Source: Antedon bifida (lineage: Eukaryota > Echinodermata > Crinoidea > Comatulida > Antedonidae). From it: a stretch of 64,000 bases of DNA. A model generated the notes under the pieces. It was not told the DNA's origin. It worked only from the letters and a program-made list of their open reading frames with translations, and did no database searches. The stretch lies in the NCBI GenBank assembly GCA_963402885.1, contig OY727095.1:19163001-19227000 (forward strand). The letters run 5' to 3'. The position numbers were made by a program, and so were the translations under genes. This document shows positions 1-64,000 of this stretch, one piece after another (within the stretch, counting starts at the first letter, position 1; every line of letters begins with the position of its first letter).

Positions 1-2340
1 ATGTAATAAAAATAATTTTTACCGTTTAGTTTAGAAGCTACAACGGTTTAAAAAAATGCATCATTTTGACGAATTTTTGAACTTTTTCATCAAAAACGCG
101 CGCAAATTATCCAATTCGACGTGCTCGTATGACGTAATTTTAAGTCGAAATTGTTTAAAAGTTGGTAAAAGTACTGTAAAAGGCTTGAAAAACATAAATC
201 ATGCGGGAAAAGTATGTTATCATCGCTACGTGCGCACCGCGCGCGTAAAAAAATTTGCGCGCGTGGTAATTTTTGACATGCTTAAAATAACATGAAACGC
301 GTAGAAAGTTGATTAGAAATTATTTTTTCGCACTTTAAAATTTTAAACGTGCGTAACTTTGTGTGAAACATGCCATTTTTTTTTCACAGTCAGTTAGTGC
401 AAGATATAAATTAAACTTTTACTAAGTTTCAATTTAAAATGTTATATGGTTTTCGATTTATGTTAAATACGCGAAATTCGTTAAAACGCGCGTAAGTCAT
501 GTTGCGCAACTCTGACGTCATTCAAAAATAAAAAAGCACAACTTCAAGTGAATGCCCACATGTTGACAAAGTTATGAAATGTTAACTTTACAAGTTTTAG
601 AGATACGCTCTGCACAAAAATGACAGAAAGAAAGAAGAACTAGACATGAAACTCGTCACTTTGACGAGTTAGTTATCCGCACGACAAACACCACATGCAC
701 GCCATACGTTGGAATATTGCACACGGAAAAAGATTATGGCATTATGACCTGAACTGAAGACTATGATATGTTGTTATTGCTGAATTCTATTATTTTGATT
801 CATATATAGTATACACAGTGTAATCTGTATACATATCACATACAGTGTAGAATAGGGGAAATTACGGGACCCGCTATTTATTGCAATTTTTAACATGTTG
901 ATGGTTTTAAAATGAAACGCGAAGGTAGCAATTTTGGAAGGAAATTATCTCAGAAATCTGCTAACCCATCATGTTAGGAGATTTGTATTAGAGGTGAATG
1001 GAGCAAATTATTGTTTGGCGCCCTCTATCATTTAAAAATGTATTAGAAATTTAGATACATTTTTATCAAGTTTTTACAAAATGAAATATTGTCATTATGA
1101 CCTGATGAAAATTGTTGCGCTGAATGCTGTTTTTTAGTGCCTTAGTATGCTGTATGTATCTAGTATATAATGTAAACATTACATACAATAAACCATAGGA
1201 GAAACAACGGGATTTGAACTATTGCGCATAGAAAAAAGGTGTGGCTATTATAAACTGAAGAAAACAAAATGTTGTCAGTGTGCTTTCTATGTTGTGTCGG
1301 AAGTATATTGAAGTACAGTATACACTATACTGTTTATTGTATACAGTGTAGCATAGATGAAAATAACGGGAACATCTTTAGTTCTATTTTTTAACTTGAT
1401 GACGTCGTCAAAATGAAAGACGAAGATACCAGAAAATGTCTTTCCGACGGAAATTGTCTGAACGACATCTTATTAACATGTTGAAGGTATTGGAATACGT
1501 ATAACATAGGTAGTGTATTTGCTGGTGATTTGACGAATTATGACGTAAAATATGAAGATACGATTTTTATATTGAAACTGGCCATATGATAACGTGACAA
1601 CATATGATGCGGAGAATTTGTACATGTTTTCGTTTCTATAATTCAAACATTGTATTCATGCGTATCACGTTTTTATTCTGTGGACCTATAGCATATTGAA
1701 ATTTAATGTAATGATGAAAATCAGTGGCCCAAGTTATTCACGTTTATGAACATCATGACATCATAAAAATTTAGATGAAAGGTAATGGATTGACGTAAAA
1801 GAAAGCAATTTTAAAATGTGAAGGGAACATTTTGATGTATGGGTAAGCGGAGATGTGCTTCATTAAAAAATGTAGGAAGTTGATTACAGATCAATTTTGC
1901 GCAATTTGAAATTTGAAATGTGCGTTTGCACGTAAGTTGTCGTAAAAAATGTCATTTTTAGTGTACAAAAATTGACCATTTTTGTAAGTCACGTTGTGCA
2001 ACTTTGACGTCAATCAGAAATATGAGATGCACCAGTTGACATAAATTTCCATATGCTGACTAAGTTATGAAATTGAATATTTACAAGTTGTGAGTTGCGT
2101 GCTAATGCGACTTTGCAGCTCAATATGTCGGTTGGTAGATTGGTTGGTCAGTGAACACAAATTTCTGCAGCTGACTGCAGCTATGGCCTTGGTGACATAT
2201 GCAAGGCATAACAAGGCCATATACATGGCTGCAGTCGCGTGCTCAAACTTTAATTAGTGTTTATCGACCGACATTGTGAGCTGTAGAGTCGTGTTAGCAC
2301 GCGACTAAAAATGGAGGAGAAAGAAAGAATAATGTTGGTC
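1..2340. repeat. R1 repeat, first copies
   Basis: Gene-free DNA made of repeat R1. It has a 22-bp hairpin AACTCGTCACTTTGACGAGTT near 649-670, followed by TTATCCGC. The same blocks recur at 5.28-8.66 kb (inverted), 10.25-10.80 kb, 23.05-24.22 kb and 25.56-26.39 kb. At about 640 the end of one copy (GACAGAAAGAAAGAAGAA) joins the start of the next (hairpin end), so copies lie head to tail. A second inverted pair, with arms at about 2,095-2,145 and 2,265-2,310, contains TGCAGCTCAATATGTCGG-like sequence. No coding capacity was seen. The family is unknown; the hairpins could suggest a rolling-circle element, but this is not shown. Confidence 0.7.
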
Positions 2341-2411
2341 TCGGTTTTAGGTTTGGGTTTATTTTTGAATTGGCAATAGCCTACAACATAACATTTATTT
2401 ATTTATCAGTT

Positions 2412-5400
2412 TTATAATTTTATATCTGTCACTTCAGCAACCGCGTTGTAGGAAATTGTTGCCGACAACGGTAGTTGGATATCGGTTAGGCCTACTGTAA
2501 ACGATAAGTCTTCAGGAACTTTAAACGTTTTCCCTTCGTTAGTGACGATATCTATTGGGTACCTGAAAAAGTGAAATGTAATAAATAGTAGAATACAAAT
2601 ATTGAGACATTGTTTGCATTTTATGTTGTTTTATTTATTTATTTGTTTTTTAGTCGCGTGGACGCGACTCTATAGTTTACTATGTCGGTCGGAATCGAAT
2701 GTTTAACGAAATCACGTATTTGTAATTATCTTATCAATTATGAATCACAATTAAATAAAATTTGGTACTCATAAATTTCAGGGCATAAATCATCATGGCA
2801 ATACAATTACGTGCGTAGCGCATGTAACGTATGCGTACGCGCGCTTAAATTTTTCAAAATTTATTTCAATGGAATAACAGTACGTTTCAGGCAATTTTAG
2901 GCGTTTACAAAATTGACATGAGTGCGCAGATTTTTGCGAAGGTTCTAGTTCTTGGATTTGTATGTTTTAAATTTGAAATGCGAAACATAATACGACGATG
3001 AAACAACAAAGAAAAAGACATCAATTTGCATAAAGTAATAATACTATTTGTTTAAATACTGTTGAAACATGATTGAAACTTTATTGGCTCTGTAAGACTG
3101 TGAAAACGATAACAATTTGGTATGGGTTGAATTAAATGTGGGAGGACTTTATTAATAATCATTAGAAAATCTTACCCGTCGTTAATATCGCCAATTGCCA
3201 CAATCTCGACATCACATTTACTTGCACCATTTGTCTGGAAAAGTAAAAATTTTTTATGGGAATAAAAGTTACATTAAATAATTTGTTTTGTAATTTTGAT
3301 TTGATGTTGTACGGTATTTTTAATGATTAGTAGGTTGTCGGAAAGTGTATTTTTAGTTGAAGATGTGGGCCTTAAGGTATTTGATAGTTTAGTGGTATTG
3401 GATATCTGGTTGTGCGATTTTACGATAGGCCTACTTTTAAAAGTTTATTTGTATATTGATTTTTTTTGGTATATGAATGGGGTTGCAATTTACCGTAAAT
3501 TTGGTGGATGCCGTGCTTGAGGCATGGCCTTCTTGTGTAATGACTACTGCGCTCACGATAATGTTATCAGTAAGGGTTGCGGCATCTTCCGCCGCAGACC
3601 CCCATAACGTTATACTCATGGGGGCCTCTCTTGTCCCCATGGTTAGTGTTCTTCTGGTGTAGGTTGGTGCCTGAGTCAGTTGGCCGATCTAAAAGAGAAA
3701 TATAATTATTTTAAGGCAACATTGTGATTTTTATTTTAGAATGAGAAAGTGAAATTGTATGTTTTAACCAAAGATGTAAAAAGATTTAATTGGAAAATTA
3801 TGAAAACGAAACTCTATAACGCATTGATTTTTCTCCGCTTTTTCGTACATCCCGAATAATTTCGTTGTTACGTAATAATAGTTGTTTATAATTTTTTCTA
3901 TTTTACTGCGTTACTACTGTTGAATACTTTACTGATAATATACTGTTTCAGTTTCAGTTTTTAATCGTGAAGTAATGAAACTAGCATTTAAACGAGCACT
4001 CTTTTTTAAGCGGGTCTTGTTTGTGAGTTTGGGAAAGTTAAAGGAAAAGTATATGGTAATGAGAAGTTATTAACATTATTAATTAATAAACTGATATCAT
4101 ATTATTTTTAAAGACGATGAAAGATATTTATGTATAACTGTAATAACACAATTCACATGCATGAACTTGTATTTATGTGTAGGCCTACCCTATCTAAGTA
4201 TATGTATACATTTATATTAATTGTTCAATAGTTCGTTTGAGTGGTATAAGTAAACTATCAATATGTATAGAAAAGTTATATACATCGTTTGGTTTCTTGA
4301 AAAGGAAAATGTATATAGGTGGAAAAATATTAAATGTAATAAAATGACTGATTATATTTTTTTATTCGCAGTATGGTTGTGTTCAATTTGTAGATTGAAT
4401 AAGACATTTTTTTTTTTTTATCAATAAAATAGATTGCAAATTGTGGCGGAAATTGTGTTATAAAATAGTTTACAAATTGTCGTAATTACTTCTAGGACTG
4501 GTCCCTCTATTGAAAGCCTCCTTTTTTGGGGGCTTCCCCTGGCCTCTGAAATTGACACCTTTTCAGGATTAACAAATCTGCTGACCGCTTGCATGTCCAC
4601 ATCAAAGTTAGCTGTGTTTGTGTAGACCTGAAAGATCATATAGAGTAATATCTTATAAAGAACGCTCATAGATTATTGTTGAATGGATAATAATAATATG
4701 GCAAGCCTCAGCTGTTTTGAAGTAATCGAAATGTTATATTATTATATCACTTTTTATTATATGTATCCATTGTACTGAATTATATGGGAAGCCTCAGCTG
4801 TCTGAAGTATTCGAAATATTATATTATTCTATCATTTTTTAATATTATTATATATTGTATTTAATGAATTATACTTTTGCATTATAATACTTGGTTTTAG
4901 CATCATATTATACAAATTATTGCATCAAAATACATTATATTATATGTATTTCTAATATACTATGTGAACATTTTAACAAATTATGACGTTTTGCATTATA
5001 TTATTTGGTTTTAGCATTATATTATGAACATTTATTATTATATTATTAATTGGGTAGCTAGTTAGGCAATGGTGGCCAAGGACTACTTGACAGGCCCCCG
5101 GACAGGCCACAATAACTACTGTTTATACTACAATACAATAGTACTATAATAAGTACTACTGCTACGACTACTACTAGGCCTAGCCTAGTAGTACTAACAT
5201 CATACGCCCTAGAGCCTAGCTAACACTCTAGGCCTAGTAGTACTGTACCAGGCCTAGTTGTAGTAGCAGTAGTAGTTATTAGTTATCCGCTTGGTATACC
5301 AAGCGGATAACTCCTTGTTATTGTATGAGATCAACAGTTTTTTTCTGTATTATGCTTCTTTCCATCCTTCCTTTTTGTGGATCGCGTTTCTCTAAAATGT

Positions 5401-8400
5401 GTAAACATAACATTTCATAACTTTGACAACATACAGTACTGGTCAGAGGACTTTCGACATTCCTCGTGTGTTTTGAACGAGTGTTTACCGAGCGTTGTTC
5501 GAGTATTGCTAGCGATATTCACGAGCGTCGCTATACTCGAGTAATACATTAAGGTCACAATCCATGCATGAACGGTTTTATCGAGCAGGGATTTCCGGCG
5601 AGCAGTTTATCCCGATGTCATTGTCTTTCGTGTTCCACGTTATTAGCGTGAAAAACTAGGCCGTTGTCGGCGATAATAATTTATTTTAGAAATAGCAAAT
5701 GTCAATCAACAATCAACAAGTCAGTGATTAACACTGTAACCAAGCTATAATAGACGATTTTCGTTCGCTCAGTCGTGATCAGCCGAGTGTAACAAACAAA
5801 AATAACAGCGTTTTCAGGGTATTTCAGGACACCATGTTGATTAAAAATTGTACCGCCTGAAATGTCAGTAATTGATTCTATTGTTATTTATTTCAAAGGC
5901 ATACCATGTCATTTTTTGGGGGCTCTTTAGATGTTTAATATAATAAAATCATTTAATAATGTTAGGCTTACTTTATTAGGCCTAGTATTTATATGTCAGA
6001 CTCGACTCTTGCTGCGGGGAGAAAGTGCACGGTAGAGTATAATGTAAACAAAATGTTTAAAATGCTTTGGTATATTTCTACATAACATATTTAGATTGAA
6101 TACTTGCTTTATAAATTCTTCATTTATTAGACCACTTAATAAGCTGTTGAATTGAATATTCTACGAGAAACTAACAAAGTACAAACAAATTATTTTCCGA
6201 CATTAGTCTCTCGTGTGATGTACACTATAAACAACAACATTTGGTAAATGGTATGATCCACTTGAGGGGTGTCCATATTTTATTATCACGTATTTGACAT
6301 AGGCAAGGTTCGTGTGAAATCAGAATTTCAAAAATAATAATTGTAATAACAGTATGAGTATATTATAACAGTTTTTATCTATAAAAAAAACGATACTCAA
6401 GGATGTTGTTTTTTCCACAAAAACATTACCCCATTTACCACTGTTAATTGAACCATGTGATTGATCTCATAGTTCAGTCAGTAAACACATGGTCTGCAGC
6501 TGTGGTGCCGCAACTCGCACATGGCTTAGTTTGAACGTTGTGCAGAAAGAAAAATAAAATCATACGTTAAGAAATTACATTTATTTTCAATTAATTACCG
6601 TAGCATAGCCTATGTACTGTATGTAATCATCACCGATATAATTATTATGTATATCTAATGAACAGTATAAATAAACAAAATAAATAAACTGCATCAAAAC
6701 GATCGTTTTTGTATGCCCTGGAAAAAATCAACAGAAACAATTTTGTCATATTCGCAGCGCGATCCGAGGAGCTGATGAGAAAACCATGTGCTTGCAGCGT
6801 GACTTCACATCGCCCAAAGTTTCGTAAATCTAGGGTTGATGACCACCAACATAACAAAGATTGTAGATGCGTGTCTATGTATGCGAGAAGTGAGCGAGCG
6901 ATATAGTAGTCATCATCTCGGTGTTGTTGACTCGGAATTTGAAGATATCAAATTTTACCATCATGATTTTAAAGCTGTTCATGTGAATTTTAAACGTATA
7001 TTTTACTGTTTTTTATTATGTTAATTAATATATACTTTGTATTATTTGTTGAAGATAAACAAAGTCGGTAATCTAAAGATAAAAAAGGCTCATATATTAT
7101 GTACGTATGATTGATTTCTATCGAGGTCAGCACTCGATCGCTCGATCCCTCGATAAACACTCCAGAAACGCTCCACCAACACTCTAGAAAAACAGCAGAA
7201 AAACACGAGCGGGAATGTCGAAAGTCCTCTGACCAGTACTGTATGGGCATTTACGTGAAGTTGTGCACCTCCTATTTTTGAATGACGTCATAGTTGCGCA
7301 ACGTGACTTACGCGCAATTTTATGAATTTCAATGATTGATCATAGATTAAAAACCAAAAGTCATTTAGTATTGACACTTTGACAAAATTTAAGTCATATC
7401 AGGGGCAAACTTTCTACGGATTAAAAATGGCATGTTCCACAAGAAGTTACGCGCGCACGCGCATTTAAAATTTCAAAATGCGCAAAATTAATTTCTAATC
7501 AACTTTTTATGCGTTTCTTGTCATTTTGAGCATGTCAAAAATTCCCACGGGCGCGCAATTTTTTACGCATGCGGTGCGCACGTAGCGTTAAAAATATATT
7601 TGTTTCTCTTGAATTATATTTTTCAAGCCTTTCCTAGTAATTTTAAAAACAATTTAGACCTTTTCCAGTTTAAATAACGCCACACGAACACGTTGAATTA
7701 GACAATTCGTGCGCGTTTTTTATGAAAAAGCTTTAAAAATCGTCAAAATAATGTCTTTTTCTAAAGTAAACCGTGAACCGTTTATTTTTATTACAAAATC
7801 TAGAAGTTGATGAGTTGTAGATATCGGATCATGCATCGATAAGGCTAAAAAAACATTTTGACGTCATCGTATGGCCACACGAATGTAAAATATAGGATTT
7901 TTGTCTCTTTCGTTATTGCTCATCACATTCAATGGAGCGCATCACGCTTAACAGTAATCCTTTTTCTCCTACATTTATATATTGTCTAGGTCAATCAACT
8001 TTCTTTAGCATGAGATAAAAATATTTTAATTTTTATGACGTCATCATGCCTAAAAATTTTAATTACGTGGGTCATTAATTTCATCTTTACAGTAAATTTT
8101 AATCTGTAATAGCTCGTAAGAATAAAATGTGATAATCACGATTAAAACGTTTTCTGGAAGCTATTGGATTGTAGATACGAATTCATGTAAACATTTCGCC
8201 AATCGGATGTTGTGACATCATCATATGGCCAGTTGAATAAAAAAAATCGTATTTTCATATTTTGCGTAATAGTTCATCACATTTAAAAGGGTGCGCATCT
8301 ATATTTTACGTATTCAAATTTCTTCTATACGTTAATATGTTGTTCCTGAGATAATTTCCTTCTGAAATTGCTATCTAAGTGTTTCATTTTGATACCGTCG

Positions 8401-9888
8401 CCATGTTAAAAATTGGAATAACTGGCCCGGGTCCTGTAATTTCACCTATTCTACACTGTATGTAATATGTATACAGATTATACTGTTTGCATGTATATAC
8501 TATATGACACAAAATTGACAGAATTCAGCACTAACAGCATTTCATATTCTTCAGTTCTTGTCATAATGCCATAATCTTTATCTGTGTGCAATATTCCAAC
8601 GTATGACATGCACTCGGCGTTTGTCGTGGTGCGGATAACTAACTCGTCAAAGTGACGAGTTTCATGTCTAGTTGTAGTAAATGTTATTGTATTGTAGTAT
8701 TAGTAGTAGTCATTGTTTAACTATTTACGTAGTCTAGTATTAGAACGTAGTATAAAGATAATTAGTTATTCTTCGATAGCCATACAGTTCAGATTCTGCC
8801 GCTGCTTGTTAGTGAACAGGGGGAGGGAAAGAGTTTAAATAAGTGAAATAAGTCGTGACGTATAAGTATTCAATCAGTCGTTTTGAACATGAACAAAATA
8901 ATAATATAACTAACGAATACGTATAATATAATAATGTTGTTTGTTATAAAGTAAGGTAAATGCATTTAATATAATATAATTATATACTGTATAATATAAT
9001 GAATTTTATTAATAATATAATAGTAAATGTTCATAATATAATGTTAAAACCAATAATATAATCAAAAACGTCAATAATTTGTTACATTCTTCACATAATA
9101 ATATTAGAAATAGATATAATATAATGTATTCTGATACATTAATTGTATGTAATATACTGCTTAAACCAAGTATTATAATGCAAAACGTATAATTCATTAA
9201 AATGCAATATATAATATAATAACAAATGATATAATATAATATTTTGAATACTTCAGACAGCTGAGGCTTGCCATAGATAAGATATTCGGTTTTTTTAACT
9301 AGACCTTTTGAAGCAGATTTAAGATATGTATGAAATATGATTGGTTTTATTTTTTATCGAAAATAAACAGAATTAATATTTTTTGAACCAGGTGATGACA
9401 AGGTCAAGGATAGCATTAATAACATATATTTGGATTTTGTGTTACTGGTGTGGAATGACTGTTTTTTTAAGTAACTCTAACCTAATAATACCGAATATAT
9501 TAAAGTAAATTAGTAATGATTTTCATCAGTAGTACTAGTATAAAACAGAAATGATATTAATAATAGTGGGATTAAAAATATTATTTATTTGAAAGTTTGT
9601 TGTAAGTTATAAAATATTTAAAAGTTTCTTTTAACATACCTTTGATTTTTCTGTAAGCCGAACCATGTTTAGTTTTGTTTCTGTATGCGTGACAAAAACC
9701 TTCGTGTTTGCTTCTGTAGCCAATAGCGTTATAGCTGCTGGTGAGCTTATATTATTGATATAGCACGATATAACATTATGGTCGTTTTCTTTAATGATAG
9801 AACCAACAATAAAACTCCGGTCTTTCGACGTTTGCTTGCGCGTTTTAAATGCTTCGACAATATAAAATTTGGCTACTGATGAAGACAT
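2412..9888 (-). CDS. Five-exon OB-fold-like protein, 263 aa
   Basis: Exons on the minus strand: 9640-9888, 4490-4627, 3494-3688, 3176-3234 and 2412-2562. All junctions are GT-AG and all phases agree, giving one open frame from ATG (MSSSVAKFYIVEAFK) to TAA (EVTDIKL). Residues about 120-175 (RRLSIEGPVLEIG, then RRTLTMG, SITLWGSAAED) have the beta-strand rhythm of an RPA1-type OB fold: an 'IEG.V.EI' strand, then 'ITLWG..AE'. The N-terminus may be a second OB-like unit. The likely role is single-stranded nucleic-acid binding, but that is inference and no exact family was recognised. Intron 1 is about 5 kb because a foldback transposon lies in it. The gene shows no stop or frame break, unlike most coding sequence nearby. 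It could be a host gene or a cargo gene of an unrecognised element. Confidence 0.6.
2567..3175. other. Intron 4 of the OB-fold-like gene, with R1-like sequence
   Basis: This intron holds R1-like stretches, including GTCGCGTGGACGCGAC near 2,653 and a CG-rich run (GTATGCGTACGCGCGC) near 2,828-2,848. No gene was seen in it. Donor GTAAGA and acceptor TTTTTCAG are both good. Confidence 0.5.
5280..8662 (-). repeat. Inverted R1 copy inside the foldback element
   Basis: The minus-strand copy of R1 runs from the hairpin end at about 8,662 (AACTCGTCAAAGTGACGAGTT near 8,640) to the opposite end near 5,285. There it finishes in a 30-bp palindrome, of which GTTATCCGCTTGGTATACC is the first part. Without the 1.8-kb insertion it is about 1.57 kb long, which gives the approximate full length of R1. 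No gene was recognised. Confidence 0.6.
5434..7241. mobile_element. Tc1/mariner-type element, 1,808 bp, non-autonomous
   Basis: The TIRs begin CAGTACTGGTCAGAGGACTT at the left end and appear as the complement at the right end. They continue for over 30 bp (CTTTCGACATTCC) and are flanked by TA at 5,432-5,433 and 7,242-7,243. The flanking R1 sequence reads through as CAACA-TA-TGGGC, matching the uninterrupted R1 at 23,958-23,968. A TA target and CAGT ends are typical of Tc1/mariner. Short open frames inside show no DDE motif. Further inverted, GAGCG/CTCGA-rich stretches lie next to each end. Confidence 0.75.
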
Positions 9889-10244
9889 GTTTGCTGCTTC
9901 ATATATTTGATGAAAGTGTGTAGTAGTTTAAGAATTGGGAATGTTTATTCGTGAATGTAGACCTTCTGTTTAACTTGAAGGTCTTCTAATATTTTGATTT
10001 ATTAGGATAATACGTTGGTGGGCTTGACATATCATGGATCTCGTTTATTTGGTGTACTAAATTCCTTAGTTAGTTGGAAATAGAATTTTCTGTCGTTAAT
10101 AATTACAATAAGATATTTTATAAATGTATTATAGTTTGGCCTGTCGAAAAAATTGATGTGTATATTTTTATAATATGTTCCCGGGTTGTAATTGGAAGTT
10201 GTGGATGTTGAAAGTGTGTTATTGTTGGTGCTGAAGGTGGGGGT
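9889..10244. other. Upstream region of the OB-fold-like gene
   Basis: AT-rich DNA directly 5' of the minus-strand gene, presumably holding its promoter. No TATA box or other clear element stood out, and no gene was seen. Confidence 0.3.
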
Positions 10245-10798
10245 GAGGGATGTGCTTAAAATTACATGAAACGCTTAGAAAGTTGATTAGAAATTATTTT
10301 TTCGCATTTCAAAATTTTAAACGCGCGTGCGCGCGTAACTTTGTGTAAAACATGTCATTTTTAGTGCACAAAAAGTTAGCGCAAGATATAAATTAAACTT
10401 TTGCTAAGTTTCAATTTAAATTGTTATATGGTTTTTGATTTATGTTAAATACGCGAAATTTGTTAATACGCACGTAAGTCATGTTGCGCAACTCTGACGT
10501 CATTCAAAAATAAAAAAGCACAACTTCACGTGAATGCCCACATGTTGACAAAGTTATGAAATGTTAACTTTACAAGTTTTAGAGATACGCTCTGCACAAA
10601 AATGACAGAAAGAAAGAAGAATGAAACTCGTCACTTTGACGAGTTAGTTATCCGCACGACAAACGCCACATGCATGCCATACGTTGGAATATTGCACACG
10701 GAAAAAGATTATGGCATTATGACCTGAACTGAAGACTATGATATGTTGTTATTGCTGAATTCTATTATTTTGATTCATATATAGTATACACAGTGTAA
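10245..10798 (+). repeat. R1 copy, left part, split by the Zator element
   Basis: This copy matches about 277-823 closely, apart from small indels, and includes the hairpin near 10,624. It stops at CAGTGTAA, exactly where the 12.2-kb transposon starts, and resumes at 23,045 with TAATCTGTATAC. Confidence 0.85.
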
Positions 10799-10825
10799 GG
10801 CGTCATCTCCACTAAATATCGGACG
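10799..10825 (+). repeat. Zator left TIR
   Basis: 27 bp, a perfect inverted match of 23,018-23,044. After this the two ends diverge but keep related GC-rich segments further in. Confidence 0.9.
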
Positions 10826-11099
10826 GATTGTACTGCAGCTGGTCGCGATATCTATTGTATTGTGACATCCTTCTGGACGCAGCTAAAATGTTGCGTCCAA
10901 GGGACTACCGATTATTCACAATTATTCCGTTTTAGTGCGACCATAAATAGCTCCGCCCCTCATTATGTGGTTGACTGATTTCAAGTTGTTGTTATGGAAC
11001 TTCGCTTGATCGCGACCCACGGCGCCCTGACGGGCCCCTTGACTTGTCTGACTTTAATCAACAAATATATGTAGTAGTAAGGCAAACAAATAATAAATA

Positions 11100-11580
11100 C
11101 GTGAATACGGCTGCTTCGCTTCCTTGAGTCGGCTTTCTAACATTTGATTTGACCTTTTTATCACGCACAATTGTGTGTAACAACAGTCAACATGACCAAC
11201 TTCGACTTACTTCGTCCAGTTGCGATAGTTTTCGTGTACTGTAGAACATGTGATTGATAACCGTCAATGACACACTGCTGCGTTTGACTCCGACCACCCT
11301 CGCCGGATTGCGACCTAGATTTTTGTAGGAACGCACTTGTCTAGCGGTGTCCCTTTGTGGGAATCGTTCAACATTGGCGGTTTACGCGTGATATATCATG
11401 TTCCATCCAGGGACCAAAATGCGTAGAATTACTTTCCATCAGGCGCTACACAGCAAAAGAGTAGGCCTACGATCTAGTTCGAATTTTTAAATTTACGATT
11501 AACTCGATTTATACCCAGGTGGGGTACCTAAAATAGACGTTTCATTGCAGGCCTACTGTATAGGCCTACATGGATGTCAT
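11100..11580 (+). repeat. Zator left subterminal inverted region
   Basis: Diverged inverted counterpart of about 22,100-22,760. Shared blocks include GTCGGCTTTCT, TTTGACCTTTT.ATCACGCA, a start codon followed by a frame reading NFDLLRPVAIV, GGTTTACGCGTGATATATC, and CTACACAGCAAAAGAGTA. The block order differs between the two ends, so one end has been rearranged. It probably contains transposase-binding sites and/or leader sequence. Confidence 0.6.
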
Positions 11581-13335
11581 GAGTGGTGGTCGCCATGGTG
11601 AGGTTAGCTACAGAATACTTGGGCCATTTTCATTACGTCCTGGAAAATTAGGCTAATGTGTCGTCTCCTACTATAGGCCTAACCTTAGGTAGGATTTTTA
11701 GGCGGCGCCGATTTTAATTAGTGAACAGTACATTGTTAATTTGCATTGTCCATGCGTTTTCTAAAGGCGATGACAATGTTGTTTATTAACTCTACGAACC
11801 ACCCTACGATCGACGCGTTGATAATTATAATATCAATACATCGTATCGTAGTAGTAAGTTACGAACAATAGGCTATACGATTTACATGCGTAAATATAGT
11901 GGTGGTCGGCGTCATGAAAATGGTGGTCGGAAATTCCGAGTGCATGGTGGACGGGGCCGTCCATCGCCGACCACCGTGGTGACATCCCTGGGCCTACATA
12001 AATAAACTAGAAACACGCTATTTTCGTTTAGCCAACATATTTTTATTAAGCTACGTTATTAAATGTTCAATGTCCTGTATGTCATGAATTTCTCTCGTAC
12101 TACTTGAGATAGTAAGTCCCGAAATGGTACGCATAAACCTGGGAGGTAATAAACTGATTTCGCCCGATGGAAAAGGGTCTGTTAGCTTGATATTTGTTGC
12201 GAGGAATATTTGGTTTGTTCCACCAGTCACGCATGCCATCAGACCTCGCCGACGTGTAATGTGTTTTGAAAATAACAAGTAGGCTAGGTTATTTTTTTAT
12301 TTTTATTTCAACAATCTTTACCGAGGGTGGTCCATCCAGCCGAAGCTGATCATTAGGGACCCTCACAAGTTACGAGTATAGCCGCCGCGCTATATTATTT
12401 CTGTTGGCTTCCGTTTTCCTGCACACAATACAATCCCCTTTTATTTATTATCAATACGTTTAATGTTCTTAATCATCTGCCTGAAGACAGTGGTACGTAA
12501 TTAACCATGTACAGTAGGACTGTACCACTTTAATACTGAGTTGTGAGTTTTTAAATTGTAACAAATAAGCCGAAGGGGATAGATAGATGTTCCCTATAGT
12601 TTAATAAACGCCTGTCAAAACTTCACAAACAACAAGCGGGTGAATTTACTCGTATCAAAATTCCTATACATTAAATCAAATTAAATTTTAAAATTACGAA
12701 TCACAAATTATAACTCTTGTCCCTCGTACAAAAATGAAGTTTTTTGGACAAGTAATTCTCTTGTGTTTGGACTGCTGAGTACCAGGTCGCCAGCTTTTGA
12801 CAATTTCCCCTATCCTTTAACACTAGCAGTTCACTAAAAAAACGATTTTGAGATCATTTTACATCAATGCCGACGGTGTTTCTTATGATTACGAATTTAA
12901 AACAACTAACTAATTAATAACAATGCCGAAACAGCCATAACAATTTAAATAATAAATAATAACAGAGTTACATTGTAAAAGCCTCCCTAAAATAGATGCT
13001 TTTCTGCGATTTTTGGAAAACGCCCGGATTGTTGGGTACATAAACAAATAATTGTAATAATATCATTATTTGTCAGCGATCGGAGATATCCGTTTCTTTG
13101 TTTAATTTGAAGATATTGTTTGTATTTTCTAATGGCATTGATATTATTCTGTATGGGAATTGAATCAGTTCGCTGAATTATTTAAAAAAGATAGTATTGG
13201 GACCAGAAAAAAATCATAAAAAATATTGTTGAAATAAAAATGAATTCACAGTAAATGTAATAACGCACAAATTGAAATAGTTCTATGATCTTATGTTCAC
13301 GTTGTTAATTTTTTAGACATTAACATTATTATTAA
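11581..13335. other. Gene-free left interior of the Zator element
   Basis: No supported gene was found. A short minus-strand open frame at 12,051-12,278 has no recognisable domain or good splice context. Near 11,900-11,990 a GTGGTCGG/CCGACCAC imperfect hairpin is present. A LINE/SINE-like tail lies at about 12,290-12,375. Confidence 0.4.
12290..12375 (-). repeat. CR1/L2-type 3' tail (SINE-like fragment)
   Basis: On the minus strand, GGGTCCCTAATGATCAGC leads to CACCCTCGGTAAAG and then an (A)AATAAAAATA tail. A related tail at 14,583-14,660 reads CTACCCTGGGTAAATAAATG. This pattern is common at the 3' ends of CR1/L2-like LINEs and their SINEs. The family was not identified. Confidence 0.4.
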
Positions 13336-13496
13336 AGCTCCGTCTACACTATCAAACTTTATGTGACAAAAAAATGTGATGTGCCCATATATGGACACGT
13401 TGACATCACATCACTACCATATTTGTGCATATCACTACCATATATGGGCACATCACATTTTTTTGTCACATAAAGTTTGATAGTGTAGATAGAGCT
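13336..13496. mobile_element. 161-bp palindromic MITE
   Basis: Two arms of about 60 bp are near-perfect complements: AGCTCCGTCTACACTATCAA at the left and its complement, with small changes, at the right. Both contain GATGTGCCCATATATGG, and a short spacer lies between. It sits about 80 bp downstream of the BEN gene's stop, inside the Zator element, and so is younger than Zator in this copy. Flanking TTA/TAA bases could be a 3-bp duplication of PIF/Harbinger type, but the junction is ambiguous. Confidence 0.8.
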
Positions 13497-13576
13497 TTAG
13501 ACCTAGTAAACATAAATGACAATATACGAACAAATAATAATTAAAATATTTTATTTTACAAAACAAAACCAACCAA

Positions 13577-16150
13577 CTATTTTGGTGTTACATTTTCACT
13601 ACCTTTAAGTATTTCTCTAATTCTTCGGCATTTACTATTGACAGCCTCTTTTAAAGCTAAATAATTGTCTGAGGTGGCACCAGGAAATGTCTGTTCAATT
13701 TGTCTGAAAAGTGCTCGCGAACATGGCGCTTCTAGTGCTGGCCTTGTGACAAGTTTGCCATTCTCTATTTTCTTAGAGCCGTACAAATTAGATACTGCTA
13801 GCTCCTCCTGTGTGAGCATTATGTCCAGCAGTCTTCTAGTCATTTTTGTTGCTGACTTATTTTTGCCAACGCCAACTGCGGCTTTGTACTTTTCCTCGGC
13901 TACGGGCACCAGCCCCCCTATATGAACAATGCCATTACTGTCAGCTTTACCATTTGTTTCACCAAGTAAGGCATTGGTCGGCGGAGCTGCTACTTGCTGC
14001 ACTTGTTGAGTATAACCTAACCGGGTGGTTAGCTGCTGCATAATAATTGTTTGATTTGTTATAATTGTTTCCAGCATGTTTGGGACCTTCATGCACTTTG
14101 CGCAAGCGCATGCCGTACATCCAGTTTGATCTGAAAGAAGAAATGTATAACATTCATTTAATATAATCGTATAGGATGCCCAACGTTTTTATAATATCAA
14201 AAATATAACAGGCCAATGCGGTGCCAAGTTAATATTAATTTACATTCACTGTGTATAGTTTAAAATGGGTCAAAACACCGATTTTCACAAATTAAAAGAA
14301 AAAAAAAACCATTTAAGTTAAAGTTGGGAAGATAATACAAAATAAATAAATTCAATGAAATAGGTAACAGTTAAGGGATCTTAATTAAGAATTAAATACT
14401 TATCAAAACAACTATTATTCAAAGTGATATATACTTACTACTTAAGACTGTGCTGCTCAATAGAGGACCAGCAAGGACTTCGACAAGAAGGTCGGAATCG
14501 ATATCAAGCTCAATGTCTATAATTAAAAAAATGTCAATGATAATTGTTATACACAACACCTAGTTTGGGAACAACATAATGGTTTATTTATTTATTTCAT
14601 TTATTTACCCAGGGTAGTTCATACCATTGGAGCCCTGCCAATTACTTGTCTAGTAAATAAATTCGAGGGTTTCATAATATATTTATATGCTGTTATTAAA
14701 CGTTACACACCGTTATTAAAATGCCGTCGTTGGTGTCTGTATTTTTAGGTATTAATCTAATCTAGAATATACACGTTTTGTTTCATTATTTTGCTTCTCC
14801 AATTTTGTGTGTATGTAATATTTGAATCGTTAATGTAAATTACTATTCATGATGTTACTTATTACTGTGATTTTATGTTGTTATTTACTTTTTTTAAACA
14901 AAACAAATTGCAGGACTTACCGCTTTCCGATGGACTCTCGAATTCCGTCACGATTACGGCGTTGGGTGACTGGGGTTGGATGTCAAAATTCGGGATCGGT
15001 CGTTCATTTTCCGTTTGCTCATTATTTGGTTTCTCTTTGTCCGTTTGGTCATTATTTGGTTTCTCCTTGTCCGTTTGGTTATTCTTTTGGTTTTCCTTTT
15101 CTGTTTGGTCATTCTTGGGTTTCTCCTTTTCTGTTTGGTCACTCTTGGATTTCTCCTTTTCCCTTTGGTCATTCCTGGGTTTCTCCGTTTCTGTTTGGTC
15201 ATTTTCCGTTTGGTCATTCTTGGGGTTTTCTTTTTCCGTTTGGTCATTCTTGGGTTTCTCCGTTTCTGTTTGGTCATTTTCCGTTTGGTCATTCTTGGGT
15301 TTCTCATTTTCCGTTTGGTCTTTCTTTGGTCTCTCATTTTCTGTGTTGACATCTTTCCTGGGGTCATTCTTCCTTGATTTTTTGTTAGGGGAGTCAACAG
15401 TAACTTCAGAGTCATCATCTGTCGATATAAAATGATTAATCAGTTATACAGGAATGACAAAATATAAAGGATATTAGGTTTAAGTCTATAATTTAATAAA
15501 AGAAAGTACAGTCATAAATATATTAAATCATTAGGTTTAAAATTTGATTGCGCCTATAATTTAATTTTATTATGATTTCAGAAAAAACAATAGGCCTACT
15601 GTTACAAATATGGCTTGTGCCATTACAAAATACATGTTATATAGGCTAATATTGAGGTACGATTAAATATTTTAAATATAATTATAATAAAGTGTAATAT
15701 GCAAAATATACATTTTTTTAGTGCGCATTTTTATCAATTTTGGCGTAAAAATATGTTAAATAATCGACCAGCCTCGAGAACGTACAATGCGTGGATAATG
15801 TCTGTATTACGTCAACTCGTATGTTCACGATAACATTCGACAGCAAGTACAACAGTAGGTCTGGTATTTAAGAAGTTAAAATAAATATTATTCATTCACT
15901 ATTTGAATGAATAACTACAATATAACATTACTTACCAAGCTCTCGCTTGCGTTTCTCCCAGAACAGTGTGTCTTTGTGAACTAAATCATCAGATGTGTCA
16001 GAGTTGTTTGTTGTATACCATTTTAACGACACCGTTAGGAACTTTGTCTCCCTGCAACTTCTTAGATAGTACAATTGCTGTACTTTCGTCTGAATCAAAA
16101 TAGACCAAAGCATGTGCTGGTACAACAGTTTTCTGACGGCGTAGAGACAT
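13577..16150 (-). CDS. BEN-domain protein encoded by the Zator element, about 447 aa
   Basis: Exons: 15936-16150, 14921-15418, 14439-14516 and 13577-14130, all GT-AG. The start is MSLRRQKTVVPAHALVYFDSD. Exon 2 encodes a highly charged tandem repeat (NDQTEKEKPK type, about 110 residues). Exon 3 gives an acidic patch (IELDIDSDLLVEVLAG). Exon 4 has a Cys cluster (GCTACACAKC) and then a C-terminal BEN domain: KMTRRLLDIMLTQEELAVSN, YGSKK, RPALEAP, FRQIEQTFPG. One single-base frame slip occurs in exon 1 near an A-run around 16,022. With it discounted, all four exons share one frame, so it is either a sequencing error or the only break. BEN domains bind DNA/chromatin. The likely role is an accessory to transposition or target choice (inference). 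It lies downstream of the transposase on the same strand. Confidence 0.75.
14583..14660 (-). repeat. CR1/L2-type 3' tail in BEN intron 2
   Basis: The minus strand shows a GCAGGGCTCC-like segment, then CTACCCTGGGTAAATAAATG and an ATTT-rich tail. It resembles the fragment at 12,290-12,375 and lies wholly within the intron between exons 2 and 3. Confidence 0.4.
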
Positions 16151-17125
16151 TTTAAAATTCGATGTTACTTGTAGAAATAATTATGATGAAGTGATAGTTA
16201 TGGATGCCTCGACTGTGCATTTATTGACACTATTGTTTACTGGACTGCACAGGGACGCATTCCAAAGATGCTCAAATCAAACTTTCTCAGGCTTCAGGTA
16301 AACAGTGAAGGTGTGGTATATTACGTAATGAAAACTAAAACAATGCTGTATATTAAAATAAACAGCCAAATTATCTACGACTAAAAGCCAACACAAATGC
16401 ACAAATAATGGGATTTGAAAATAACAATTTGCAAGGTGTTCACAAAACAGTATAACAAATACAAAAATTAATATTAAAATTGTTAATTTAAATATAGGTA
16501 CCTCACGCTTCCCCACAAGAGATATTGCAATACTAAAAATTCAAAATTATCAGCAGCCACAGTCTTCGATATGTGATTTAAAACTCATTTTTAAGAACAT
16601 AATGAATTGAAAATAAAGCAAATTAATTAACTATAAGTAACTATATTTTACACCGTCAGTGTAAGAAAGTATAATAGTGTGAACAACTTGAATAAGATCA
16701 CAACTATTGTGAATTTGTGTGGGAGTAATTTAAACAGGTTACATATTTGGCTAATACCTGTGTTCGTCATTGTAGTAGTAGAAAAGTCGTCAAAATGTAT
16801 TCTTTTAATGTGTGTTTATTACCTCCGCCAAGGGGGTTTATGTAGTCTATATTTAATAGTAGCATGATTACTAAAACGAACTTATTCCAGATCTTTAACA
16901 CATTGAAACCACATACAGATATGGGTCAATGAGCATTCAATAGTATTATGGGATCCCAATTCTGGACCACTTTTTTTTATTATCATCAATATTTTAAACA
17001 GAAGACAATTTTCAAAATCAGGCAATCTGGTACTGAGCAGTCGTAACGAGGGCCTAACAAGTAAACTGCATTTATTAAAATAAAATATAGAATAAGGATA
17101 ATAATAAAATAAACGAAAAATAATA
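16151..17125. other. Gene-free interval between BEN gene and direct repeat
   Basis: AT-rich DNA 5' of the BEN gene, presumably with its promoter. Around 16,290-16,480 is a decayed relative of the direct repeat at 17,126-17,236 (CAGGTAAACAGTGAAG, AAGCCAACACAAATGC). No gene was recognised. Confidence 0.4.
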
Positions 17126-17236
17126 AGCCAACGCAAAGGGCAAATTCAATGGCTTCTGAAATTAACAATTTAACAGCTGTGTCAAATAGCTTCATATAAA
17201 CAGTGTCGAAATACAAAAGGATTATAATACAAAAGG
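17126..17236 (+). repeat. Direct repeat, left copy
   Basis: About 110 bp (AAGCCAACGCAAAGGGCAAA ... AAAAGGATTATAATACAAAA) repeated in the same orientation at 21,835-21,947 with few changes. The pair brackets the transposase gene region within the Zator element. Confidence 0.85.
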
Positions 17237-17784
17237 TTAATAATTAGAATTTCTATTCCACGCTTTTACATACTAGAGAGAGAAGATCTGGTCATCAGTT
17301 AATTGCATATTGAGGTGTGATTTGTCAAGTACCAAAGAAGCAGCAAGCAGTGACAGCTATAAAACCACCTCCCCTTTTAGGCATTATGGTGAATTGGAAA
17401 TATATAGTATACTATGGTACAGGTTCCTCCACAATAATATAAGCAAATCTGTTCTGTTCTTTTTGAAAAATTACCGTTGTTAAAACAATTTGTAAATTAA
17501 TCTATCTTTTTCAATAGAAATTACAGTACAAATATATCTATATTTAGCACGATATTCAGTGCACTCGTGTATCGTTTTCCATTAATTTTCAAACTAACAG
17601 CGAAATTCAATTGGGCGTTTAATACATTGTTTTAAGTCCATAGTATATTAAGTCACAGAAATTGTACCGTATGATTTTTATTCATTCTGTATTGTTTTAC
17701 TGTTCGTCCATTGTCCAATAAATGTATTGATATTATGCTAATTATTAAATACTATGGTACGCGAACAAACCACGTTATTGTTAA

Positions 17785-18252
17785 AGATGTATTGTCCCTT
17801 TGAGTAATTCCCAAAAAAAAATTTTTTTTCATATTTCGAAAAAAAGTGTGTCATTTTTAAGTATCATGATAGTTATTAACTTTGACCAAAAATTTGTTCC
17901 AAAAAAAAAAAATTCAACCGAAATACGGACGTTTTTTTGTTCAAAAAATAACTTTGACTTCCAGTCAAAGTTTTCGATCAAAACATATTCATAATGCAAC
18001 GCGCTTGTTTGGCTACTCTGTATGCATAATCATAAAACTTCCTCGCGATCTGTGTGAAAACACCTTCTCAACCGCGACGAGTTGTAAACAATCCTAATTA
18101 GCATCATGCATACTCGTGGTTTGAAATCTTTGTTTACTTTCACTCGTGACGATTTTCCAGACGAAATGTAATTAAATTAATTTACCTGTTAATTACTAAT
18201 TAATTAATTTTTTTTTTTTTTCATTTTTTGTGTTTCAAGGGACAATACATCT
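17785..18252. mobile_element. 468-bp MITE with TTAA target duplication
   Basis: TIRs AGATGTATTGTCCCTT (left) and the complement AAGGGACAATACATCT (right) are flanked by TTAA at 17,781-17,784 and 18,253-18,256. Inside are homopolymer A/T runs and no gene. TTAA targeting fits the piggyBac, Kolobok or Sola3 groups; which one cannot be told here. It lies within the Zator element. Confidence 0.85.
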
Positions 18253-18699
18253 TTAAGAATTTGGAAATTATTATTTGTTTGAACTTCAAATAATAATAGC
18301 CGTACATTCCCTGAAAGCAAAAAATAAATAAATAAAAATACCATAATACAAAAGTATACAAGCAAGACAGTACAATAAATTCATAAAATGGAAATCTTTA
18401 ATTCTGATTCACACATCAATAGATCATTGCAGTTATACTACGATATGTATACAGTATTGATAATCAAGATTACTTTATTGTCCAAAAATAATATTTTAAA
18501 ATTTGTCTTCCTAAAGGCAACAAACAGCATAAAAAAACGTTTAAAAAAGTTTAAAACGTTATATAAAAATATACAGTATGTAAAAAATTCATAAAAAAAC
18601 TAGATATATAAAAATACAATAAAATACAGATATATTTCAGTGTACAAAGGCTGAAATAGGCCAACATATATAAATTACAAGTAGTTTTAAACATAGCAA
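18253..18699. other. 3' flank of the Zator transposase
   Basis: AT-rich DNA. On the minus strand an AATAAA occurs at about 18,474-18,479 (TTTATT on the plus strand), some 220 bp after the stop, and could serve as the poly(A) signal. No gene was seen. Confidence 0.4.
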
Positions 18700-21021
18700 C
18701 TAAAGGACCTGCTGCCTTGGATGGTACTTTCTCCTGTGAGAAGTTATCTCTGCGTTGCTGTTGAATCCATATGCGGGACAAATGGCACATCTTCCACCAG
18801 CAGGTGGCATCAGCTGATCGAGAGTATCCCATGAATTTAACTTTAATACCTCATGAATGGTGAGGAAGTGTCCTTCCTTCTCGCTTTGCATGGGTGAAGG
18901 AAATCCATCCCTATTAAAACAGGCATTCATTACATCGTGGGCAATTATAGGATTGCGGCTGCAATGTGTACAGTTAGGGTCTCTACATTTAGAAAAAACT
19001 AAAAAACCTTTCCTTTTATCAATATGTTGAAGCATAAACTGGGACTCGTCTACAAGATTGCTTTGTCTGAACGTTTTCCCGCTGTTAGACGCCATAACAG
19101 CGTGCACTTGACTGTAGTCATCATAAGGCGTTTCTTTTGACGAAGACAATAAGTGGCTTACACTAATCGGAACGCCGCTAAAATGTACACTTTTCCAGTA
19201 TTGTTCTAAGTTTTTTAGTGCGTTGTCAAATACTTTACATTCTTTCAGACGCATTTCTTCTTCGTTTAAACCTTGCTGCCATGGCGGTCTGTCTTCGCAT
19301 TCAAGTCGATCCGTGAACATAACAGACGTTAACGCTAATGTACAAGGAGCCCACGCATGTTCGATCGGATTTAGAGCCGATTGTCCTGGAGCATACGCTG
19401 TCACAATCAGAGCATCTAAGCCAGTATCTCTAAACAGTCTAGCATAATATAGTAAATTTGTATGATGACCGGAATTAAAGTCGCACCCGCCATCTGCAAT
19501 TATAGTTAAAATTGATTTTCCTGTACGGACTTCCTCTTTCACTATTGGCAGCAGGTCGTTGATATGGGAGGCTATGGTGCATTTTGTCATGGGTCCCCTG
19601 TTAATGATGGTAACGGGGCCATTCCTATGTAGTTTGTATTCTAGCCGACCTAGCGAATCAATCGATTTTTCAGGGGGGTTAGGTAGTGTCAATTTCATAT
19701 AACCACATGGTGTAATTAGGTAGCCTGAATGACTTGGGAAGTCGTGATCTAAAAGCACCGGCCTGTCAATGGTTGGAAATATTCTTCTTATTTTTGTCCT
19801 TCGATCAACAGCTGGGACATCTTTTCCTTTAAAAATAAAAACAATAAATAATAATAATATAATAATAATAGTAATACAAATATAGAGTTGACGCAATACA
19901 CATTCTCAAGACACTTTGTATGGTCTACTGGTAGGGCTTGGTTATAATTGATATGACTTTGTATTTAGGTTCGTACACTTAAATAAAGAAATAATGTATT
20001 AATTTAAAGAAAAGTATTTTCCAACGAAATATAGCACATTTCACAAAATTATTTTAGAGTTTCCAGATTATCATCAAAACCCATTCTCATTCACTCCCTC
20101 GCCGACAATTTTGCGTTACATAACTGCTTTTCTTTCAAGATTATCATAAGCAATTCAAATTAAATGTAAAATAAGTTGTTTTAATTAATATTTATTTCAG
20201 AATCCACCTAACATTCTCACCCAATTTTGTATGGCCGTTAATATTCTGTGGATGTTACATTTGAAAATTCTTAATTGTATATGATTGATCTTACCTATCT
20301 TCACTTTGTTTTTGTTGTCAACAGAATATACACTACACACATCCGGAAATGCTGCACTTAATTGAAGGCAATACTTCACCCTCGCATTGTAAAAATGAGC
20401 ATTGTCATTTTCTTTCATCCTTCCATTATCTTTTTTTGGAACTTTAGCATCGATGAAACCTTTGTACCTTGCTGAACTGTTACGACCTTGATGAGGGGCC
20501 TGTAGCATGCGGTGCACAGTATGAATACCTACAGAAAGAAAATTAATAAAGTTGTCATTGTTTTGCATGATCACATTATACCATGGAAAATTCTTTATGA
20601 TTATACTAGGTAAATTACAAAAGTCGACGCTATGTCGATTTATCCATCCGGGTCCCCGTCCCGGATTCATAGGCCTAGTTTAATTATATATTTAATATAC
20701 TTGGATATCCATATAAATAATAATTTATCAAATGTTGTACTTACTAAAATTGGGATGCTGCTCAGCCAAACCTGGTACTTCGTGAAGAAGATGGTCCCGA
20801 ACCGCTTTCAGACCAGTTCCACAGTGTCCGGTGGTGCTTTGGCGACGTCGATGTGCTTCAAATCCACTTCTTTCAATAAAGTTTTTAGCTATTTCAATAA
20901 TTTGCGGGAATTTGTCTACAATTGCTCGTTTTACAGGAGGCCGGTTTTCGTTTTCACTCGAAGTGTCAATTAACAAATTTGTCAATAGTCTTGAAGGTTT
21001 GTGATTGCTTGTATTTAACAT
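18700..21021 (-). CDS. Zator-type DD43E transposase, 545 aa
   Basis: Three exons: 20745-21021, 20295-20528 and 18700-19826. Donors GTAAGT and GTAAGA and acceptors TCTGTAG and TTTAAAG give 1,638 coding bases with no break. Catalytic residues: first Asp in VYSVDNKNKVKIG (about residue 165), second Asp in TIIADGGCDFNSG, Glu in APGQSALNPIEHAW, with 43 residues between D and E. HDFP....GYLITPCGYM lies between D1 and D2. The N-terminal helix HPNFSIHTVHRMLQ resembles the DNA-binding part of ISAzo13-like transposases. The C-terminus has CRDPNCTHC and a C2H2-like finger CAICPAYGF...H..KYH, both unlike the bacterial proteins. It would cut at the 27-bp TIRs in the nucleus. Every diagnostic residue is present, so it may be active. 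Confidence 0.85.
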
Positions 21022-21834
21022 AATGCTGACGACAAGAAAGATATGCTACAAATAAATTCAATGAGACCGGAACTGTATCTGTAACAATGTAGCCTAAAGT
21101 GGACTCTTCCGACTTTTCAGTGCTTTTTCGAACAAATGAAACGACTGGGCGTTTCGATTTTGTGAGCGTTACAATAAATTATATTAAATAAATCTTAAAA
21201 GTAATTTTACCATAGTTTGACCACCGTTGTTTTACCTAAGTACCTAAGTAAGGAAAAAAATTCCTCAGCAGGACTTTGAGGGGATTTGAACTGTGAAAAG
21301 CTGGAGATACACCAAACAGGCATTCACAAGGTTTTGGTGCAATTAGCCTAATCACACTCAGAACTAAGACACAAAAATAAAAAACAAATGTCGAATGAAA
21401 TCGTATGTTATAGGGGACGTATAGTTTAGTTATTGTTATGGTTTGAACGCACTAGTTGTAAATTACAGCCAACGTTTCACCATATAGATATTATAATATT
21501 TCTATGGTTTTCACCAATGACAACTGTCAAGCTAGAGAAAGCATTATAATTATGATATCCATTTTAGTAAAGAAAATGGCAAAATGTTCTCAACCTTTTA
21601 TTTATCATTTACAGGGAAATGTGTGTATGACTACCATTTTTTACTCTTTAGGTCGTCAAAACTGCCTTTTCCAAAGCTGATTTTTTGTTGGGTGGTATTC
21701 TCATAGAGTACTATTTTTCTTAGATATCATGTTAACAGTAAAATAAAGTATGCACCCTACCCGCATTATTAAATAATGCACAACTTATTAGACAAGGATG
21801 TATATTAAAAATAAGCAGTCAGTAACAAAAGAAG
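21022..21834. other. 5' flank of the Zator transposase
   Basis: No gene was recognised between the transposase start and the right copy of the direct repeat. AT-rich, with no clear promoter motif. Confidence 0.35.
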
Positions 21835-21947
21835 CCAACGCAAAGCGAAAATTCAATGGCTTCTGAAATTAACAATTTAACAGCTGTGTCAAATTGCTTC
21901 ATATAAACAGTGTCGAAATACAAAAGGATTATAATACAAAAGGTTAA
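21835..21947 (+). repeat. Direct repeat, right copy
   Basis: Copy of 17,126-17,236 in the same orientation, including GGCTTCTGAAATTAACAATT and GTCGAAATACAAAAGGATTA. It lies about 0.8 kb upstream of the transposase start. Confidence 0.85.
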
Positions 21948-22099
21948 TACTGTAATTAGAATTGCTATCCCACACTACAAAATTAATAAAACGCTTATGT
22001 GTCATTTATCCGCCATACGTTAACCATGGAGTAAAGAATATTCCATGCGTTAACAAAATAAAGGTTTACTATTTTTAAATAATGTTAATGGATGTTTGT

Positions 22100-22760
22100 T
22101 TTATAAAGGCGAATGGCAAAAAAAACCAGAAAAGGCATCATACAAAAATATGACATTTTTGATACGCCGTACACAAACAGGTCGCAAACCGGCGAAGGTA
22201 GTCGGGAGCAGACGCAGCGTGTTACCGAATCTATTATCACATAATTCTAAAGAGTACACGCATACTATCGCGACCGGACGAAGTAAATCGAAGTTTATAG
22301 CCATGTTATTATTACTACTGTACAGTAAATAATTGTTTTTGTTTTATACACGATGGTGCGTGATCAAAAGGTCAAATCACTCTTTATAGAAAGCCGACAC
22401 AAACCGAAGAATATTATTTAACTTGTCTCTAAATATAACTTTTTATTGAGGAATTTGGCGATCTGGTTCAATTGTTCAAAATGTAGGCCCCCGTGTAGGC
22501 CTATACAGTAGGCCTGTAATACAACATTTATTGTAGGTGTACCCCACTGTACAGAGAGGGTTAATCGTAAATGTGTGTACTCTTTTGCTGTGTAGCGTAC
22601 ATACAAAGTACACGAGGTACGCGTCGGTAAACTTCGCCTGGAAAGTAACTACGTATTTTGGTCCCTGGATGGAACATGATATATCACGCGTAAACCGCAA
22701 GGAGCCGGGCCCAGTGTTGAACCATTTGTACAAAGGGACACCTCGCGTTCCCCGAACGGA
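22100..22760 (-). repeat. Zator right subterminal inverted region
   Basis: Inverted counterpart of 11,100-11,580. On the minus strand an open frame (22,101-22,304) starts MAINFDLLRPVAIVCVYS. The left end has MTNFDLLRPVAIVFVY followed by a stop. This could be an old leader exon duplicated at both ends, or simply TIR sequence that happens to be open. Confidence 0.5.
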
Positions 22761-23017
22761 CGATCGAAGTAGCCTAGTTTCGCGACTGCCTGGCTACCCG
22801 GTGACATCACACAACACACAACAGTCGCAAGCGGACGCACCAGAGTTCGATAAATCGTTCAACGCGTACAGACGCGACCGGTCGCAAGTTTCTGCATCGG
22901 TATTGAAGGGCGGGGCTACAACTGGAATCCTCATGAATATGTAAATTAGAATTTAATGAGATAAATTAAATTACGGTCGCGTGCAGACGAACTGCTATTT
23001 TTAGACGCGATACACTT

Positions 23018-23044
23018 CGTCCGATATTTAGTGGAGATGACGCC
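23018..23044 (-). repeat. Zator right TIR
   Basis: Perfect 27-bp inverted match to the left TIR, followed by TAA and resumed R1 sequence. Confidence 0.9.
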
Positions 23045-24223
23045 TAATCTGTATACATATCACATACAGTGTAGAATAGGGGAAATTACGGAACCCGCTA
23101 TTTATTGCAATTTTTAACATGTTGATGGTTTTAAAATGAAACGCGAAGGTAGCAATTTTGGAAGGAAATTATCTCAGCAACAACATATTAACGTGTAGAA
23201 GAAATTTGAATAGGTGAAATATTAATGCGCGCTCTTTTAAATGTAATGAACTATGACGTAAAATATGAAAATACGACTTTTTTTATTTAACTGGCCATAT
23301 GATGACGTCACCACATCCGATTGGCAAAATTTTCACATGATTTTGTATCTACAATCCAATAGCTTCAAGAAAACGTTTTAATCGTGATTATCACATTTTA
23401 TTCTTACGAGCTATAACAGATTGAAATTTACTGTAAAGATGAAATTAATGCCACACGTAACTTAAATTTTTAGGCATGATGACGTCATAAAAATTAAAAT
23501 ATTTTTAATTCATGCTAAAGATAGTTCATTGACCTAGACAATATCAAAATCGGGGTGAAAATGGAAAACGGATAAGTGGAGATGCGCTCTATTAAACGTG
23601 AGGAGTTATGACGAAAGATACAAAAATCCTAAATTTCATATTCGCGTGGCCATACGATGACGTCACAATGTCCAGTTAGGAATTTTTGACATGCTCAAAA
23701 TGACATGAAACGCGTAGAAAGTTGATTAGAAATTGATTTTTCGCATTGTAAAATTTTAAACGCGTGTAAAACATGCCATTTTTAGTGCACAAAAAGTTAG
23801 CGCACGATATAAATTAGACTTTTGCTAAGTTTCAATTTAAATTTTATATGGTTTTCGATCTATGTTAAATACGCGAAATTCATAAAAACGCGCGTAAGTC
23901 ATGTTCCGCAACTCTGACGTCATTCAATTACAGGAAAGCACAACTTCACGTGATTGCCCATATGTTGACAAAGTTATAAAATGTTAACTTTACACGTTTT
24001 AGAGATACGCTCTGCACAAAAATGACAGAAAGAAAGAAGAATAATACAGAAAAACTAGATTTGAACTCGTCACTTTGACGAGTTCGGGTTATCCGCGCAA
24101 ACGCAACATGCACATACTTAACTATATGAACCTTGACAATTATTATGCCATCCTATGAGATGAAATAAATATGTTTACAGTGCTGAATTGTACCTATTAT
24201 GTAGCATACAGCATGTTACAGTA
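23045..24223 (+). repeat. R1 copy, right part
   Basis: Continues the R1 copy interrupted at 10,798. It contains repeated GATGACGTCA-type blocks and ends in the GACAGAAAGAAAGAAGAA junction at about 24,025, followed by the next copy's hairpin (AACTCGTCACTTTGACGAGTT, 24,064-24,084). No gene. Confidence 0.8.
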
Positions 24224-25558
24224 TTCATTCATTCATTCATTCATTCATTTATTATCCAGATAAATAATAACAATAATACAAAAAGCATAAATTACATTAA
24301 CAAAAACAAGCATAGAAAAAACGCAGAAACTATCCTGGCGGATTGTCAAAAAGCAAAAAATATCGCTATAGAAGACTCTCCTGATAGTGCTGGTGGCAAA
24401 ATAACAGAAACAAGGTTAAACATTTAACAATCCGGTAACATAGAATTTATATAAAACAGAATAAAAATTGCAATCATTATAAATAAACATGTCTGTGATA
24501 AATACCGGAATCTCATCCCACATCCGTGGAAATGAAATAAAAACAGAATTAAAAAAAGCATTTGTACGAGACTTCTCATGTCTAAAAACAAGTTTCTCAC
24601 TTCTACGTTCAACAGGTTTAGGTAGCAAAACACCATCAATTAGGAAATCTGTACAGAGGCACTTCACAACAAATTTAACACGGATGAATTTAAGTCTATT
24701 ATAAATCGTGGGTAATTTTAGAGTCCGTAACCTTTGTTCGTATGACGGCCGCATGTCATAATCCATGTGAAAAAAACGTGGGAAGCATGATCGTGTAAAG
24801 CGTCTCTGAACAGATTCAATCTGATTGATGGTGCTTTGCAGAAATGGAAACCAGACAGGTGAAGCGTATTCAAATACAGGCCTAATGATAGACTTAAATA
24901 ATTTAGGAAAAACGGTCTGATCATTGGTTCTAACACACCTCTTAATAAATCCAACAAGTTTATTGCATTTACCAGTAGTCAGAGAGATGTGTTTATTCCA
25001 CTTCAAATCTGAAGACAAGGTAACACCAAGATACTTGTATTCTGTTACACTTTCTAGTATTTTATTATCAATTCTATAATGAAAATACTGTTTTACTTTC
25101 GATCTAGAGATCGACATAACCTTACATTTACTGTTATTTAGAGACATATAATTATCAGTGCCCCATAGGGCTATGGCAGTTAGATCGTCTTGAAGCTTCA
25201 AACAATCATCTTGATTATTTATTACTCTGAACAAGACAGTATCATCTGCATATAATGCAATATTTGAATTAACTACTGATGGGAGCTCACATGTATACAA
25301 ATTAAAAAGAATAGGTCCCAACACGGAACCTTGGGGTACCCCCGATAATACATCTTTCCAATCTGAAAGTGAACCTTTGAATAACACTGCTTGGCTGCGG
25401 TTAATCAGAAAAGATTGCAACCAGCTCATGAGCTTACCGGCAAAGCCATATTTTTGTAGCTTATTAATGAGAACTGAGTGACAAACCTTGTCAAAAGCCT
25501 TTGACCAATCTAAAAACACAGCATCAACTCTTGGTGGTTTGTTTACATCCAAAAATTT
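24224..25558 (-). mobile_element. 5'-truncated CR1/Jockey-group LINE inserted in R1
   Basis: The reverse transcriptase C-terminal half is open on the minus strand from about 25,558 to 24,424. Motif A is FLDWSKAFDKV, motif B SGVPQGSVLGP, motif C ALYADDTVLF, followed by a thumb/C-terminal region (YKYLGVTLSSDLKWNKH). The 3' end is a (GAAT)n microsatellite (24,224-24,249, ATTC on the plus strand), as in CR1/L2-like LINEs. The endonuclease and the first part of the RT are absent. The apparent N-terminal 25 residues of the open frame come from flanking R1 sequence. It is dead by truncation but has an open RT frame. Confidence 0.85.
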
Positions 25559-26390
25559 ATAAGAATAAACTGTATATGTTATATACAGTGTAGCATAGAC
25601 GACATTACAAGACCCATCTTTTAAATCCAATTATTAACACGATGACGTCATCAAATTGGCATATAAAGATAACAATTTAGAAGATAATTATCTAAATAAT
25701 TACATTAATACAAATTTGAAGAATTTTTGGCACGTAAAAGAGAGATGCGCTTTCGTTTAAACGCAATGAACTTTTACGCAAGAGATGAAAATATGACTTT
25801 TTGAATTCAACTGGCCATATGATGACGTCACAACATCTGATTGGCAAAATATTCACATCAATTTGTATCTACAATCCAATAGCTTCCAGAAAACGTTTTA
25901 ATCATGATTATCACTTTTTATTCTGACGAGCTATAACAGATTGAAATTTACTGTAAAGATGAAAATAAGTGACCCACGTTATTTATGTTTTTAGACATGA
26001 TGACGTCATAAAAATTAAAATATTTTTAATTCATGCGAAAGATAGTTGATTAACGTAGACAATATTAACATTTCGGGGGAAATGGAATACGTATAACCGA
26101 GCGCTTTGTTGAATTTGATGAGCAATAACAAAAGAGTAAAAAATCCTATATTTTCGTTGCAGATAACCAACAATTTAACCAAATATCCTAATAAATGGAT
26201 ATTTAAGGGTCACATATATATAAAAATAAATAAATAAATAAAAATTTTTTTTTTACCGTACATTATGTATAAGTGCCTATAACTCGAAACCAAGCCATCC
26301 GACTTATGTCCGATTTCGCTTGCGGACGCCACATATTTTACATTCATGTGGCCATATGATGACGTCACAACATCCGAGAGGTAAATATTC
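25559..26390 (+). repeat. R1 copy, further part
   Basis: Resumes R1 after the LINE (ATACAGTGTAGCATAGACG) with GATGACGTCA-containing blocks that match 23,285-23,560. A simple AAATAAATAAATAAA run with poly-T follows near 26,225-26,255. Confidence 0.65.
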
Positions 26391-27544
26391 TGCTTGAATT
26401 CATATCTACAACATATCTGCTTACATATTAAGTTTAAAAAATTGATCCTGAGGAGCTATAATAGATTCAAAATAGGCATATGTAACCCTATGATTTTTTA
26501 TGAATACATTTTTTCCATTTATATCTTTCTGTTTGGTTTTATTCATTTGTATGTATCTGCTTTTACAATGTATATAATATACTTTATAGGTCAGTAGAGA
26601 AGAATGCAACTTATTGCAACTAAGGTTATCCCAAATGGGTCAAAGTGACCACTGTTGGGAAGTCAGGAATGTGTTTTTGCCAGTTGCTAGGCAACTAAGA
26701 TGATTATCTTCATTTTTGATGATGATTATACCTCACTTCCACTTGTGCCTGCTCACAAGAAACATGTATACATTTTTAACAACTTTAAAGGAAGTCACTT
26801 TTTTTTTATATTTTGGCTCTTAGGTAAGAACTATCAATTATATTATTTTATGTTTAACAAATTTGTTAACTTAATTTGAGATTTAAACATATGAAGATTA
26901 GGTTTATGCATTATGTTTGCATTGGCTCGATGCTTTAGATTAGTTGTTTAACTTTTGTAATACCATTTGCAATTGCGCTTGGTAATTTATATTACTGTAA
27001 AGTAAGGTTCTGCAATCACACATTGTTCTCTCCTGTTTTAAGTTAAAGAATCTATAAGTGATTTACTTGCTTTTGCTAATATTTTTAATTTTATGAGTGT
27101 ATCAGGACAATTCTGGTAAATGTGGGTCATTTACTAGATGGCAGTACACTCTTGGTATTGATTGACCTAGAGACAATTGGAGTGTGATTGTAGAATTGAT
27201 ACTATTGTATTATACATTTATTTGGCGCTAATGCACTTTTTCACCCCATCCTCAAAATCAAATTTATACTTAATTATTTTCTGTTATATTCTTCATATGT
27301 GTCTTCTGTAACATGGTTGACCATATTAAAGAACTGTTTTCGTCTTTTATTATAGTAAAAATCACGTTTTACTTCGTCGTGCTACCTACAGGTCATTCGC
27401 GACCATTTTGTAAATAAATGTTTGCCAGAATCAGGGTTTGCAAGAACAAAAAATTCAAAATAAATTTAAAATAGCTGTTTAAATATGTTTTTATTTGCGC
27501 AGATTAATTAAAGCAATTTCGTTTAATAACATATGCATTGATTA
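26391..27544. other. Gene-free AT-rich interval
   Basis: No gene, repeat array or element end was recognised in this 1.15-kb stretch. Confidence 0.4.
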
Positions 27545-27548
27545 TACT

Positions 27549-28250
27549 AGCGCACAATGATATTGAATAGGTCTAACTTTGGTTAACAAACGAAGTTTAG
27601 CATTGTGCGCTACTATACCATTTTTGGTTATAATAGCGCACAATGATATTGAATAGGTCTAACTTTGGTTAACAAACGAAGTTTAGCATTGTGCGCTACT
27701 ATACCATTTTTGGTTATACTAGCGCACAATGATATTGAATAGGTCTAACTTTGGTTAACAAACGAAGTTTAGCATTGTGCGCTACTATACCATTTTTTGT
27801 TATACTAGCGCACAATGATATTGAATAGGTCTAACTTTGGTTAACAAACGAAGTTTAGCATTGTGCGCTACTATACCATTTTTGGTTATACTAGCGCATA
27901 ATGATATTGAATAGGTTAAACTTTGGTTAACAAACAAAGTTTAGCATTGTGCGCTACTATACCATTTTTGGTTATACTAGCGCACAATGATATTGAATAG
28001 GTTACACTTTGGTTAACAAACAAAGTTTAGCATTGTGCGCTACTATACCATTTTTTTGTTATACTAGCGCACAATGATATTGAATAGGTCTAACTTTGAT
28101 TAATGAACGAAGTTTAGCATTGTGCGCTACTATACCATTTTTGGTTATACTAGCGCACAATGATATTGAATAGGTTACACTTTGATTAATAAACGAAGTT
28201 TAGCATTGTGCGCTACTATACCATTTTTGGTTACTTGCGCACAGTGATAT
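27549..28250 (+). repeat. 86-bp tandem satellite, about 8 copies
   Basis: Period 86 bp (starts at 27,549, 27,635, 27,721, 27,807 and on). Each monomer is itself a 65-bp inverted repeat, TAGCGCACAATG ... CATTGTGCGCTA, with an inner hairpin (AACTTTG...CGAAGTTTAG), and a 21-bp linker CTATACCATTTTTGGTTATA. Early copies are nearly identical; the last two or three are more diverged. Confidence 0.95.
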
Positions 28251-28255
28251 TGAAT

Positions 28256-28680
28256 AATTACGATATAATAGTCAATTAGAATTAATCCAAACTCTTTCAG
28301 AAAACAATATGGAATAATTGAATACTTTACGCTTGTAAATGCAATTCCCTCAAATTGGAAGAAATTAATTATATACAATGAACAAGAGAAAGACAAACTA
28401 GAACAAGAAGTACAAACAATATATTGTAAAAAGTATAATAATTCTTTTTATTATAAACACATTTGTGTTTCAAACTACGAAAATATTTTCTAAAGAAATG
28501 TGTGAAACCTGCCAAAACGAAATTGAGACAAACACATTGCTTTTTAAATGTAAAAGTATCCAAAAAGTATGGAAACAATTTAACTAAATATGCTATACAC
28601 TTGAGGAAACAGTACATGATTGACTAGACATTGTTGTTGGTACAAACCGTGAAAATGTCAATGAATTACAGTACAGTATT
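28256..28680 (+). pseudogene. L1-like LINE ORF2 C-terminal remnant
   Basis: The plus strand encodes CETCQNEIETNTLLFKCKS followed by IQKVWKQFN, the C-terminal zinc-knuckle pattern (C..C....E..LLF.C....K.W) of L1-type ORF2 proteins. Stops interrupt the frame before and after it. No RT domain remains. Confidence 0.45.
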
Positions 28681-28867
28681 ATCATTTTTTAATTGTTTAA
28701 TTATTGTTGTAATTTTTAAAAAAATTATATATACGTGTATATATATATAAATCCAAAGGCAAATTACTGAAAAAAATGACAATGCTGTGGGTATCAGTGG
28801 CTGGATCTCAATGGAGATACAAATAAAAAAGCGAAAAGCTAAATCAAAACGATAAAGTAAACAGCCA

Positions 28868-28918
28868 GAAAAGTTAGCAGAGCTTTCGGGCAACACTAGC
28901 CCTTCATCAGTGCAAGTG
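28868..28918 (-). ncRNA. Hammerhead-ribozyme-like core
   Basis: On the minus strand: GCACTGATGAAGGGCTAGTG then TTGCCCGAAAGC. This gives CTGATGA, a 4-bp GC stem II (GGGC/GCCC) with a seven-base loop, and GAAA, the conserved hammerhead core. Such cores are known in Penelope-like retroelements, whose ends read much like this. I could not find the matching stem I strand and cleavage site nearby, so it may be a truncated remnant. Confidence 0.4.
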
Positions 28919-28925
28919 AGGGAAT

Positions 28926-29634
28926 TTGGATAAAGTCATAGCATATGAGTTGGCAAGTGCTGCCTGGGTGGACAGGAATAAAAGAAATATAACAATAGAA
29001 ACAGCGTGTTGAATGGTGGGTGGAGACTGAATAAGAGTAGAAAACAAAGAAGGTAGCTTGGTAGAGATATAAACAATTTTGGAATGGAACTAAAAAAAGC
29101 TAAAATGGTGGTTAATATTTAAACTTAAATTTTGGTAGTCAATGGAATAATTTTACCAATCTGAGAACTTTTTTAATGACATTTTATACGGTTTATATAT
29201 AACTACATTGTTAACTACTGTGTGTACTATGAAGTATGAAGAGTGGGTCCGGTTGACCCCACGAAAGAGAAAAAAAACAATAAAGTTGAGACTTATATAC
29301 ATTAGTGTATCCAGCACATGACTTTATTACATCGAGACATTGTGAGACTTGTTATAGTCTCTGTAAGAAATGACAATATGAATCCAAAAAGACTCACAAT
29401 GTCCATGTCTTACAATGCTTTGATTCCATATTGGCACGTCTTACTAGCGCACAATGATATTAAATAGGTTAAACTTTGCTAAAAATAAAAACACTAACTA
29501 CGGACGTATGTACAGATATATAAATCTTGCATACATTCGGGTACAATCAACACCAACATATTAGACCATTTTCCTATTTCTGATTTTTTATAAGGGTTTT
29601 TAAATTGTAAAAAGAAATACGCTTGTTTATTTGT
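28926..29634. other. Gene-free interval with a solitary satellite monomer
   Basis: At 29,444-29,486 a half monomer of the 86-bp satellite occurs (TAGCGCACAATGATATTAAA, then GGTTAAACTTTG). Near 29,335-29,405 GACATTGTGAG and CTCACAATGTC form an inverted pair about 45 bp apart. Otherwise nothing was recognised. Confidence 0.5.
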
Positions 29635-32096
29635 TCATCGTCGACAAATACTGTTTAGCGTTGCCTTTACGTACTCGCGGTACATAGGTACATGTACTTG
29701 CCGCATGACCAATGGTGGCACGTTAGCCAGAAGTGCCTCTGCATTCTGAAAGAAAACAGTGAGAAAATAAAGTATAGTTTTGAATTTATAGTTTAAGCGG
29801 TCCTGTAATTGGGGGTGCAAAGAAAAAAGCATGCAGGCAGATTTCCGATTGAATAGGCACCATAGATCGAGGGGACGGGAAGGCACACAAGGTGAAAAAA
29901 TTGCATAAATAATTTCTTTGGGTGGCCAAAGTTGACAATTTTATGTTTGAAATTAACTTGTAACAGTGTAATGTTTGTATAAATGCATTAATAAAAATTG
30001 TATACTTTTGAAAATTATTATAATCTGATTGTCATAATTAAAAAATTAAACTTTGACGACTTATTGGTGAGCTTTGTGATTGAAGATAAAACCCAAGAAA
30101 GACGCCATTTGACGACATTTTGTACTTATATTAACTTTAGTTCAATCATTACCTATTGTCTGCTTTATATTACTACTGTTTAGTGCTGTCCACTTACCAT
30201 TAAAACAAACACACCACAGCTTTCACAATCTCGCTGCTTATTCACAGGGTATGCCACCCTGGTCCATTTTCTAAGATGTCCTTCAACAGAATCCGCTCGA
30301 CATCGCATGAATTTTCTGTTGAGTAAAAAATCAATCATTCATTCGTTAATCAGCGCTTAAAGTGCAGCTCTATTCAGAAATTTTCAATTTAGTATTATAT
30401 TGTTAAATCAATAAGTTTTTATAGTAGACTATAGTCTACTATAAAAACTTATTGATTTAACAATATAATACTAAATTGAAAAACTCCTTGGTCAAATTTG
30501 TAATTTAAAGTATATTCATCCATGTTTGAGGATGTTTTCGATTTTTTTTCGAGTACAGTTGCTCTTTTTTTGGAAAATAGTTATTTTCTCGTACATTGGG
30601 GGAAAAAAATAAATAAATAGCAAAAATTACAACTTTAAATTGCAATTCTTTTACACACAAAATTGGCAGTAGTGGTGTCTTTAAACAAATTAACGATGAA
30701 TGTTTTACCATTAAACATAATCTAAAACGCAATTACCTCCAGTAAGTAATTAATTTGCTGTCGTCGGGTGTTTCGTTCATGGAATTTAATATTGCTACCG
30801 TCTAGTTGTTTACGTTTGCCGCTAATAATATCCAAAGATTGTTTGTGTTAATTGGCAAAAGCAGCCAATCAAACGTAGCAAACCGTTTCTGTAAAAATAA
30901 ATATAATGGAAATTATGATGACAGTTTACAGGTTAACTGACTTGCTGTATGACGTTTCCCGTGCTGGGTCCAAATCCCGACGGAGGTTGACTTTTTTCTA
31001 ATTTCCAAACTAAATTGTGTAGATTAGATGTATGCTGTTTTAAAATATGTTAAAATAATTTTATTAGATCTACACTTTCTTGTCATGTTATTTCATTAGT
31101 ACGCTTACACAGCACTGTATTATTATTGTGTATTTTTTATACGACAATGATTACTTAATACTTGAGTATTGTCCATGTACATGTTGTTGTTGTCGCCTTT
31201 TCTGTGTTCAAAAGTGTTCAATTTCGCATTGATAACTAAAGATACCGGGTTCGAATCCCAGGTGAGGCGTGTTTTCTCTTTACTTTTAAAATACTACAAT
31301 TACCTCGCAAAAAAAATAGTATATTTACCGCGTCATTCAGCCACCCTCCGATGGACCGAATATCGTTTCTATTCAGTTGGGTTTTTTCAGTGAGAGTGGT
31401 GTTGGGCTTTTTTATGTGGTCTGGCTTGTTTAACAGCATTTTAGACAACTGCTGAGGTGAAATGTTGTAGTGTTTAGCTACAATGAGTACTGACGCTGCC
31501 ATTTGTATTGCGTTAACAGATGTGGTTCTGCTCGCAATGGCAACATCAGACATCATCTGGTTCATCTCTTCTTCGTAGTTTGTGTTTGTCTCGTCGACAA
31601 ACGAAAACGCAGCATTTTTCTTTGCTCCGACCATTGCGGGTCCTGTTCTTGGTAAAGGCAAATGAATTGCATGCACCATTTCGATGAGTCCCATGTTGGA
31701 AGCCTTGCCACGTCTCTGCAAAATTGATTCCAATCCATGATAGTGTGTTGTGAGCCAATTTCCAAATCTTTCATAATGAATTCCTGTGATATACCGCAAT
31801 GCGTAGACCACAAAAAAGTAAACGCAATAATCTTCTCGAAAACTTATTGTTTTTCTGCAGTTCCGGCTGGGGCAGTGAAAAACTCGACTGTCGCTACATC
31901 TGTTGTCGATCCCTTCTTGGCAGATAACATTGCATGTAGGACAAACCATCGTCACTGGTAACAAACCATACCGTCTGCACCACGCTATAGTAGCGGGAAT
32001 GTTTTCCATGAATCGGAAAGCAATTGTAGCATATCTGATGGATTCAAACTCGGCTCTATCCGGCAATGGCCGTACAGCGGGACCTGCTTGAGCCAT
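29635..32096 (-). pseudogene. Zinc-ribbon plus Ulp1/C48-type cysteine protease gene, decayed
   Basis: Exons: 31329-32096, 30737-30888, 30198-30315 and 29635-29745, with GT-AG borders. Exon 1 (256 codons from ATG at 32,096) has a zinc-ribbon-like segment, CPTCN...HCPSRNCRKTISFRE, and ends in IGGWLNDA, the usual start of a Ulp1 fold. Exon 2 holds FDWLLLPINTNNLWILLAAN, where the family has His-Trp; here Leu replaces the catalytic His. Exon 3 has RDCESCGVFVLM with the catalytic Cys and exon 4 ends AEALLANVPP. Frame slips lie in exon 2 (near 30,800) and at the start of exon 3. The protease is therefore probably dead. Ulp1-type proteases occur in several transposon groups; the zinc-ribbon recalls Merlin/IS1595 N-termini, but no DDE domain follows. 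Confidence 0.65.
30381..30482. repeat. 102-bp perfect palindrome
   Basis: Two 51-bp arms with no spacer and no mismatch, centred between 30,431 and 30,432 (AGACTA/TAGTCT). It lies in the intron between Ulp1 exons 2 and 3. Confidence 0.95.
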
Positions 32097-32330
32097 ATTC
32101 AGGAATAAATTCAATTAACGAAAACGGAAAGAAAGCGGTAAAGAAAAGGCAAACTTTGAACACTAAAGACTTTTTGGTTCGAGAATTCTAACAAAAAGTT
32201 GCTAACTGTTTTCCGAATTGCATTACAAATGTAAATGATGAATATATATATAAATTTGATAGGCATGGGTAAAACCCGCAAACAACAAAAAACGGCCATT
32301 GATGCAAAACAAACGGAATAGTAGCGCACA

Positions 32331-32477
32331 ATGCTAAACTTTGTTTATTAATCAAAGTTTAACCTATTCAATATCATTATGCGCTAATATAACAAAAAAT
32401 GGTATATAGTAGCGCACAATGCTAAACTTTGTTAATTAATCAAAGTGTAACCTATTCAATATTATTGTGCGCTAGTA
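32331..32477 (-). repeat. Two inverted 86-bp satellite monomers
   Basis: Same monomer as at 27.5-28.25 kb but in the opposite orientation (GTAGCGCACAATGCTAAACT ... ATTGTGCGCTAGTA). This forms the right terminus of the candidate element. Confidence 0.9.
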
Positions 32478-33055
32478 TTAATTAATTGCAGTAGAACAAC
32501 ATTTCTTTTTAAGGTGACGATTCATGTTGTTAGCTTTATTTCTGAATTGTTTAGCTTTTGCCCAATCAGCAGGGTCATTTGTTTTATGAGCTTTAGAAAA
32601 GAAGTAGTCTCGGTCTTTACTTAATCTAAGATATTCTGGAGTGATCCATTCAGGCATAGAGTTCTTAATACGCTTAATTTTGAATGGAGCATGGATATCA
32701 CACGCTTCTTTAAAGAGGTTTGTCCAAATTTTTAAAGCTTCATCCGTATTAGTTGATTGAAACACTAAGTTCCAATTTAAATTTCTTATTGTTTCAGTAA
32801 ATTTATGTTCATTGAATTTCCTAAAAGATCTAATATTTATAGTTTTTGGTTCAGATTTCATTTTTTGGTTTTTCCGAACAATATAAATTAGTGAATGGTC
32901 ACTTATTCCAATACTCTTAGTACCATAATATACTTATTTGAATTTGATACAAAAATTAAATCCAAAATTGTTTGATTTGAGTCAGTGATTCGTGTTGGTT
33001 GATCTATTAGTTGTGATAGACCACTATGGTTAGAAAGTTTGTTAATATTTGACTG
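32478..33055 (-). pseudogene. LINE fragment: end of endonuclease and linker
   Basis: The minus strand encodes a C-terminal AP-endonuclease segment (LIDQPTRITDSNQTILDLIF, then GISDHSLIY), then KINIRSFRKF-like linker (TINIRSFRKFNEHKF) and PEWITPEYLRLSKDRDYF, typical of CR1/Jockey LINEs before the RT. One frame slip separates the two parts near 32,925. The RT is missing; the copy stops where the satellite terminus begins, so it was either truncated or cut by that element. Confidence 0.7.
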
Positions 33056-33689
33056 GTTACATTTTTTCAATATCAATCAATTACATTATTCTAAATTATT
33101 AGTGTGACCAGTGACAAACTTGACAATTTGACAAAATATACTATATATCTACTATCAATTTTATCAATATAACCACAGAAAGTTGATATCAATCAATCTC
33201 TAGTGAAATTAATTGAGGATGCTATATAGCCAAAATTATAGGCTCCTATCTAGCTCTGTTGAACAGTTACTATTTTTTAAGTCTTTCATATGATTGTCAA
33301 TGTTTATTTTGCGATGATGGGTTAAATCTTCTTGTCGGCATCATGATGAGATATTTCTCTCTCCCAGCCTAGACCTAACTGCCCTATTATGATGCATGGA
33401 TGGAGTTGTTTCAGAAAATTAAATTTTCCTAAGCTCTAGTTTGCAATTATCATCATATCGGTTTTATAAACCATGTTTTAGTTGAAAATGTGTCATCTCC
33501 TAATATAAAATGGTAGTTGTTGACCACCTACAACAAATGGGTGGCAGATTCAGTGTTCCGTACTTTAAAAAAATGAGGATCCCCAAAAATAGCAGCATCA
33601 TTTACATGCCCATACTAACTAATGTTTGTTCATTCATACAAAAAAGTATTTTTCATCGTAAATGACCATTAGTACTGTACTAAGCTGAT

Positions 33690-36600
33690 AGCTTGTTCTT
33701 TCCACTATGCTTCTTGATACAGAATGTGCACCGTTGTACCTTCTTTCTTCAGGTGTTATAGGATTTTAAGTACGGTCTTAAGGCATCCAGTGTCGCCCAA
33801 CAAGTACCCGGCAGGCATATTTATTTTCCAGGTACTGCATGTTTCAGGTGTGTGTGTATAATTTCTTTTATATTTAGTTACGAAATATCCAACCGGTGAG
33901 TGTTGGCTGAATTTTAGGTCATCTTGGGGAATAATACCTGTTTGTTGACGGACTCTAAGGAAAATTTTTGTGCACTGTGGGGCTTTGATGTCTTTTGTAA
34001 TTGATAGGAGCAGGAGGGTCATGGAATAAATATGTTGTCTGTGAAATTTATGTGTGTTTGATATACAGGTGGCGATGCTATTCAAATCAATGGAAAAGTC
34101 GAGTAGTCTATGGGGTAGGACATTTTGTCAAAACAACATAAATAACTGCCAATGTGTAAAAGGGTATTTCATTTGATGTTAGTCAGTTGGTCTGCTGGAC
34201 TGATGTTGCAGAGGAATAATAGCACTCTTTTTAAGGAATCTAAAGTAAATGGCATCATTTTGGTATGTAGAATTGCGTTTTGTCCGCTTTCGTAAAGGAT
34301 CATCCTTTTTATAAGGGCACATTCCGTGGACAGGCGCGTCATCAGAATTTTGTGGTTTAAGCATAACTGTGTAACGTCAAGCTTTTCGGATTCCATTTCA
34401 GTACAGGGGGCAATTTGGAATTTGGAACTAAAATTACGATAAATAAAATGTATTTAAAATAAACAGTGCATTCACAGTGACTTATTAACATTTATAGTTT
34501 TATACCTCTAAAAATCTATTGCCATCAACATATGACTTGTCCAATACACTTATGTTGGATTCATTTTTTTGTTTTCGAAGGCCTAGTCCACATGAATTGG
34601 CTAATACCTCCATACTAAATACCAAGTCTATAACTTGATTAAGCAAAATGACAGCTGCTTCATTTAATGGCTTTTTTTCCGGCTTTTTGCTCTGCAATGT
34701 AGAGATTGGCACTGTTCACCTCCACTGTAAACCTGTCAACCATTGACAGGTCTACTATCAGGCATTTCTAATAGAACAATGCATTAAAAGGCCATCAGAT
34801 GTTTTATGCTGAACATTAGATATTGTCCTTTATGGTGTCATAATTCTAAACTGACCAGTAATGATAACATGTAAATGCATCTAGGAATAATAATTTATTT
34901 ACTAACATGGTAAACCAGGTACATTCAAGACCGATGATTTCCTGCAGGTATTCCCACGCTGCCTTCATCTTGAAATCCTCTCTGTAATAGACAAAGTCCG
35001 CCACCACCACTGGGGCATGCCTTGCCAAATGCTCCGTTGCACTACCTTGAATCAGGCGGTGGTATTGGACACATATAGTTCCCCTTCTTAGCCACAGGTG
35101 TCAGGGTGCTGCGATCCATTGAACCGCTTCACCGCCGGCGGTTACAGGTGGGCTCGAGGCTGGTCGGCTTCTTGAGGCAGATGGGCTCGAGGCCGGTCGG
35201 CTTCTTGAGGCATTCGATCGGGCCGCTGGCCAGGGAAAACCTGTCGTCCGAGCAACTGGCCGCCCCCTGGTGCCTTGTACAGAGGTAGCCACGACGTTCA
35301 GATGAAAGTCTTGGCACGCAAATGTCGTCTTGATTGTTTCTATTTCTTTAATCAATGTTTGGAATCAATACCGCATCTCCCTTCCATGAGGTAATTATTT
35401 TTAAATAATATATAAATGTTGAAGACATATATGAAAATATCTCGTTCTCGTTTTAAGTTGGCATTACGCACGTGTAAACAGAATGATCAACAACTGAGAG
35501 CTGATAAATTAGCTCAGTCTTACAGTAATAGGGACTACCAAGGTTTTTGGGAAGGTGTTAAGCATATGAATGATACTAGAGCTAATACCTCTGAAGTTAT
35601 TGATAATGTTAGTGGTGAATACAACATATGTAATCATTGGGCCAAACATTATGAGATTTTGTTTAACTGTGTGGATAACACGACTCATAAAGCATTTGTA
35701 GAGGAGACTCTAGAATACTGTCCGCCTGAGATTGGTATTAATGTCACTCCTGATCTTGTATCTAATTGCATTGATAAACTTTCTGTAGGAAAATCACCCG
35801 GACTTGATGGTTTGGGTGGTGAACATCTTAAATATGGTAGTAAACGACTTAATATCCTATTGAGTTTATGCTTTAATGCTATGCTGTGTCATGGTCATGT
35901 AACTAAAGATCTTGTTAAAGTTATTCTAGTGCCGATTGTTAAGAGTAAATCAGGTGATATTACTAATAAGAATAATTATAGACCTATTGCTTTAGCGTCT
36001 GTATTATCTAAGGTGTTTGAATCTATTTTGATCAGTCATTGTGGTAACTCATTGGAATCCAATGACTACCAATTTGCATTTAAAGCGAAACACTCGACTG
36101 ATACGTGTATCTTTGTTTTAAAACATGTAATTGACTACTACAATAGAAATGGTAGTCCAGTTTTTGCCTGCTTTCTGGATGCCAGTAAGGCTTTTGATCG
36201 AGTCAATCACTGGACTCTTTATAATAAGCTCATTAACAATGGTATTAATCTTTGTATTGTTAAATTGCTCAAATGTTGGTATGAGAAACAGAGTTTTGTG
36301 ATTCGTTGGGGAAACTCTGTTTCAAATCCATTTACAGTATCCAATGGAGTTAGACAGGGTGGGGTTATGTCCCCTCTCCTTTATAACATATATATTAGTA
36401 CTCTAAATTGTAGACTAAGTGGTTTGTGTCAGGGTTGCCAATGTAGAAACATTATCTTGAATCATCTTAGTTATGCGGATGATCTTGTTCTACTTGCTCC
36501 TTCTGTTGCTGGTCTCCAGCTATTGATACATGTTTGTGAAGAGTTTTCGCAAGAGAATGATGTTTTATTTAATGATAAGAAATCTTTTTGTATGCGTTTC

Positions 36601-37640
36601 TGTCCTCGTACTTGCAAACTTGAAGGTAATTCTATTACTAAACTTTTTGGTAAAAAACTCGCTTATGTTGAGAAAGGTACCTATCTTGGTCATATTCTTA
36701 TGTGTGATTGCAGTGATGAGGCCGACATTCAAAGTCAGTACAGGTCTTTGTGTATTAGAAGCAACTCACTCAATCGTAAATTTATGAAATGCTCTACCAA
36801 TGTTAAATGTTGTCTCTTTAGATCTTACTGTATTAATATGTATTGTGCAGCCCTTTGGTGTAACTATCGTATGAAGAATATTAGATCTCTTAATGTATGC
36901 TACAATAATGCTCTGCGCCGTATACTTAATGTCTCTAGAAGTAGTAGTGCCAGTGCAATGTTTATTGAACATGGTGTTCCTTCCTTTAACGAGTACATGC
37001 GAAAATCTACCTATAGTTTCATGCAACGTATGTTGAATAGTGGTAACATCCTTGTTGCTTGTGTTTGCAAACATATGCTCCATAACTCCAAAATGTATTG
37101 TAGATGGAGAAGCATTCTATATACTTAAGTTTAGTTTTATGGTTTATAAGTTTATTTATATGGATGATATTTCCGAAATAAAATGAAATTGATATACATT
37201 TTATGAATGTGGTTACCCAAAAAGCACGGTCTTGCAATGAATATTTTGTTTAGACGTGCAGATGTCTAACTCATGATGATATGAAAAGCTGGGAGATTAC
37301 TTACAACATTTAAATGTAAATTGATGTTGTGTCCTTTGGTACATATCTTGTTCTCTAGAAGATGCATCTATAGCTTGAGTAAGGAGATCCCCTTTTGTCT
37401 GATATATATAATATAAGATAGTATCTTAAGTAAGTTCAACATTATATAAATTTATGTAAACCTCCAGTATTACGTAACTAGAAAAGTCAGTTGTATTACT
37501 TACAGCATTGCTAATCCACTTTGTACTCTCCAAAGTGGACATTTCTTCTTTGTTGATGCTAAATTTTGGTAGTTTTAGCCAGTCGTCATCATTCAGCGAC
37601 TGAATTCTTCTCAGAAGCGCCAACCTTTCACCACTTCTTT
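33690..37640 (-). pseudogene. Array unit 1: PIF/Harbinger transposase fragment with BEN-like exons
   Basis: Minus-strand order: an exon ending WISNA at about 37,507 (LLRRIQSLNDDDWLKLPKFS), exon TKGDLLTQAIDASSREQDMY at 37,303-37,398, a segment with ETIKTTFACQDFHLNV near 35,300, AAWEYLQEIIGLEC near 34,950, then a BEN-like exon 34,516-34,735 (AAVILLNQVIDLVFSMEVLA, LDKSYVDGNRFLE). Near 33,690-33,820 comes Harbinger sequence GYLLGDTG, followed in another frame by NPITPEERRYNSAHSVSRS and IVERT, a hallmark of HARBI1/PIF transposases. The catalytic core before it is missing and frames are broken, so it is not functional as it stands. A 1.77-kb LINE splits it. Confidence 0.6.
35426..37190 (+). mobile_element. 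5'-truncated LINE with a long open RT frame
   Basis: A frame of about 565 residues is open to the TAA at 37,128. It shows the pre-RT region (GFWEGVKHMNDTRAN), RT motif 1/2 (KNNYRPIALASVLSKVFE), motif A CFLDASKAFDRVNH, motif B NGVRQGGVMSPLLYN and motif C LSYADDLVLLAPS, then the C-terminal part. Uninterrupted array copies at about 41,780 and 46,400 show where it went in (after GTTGAAGA). The first few codons come from the target. The endonuclease is absent. No poly(A): it ends TTTCCGAAATAAAATGAAAT. Probably CR1/Jockey group; the exact clade is uncertain. It is the only insertion of this kind in the array, so it is younger than the array's duplication. Confidence 0.85.
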
Positions 37641-37870
37641 TTTTAAATAATTTGCTTTTTAATCATATATTATCAATTACATTATTCTAAATTATTAGTG
37701 TGACCAGTGACAAACTTGACAATTTGACAAAATAAACTATATATCTACTATCAATTTTCCAAATATAACCACAGAAAATTGATATCGATCAATCTCTAGT
37801 GAAATTAATTGAGGATGCTATATAGCCAAAATTATAGGCTCCTATCTAGCTCTGTTGAACAGTTGCTATT

Positions 37871-39268
37871 CTGGGGTAGCACTAACATTTCATTTTCTTT
37901 AGCCATTTGGCGAAAGTCAACATTTTTTTTTTAGTCAAATCAGTTTATCTATAGCCAAGATGGCTAAAGTTCAATTTTTTTATTTAGCCAAATGAATCGG
38001 TAATTAGCCAAAATTAAAAATTGTTAAAATATAATGGTAAAAACGTTTTAGTTAATTTATCTATGTCAATAGGTCTATACACTGTTCCCTGAACGTTTTT
38101 GTAAGGCATTTGGGGAAAGAGAGCCATGCCTAAATCACTGTATATTTGATAAAAATAATTGTTGTATTTTATATGATCAAAACAATTGTTTAAATTGTTT
38201 TTAATCATACAGCATTCATTGAGTTATCAATTTAATAAGAAACATTTTACAGTTTTCTGAAATCCCCTGAACGCTATGTTATTTTTGTTTTTTACGCTTG
38301 GCTGGTGGCTTCCGTACCACGCGAAAATCGTGTCCTAAGACTTTCACGGTCACCCACCGTCACCGCCGCGCAGCGGGTGAATGCTTTTAAATTGGGTATG
38401 CTCAAGAGGTGCGAAAGTGCAGTAGGGGCCTAGGCCTACAAAATTATGCAAACGAACACTCGTATCGTTGTTGAACGTGCAGATAATATAGGCCAAAGCA
38501 CAGGGAAAAGGCGTTTCTGTCGGGGGAGAAATTTATACCATCCCGGCTCGATTATTTATTACCCAACAACACAGAAGCCGCCGGCGGCCGGCCTTGCTGT
38601 TTATATAGTCCGCAATAAATGCACGTGTGTGTTTAGCTAAATCCCCGTTAGACTCTACCATTTCCCGAATGTTGTTTTGTTTACTCTACTGACGCACTGC
38701 ACGCACGAGGAAACTTTATTAAGGGTAAAATATGAAACTACATTATTGGAGCCTAAAATGCATAACGCATAAATATTGATTTCGATAAGATCATTCATTG
38801 AAGATACTATGTTTTTCTTAATCTGAAAAGAACACCCTTATCGAAAAATAGACAATCCCGGTAAATAGCCGACCGTCGGCTGTCGAGTCGTCGATGTTTG
38901 TGCAGCGCAACACGTGATAGTTTGGGTAGACTCCATCATCCATGTGTCGTGTAACGTCTGTCTCTCTGTGCAGTCTACCTCTGCTATCTCCATCATATTG
39001 AAATAACAAAGAGACGCCTGGTACAACGAAACAAGTTGACGAAAATGGAGCTCGAAGTAAACAACATGATAACGAACAAAATAAATGCTTGAAGATCGAC
39101 AAATGGACCTTTTAGTTGGACTTTATGCTTTCGCCAAAATGATTATTTTATTATCTATTTTATCAAATGTCATAGCCAAAATGGCTAAAGTAGCCGTTTT
39201 ATTTTTCGCCAATCTGGAAACGTTTTCGCCCATGGCGACTTGGCGATCGGCCAGTGCGAGCCCAGCTA
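37871..39268. mobile_element. 1.4-kb insertion in array unit 2
   Basis: The uninterrupted sequence GTTACTATTTTTTAAG (33,267) is split here. CTATT lies on both sides; the insertion starts CTGGGGTAGCACTAAC and ends GGCCAGTGCGAGCCCAG, a loose terminal inverted repeat. Both arms contain ATAGCCAAAATGGCTAAAGT-like palindromes. It includes a GC-rich patch (38,290-38,430). No transposase was recognised. hAT-like ends are possible but the duplication is only 5 bp. Confidence 0.5.
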
Positions 39269-40019
39269 TTTTTTAAGTCTTTCATATGATCTGTCAATGT
39301 TTATTTTGCGATGATGGGTTAAATCTTCTTGTCGGCATCATGATGAGATATTTCTCTCTCCCAGCCTAGACCTAACTGCCCTATTATGATGGATGGATGG
39401 AGTTGTTCCAGAAAATTTAAATTTAAATTAAATTTTCCTAAGCTCTAGTTTGCAATTATCATCATATCGGTTTTATAAACCATGTTTTAGGTGAAAATGT
39501 GTCATCTCCTAATATAAAATGGTAGTTGTTGACCACCTACCTTCAGTGTTCCGTACTTTTAAAAAATGAGGATCCCCAAAAATAGCAACATCATTTACTT
39601 GCCCACACTAACTAATGCTTGTTCATTCATACAAAAAAGTATTTTTCATCATAAATGACCATTAGTACTGTACTAAGCTGATAGCTTACGATCAATATAG
39701 GGAAATAAAACCTACCATAAAGCTACAAATTCTAGTATAGTCGTGTACAGGCAGCTGAAATCAACTTTGACCCTACTCTAGTAGGAGGGGATTTTCGGTT
39801 TTAACATTTCTATATTTATATACATTTTTTTTGTGATGTCTTAATTACTGCAGTCACATGTAATATTTTTAAAGATTTTCTGATAGAAATGTTCGGAACC
39901 ACATTTAATGTTGAAACGACAGCTAAACAATAAGGAAAGAAAGTATAATACTTCAACATACATACACGCTAATTATAAAAGATACAAGATTGACCATGTT
40001 AAAAAATAAACTTTGAATT

Positions 40020-42235
40020 TATAGCTTAATACCTCTAAAAATATATTGGCGCCAACAGATGACTTGTCCAATACACTTACATACACAACATGCAGCCACC
40101 GCAGGGCATGCTCGATTTGGTTGCATGTGATTTTCTTAATGCATACAACGAAAGCGTCTCTTCCAAATGTAGTCTATAATGGGGGAGGACATTTTGTCAA
40201 AACAACATAAATAACTGCCAATGTGTAAAAGGGTATTTCATTTGATGTTAGTCAGTTGGTCTGCTGGACTGATTTTGCAAAGGAATAATAGCACTCTTTT
40301 TAAGGAATCTAAAGTAAATGACATCATTTTGGTATGTAGAATTACGTTTTGTTCGCTTTGGTAAAGGATTACCCTTTTTATAAGGGCACATTCCGTGGAC
40401 AGGGCGTCATCGGAATTTTGTGGTTTAAGCATAACTGGGACGTCAAGCTTTCGGATTCCATTTCAATACAAGGGGCAATTTGGAATTGACTAAAATTACG
40501 ATAAATAAAATGTATTTAAAATATACAGTGCATTCACAGTGGCAGTGACTTATTAACATTAATAGTTTTATACCTAAAAATCTATTGCCGTCAACATATG
40601 ACTTGTCCAATACACTACCTAGCCCACATGAATTGGCTAATACCTCCATACTGAACACCAAGTCTATAACTTGATTAAGCAAAATGACAGCTGCTTCATT
40701 TAATGGCTTTTTCCTGGCTTTTTGCTCTTATAGAGATTAGCACTGTTCACCTCCACTGTAAACCTGCCGATGGCCGGGACAAACCTGTCGCCCGAGCAAC
40801 TGGCCGCCCCCTGGTGTCTTGTACAGAGTTAGCCGGGACGTTCAGACGAATGTCCTGCCACGCAAATGTCGTCTTGGTTGTTTCTCTTTGCAGGAAATGC
40901 GTCACCAGTTCCCCCACCGTCTCCGACATAGGTGGAAATGGGTGGATGGCGCAGATGATGCGGTCCCGCCCGATGGCGGCCACAACCTCTGCTCTTTTTA
41001 ATTTCCTATAATTGTGTACAGCTTCTTCAGTACATACCCCTCACAAATGTGACAGAGACACTTAATAGTTGCTACAAGTGCTTACTAATTTATTAATATG
41101 GGTAGCAACATGGAAATATTACTGTAGCAACATGGAAATATTACTATATGACTACTTTCAAGACTGTACAAGATTATAAGACATTTTTTGTGGCCTTTGC
41201 CTAAATTATCACTAAATTTTTTAAAAAGTTTACCGTAATTTCCAATGATGTGGCAGATTTAGTTCCAAAAAAAATTTACATGTATTCCAATGCCCTTCAT
41301 GGAGAATGTCAGAGCAGCATGCTGCGATGGGATAAGCTAACATCTGGATGGCAGTCTGCTAGTGTGAACCAGGCATTAATTGTTGAAAGGTCAGATAAAT
41401 GTCGCTAAAATTGGTATATTATGAGGTGTAACATACCTGTAACTTAATCTATGGCCAATATACCTATAATAATACATATAACTCCTTATGGGATGGTAAA
41501 ATGACTAACACATTAAACAATACAGTACACAGACTACTAAGAACTCTAACATCAAAGATGCTGAAACGAAACTGAATGTCTCAGACTTTATTTGACTTCT
41601 ACTCAACATTTTGACTTCTTTAGCATGTTGTCTAATCTAAAATTTAATATGTATGCCAAAGTTGGTGAATTGTATCTAGAGGCAGTTTCCTCTGCATCTT
41701 TAATGAATGTTTGGAATCAATTACGAACAATACCGCATATCCCTTCCATGAGGTAATTAATTTTAAATAATATATAAATGTTGATGATAGCTTTACCATA
41801 TACATTTTATGAATGTGGTTACCCAAAAAGCACTATCTTGCAATGAATATTTTGTTTAATTTGTGATATGAAAAGCTGGGAGATTACTTACAACATTTAA
41901 AGGTAAATTGATGTTGTGTCCTTTGGTACATATCTTGTTCTGTAGAAGATGTATCTATAGCTTGAGTAAGGAGATCCCCTTTTGTCTGATATATATATAT
42001 ATAATATAAGGTAGTATATTAAGTAAGTTCAACATTATATCAATTTATGTAAACCTCCAGTTTTACGTAACTAGAAAAGTCAGTTTTAACTTAAGGCATC
42101 GCTAATTTACTTTGAACTCTCCAATATGGACATTTCTTCTTTGTTGATGCTGAATTTAGGTAGTTTTAGCCAGTCGTCATCATTCAGCGACTGAATTCTT
42201 CTCAGAAGCACCAACCTTTCACCACTTCTTTTTTT
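40020..42235 (-). pseudogene. Array unit 2: decayed BEN/Harbinger gene copy
   Basis: It retains a partial BEN-like exon (NQVIDLVFSMEVLANSCGLG near 40,620-40,680), a second BEN-tail copy (SVLDKS.VGAN.FLEV near 40,030-40,080), and the FSINKEEM-like exon region near 42,130. The GYLLGDSG/NPITPEERR Harbinger segment is deleted. Frames are broken by indels. Confidence 0.5.
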
Positions 42236-43159
42236 AAATAATTTGCTTTTTAATCATATTATTATCAATTACATTATTCTAAATTATTAGTGTGACCAGT
42301 GACGAACTTGACAATTTGACAAAATAAACTATATATCTACTATCAATTTTATCAATATAACCACAGAAAGTTGATACCAATCAATCTCTAGTGAAATTAA
42401 TTGAGGATGCTATATAGCCAAAATTATAGGCTCCTATCTAGCTCTGAACACTTACTCTTTTTTAAGTCTTTCATATGATCTGTCAATGTTTATTTTGCGA
42501 TGATGGGTTAAATCTTCTTGTCGGCACCATGATGAGATATTTCTCTCTCCCAGCTTAGACCTAACTCTGGTCCATTATGATGGATGGATGGAGTTGTTTC
42601 AGAAAATTAAATTTTCCTAAGCTCTCAGTTTACAATTATCATCATATCGGTTTTATAAACCATGTTGTAGGTGAAAATGTGTCATCTCCTAATATAAAAT
42701 GGTAGTTCTTGACCACCTACAACAGATGGATGGCAGATTCAGTGTTCCGTACTCGGCCTTTTTGAAAATTGAGGATCCCCAAAAATTGCAGCATCATTTA
42801 CGGACAAGGACAGAAAGTATAATACTTCAAGATACATAAACGCTAATTATAAAAGATACAAAATTGACCATGTTAAAAAATAAACTTTGAATTTATAGCT
42901 TAATACCTCTAAAAATATATTGGCGCCAACAGATGACTTGTCCAATACACTTACATACACAACATGCAGCCACCGCAGGGCATACTCGATTTGGTTGCAT
43001 GTGATTTTCTTCATGCATACAATGAAAGCCCCTCTTCTGTGTGGGAGGACATTTTGTCAAAACAATATAAATAACTGCCAATGTGTAAAAGGGTATTTCA
43101 TTTGATGTTAGTCAGTTGGTCTGCTGGACTGATGTTGCAGAGGAATAATAGCACTCTTT

Positions 43160-44285
43160 TTAATTAACCCTTATCTTGCCGGATTCTTTTTAAGCGCAGT
43201 TCACAAAAAACGCATTCTTTTTTGATAGTGATCATTTTTTCACGTTTTTAGAGGCAGTTCCCTTTGTTGACCATTTAAATCACTTTCTGTTAGTTTTATG
43301 GAAAAAAGTTTCGAAAAACAAATGTTCCTTATGAAATAAGCTACATTGTAAATTTTTTTTTTTTTTTTTTTGAGTAATGGTTATATAACAAAAAATGCCA
43401 AAAATGGCCAAAAAAATGCAAAAAAAAAAAAAAATGCAAAAAAAAAATTTTTTTTTTTCAATATATAATTATTTTTTTTTTCAATCTAAATATTGTTTGA
43501 ATATAAATATTACATATTTATGTTTATAAGCAGTATAGAGAACACAAGTATTCAAAATGAAAACACTTATCTCATTCACCAAAGTGCATGTCACAATTTT
43601 GTCTAAAACTTTTTTCCATTTACAGTAATTGAATAATGTTTGATACCAAATGAAAGGTCTTGAAATGTGCTTTCCAAATACATTATTTCTTTCTTGAACT
43701 AAATAAATGAAAATTATACAAATTGACAGTAAAACAAATGATTGTCTATTTTTCTTTGTGTCTGTGTAAGTCTAAATCTATCGAAGTATTCCACTAAAAA
43801 AAAAAATGGAAAAAAAAAATACCATTATTACCATGAAGTCCTCTTCATATTTGACCAAGGAGATTGGTAGTTATGCATATTTACACAATATCTCCTTTGT
43901 ATTTGAATAGTTTTATTATTTTATAAAACCTGTGTGAAAAACTATATGATGTTGAATTAGTTAGCCACATATGGAATATGCGACGTCCACAGGGCCGCCA
44001 CGTGAAGGCTTCAACATGGCCCCGGGGAGGGACAATCCCAAAGGCAGCAAAAGTGTAATCAAGGTGATTATAATTGAATGATTGATTATAAAAAATGATG
44101 GTTGGACAAGGTAGATATGGTAGAAGTCTACCGAAATTATATATTTTGTGATAGAAGGGCGGAACAATACTGGTCATCATCCGGGAGGGACAATCCCCAA
44201 GGCAGAAAAAGCGTAATCAAGGTGATTTTCACCATCTTTTCCACGAACGCTAACTTTGTCTTTCTTTCCTGGACAGATTCTGCTA
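43160..44285. mobile_element. Insertion in array unit 3
   Basis: After GCACTCTTTTT the array sequence is replaced by AACCCTTATCTTGCCGGATT..., a block that also begins at 57,684, so it is a separate dispersed repeat. It holds long A and T runs (43,350-43,450) and two related 60-70-bp segments (GGGAGGGACAATCCC.AAGGCAG at about 44,025 and 44,185). No gene was recognised. The right border, near ATCATTTTGCGATGATGG, may also involve a deletion of array sequence. Confidence 0.45.
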
Positions 44286-44974
44286 TTATCATCATTTTGC
44301 GATGATGGGTTAAATCTTCTTGTCGGCACCATGATGAGATATTTCTCTCTCCCAGCTTAGACCTAACTCTGGTCCATTATGATGGATTAAATTTTCCTAA
44401 GCTCTCAGTTTACAATTATCATCATATCGGTTTTATAAACCATGTTTTAAGTGAAAATGTGTCATCTCCTAATATAAAATGGTAGTTGTTGACCACCTAC
44501 AACAGATGGGTGGCAGATTCAGTGTTCCGTACTCGGCCTTTTTGGAGGATGAGGATCCCCAAAAATAGCAGCACCATGTATTTGTCATCATAAATGACCA
44601 TTAGTACTAAAGTTGATAGCTTACAATCAATATAGTGAAATATAACCTACCATAAAGCTACAAATTCTAGGCTAGACTATTATATAGTCGTGTACAGGCA
44701 GCTGAAATCAACTTTGACCCTACTCTAGTAGGAGGAGGATTTTCGGTTTTAACATTTCTATATTTATCTATCCACATTTTTTTGTGATATAATTACTGCA
44801 GTCGCATGTAATATTGTTTTAAGATTTTCTGATAGAAATGTCCGGAACCACATTTAGTGTTGAAACGACAGATAAACAATAAGGAAAGAAAGTATAATAC
44901 TTCAAGATACATAAACGCTAATTATAAAAGATACAAGATTGACCATGTTAAAAAATAAACTTTTAATTTATAGT

Positions 44975-46870
44975 TTAATACCTCTAAAAATCTATTGGCA
45001 CCAACAGATGACTTGTCCAATACACTTACATACACAAAATGTTGGTTGCAGCCACCGCAGGGCATGCTCGATTTGGTTGCATGTGATTTTCTTAATGCAT
45101 ACAACGAAAGCCTCTCTTCCATGCACCAATTGTTCTTTCCACTATGCTTCTTGATACAAAATGTGCACTGTTGTACCTTCTTTCTTCAGGTGTTATAGGA
45201 TTTTAAGTACGGTCTTAAGGCATATCCAGAGTCGCCCAACAAGTACCCGGCAGTAAATGGCATCATTTTGGTCTGTAGAATTACGTTTTGTCCGCTTTGG
45301 TAAAGGATTATCCTTTTTATAAGGGCACATTCCGTGGACAGGGGCGTCATCGGAATTTTGTGGTTTAAGCATAACTGTGTAACGTCAAGCTTTTCGGATT
45401 CCATTTCAATACAGGGGGCAATTTGGAATTTGAAACTAAAATTACGATAAATAAAATGTATTTAAAATAAACAGTGCATTCACAGTGACTTATTAACATT
45501 TATAGTTTTATACCTCTAAAAATCTATTGCCATCAACATATGACTTGTCCAATACACTTCTGTTGGATTCATTTTTTTGTTTTCGAAGGCCTAGTCCACA
45601 TGAATTGGCTAATACCTCCATACTGAACACCAAGTCTATAACTTGATTAAGCAAAATACAGCTGCTTCATTTAATGGCTTTTTTCTGGCTTTTTGCTCTG
45701 CAATGTAGAGATTGGTACTGTTCACCTCCACTGTAAACCTGACGGGTCTACTATCAGGCATTTCTAATAGAACAATGCATTAAAAGGCCATCAGATATTT
45801 TATGCTGAACATTAGATATTGTCCTTTATGGTGTCATAATTCTAAACTGACCAGTAATGATAACATGTAAATGCATCTAGGAATAATAATTTATTTACTA
45901 ACCTGGTAAACCAGGTACAGTACATTCAAGACCAATGATTTCCTGCAGATACTCCCACGCTGCCTTCATCTTGAAATCCTCTCTGTAATAGACAAAGTCC
46001 GCCACCACCACTGGGGCATGCCTTGCCAAATGCTCCATTGCACTACCTTGAATCAGGCGGTGGTATTGGACACATATAGTTCCCCTTCTTAGCCACAGGT
46101 GTCAGGGTGCTGCGATCCACTGAACTGCTTCACCGCCGGCGGTTACAGGTGGGCTTCTTGAGGCAGATGGGCTCGAGGCCGGTCGGCTTCTTGAGGCAAT
46201 CGATCAGGCCTATGACCGGGAAAAACCTGTCGCCCGAGCAACTGGCCGCCCCCCTGGTGTTTTGACAAGAGGTAGCCACGACGTTCAGATGTAAGTCCTG
46301 GCACGCAAATGTCGTCTTGATTGTTTCTATTTCTTTAATCAATGTTTGGAATCAATTACGAACAATACCGCATCTCCCTTCCATGAGGTAATTATTTTTA
46401 AATAATATATAAATGTTGAAGATAGCTTACCATATACATTTTATGAATGTGGTTGCCCAAAAAGCACGGTCTTGCAATGAATATTTTGTTTAGACGTGCA
46501 GATGTCTAACTCATGATGATATGAAAAGCTGGGAGATTACTTACAACATTTAAATGTAAATTAATGTTGTGTCCTTTGGTACATATCTAGTTCTCTAGAA
46601 GATGTATCTATAGCTTAAGTAAGGAGATCCCCTTTTGTCTGATATATATATAATATAAGGTAGTATCTTAAGTAAGTTCAACATTATATAAATTTATGTA
46701 ATGTATACGTATTACGTATACTAGAAAAGTCAGTTTTAACTTAAAGCATCGCTAATTCACTTTGAACTCTCCAATATGGACATTTCTTCTTTGTTGATGC
46801 TGAATTTAGGTAGTTTTAGCCAGTCGTCATCAGTCAGCGACTGAATTCTTCTCAGAAGCACCAACCTTTC
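44975..46870 (-). pseudogene. Array unit 3: decayed BEN/Harbinger gene copy
   Basis: Holds NPITPEERRYNSAHS (45,185-45,200 and on), AGYLLGDSGYALRPYL at about 45,205-45,255, a BEN-like exon at 45,513-45,750 in a good frame (NLYIAEQKARKKPLNEAAV), an AAWEYLQEIIGLEC exon with a good donor (CAG/GTTAGT, near 45,903), and the LPKFSINKEEM exon near 46,800. An extra BEN-tail exon lies at 44,975-45,122. A deletion fuses KMMPF directly to AGYLLGDSG. Confidence 0.55.
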
Positions 46871-47839
46871 ACCACTTCTTTTTTTAAATAATTTACTTTT
46901 TAATCATGTATTATCAATTACATTATTCTAAATTATTAGTGTGACCAGTGACAAACTTGACAGTTTTACAAAATAAACTATATATCTACTATCAATTTTA
47001 TCAATATAACCACAGAAAGTTGATATCAATCAATCTCTAGTGAAATTAATTGAGGATGCTATATAGCCAAAATTATAGCCTCCTATCTAGCTCTGAACAC
47101 TTACTCTTTTTTAAGTCTTTCATATGATCTGTCAATGTTTATTTTGCGATGATGGGTTAAATCTTCTTGTCGGCACCATGATGAGATATTTCTCTCTCCC
47201 AGCTTAGACCTAACTCTGGTCCATTATGATGGATGGATGGAGTTGTTTCAGAAAATTAAATTTTCCTAAGCTCTCAGTTTACAATTATCATCATATCGGT
47301 TTTATAAACCATGTTGTAAGTGAAAATGTGTCATCTCCTAATATAAAATGGTAGTTGTTGACCACTTACAACAGATGGGTGGCAGATTCAGTGTTCCGCA
47401 CTCAGCCCTTTTAAAAAATGAGGATCCCCAAAAATAGCAGCACCATGTATTTGTCATCATACATGACCTTTAGTACTAAAGTTGATAGCTTACAATCAAT
47501 ATAGGGAAATATAACCTACCATAAAGCTACAAATTCTAGTATAGTCTATTATATAGTCGTGTACAGGCAGCTGAAATCAACTTTGACCCTACTCTAATAG
47601 GAGGGGATTTTCGGTTTTAACATTTCTATATTTATCTACATTTTTTTGTGATATAATTACTGCAGTCGCATGTAATATTTTTTTAAGATTTCAGGATAGA
47701 AATATCCGGAACCACATTTAGTGTTGAAACGACAGCTAAACAATAAGGACAGAAAGTATAATACTTCAACATACATAAACGCTAATTATAAAAGATACAA
47801 AATTGACCATGTTAAAAAATAAACTTTTAATTTATAGTT

Positions 47840-49330
47840 TAATACCTCTAAAAATTTATTGGCGCCAACAGATGACTTGTCCAATACACTTACATACACA
47901 AAATGTTGGTTGCAGCCACCGCAGGGCATGCTCGATTTGGTTGCATGTGATTTTCTTAATGCATACAACGAAAGCGTCTCTTCCATGCACCAATTGTTCT
48001 TTCCACTATGCTTCTTGATACAGAATGTGCACTGTTGTACCTTCTTTCTTCAGGTGTTATAGGATTTTAAGTACGGTCTTAAGGCATATCCAGAGTCGCC
48101 CAACAAGTACCCGGCAGCCATATTTATTTTCCAGGTACTGCATGTTTCGGATGTGTGTGTATAATTTCTTTTATATTTAGTTACAAAATATCCAACCGGT
48201 GAGTGTTGGCTGGATTTTAGGTCATCTTGGGGAATAATACCTGTTTGTTGACGTACTCTAAGGAAAAATTTTGTGCACTGTGGAGCTTTGATGTCTTTTG
48301 TAATTGATAGGAGCAGGAGGGTCATGGAATAAATATGTTGTCTTTGAAATTCATATGTGTGTATACAGGTGGCGATGCCATTCAAATCAATGGAAAGGTC
48401 GATTACGGAAAAGTCGAGTAGTCTATGGGGTAGGACATTTTGTCAAAACAACATAAATAACTGCCAATGTGTAAAAGGATATTTCATTTGATGTTAGTCA
48501 GTTGGTCTGCTGGACTGATGTTGCAGAGGAATAATAGCACTCTTTTTAAGGAATCTAAAGTAAATGGCATCATTTTGGTATGTAGAATTACGTTTTGTCC
48601 GCTTTGGTAAAGGATTATCCTTTTTATAAGGGCACATTCCGTGGACAGGCGCGTCATCGGAATTTTGTGGTTTAAGCATAACTGGGACGTCAAGCTTTTC
48701 GGATTCCATTTCAGTTTTGACAAGAGGTAGCCACGACGTTCAGATGTAAGTCCTGGCACGCAAATGTCGTCTTGATTGTTTCTATTTCTTTAATCAATGT
48801 TTGGAATCAATTACGAACAATACCGCATCTCCCTTCCATGAGGTAATTATTTTTAAATAATATATAAATGTTGAAGATAGCTTACCATATACATTTTATG
48901 AATGTGGTTGCCCAAAAAGCACGGTCTTGCAATGAATATTTTGTTTAGACGTGCAGATGTCTAACTCATGATGATATGAAAAGCTGGGAGATTACTTACA
49001 ACATTTAAATGTAAATTAATGTTGTGTCCTTTGGTACATATCTAGTTCTCTAGAAGATGTATCTCCAGCTTAAGTAAGGAGATCCCCTTTTTCTGATATA
49101 TATATAATATAAGGTAGTATCTTAAGTAAGTTCAACATTATATAAATTATGTAATGTATACGTATTACGTATACTAGAAAAGTCAGTTTTAACTTAAAGC
49201 ATCGCTAATTCACTTTGAACTCTCCAATATGGACATTTCTTCTTTGTTGATGCTGAATTTAGGTAGTTTTAGCCAGTCGCCATCATTCAGCGACTGAATT
49301 CTTCTCAGAAGCACCAACCTTTCACCACTT
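47840..49330 (-). pseudogene. Array unit 4: shortened BEN/Harbinger gene copy
   Basis: Holds the BEN-tail exon (SVLDKSSVGANKFLE, about 47,845-47,905) and the Harbinger block, AGYLLGDSGYALRPYL near 48,065-48,115 followed by NPITPEERR. About 2.2 kb of the unit, including the main BEN-like exon, is deleted between about 48,715 and 48,720, where ATTTCAG joins TTTTGACAAGAGG. Confidence 0.55.
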
Positions 49331-50684
49331 CTTTTTTTAAATAATTTGCTTTTTAATCATATATTATCAATTATATTATTCTAAATTTTTAGTGTGACCA
49401 GTGACAAACTTGACAATTTGACAAAATAAACTATATATCTACTATCAATTTTATCAATATAACCACAGAAAGTTGATATCAATCAATCTCTAGTGAAATT
49501 AATTGAGGATGCTATATAGCCAAAATTATAGGCTCCTATCTAGCTCTGAACAGTTACTCTTTTTTAAGTCTTTCATATGATCTGTCAATGTTTATTTTGC
49601 GATGATGGGTTAAATCTTCTTGTCGGCACCATGATGAGATATTTCTCTCTCCCAGCTTAGACCTACAGTACAGATAATAATTACTGCAACATCTCTACGC
49701 GTAGACTACGTATACAACGTGTAGAGAATTCGTAGGATATGCGTGGCGCTCTACGCGTAGGCTACGAATGCCCTCCTGGGCATGGCTCGTCGCGGCGGCC
49801 GCGCTGCTACACACTGGCGCGACGATGGGATGCACTCATTCAAGTCTAGGCCTAGGACCTAGTCGTCAGGGGAGTGACAGCCGGAGTCGAGAGAATCGTT
49901 TATCTACTAGGCCTAGTATATAAGCATTTTGAATTACAAAATACATTTAATTAAAGTAACTGTAGGGGCCTAGTACACTAGGCCTACTGTGTGGTACTGT
50001 ATAATTAGAAATAAAAACATTTTGAACTCAACCAAGTGACCCGTTCGATCATATCATAGCCATAGATAGGCTACACGGATGAGTCGAGTATGAGCTTGCA
50101 TTGATTAGGCCTAGCTAGCTAGGCCTAGGCTTCCATAGGCTTAGATCAATATTATAAGGTCGTCAACCTTTATTTATATTTCATTCTTTAAACCACTATT
50201 TTTTTTAAACCTTCAAATAACCCGTAACATACTTTACAAAATAAACATGACAGTCGATTTTGATATTCATGTTTTTTAAATATGGAGCGCCAATTGCGCA
50301 TGCATGATAATGTATGTTAACGGACAAATAAAAAATAGTTTGGTATTTTTTTTCAAAGACGGGGAAGATGCGGTGATGGTTGACAAATCACAGTGCATGA
50401 TACGGTGTTTATATTCAATCCGATGGAATTGTATGAAATGTACTTAGGCCTTATGATGGTTGCAAGGATCCGATTGAAAAACTGAATTTCGTATTTTTAT
50501 AACGGTAACAAAATCGCTATCTGATGTTGAAATATTTATTTGGAAATAACAATACAGAGAAGAGCACATGAATACTTATAGATTGGTATACAATATTCTT
50601 TTAATAAATTTAATCAAAAATATTGACAATGAATTATTATTATTATTTTTAAATTCTATGTCAAATGACAATATGACAAACCCT

Positions 50685-52963
50685 TTATTCATTACTGTAC
50701 ATCTGCATTAGGCCTATTCGGTTTTTGTGTCGCCTAATGTCATCGATGGATTGCAGGCATCTTTTCCAAGCATCCCCCTGCAACCCATGAGGAATCGGCG
50801 GTATACTGCTTAACTTTGGCCATTCTTGCCGGATCAAGTTTATCAGACCCCCGTTTACCTGATGTATTACACCGCTCACGTTCTTCTTCTGTGAAGAAAT
50901 ATTCCACCAGACACCTGGCAACCTTTCGACAGTCGTCGTGGTAAGCCATTAGTTTTGTAATTAGAGCATGTGGTATTTCGTCTTGTTCTTGTTGTGGTAG
51001 TTGTGCTGGTGGTGGTAGTTGTGCTGGTGGTGGTATTTGTTGTTGCTGTGACATTTGTGTTGGCTGTTGTATTAGTTGGGGTTGTGGTGGTATTACATGT
51101 GGTGACCTAATGCATTCAAGTGTTGCCAGGCGCTGGTGGAAAGAGCGCAATTGTTGCTCTTGCCTTTCAATAGTGCTCTCTTGCACCTCCACCTTCTCTT
51201 CTAACTTTCGCAATTTGCGCCGTAAATCATCAAGGCCCGCGTCAGATTGATGATCATGCTCATCTACTGCTCTGGGAGGTTCTTTGCCCGTTGCATTGAC
51301 AGCGTTTTCTACGAGTTCGGCTAGGATCCCGTCGGCTTCATCGAGGTCTAAGTCAACATCATCTTCCACCGTCGAGCGCGCCGCAGGCTGAACATGTAGT
51401 ACACGAGCCGCCTAAGTAAATGAATAATAATACAATCGAAACAATTTATTTAGGTAACAAATGATTCAAATAAATGGAGTACATGAGCCGCCTAAAATAA
51501 ATTAATAAAAACAAAACATTTCATTTTATAATACAGTTAACCCATAATTAAAACATCAAAGGGTATATAGCTAATTTTATATTATTGGACGTTGTTATGA
51601 ATCGCACACCTCTCCTACTCAATATAAATTACCGTCGGACCTACTTAAGTGGCTAGATTACTGTGGCGTTATTCATATTGTATTTGAACGGTGAATATAA
51701 CGGTCATGCTGGAACATATTGGATTGCAAGTAGGAAATGGATGTTAAATTGCAATTCAATTCACATTTATTTACTCATCGTTTATAAATTATTTGTTGAT
51801 TGGTTGATCTAACGAAACCTGCTGCATTTTCAATTTTGATACCTGTATAATACATGAATTAGGCTTAACTTATAGTTAATTCCCGAATCGAATCTATTAT
51901 GTCTATTAATTGCTATAGTAGTAGGCCTATAGACTTAAGTTGCGTTTAGATGAGCCCTCTTCACTTACCGGTTTCTCTACGGAGAGGGTCTTTCATTTTT
52001 TGGTTGTTGGTTGACTAATTGGTCGTTTCTGTGCTGTTTGTTTCGGGACAGCTGCGTCTTTAATTGGAGTAGTTGCATCTCCCTCTGCCTCCGCAGCTTC
52101 TTCTGCCATGTCCTCTCGTGCTTCTCCAGATACTATATGCTCGTATCTCACGCGCAATCCTATGCTTGATACGACCTGGAAAATATAATATAACACAAAT
52201 TAAAAGCGGATAGGCCTAGACTTTTTGAATAATAACAATATTAGGATTAATAGCTCAAACGCCGCCAGAAAGTTTTGGATAGACGCACACACGACTTATA
52301 ATTTCGTGAGTCTACTTGAGTAATGCATGTTTAGCGGTAGGCCTAATCACTTTATAACAATTTAATAATGGATCATCATGTTTTTTGTTTATCCATACTT
52401 AAATATATAGGCCTATATATATATATAGGCCTTTTATCAGGCCTATATATAGGCCTTTTATTAGGCCTATATAGGCCTTTTATTAGGCCTATATACATAT
52501 ATTTTTTAATGGGGGTTTCACTTTTATATTTGATTAAATGAAACCAATCATACCTATTAGGCCTAGGCATATATACACACAAAATAACAATAATAAAACG
52601 TACGTAATGCCCATTAAAACAAAATGTATGCCTAAGCTAGACCAATTTAAGTTTACATTATTATATAGCTTAATTATGATTTTCTTACCTCACACAAGAA
52701 AGGGTCATTAATTTCCACCTCCATTGAAGGGGAAACCTGCCCACTTGGAAATCTCTTTTTGAATGTGTCCCCTCGTTGCATTTGACGATCCGTCCCGGTC
52801 ACTTTGTTTAAGCGCCGGAGCTCTGGTTCTCGGACATTGTCTTTGAGTAGCCAATCCATTGCACTTTGATCCTGCCGTCTTGTGATACTTCCTTTACTTT
52901 AGCACGTAGACACACCCCACAGGTATAATCAATAGCCTGCACTATAGCGCCAAGTTTAAACAT
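50685..52963 (-). CDS. Tudor-like plus BEN-domain protein of the Tc1/mariner element
   Basis: Exons: 52689-52963, 51969-52175 and 50685-51411. Exon 1 begins MFKLGAIVQAIDYTCGVCLR, AKVKEVSQDGRIKVQWIGY, then KDNVREPELRRLN: the pattern of a Tudor/Tudor-knot fold (AKV.EV..DG.IKV.W.GY). Exon 2 is an Ala/Glu-rich linker. Exon 3 has an acidic start, a coiled coil (LDDLRRKLRKLEEKVEVQES), a Pro/Gln-rich tract and a C-terminal BEN domain (CRKVARCLVEYFFTEEERER, KRGSDKLDPARMAKVKQ, then PHGLQGDAWKRCLQSIDDIR in the next frame). Breaks: a one-base slip in exon 1 near 52,840, a TGA in exon 2 after TTKK that looks like CpG decay of CGA, and a slip in the BEN domain near 50,815. It is probably a pseudogene in this copy. 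It may read chromatin marks and DNA for the transposon (inference). Confidence 0.65.
52395..52510. repeat. AGGCCT-rich tandem repeat
   Basis: About four copies of a 20-25-bp unit built on TATATAGGCCTTTTATTAGG, inside intron 1 of the Tudor/BEN gene region. AGGCCT is abundant across the whole window; this is its densest block. Confidence 0.8.
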
Positions 52964-53488
52964 TGTAATATAGATGATTTAATTAATAATAGTCTGTGTT
53001 CAATGAAGTTCAAGGATGCAAGTGACGATCGGAGGATATCTCCTCAAAGAATTAATTTAGCGCATGCTCAATATATATCGAAATATAACCACGCCCACCC
53101 ACTAATCCCTCCCCCTCCCACCACATCATAATCAGGATTGAATTGACAAAAAAAAAATAGGCCTAGGCCTACCTAATTTAGGTCTAATATTTCGCAGGCC
53201 AATGCCTATCGTATTTATATTTTTATATGAGTGTTCTCTTTTGTCAATATAGCCATTATACAATTAATGATTATTATTAATTTACTTGCAATTTACGTGT
53301 AATTATAAACCTTTATCATCAATGTATGCATTATATAGACTTGTATTCTTATCTTAGGTAGGCCTATTCATTCTATTTTTTTAAAATTATTTAATGAAAA
53401 ATAATAATAAAAAAAGGGGGATTTGTTTCGGACACAATGAACAGATAGGTATAGGTCATGCTTATCAAATCTCTATTGTTCAAATTGT

Positions 53489-53590
53489 AGCCCTGAAAAG
53501 GGCTGTTTGGTTTGGGAATAGAAGAAATTGTAGCCCTGAAAAGGGCTGTTTGGTTTGGGAAAAGAGCAAATTGTAGCCCTGAAAAGGGCT
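53489..53590 (-). promoter_or_regulatory. Three histone-type 3' stem-loops
   Basis: On the minus strand, AGCCCTTTTCAGGGCT occurs three times with a 43-bp period (53,575-53,590, 53,532-53,547, 53,489-53,504). Each is preceded by CCAAAC or CCGAAC and followed by ACAA. Stem 6 bp, loop TTTC: this is the layout of the replication-dependent histone mRNA 3' stem-loop (canonical GGCTCTTTTCAGAGCC, flanked by CAAA and ACC). The first lies 26 nt after the transposase stop codon, the normal spacing in histone genes. The outer base pair is A-T rather than G-C, so binding by SLBP is not certain. Confidence 0.5.
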
Positions 53591-53615
53591 GTTCGGTTTG
53601 AGAAGAAAAGTTGAT

Positions 53616-54576
53616 TTAATATCCGGTTGCTTTACCTCGGCGACGTAAAACAGCTGGAACAACCTTCCGAAGATGACCGATATATTTCGTACAAAGTTCA
53701 GCCGTCAGGATCTCAGTCCAGAAAGTCTTTATACCTTCTATCAGCTGTTCCTTTGTGTGAGGCTTGTGTGTGTTTCGGAGATACTCCTTTAGCTGATGCC
53801 ATACCAATTCTATTCTGTTTCGGATCATTATCCTGCATAAATCGGTAGCCGTTGGGGAAGTTTTGTTGTACATATGGCAGCAAAGTGGAATTAAGTATAG
53901 CCTCTACGTAAAACTCGGTACGCATTATACCATCAAATATTACTATGGGCGCGGCTCCTTTCGTAGCTATACCAGACCAAACATGTACCTTCAATGGGTG
54001 TTTTGGTTTTGGTTTTAATTTTGGCTGTTCGTCTATTTTCCGAAAGGAGATGCGACCATGGTGATCTAATTCGATAGTGCTTTCGTCTGTAAAAATTACA
54101 TCTTTAAACTGTTCATTGTTTCTAATGCAACGAAGCGCAAATTCGTATCTGTGTACTTTGTTTGGCTCTCTGATTAGCTGACAGTACCTACTTCCATTGC
54201 ATTGCCATCCAAGCTTTCTCCGTGTTTTCTTAATGCAATCTATACTAAGATTGACATTAGTCTGCTCTTGAATAATTTCTTTCAGCTTTCTAGTCGTCAA
54301 TTCGTCATTGGCCTCCATCTCGCTATCGATGATATTGAGGTGTTCGGCGGTAACTATCTTTGGTCGGCCAGAACATGGAAGGTCAGCGATCGTCTTCATG
54401 TCTCGAGACTTCTTTAGTATTCTATATACAGTGCTTCGATGTATAGAAATCCCCTCCATCTTAAATGTGTTTATTATTTTAGAAATGCTAAAACCAATAG
54501 CGTTATAGCGGACTATTCGTGCACGGACGTGATTCGGTGTTCGAGACTTTTTGTGATATGAGACCTCGGTGACCAA
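53616..54576 (-). pseudogene. Tc1-type transposase with an internal deletion
   Basis: N-terminal paired-like helix-turn-helix region (RARIVRYNAIGFSISKIINT, IHRSTVYRILKK), GRP linker (CSGRPKIV), first Asp in VIFTDESTIELD, second Asp in RFMQDNDPK. The Glu motif NRIELVWHQLKEYLR and the C-terminus (LRKVVPAVLRRRGKATGY) follow in the next frame. DNDPK and NRIE are adjacent, so about 30-odd codons between the second Asp and the Glu are gone. AACA at the join suggests a microhomology-mediated deletion. No ATG opens the frame at 54,576 (TTG there), so the true start is unclear. It is inactive as it stands; the element would need transposase from elsewhere. Confidence 0.8.
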
Positions 54577-54579
54577 ATC

Positions 54580-55283
54580 ATGAAAGTAATTTACACTGAT
54601 GTTTTAGACAAATTTTGACATTTGATTGGACATTCATTTGTTTCTTTTTGCCAATCAGTGATAATTTATGCAAACAAATACCCTGGATATTTTTTGATTG
54701 ACATTCTACACACAAACAAAAATGAGGTGATGTTTTTACAAATTCCCGAGCATTTGATTCGACAATCTTTGCCGCTATTTAATAATAATTACACATAAAA
54801 AATACGCACAAAATTAAAAATACATTTAATGAATAAACAAAAATTTGATTACTTTCGTATGTGTTGTTTTTTTTAATTATTCGTGAATAAAGTTTCTCAT
54901 TGGTTAAGTCCGTACTTACACGGAAGAAAACAGAGCATTTGATTGGGCAATATATGACCGCGAAATGTGTAGATTATTTGACCCTATTTGCCAATCGATC
55001 GATATTTCACTTCAATGTCACCACCAAAATTCATAGATAAACGTAATTATAGGCCTAGACTATGCCTACTTATACATTCTCAATTGATAAATTAAATCTA
55101 CCTTGAAAAATATATTTATAGAAATAAAATAAGAGAGAATGCAATACAATATGCATCTTAGGCGTATTATACCTATCGGCGCCCAGCCAACCTCATCATC
55201 GCACGTCGCTTCTTCGCTGCAGCACAGCTCAGCGAGCTTGCATTATTTGTAGAGTATGCATGATGCTAAAGTGTATAATAATA
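54580..55283. other. Interval upstream of the Tc1-type transposase
   Basis: AT-rich, presumably the transposase promoter. Three segments of the type GATTGG(A)CA/TTTGCCAATC(A/G) recur (54,626-54,660, 54,935-54,950, 54,980-55,000). No gene was seen. Confidence 0.35.
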
Positions 55284-56736
55284 GTTAGGCGGGTCCTACT
55301 AAACACCACCAGATACCACCAGATACCTACCAGAGACCTACCAGAGCAACAAATCTTACCACCAGAGAGCAGCCACCTGTTTGGAATGTATTATTAATGG
55401 TATATTACAAATTTCAAGGCTTAATTCATTCAGAAACTTATAAAATTGAAGTTAAAAGTGATTTTCTCGCCTTCGCAATTTCAGAATCGAATGCGTTCGA
55501 ACTTCGTAACAAATAACGAAAAGAACGCGTTCATCCGTGTCTATTGTGTATTGTATTCAGCGGTCAACTGTGAGGCACTACCGATGCATTTATTTGGTCA
55601 AATAAATTCTGTGTGGACTAACATTTATTATTTATTTCATTCCAGACCAACAGCAAATCATCGCCATTAACAGGCTGGTTAAGATCTTAATAAAAATTAC
55701 TTTAGATAAAAAATTTAAATCATTTAAATGACATCGAATATAGAAAAATGATATTTCAGGTTAAAAGTGATGTAAAATAATAGAATGGAAAGAAGCGATC
55801 AATAAAGGAATTATATTGTAATTGTGAATTATATATTTAAAAATAATTAACTTATTTGTTACTCAGTCAACTGCTCTCACATCATTTATTTGGTCAAATA
55901 AAATCAGAAATTCTTTTCTGTACACTATATCATTTAATAATAAATAAAACTACAATGTTCACACACTTTTTTTTGGTCTTTTTTTTTAATGAAACCATAG
56001 AATTGACTATAAGTACGGTCATTTCAGTAAATCCGACACGCCCTTCTGTCAGTGATGGTATTCTGTTTAACAATGCGTGTGTCTTTTGATCATATAAAAT
56101 TTTACCCAAAGTATTTATTCAAAACAATCCAAATGTTATCATTTTCGATTTTCATGTAATTAATCTTCGATTATCATTTAAAATTCGTTTACGCAATCTG
56201 GAGAAAATGTACAAAGTCATCATCAAAAAATTGGTACAAAAATACAAAAGAATATTACGCACAGAATTAATGGAGGTTATTTTTTCAAAACAAGGTTTAA
56301 TTGAATGCAGACGAACATAACTTCCAAAAAATGTCGATTTACTAAAGAATTTCTGATTTTATTTGACCAAATAAATGCTGTGAGAGCAGTTGACTGAGTA
56401 ACAAACGCGTTATTTATTTTGAAATGTTATAGTGATTTATTTAACCAAATAAATGCATCGGTAGCACCTCATAGTTGACCGCCAAATACAATAGACAATA
56501 GACACGAATGAACGCGTTCGTTACGTTACTGTTACGAAGTTCGAACGCATTCGATTCTGGAATAGCGACGGCGAGAAATTCACTTTTAACTTCAATTTTA
56601 TAAGTTTCTGAAAGAATTAAGCCTTGAAATTTGTAATATACCATTAATAATACATTCCAAACAGGTGGCTGCTCTCTGGTGGTAGGATTTGTTGCTCTGG
56701 TAGGTATCTGGTGGTGTTTAGTAGGACCGGTTAGGC
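55284..56736. mobile_element. 1.44-kb foldback element nested in the Tc1/mariner transposon
   Basis: The arms, about 55,292-55,620 and 56,440-56,728, are near-complementary (GGTCCTACTAAACACCACC at the left end, complement at the right). A second inner inverted pair lies at about 55,855-55,915 and 56,345-56,405 (CAGTCAACTGCTCTCACA). GTTAGGC flanks both ends (55,284-55,290 and 56,730-56,736), a likely 7-bp duplication. All arms share CATTTATTTGGTCAAATAAA. No transposase. Confidence 0.7.
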
Positions 56737-57298
56737 CTAATAGGCTTGGGATGGGATTAACCTTGGGATTTATTGAAATTAATACTAAGCTAGGCATGTT
56801 TATATTTTCCATCAATGATCAAGTAACCACCAGATTGCCTTATTTTAATTATAAATTCGATTGTCCGCCAGTCAGGTAGGATTGCAATACATTTTTGCTA
56901 GGCTAGGCCTAGGCCTAAAACTACTTAGCTAGGCATGACTCAGGACCCTTATTATTTATGTTCCGTTCATGCTTTCTTATAAGTAAAATAAACTTATCAA
57001 TTACAAACGTAGTCTAGTTAGTATTGTTTATATAGATTTAGATAATATTTATGTATCAGCAATTGGTTTTCATTTATACTTTATGTTGAGGTATCGTTCG
57101 TTGGCTACACTTTCGCTACTATCGTTCGGCGGCGAGGGGCGGGGCGGCGTAGGCAGCAGGAGGTCGCATCGTGGTGTTCGTAGGCTACGCGTGGTATGTT
57201 ACAATCGTACACAACGCCACGCAATTACCACGAGGAATCTACGCGTAGATTACGTTGTCTACGCGTGGGGAATGTTGCAGTATTTATTATCTGTACTG
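56737..57298. other. Right end of the Tc1/mariner transposon
   Basis: No gene. From about 57,130 it is GC-rich, and from 57,170 it holds the CTACGCGTAGA-type palindromic motifs of the right TIR. Confidence 0.5.
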
Positions 57299-57300
57299 TA

Positions 57301-57683
57301 ACTCTGGTCCATGTTTTAAGTGAAAATGTGTCATCTCCTAATATAAAATGGTAGTTGTTGACCACCTACAACAAATGGGTGGCAGATTCAGTGTTCCGTA
57401 CTTTTAAAAAATGAGGATCCCCAAAAATAGCAGCACCATGTATTTGTCATCATAAATGACCATTAGTACTAAAGTTGATAGCTTACAATCAATATAGTGA
57501 AATATAACCTACCATAAAGCTACAAATTCTAGGCTAGACTATTATATAGTCGTGTACAGGCAGCTGAAATCAACTTTGACCCTACTCTAGTAGGAGGAGG
57601 ATTTTCGGTTTTAACATTTCTATATTTATCTATCCACATTTTTTTGTGATATAATTACTGCAGTCGCATGTAATATTTTTTCA
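57301..57683. repeat. Tandem-array remnant to the right of the transposon
   Basis: Resumes the array unit cut at 49,665 (ACTCTGGTCCAT), then jumps about 90 bp to ...GTTTTAAGTGAAAATG, and runs to GTAATATTTTTTC. It matches 44,452-44,815 almost exactly. CCAT at the jump suggests a small microhomology deletion. Confidence 0.85.
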
Positions 57684-59253
57684 ACCCTTATCTTGCCGGA
57701 TTTTTTTTAAGCGCAGTTCACATGAAAACGCATTCTTTTTTGATAGTGATCCTTTTTTCACGTTTTTACAGTCGAGGCGCAGAGTTGCGTGACCTCGAAA
57801 TTATCACAATCTCGAAATTTGAATCGCCGTCATTGCTACCGGCGATCGAGAGAAAAAAGTTTGGAATTTCCGTGTAAAATTATGAGATTTTAATAAGGAT
57901 TTACAGGGTATTTTGTATTTATAAATAATATTTAAGGGATTTTACCTGTATAGAATTCAAAAATTCGATCATATTTTGCCTAGCCAAGTGAAAGTTTGTG
58001 GCGACCTTAGCGTAGGCTAGCGGCGACTGGCGTAGTGCTGAGTAACTTTAGTCGAAAAAAATTAAATAACTTACTGAAAATCGTATGAACAGTCACAGAT
58101 TTTAGGTATATGACGTAAATATATATTCCACACATTTCTACCAAAGGAAATTGTTTAACTCTCTTGAAGAAAAAAATGGCTGGATTCGTTTGAGAAACGC
58201 GAATGAATTCTAAAATAGCAGCCATTTTCCGACGAGAGAAATGACGTAATGGCAATAGCCTTACAGCACCAGACAGCTTAAAATGACGTCATGGCATTAG
58301 TCATAGAGAACCAGACTGCTTTTAATAAAACTTTTAAGGTCCGACTGCATTACAGTATTTATGTTGTTTAATTTCAAATAACATTTATTATTGTTATTCA
58401 TTAATAATTATTAATTTACAATGCACAATCCATCACTGCAATCATCACACCACAAATTCTTTAAAAACTACATAATAAAACACAAAGAAGAATTTTTAAA
58501 ATTTATACTGTATTTTATTTCAACTCGTAACTGCATACAAATATACTGTTGTAAACATTTTTTTTTATCACCCAACAATGACCAAACGTCACCATTAACA
58601 GGGTTGAAAGTCATAAAATATAATATAATATATAAAATACAAATTATCAATAAACTATCCTAAAATATACCTAAATGAATTTTTTTTTTGTCACCCTACA
58701 GTGACCAAACGTCACCATTAACAGGGTTGAAAGTCATAAAATATAATATATAAAATACAAATTATGAATAACAAACTATCCTAAAATATACCAAAATGAT
58801 TTTGTTAGAGTTATAAAACATTAAAGTGTAAGTGTAATTTTAACTAATCTATTTGGTATTTTTTTAAGAACTGAGAAACATGTAACCCAATACAATTGGC
58901 ACAAATTTAAACATAAATGCAATAACATTTAAACAGACTAGATATAAGTAATGCTGATATAATAAATATATATATATATAATATGCACTATACAATATTT
59001 ACACTACCATGATGAAAGCTATATGGCAAAATAACTGGAACAAATACTGGGTTTTAAACTTATTTAAATTAGTTTGGATTAAGTAATTTCCAAGTAAAAT
59101 GGATTATTGAATATAAAAACAAAACAGAAACCAGCCACCTGCTGAAATTTCTTACATTTTTGTTTTTAAATAGCACCTATATTATTAATGAAATTAAAAT
59201 CCTAGACAATGCAGAATGCAACGAGATGTTTTTATTTTTTTTATGGCAAAGTA
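57684..59253. other. Gene-free interval with dispersed and tandem repeats
   Basis: Starts with AACCCTTATCTTGCCGGATT, shared with 43,165. A 60-bp block containing GACCAAACGTCACCATTAAC is duplicated at 58,570 and 58,692 (period about 122 bp). A CCAGCCACCTGCTGAAATTT motif at 59,131 recurs at 62,874 and 62,998 on the far side of the next element. No coding sequence was supported. Confidence 0.5.
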
Positions 59254-59857
59254 CCCAATAGAAAAAACGTGCGGGATCCCGGTGGGATTTTAGCGGGATC
59301 CCGTCCCGTTCGACCAGGATTTATAGTCGGGATTCCCGGTCAAACGGGAGGGATCCTGTTGTGATATCCCGATTTGACATCCCGATAATTCGGGATTCCC
59401 GATCGGGATCAGGATTTATAGTCGGGATTCCCGTTATTTCGGGAATCTCGAGAACGATATCCCGATAAAAATCCCGATTACCAGATCAAAAATCCCAAAC
59501 GGGATCGTTTTCGGGATTCCCGAAATAACGGGAATCCCGACTATAAATCCTGATCCCGATCGGGATCCCGGCCGGGATCGGGATTTATAGTCGGGATTCA
59601 TATGAAAAATCCCGAGAGGCTTCGTTTTCGGGAATCCCGAAATAACGAGAATCCGTACTATAAATCCCGATCGGGATTCCCGTTATATATCGAAAATCCC
59701 GAAAACGATCCCGCTTGGAATTTTTTTTTATCGGGATCGGGATTCCAGATTTTAATAATAATCAAAACAGTTTTAATAAGAACAAGAGTTTAAAAAACGG
59801 AGGATACGTAAATGTGTTTCCTGTTTAAAAAATGATACGGTGTCATATTGATGATTA

Positions 59858-60150
59858 AGGTAAGAGACCATGACTTCATTTATTGTTCATTCATTCATTT
59901 TATTAACCATTACATATTTATTCATTTCAAACATTGTTGAGTTTTGTTATTTCACTACTACTATAATATAACATTTTCATATGTTATTATTGGTTTACTT
60001 TTTACCCCTATACTATTGATTAAAAATGTTGAGTTGTTTTTGTTCAATATACGATATGTTTACGACCAAGTTCAATTGTTGTTTTAATGAGATAACCAAG
60101 TTGAGTTTATTTAATATGTTGAGGGTATTACGCTATTGGTTTCCTACATG
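59858..60150 (+). repeat. Long inverted repeat, left arm
   Basis: About 290 bp complementary to 61,658-61,945, with few mismatches, including GGTAAGAGACCATGACTTCA and GAGGGTATTACGCTATTGGT. Confidence 0.85.
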
Positions 60151-61161
60151 TTTCATTGGGTGGGGGGGGGGTGCTACTACAGTATACTATCTAGCTAGGT
60201 GAAACGTTGAAAATAAGAATTAATAAATAATTATTAGTATTATAAATACAGTATTAGTCAAAATATCAAAATAATAAAAATACAGTCGTAATGTTGAAAT
60301 TTATGGAAATGAAATAAAATGAGGAAATCCCGTTAACAATGTATAGCCTCTATGTTGTCAAGACGACGGCTTTACCTAGTAAACAAAATTCCCACGCTAT
60401 ACATTTCCCAGGCAAGCACAGGTCTGGCCCAGGTAAAACAGCCGCTGCTCTATGTGCGGCTTACACAAAGGCATTCCAATTCGATCACGTGACATTGCGA
60501 TCAACTAAATTCTCTTCTCCGTATGTTGACCCATCCATCGGTGTACGTGTCGGTGTCCGGGAAAAGATCAAAACGAGGTGACGCCTATTAATTGCTGGAT
60601 TGCTGTTGAGCATACGCAGGGTCTGGATTTTTTGCCAGGGTATAGACTAGCACCATCGCTAAACAAGGAGGAGCATGACTTCAGTCTAAGGTGTTAATGG
60701 ATTTGCCATTGTATGCCGTTTATACACTGTATGCATAATATGCCTGTCATATTATTATTATTATTATTCAATAGTACAAAAACAAACAAAAAGTGGGTAT
60801 ATATTATTATATTCCAGGACAGCCATCAAAAATTTGTGTTTTTAAAACGTTCATTTCCGAAATAAAAAAGCACACTACTATTTTAGTTCATTGAATACAT
60901 TATTTGGCTGAATTGCACGGTGATGCGAGAACGACGTCACTGTCGATGATGAACAAGAGGTACCTTTAGAGTAATAATGTTAAGCTACATTTTAAAAGAC
61001 AATTAATAATAATTGGACCCAGGTAAAAGCCAGGTAAGGATAACAAAAGTGTGCATACCTGTATATTCCTTTGGCGCATTCCGTTATTGATCATTTACAC
61101 AGTGTAAAAAATACGGTGGCTGATTTCCGCCAAAGAAAACAATTATTTTGTAATAATACAT

Positions 61162-61291
61162 TACGGTGGCTGATTTCCGCCAAAGAAAACAATTATTGTA
61201 TAATAATACATATGAGGGCGTTACAACACCCTAACAACGCCGTATTATTATACAATAATTGTGTTTTTTTTGGCGGAAAACAGCCACCGTA
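61162..61291. repeat. Small foldback repeat
   Basis: TACGGTGGCTGATTTCCGCC at 61,162 pairs with GGCGGAAAACAGCCACCGTA at 61,272; the arms extend to about 60 bp (AACAATTATTGTATAATAAT). Part of the left arm is duplicated just upstream at 61,112-61,155. MITE-like, nested in the centre of the larger element. Confidence 0.8.
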
Positions 61292-61657
61292 AAAAAACGT
61301 TAAAAAATAAATTCAAAACATTTATAACTAGGATTTTATCCTAGGACAGCCAAAATCATCATTATATATTTTTTTGTAATACCCTATATAATTATCTTAT
61401 TATACCGTACGTAAACTTCCAAAATCATTTGGCTTGATGTTTTTACACAGCCTTTGGAAATTGAAAAGAAAAATATTGAAAAAAAAATTAAACCAATTTA
61501 TATTATCTAAATTCGAGACTAACTATTATTTTATTATTGATGATATATTGGCTGTTTCGATCCTAAGAGTTAGGGAGGTGGCTATTGATCGGATCTCCTG
61601 CATAAAACGAAACATGCATTATCTATGCAGGAGTGCATATTTGCACTCTTCAGCTAG

Positions 61658-61945
61658 GAAACCAATAGCGTAATACCCTCAACATATTAAATAAACTCAA
61701 CTTGGTTATCTCATTAAAACAACAATTGAACTTGGTCGTAAACATTCGTATATTGAACAAAAACAACAACATTTTTAATCAATAGTATTGGGGTAAAAAG
61801 TAAACCAATACCAACATATGAAAATGTTATATTATAGTAGTAGTGATGTAACAAAACTCAACAATGAAATGAATAAATATGTAATGGTTAATAAAATGAA
61901 TGAATGAACAATAAATGAAGTTATGGTCTCTTACCTTTAAAACTG
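61658..61945 (-). repeat. Long inverted repeat, right arm
   Basis: Complement of 59,858-60,150. The arms are more alike than the outer GGGATCCC arrays. Confidence 0.85.
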
Positions 61946-62515
61946 AAAACACATGATACACGTATCCGTTTTTTTTTTTTATTAAAAGGTGAACACCATC
62001 CTTACTATAAAAACGAGATACTATAAAGATTTTAAAGTGTCTAATCCCATCGACAATTATCCCATAAGTGAAATGTGTTAGTAAAAATAACTTTTACGTA
62101 TAAAAACTAAAAACAACCATGACTAACAATCCGTTTTCGAAAGATTGTTATTTCTAAAATATTTATTAGAAAGTTATTCATTTTGAAAACTAGTAAATCT
62201 TAAAACTAAAAAAAAACGACGATCGGGATGAATCAACGGGATCCCGATCAATCGTCCGTCCCGATAAAATCCCACTGGGATTTTATTATCCCGAAGTTGT
62301 AATACAAATCCCGGTAATGGAACGGGATTTTAGCGGGATGATATATCGTCCCGATACGATCCCGTTATTTCGGGAAAAAAATCCTGTCCATCCCGATATT
62401 GGGTAAAAAATCCCGATTTCATCCCATCGGGATAAGCTAATCCCGGTGGGATGAGCCTATCCCATCGGGATTCCACCGCATCCCGATCGGGATCCCGATG
62501 TCATTTTCTAATGGG

Positions 62516-63035
62516 TATTGGCGTAAATACTTAGAACTTCAAGGTTTATAGTGCATATGAAAATACTACTTTTGGTACGGCTTTATACTATTCTAGGGCA
62601 AACAAATCTAATTATTATAATAATAATAACTTTCAAGGTTTTATATATCATATAGGTCTATAACTTATTTACATAGCACACATATTAAACTTGGATTGCA
62701 GACATTTTGGCTTGGTACAGTATGCTGACTAATTGAGGTAGCTTGGTTCAAATCCTGAGATGATCAAACGATGGCATCAAACACCTGCAAAATAAAAAGA
62801 AAATATTACAGTATCATTGCTCAACCAACACAGACAAAAGGAAATAAATTATGTTATTTAACTAGTCTGAAACCAGCCACATGCTGAAATTCCATAGAAA
62901 ATAACAAAAACTATTACAGTCATTATTACTCAACGAAAGACAAAATGGAACACATTTTTGATCAAGTACATACATGCTCACTTTAATAAACTGAAACCAG
63001 CCACCTGCTGAAATTTCATGAAAATAAATGTGCGA
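62516..63035 (-). other. 3' flank of the XPG/CXC gene
   Basis: Two copies of a 120-bp-spaced segment containing GAAACCAGCCAC.TGCTGAAAT (62,872 and 62,994), a third one lying beyond the GGGATCCC element at 59,127. Probably 3' untranslated sequence of the minus-strand gene. No other feature. Confidence 0.45.
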
Positions 63036-64000
63036 CTAATCTTCTAATTCAGAATCAGATGCTGAAAAACTATCTACATCAGAAACATCAGATTCAGATT
63101 CTTCACCAAGTTCAACTGAACTGGAAGACGTATTACTTTTTGGCAAGTTAGTACAATCTTTACAGGCACAACCAGGACCACATGCCCTATCTGATAAGAA
63201 GCATTTGCATCGTCTGGAGTTGCATCTGGAGTTGCAACCAGTTTTACACTTACAACCCTGTTTAAGGTACTTTACATATTCCCTTACTTTCTCCATGTTA
63301 TCTTCAGTATCCCACTGTATTGAGATTGTCTCATCATTAACACACCATCCATAATTAGCCATATCTAATGGCTCGCAGTGACTGTCAACTGCATGTGACC
63401 ATAAACTTGCAACATAACAACACCTAAGCCAATGAAATTTTAAAGCCGATGAAGTAGGCATCCAGCTAGACTCTGTAGATATCCATGGAAATGTCCTAAT
63501 CCTAATTTCATCTACGAATGCAATATGTCCATCGAGACCGTCACCATGATCCTTACTTATCCTATCAAACAAATCAGTCGGACTTTCTTCATTAACAAAA
63601 GCTCTACGACTGCCATAGAAGTACACACAACCTACCAATCTATAAAATGCAAGTAGTCCCTCCGAGTAATCTTTCACATGGTTTAACGAACCAACATATT
63701 TGTCACCAGATATAAATCTACATTCACTAAAAAATACTTTCATAAATGTCATCCTTGAGTAACCCCTGAAAAATGAAATATAATCACAGCCACTACAAAT
63801 GTAAATCATTTGCATCAATGACGGAATGTGTATAAGCTGATCACCTAAAGCTTGTGTGTCAAGACAATCAAGTAAAGATTTAACTAGCATATTCTGGGTT
63901 GTTTAGATTTAATGCAACAATGATTTGTTTGCCAGGCATCTTTGTAACTAATGGCAGACCTACATGAAATGTATCCCTATCTGGACTATAAACACAAATT
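63036..64000 (-). CDS. XPG/FEN-like protein with C-terminal CXC cysteine cluster, 5' end outside window
   Basis: From the window edge the minus strand reads CVYSPDRDTFHVGLPLVTK, then KQIIVALNLNNPEYAS and a stop. The frame resumes one base over with VKSLLDCLDTQ and runs 284 codons to 63,036. MIYICSGCDYISFFRGYSRM matches the XPG/FEN nuclease pattern 'GCDY...F.G.....'. YSPD.D.. is an earlier acidic motif of such nucleases. WLRCCYVASLW and YGWCVNDETISIQWD follow. Then comes a cysteine cluster, CKCKTGCNSRCNSRRCKCF and CGPGCACKDCTN, like the CXC (tesmin/TSO1) domain, and an acidic Ser-rich tail. Similar multi-copy proteins of unknown role are, to my knowledge, common in marine invertebrates and may be transposon-linked. 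The one-base slip at about 63,890 makes this copy suspect. Confidence 0.55.

Follow-up and report, generated by a model that had tools for sequence, protein, structure and literature searches.

The window (the whole stretch of 64,000 nucleotides of Antedon bifida DNA that was analysed) holds a Zator element, a Tc1/mariner element and a tandem array of PIF/Harbinger transposase remnants. Inside both the Zator and the Tc1/mariner element lies a BEN gene of several exons, on the strand of the transposase, and a BEN-like fragment is found in the array. The features are given below by position in the window.

10,796-10,798 and 23,045-23,047: TSD (TAA) of the Zator element, from a TIR and TSD search
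10,799-23,044: Zator element of 12,246 bp with minus-strand genes, from the same search
10,799-10,832, plus strand: 34-bp TIR at the left end of the Zator element
23,011-23,044, minus strand: right TIR of the Zator element
13,577-16,150, minus strand: putative BEN gene of the Zator element, read from the sequence with splice sites placed by eye; model exons ~15,936-16,150, 14,921-15,418, 14,439-14,516 and 13,577-14,130
13,622-13,846, minus strand: BANP-like putative BEN domain of this gene (Pfam, PDB, SW)
18,703-21,020, minus strand: Zator transposase in three coding blocks, ~20,743-21,020, 20,254-20,526 and 18,703-19,827
21,763-21,976, minus strand: repeat module 5' of the Zator transposase (self-comparison)
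33,076-57,771, minus strand: tandem array of PIF/Harbinger transposase remnants, units of ~2.4-3.5 kb (self-comparison)
34,503-34,715, minus strand: array BEN fragment, first copy, N-terminal half, NACC1-like (PDB match)
45,511-45,779, minus strand: array BEN fragment, further copy in two frames, contributing to the composite
49,664-49,665 and 57,299-57,300: TSD (TA) of the Tc1/mariner element
49,666-57,298: Tc1/mariner element of 7,633 bp with minus-strand genes (TIRs, TSD, empty sites)
49,695-49,760: left-end pair of CYACGCGTAG sites, at 49,695 and 49,751
57,185-57,268: right-end group of three CYACGCGTAG sites, at 57,185, 57,239 and 57,259
50,685-52,963, minus strand: BEN gene of the Tc1/mariner element, exons ~52,689-52,963, 51,969-52,175 and 50,685-51,411
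50,718-50,922, minus strand: BEN domain of this gene in two frames (Pfam read across; tblastn of P0001)
53,619-54,603, minus strand: Tc1-type transposase, no longer intact in this copy

The Zator TIRs are 94% identical over 34 bp, the first 27 bp being the same on the left and the right, and a paralogous empty site lies in the same window at 279-956, with its junction at 821-823. The transposase was read in three blocks without visible interruption, and D, D and E are retained in an alignment with 14 relatives; Antedon P0002 is 61-63% identical to it. A Pfam scan of the window ORF gave no match, and DDE_Tnp_ISAZ013 was matched, below its cut-off, by three of the ten relatives scanned (14 found). 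The element was considered as a Zator on the basis of an ISAzo13-like DDE transposase, recognised via the relatives and the alignment, and of a 3-bp TSD (TAA, with the paralogous empty site), the TSD length of this superfamily (PMC10045372); it differs from the superfamily in its length of 12.2 kb and in carrying a BEN gene. Further copies of the repeat module occur upstream of the BEN gene, at 17,068-17,264 (close) and 16,319-16,487 (decayed). Viral contigs scanned with the Zator transposase gave four pattern matches, none of them confirmed. One copy of the element was seen.

The Tc1/mariner element is bounded by TIRs of 27 bp that are 96% identical and begin with CAGT, and its paralogous empty sites are found in units of the array. 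There is a gap in the right flank of this site. The transposase matched HTH_Tnp_Tc3_2 (3.8e-5) and DDE_3 (0.0036) in Pfam, both below the cut-off, and Sleeping Beauty with an E of 1.7e-4; it shows a frame change and an apparent internal deletion 5' of the last catalytic residue, and the catalytic spacing is unreadable because this copy is broken. The TA duplication, the short TIRs starting with CAGT and the Tc1-type DDE transposase (in a broken copy) are those of the Tc1/mariner superfamily, from which the element departs by its 7.6 kb, by having a multi-exon BEN gene as its second gene and by the five CYACGCGTAG sites that lie inside its TIRs. Here too one copy was seen. An earlier sequence-only reading had given 13,577-16,150 and 50,685-52,963 as the elements; these are gene spans, the elements being 10,799-23,044 and 49,666-57,298.

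The BEN gene of the Tc1/mariner element encodes a coiled coil followed by a BEN domain, and by reading of the sequence it is broken here, with frame changes in every exon. Against Pfam BEN (curated cut-off 23.2 bits), the domain scores 20.1 bits unedited and 25.7 bits across the frame change. A single relative was found, Antedon P0001, which is 56% identical and itself matches the BEND3 BEN domain in the PDB at 2.8e-7. On these comparisons the gene can firmly be assigned to the BEN family, with a BEND3/BANP-like domain. The previously proposed Tudor-like part, taken as a domain at the N-terminus of the protein, was rejected, with no Pfam match and a lone PDB match at a negligible E of 0.27. 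Viral contigs were also scanned with P0001, and none of the six pattern matches was confirmed. An AT-rich, low-complexity inverted pair of 17 nt (50,634/53,397) lies around the gene.

In the Zator element, the last exon of the BEN gene covers profile positions 1-74 of 76 of Pfam BEN at 14.9 bits, below the cut-off. Compared with 177,635 distinct PDB sequences, its best three matches are all the BANP BEN domain, with E of 0.068-0.077, a weak value by itself; the Smith-Waterman (SW) comparison with BANP gives a z of 15.6. The identity of this gene as BEN thus appears good, although less firm than that of the Tc1/mariner gene. No relative was found at E<=0.001 with a query from which the repeat region had been removed. 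The repeats noticed in this protein by the sequence-only reading are real and correspond to tandem repeats at 15,007-15,371 with periods of 30-105 bp. Exon 1 contains an apparent frame change. An inverted pair of 18 nt (13,546/17,071), again AT-rich and of low complexity, flanks the gene.

Two elements interrupt the array: a reverse-transcriptase element at ~35,426-37,191, and Tc1/mariner. The array units match DDE_Tnp_4 at 34.2 and 27.5 bits (cut-off 24.8) over a partial domain, which identifies a Harbinger-type DDE transposase. The single-frame piece at 34,503-34,715 has NACC1 as its sole match (E 0.023 and 0.030), and an 83-aa composite of the copies matches the NACC1 BEN domain at 2.6e-4, while Pfam returned nothing for seven single-frame pieces or for the composite, and only DDE_Tnp_4, with no BEN, for six stop-as-X translations of array units. 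Judged by the PDB matches, the array sequence, which lies next to remnants of transposase, is no more than the front half of a BEN domain like that of NACC1. In the search for array TIRs, the 25 longest inverted pairs (of 83) in 43,000-49,665 and the seven in 32,000-35,426 included no plausible pair, and the combination of TIRs and a 3-bp TSD expected of a PIF/Harbinger unit was not found in the array parts scanned. Carriage of BEN by DNA transposons, claimed earlier for all three cases, is borne out for Zator and Tc1/mariner by TIRs, TSDs and paralogous empty sites, but a bounded PIF/Harbinger carrier was not confirmed, the fragment being only adjacent to transposase sequences in a decayed array. 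As for the BEN domains themselves, that of Tc1/mariner is backed by Pfam across the frame change and those of Zator and the array by PDB matches. In the profile check by which the earlier reading would have counted itself refuted, one of the three exceeds the curated cut-off and the other two fall below it or give no match. The BEN gene lies on the transposase strand in all three cases, as had been noted.

The same reading had called the three transposons unrelated, which is too strong given that PMC7386202 treats Zator as the sister superfamily of Tc1/mariner, and had left a choice between separate captures and the passage of one gene from superfamily to superfamily. Each BEN sequence compared with its own known BEN protein gave z of 13.9 to 16.6 (the partners having been picked as top matches), and the three compared with one another gave z of -0.7 to 3.6. 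The low mutual values disfavour the passing of one gene, and separate captures are favoured because each BEN is nearer to a different known BEN protein than to the other two; the genes were probably acquired separately by Zator and Tc1/mariner.

Hexamers were compared between element ends and interiors. Of 216 hexamers in the two 150-bp ends of Tc1/mariner, CGCGTA and CTACGC rank highest, each with eight copies there and none inside; among random intervals of the same length as the element, 0 of 400 have eight copies of a hexamer that is missing from the interior, the highest count being 6. The sequence CYACGCGTAG has five sites in the 64-kb window, all at the ends of this element, its CGCG being offset by 33 and 89 bp on the left and by 34, 54 and 108 bp on the right. 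At the Zator ends (300 bp each), CGCGAC leads 465 hexamers, with five copies versus two inside; with 150-bp ends ATATCG leads and no CGCG word does, and no hexamer with more than two terminal copies is absent inside. Bare CGCG is mildly enriched over shuffled ends in both elements, the observed value being reached in 25 of 500 shuffles for Tc1/mariner (150 bp) and in 44 of 500 for Zator (300 bp). The terminal enrichment in CGCG words is strong in Tc1/mariner and modest in Zator. Outside the two elements there are 12 occurrences of TACGCG, and three ACGCGT lie in a nested palindromic element that has no BEN gene.

Both BANP and BEND3 recognise CGCG, methylation of which repels them, and CpG is selected at the site of BANP Arg316 (PMC11472053). 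At the position of Arg316, in helix 5, the arginine is kept in both the Zator and the Tc1/mariner BEN; of eight BANP contact residues, five are kept in Zator and four in Tc1/mariner, as many as in BEND3 itself (4/8). The array fragment does not include the region holding this position. The CGCG-cored sites at the ends lend circumstantial support to the idea, raised in the earlier reading, that the BEN proteins may bind the TIRs.

The reading that we prefer, tentatively and at somewhat less than an even chance, is that the BEN proteins are element-encoded accessory DNA-binding factors acting at the element ends. The BEN protein, perhaps oligomeric via its coiled coil, would bind CGCG-cored sites just inside the TIRs, perhaps better when these are unmethylated; bound there, it may help to assemble or time the complex of transposase and ends, or may regulate the element genes, in a role akin to that of the Myb-like protein of Harbinger. 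We infer all of binding, oligomerisation, methylation sensitivity and the effect on transposition. Several observations count against this reading: the single copy of each element, the mild enrichment of bare CGCG, the Zator hexamer lists, the TACGCG copies outside the two elements and the ACGCGT of the palindromic element, a possible use of the sites by the transposase, the damaged BEN gene of Tc1/mariner, and, for the Zator BEN, the Pfam score below the cut-off and the want of relatives at the threshold used.

The strongest competitor, although an unlikely one, is passive cargo, i.e. BEN genes or exons picked up by chance and without a role in the element. It agrees with the single copy per element, with the broken state of the Tc1/mariner BEN gene and with the lack of any Zator BEN relative at E<=0.001, but it accounts poorly for the fact that two different elements each have a multi-exon gene, near-complete in its reading frames, along the strand of the transposase, for the 56% identical Antedon relative P0001, which may or may not itself lie in an element, and for end sites of the CGCG type that fit the expected BEN specificity. 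An action on host chromatin, by which the protein would bind unmethylated host CGCG and steer insertion or counter silencing, appears improbable: BANP and BEND3 are CpG-island binding proteins (PMC11472053) and the CpG arginine is retained, but both insertions lie in repeats, with no hint of targeting to CpG-rich promoters (two sites say little), and the terminal CGCG sites would be left unexplained.

Still more doubtful is that the terminal CGCG-cored repeats are transposase binding sites unconnected with BEN. Transposases of this group commonly bind near element ends, and the distance of the sites from the ends is 33-108 bp; against this, CGCG words occur at the ends of both elements despite their different transposases, which is suggestive only, and both element BENs are of the CGCG-reading type. 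It is very improbable that these are host BEN genes caught between transposon ends by coincidence, or that they belong to small nested elements, since TIRs, TSDs and paralogous repeats that miss the whole TIR-to-TIR interval exclude chance host genes for Zator and Tc1/mariner, and the inverted pairs flanking both genes (18 nt; 17 nt), which together with the array fragment without demonstrated element ends would speak for such an origin, are only AT-rich low-complexity sequences, so that a small nested element with the BEN gene alone was rejected.

Accessory DNA-binding genes are already known in a few DNA transposon groups. Harbinger is likewise a DNA transposon whose second gene encodes a sequence-specific DNA-binding protein, and this Myb-like protein is reported to bind the TIRs (PMC9179366); here the second protein is BEN, the elements are Zator and Tc1/mariner, and the end binding is putative. 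No report of a BEN gene in a Zator was found in the portion of the literature searched, nor of one inside any DNA transposon in the part of the open-licence literature covered. The new observation is that hexamers with a CGCG core rank first at the ends of either element, matching BANP/BEND3-type binding. BEN domains of this type prefer unmethylated CpG, so such genes would tie transposon movement to DNA methylation, a link that can be tested at the bench. In a wider form, which we consider doubtful, BEN proteins were recruited repeatedly as end-binding, CpG-methylation-sensing accessory factors of DNA transposons, and such elements would move or be expressed only when their own CGCG-rich ends are unmethylated; element mobility would then be tied to the host epigenetic state.

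The element genes share the BEN domain with BANP, BEND3 and NACC1, the CpG-reading arginine with BANP and BEND3, and the architecture of a coiled coil and BEN with BANP (PMC11472053), whereas those are host genes and the present ones lie inside DNA transposons; element-borne BEN genes could be a source of host BEN genes. The bracovirus BEN genes that moved into moths (PMC4574769, PMC4190172) are likewise BEN on mobile DNA, their carrier being a wasp virus and not a DNA transposon with its own transposase.

The window holds animal DNA with many transposable elements, and crinoid proteins are the closest protein relatives of its element proteins. The Zator transposase shares 63% identity with an Antedon mediterranea protein and 59% with an Anneissia japonica protein; the BEN protein of the Tc1/mariner element shares 56% identity with P0001, an Antedon protein that is its sole relative at E<=0.001.

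The Zator ends come from a search, around the Zator genes of the sequence-only reading, for inverted repeats flanked by target duplications. They lie at 10,799 and 23,044, with 27 identical terminal bases, TAA on either side and TIRs of 94% identity over the first 34 bp. Independent proof of these boundaries is a repeat copy without the insert in another part of the window. Its 279-823 portion aligns with the left flank as far as 10,798 (93%) and its 821-956 portion with the right flank starting at 23,045 (98.5%); the two alignments overlap by the 3 duplication bases, so that the 12,246 bp of Zator are missing from the copy at 279-956.

The Zator transposase is read in three uninterrupted blocks (61-63% identity to P0002, its Antedon relative). 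Aligned with 14 relatives, it has the D, D and E residues kept where covered, with few exceptions, and 43 residues separate the second D from the E (counted by eye). The ORF of the window itself has no Pfam match, and a sub-threshold DDE_Tnp_ISAZ013 match was obtained in 3 of the 10 relatives scanned. Zator elements are ISAzo13-like and make 3-bp duplications, according to two papers (PMC10045372, PMC5718144); as the ISAzo13-like transposase relatives and the 3-bp duplication agree with these traits, the assignment of 10,799-23,044 to Zator on sequence grounds is well supported. A module of about 150-210 bp recurs upstream of the transposase and of the BEN gene:

Copies of the upstream module in the Zator element
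21,763-21,976, same strand as the copies at the BEN gene, upstream of the Zator transposase
17,068-17,264, close and nearly intact copy, upstream of the Zator BEN gene
16,319-16,487, decayed copy, upstream of the Zator BEN gene

Such sharing would fit shared regulation of the two genes, the module being perhaps a duplicated promoter. A small hairpin element (13,333-13,499; 62-nt arms, 97% complementary) lies within Zator, directly downstream of its BEN gene.

The PIF/Harbinger tandem array is broken off after 49,665. The left flank up to this junction is common to five other array units, three of which continue with the 12 bases that open the right flank of the Tc1/mariner element (ACTCTGGTCCAT), the other two diverging past ACT; from there the right flank lacks about 85 bp of the units and then returns to array sequence. 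The insert, 49,666-57,298, has 27-bp TIRs (96%) beginning CAGT and a TA duplication. Its transposase is Tc1-type (Pfam matches under cut-offs; Sleeping Beauty, 1.7e-4) and, by reading of the sequence, broken in this copy.

The sequence-only reading had placed BEN genes in three DNA transposons. This holds for the Tc1/mariner and the Zator element. The Tc1/mariner BEN domain, read across a frame change, scores above the Pfam BEN cut-off (25.7 vs 23.2). By reading of the sequence this gene has three exons, each with a frame change; some of these changes may be assembly errors, since they sit at runs of A. P0001 falls slightly under the same cut-off (22.8) and matches in the PDB the BEN domain of BEND3 (2.8e-7) and BANP (0.0097-0.014). 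The Zator BEN exon is under the cut-off (14.9 bits), yet covers almost the entire profile, and its best three PDB matches are all BANP (E 0.068-0.077); the protein search gave it no relative at E<=0.001. With a local BEN profile built from four BEN sequences, including the Tc1/mariner BEN, and run on 807 window ORFs (>=35 aa), the Zator exon ranked third (E 0.002), behind two frames of the Tc1/mariner BEN gene, and array pieces were absent from the best 12.

For the array, what stands is a NACC1-like half domain. The 71-residue piece matches NACC1 only (E 0.023 and 0.030), a composite of two array copies reaches 2.6e-4 against NACC1, and the piece is the front half of the domain without the DNA-reading helix. 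It adjoins Harbinger transposase remnants (DDE_Tnp_4, 34.2 and 27.5 bits). Pfam BEN found no match in the composite, seven single-frame pieces or six stop-as-X translations, and no element ends were found (25 longest of 83 inverted pairs in 43,000-49,665; 7 pairs in 32,000-35,426). A reverse-transcriptase ORF (RVT_1) lies at 35,416-37,128 within the array, where other units run on uninterrupted.

Whether one BEN gene was passed on or several were captured had been left undecided. Pairwise alignments among the three BENs gave z of 3.6, 2.6 and -0.7, against 15.6 for Zator-BANP, 13.9 and 10.8 for Tc1/mariner-BEND3 and Tc1/mariner-BANP, and 16.6 for array-NACC1, the latter values being inflated because the known partners were picked as top hits. 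This pattern favours separate captures.

BANP and BEND3 belong to a BEN group reading CpG/CGCG, CpG being selected in BANP at the Arg316 site in helix 5, and a second group reads other motifs (CATG for NACC1), as described in PMC11472053. The Arg316 position is aligned with Arg in both the Zator and Tc1/mariner BENs, which keep 5/8 and 4/8 BANP contact residues (BEND3 itself, 4/8). Owing to this relationship CGCG words were examined first, and hexamers at the ends were then ranked without a preset motif. In the Tc1/mariner ends (150 bp each), CGCGTA and CTACGC top 216 hexamers (8 copies each, 0 inside); no random interval of the same length out of 400 reaches 8 copies of an inside-absent hexamer (maximum 6). 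CYACGCGTAG occurs five times, all at these ends (CGCG lies 33 and 89 bp in from the left end and 34, 54 and 108 bp in from the right) and nowhere else in the 64-kb window. In the Zator ends (300 bp each) CGCGAC tops 465 hexamers (5 in ends, 2 inside); at 150 bp ATATCG leads, and the inside-absent measure gives only 2 copies. The count of TACGCG at the Tc1/mariner ends, like that of TCGCGA over 300 bp of the Zator ends, is higher than in any of 500 shuffles.

Several counts speak against end binding by the BEN proteins: for bare CGCG, shuffles equal Tc1/mariner (150 bp) in 25/500 and Zator (300 bp) in 44/500; there are 12 copies of TACGCG beyond the two elements; and three ACGCGT lie in a nested palindromic element without a BEN gene (55,329-56,712). 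As end binding would lead one to expect, CGCG is absent from the 600 bp next to either end of the TIR-bounded, element-like interval at 59,857-61,937 (inverted ends of ~290 bp, 95.5% identical). The CGCG-type sites may also be the transposase's own. Under end binding, the BEN proteins would act on CGCG sites as the Myb-like protein of Harbinger acts on TIRs. The latter, product of a second gene, is reported in PMC9179366 to bind the TIRs as well as interacting with the transposase, and is the precedent, whereas for the BEN proteins CGCG-site binding is predicted. Two-gene DNA transposons are a known kind, of which a BEN second gene is a variant; among the open-licence papers listed by the searches, none was seen to describe a DNA transposon with a BEN gene in it, and bracovirus-carried BEN genes are already known (PMC4574769, PMC4190172).

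The palindromic element nested in Tc1/mariner has inverted arms of 183 and 94 nt (96% and 89%). Elsewhere, the window carries a second reverse-transcriptase ORF (RVT_1, 24,416-25,630), an ORF with a sub-threshold C-terminal CXC (TCR) match (63,036-63,902), a 102-bp stretch matching its own reverse complement at 100% (30,381-30,482), and a tandem repeat of 8.4 copies of an 86-bp unit (27,538-28,256), to which 32,311-32,486, 4 kb off, is related in inverted orientation.
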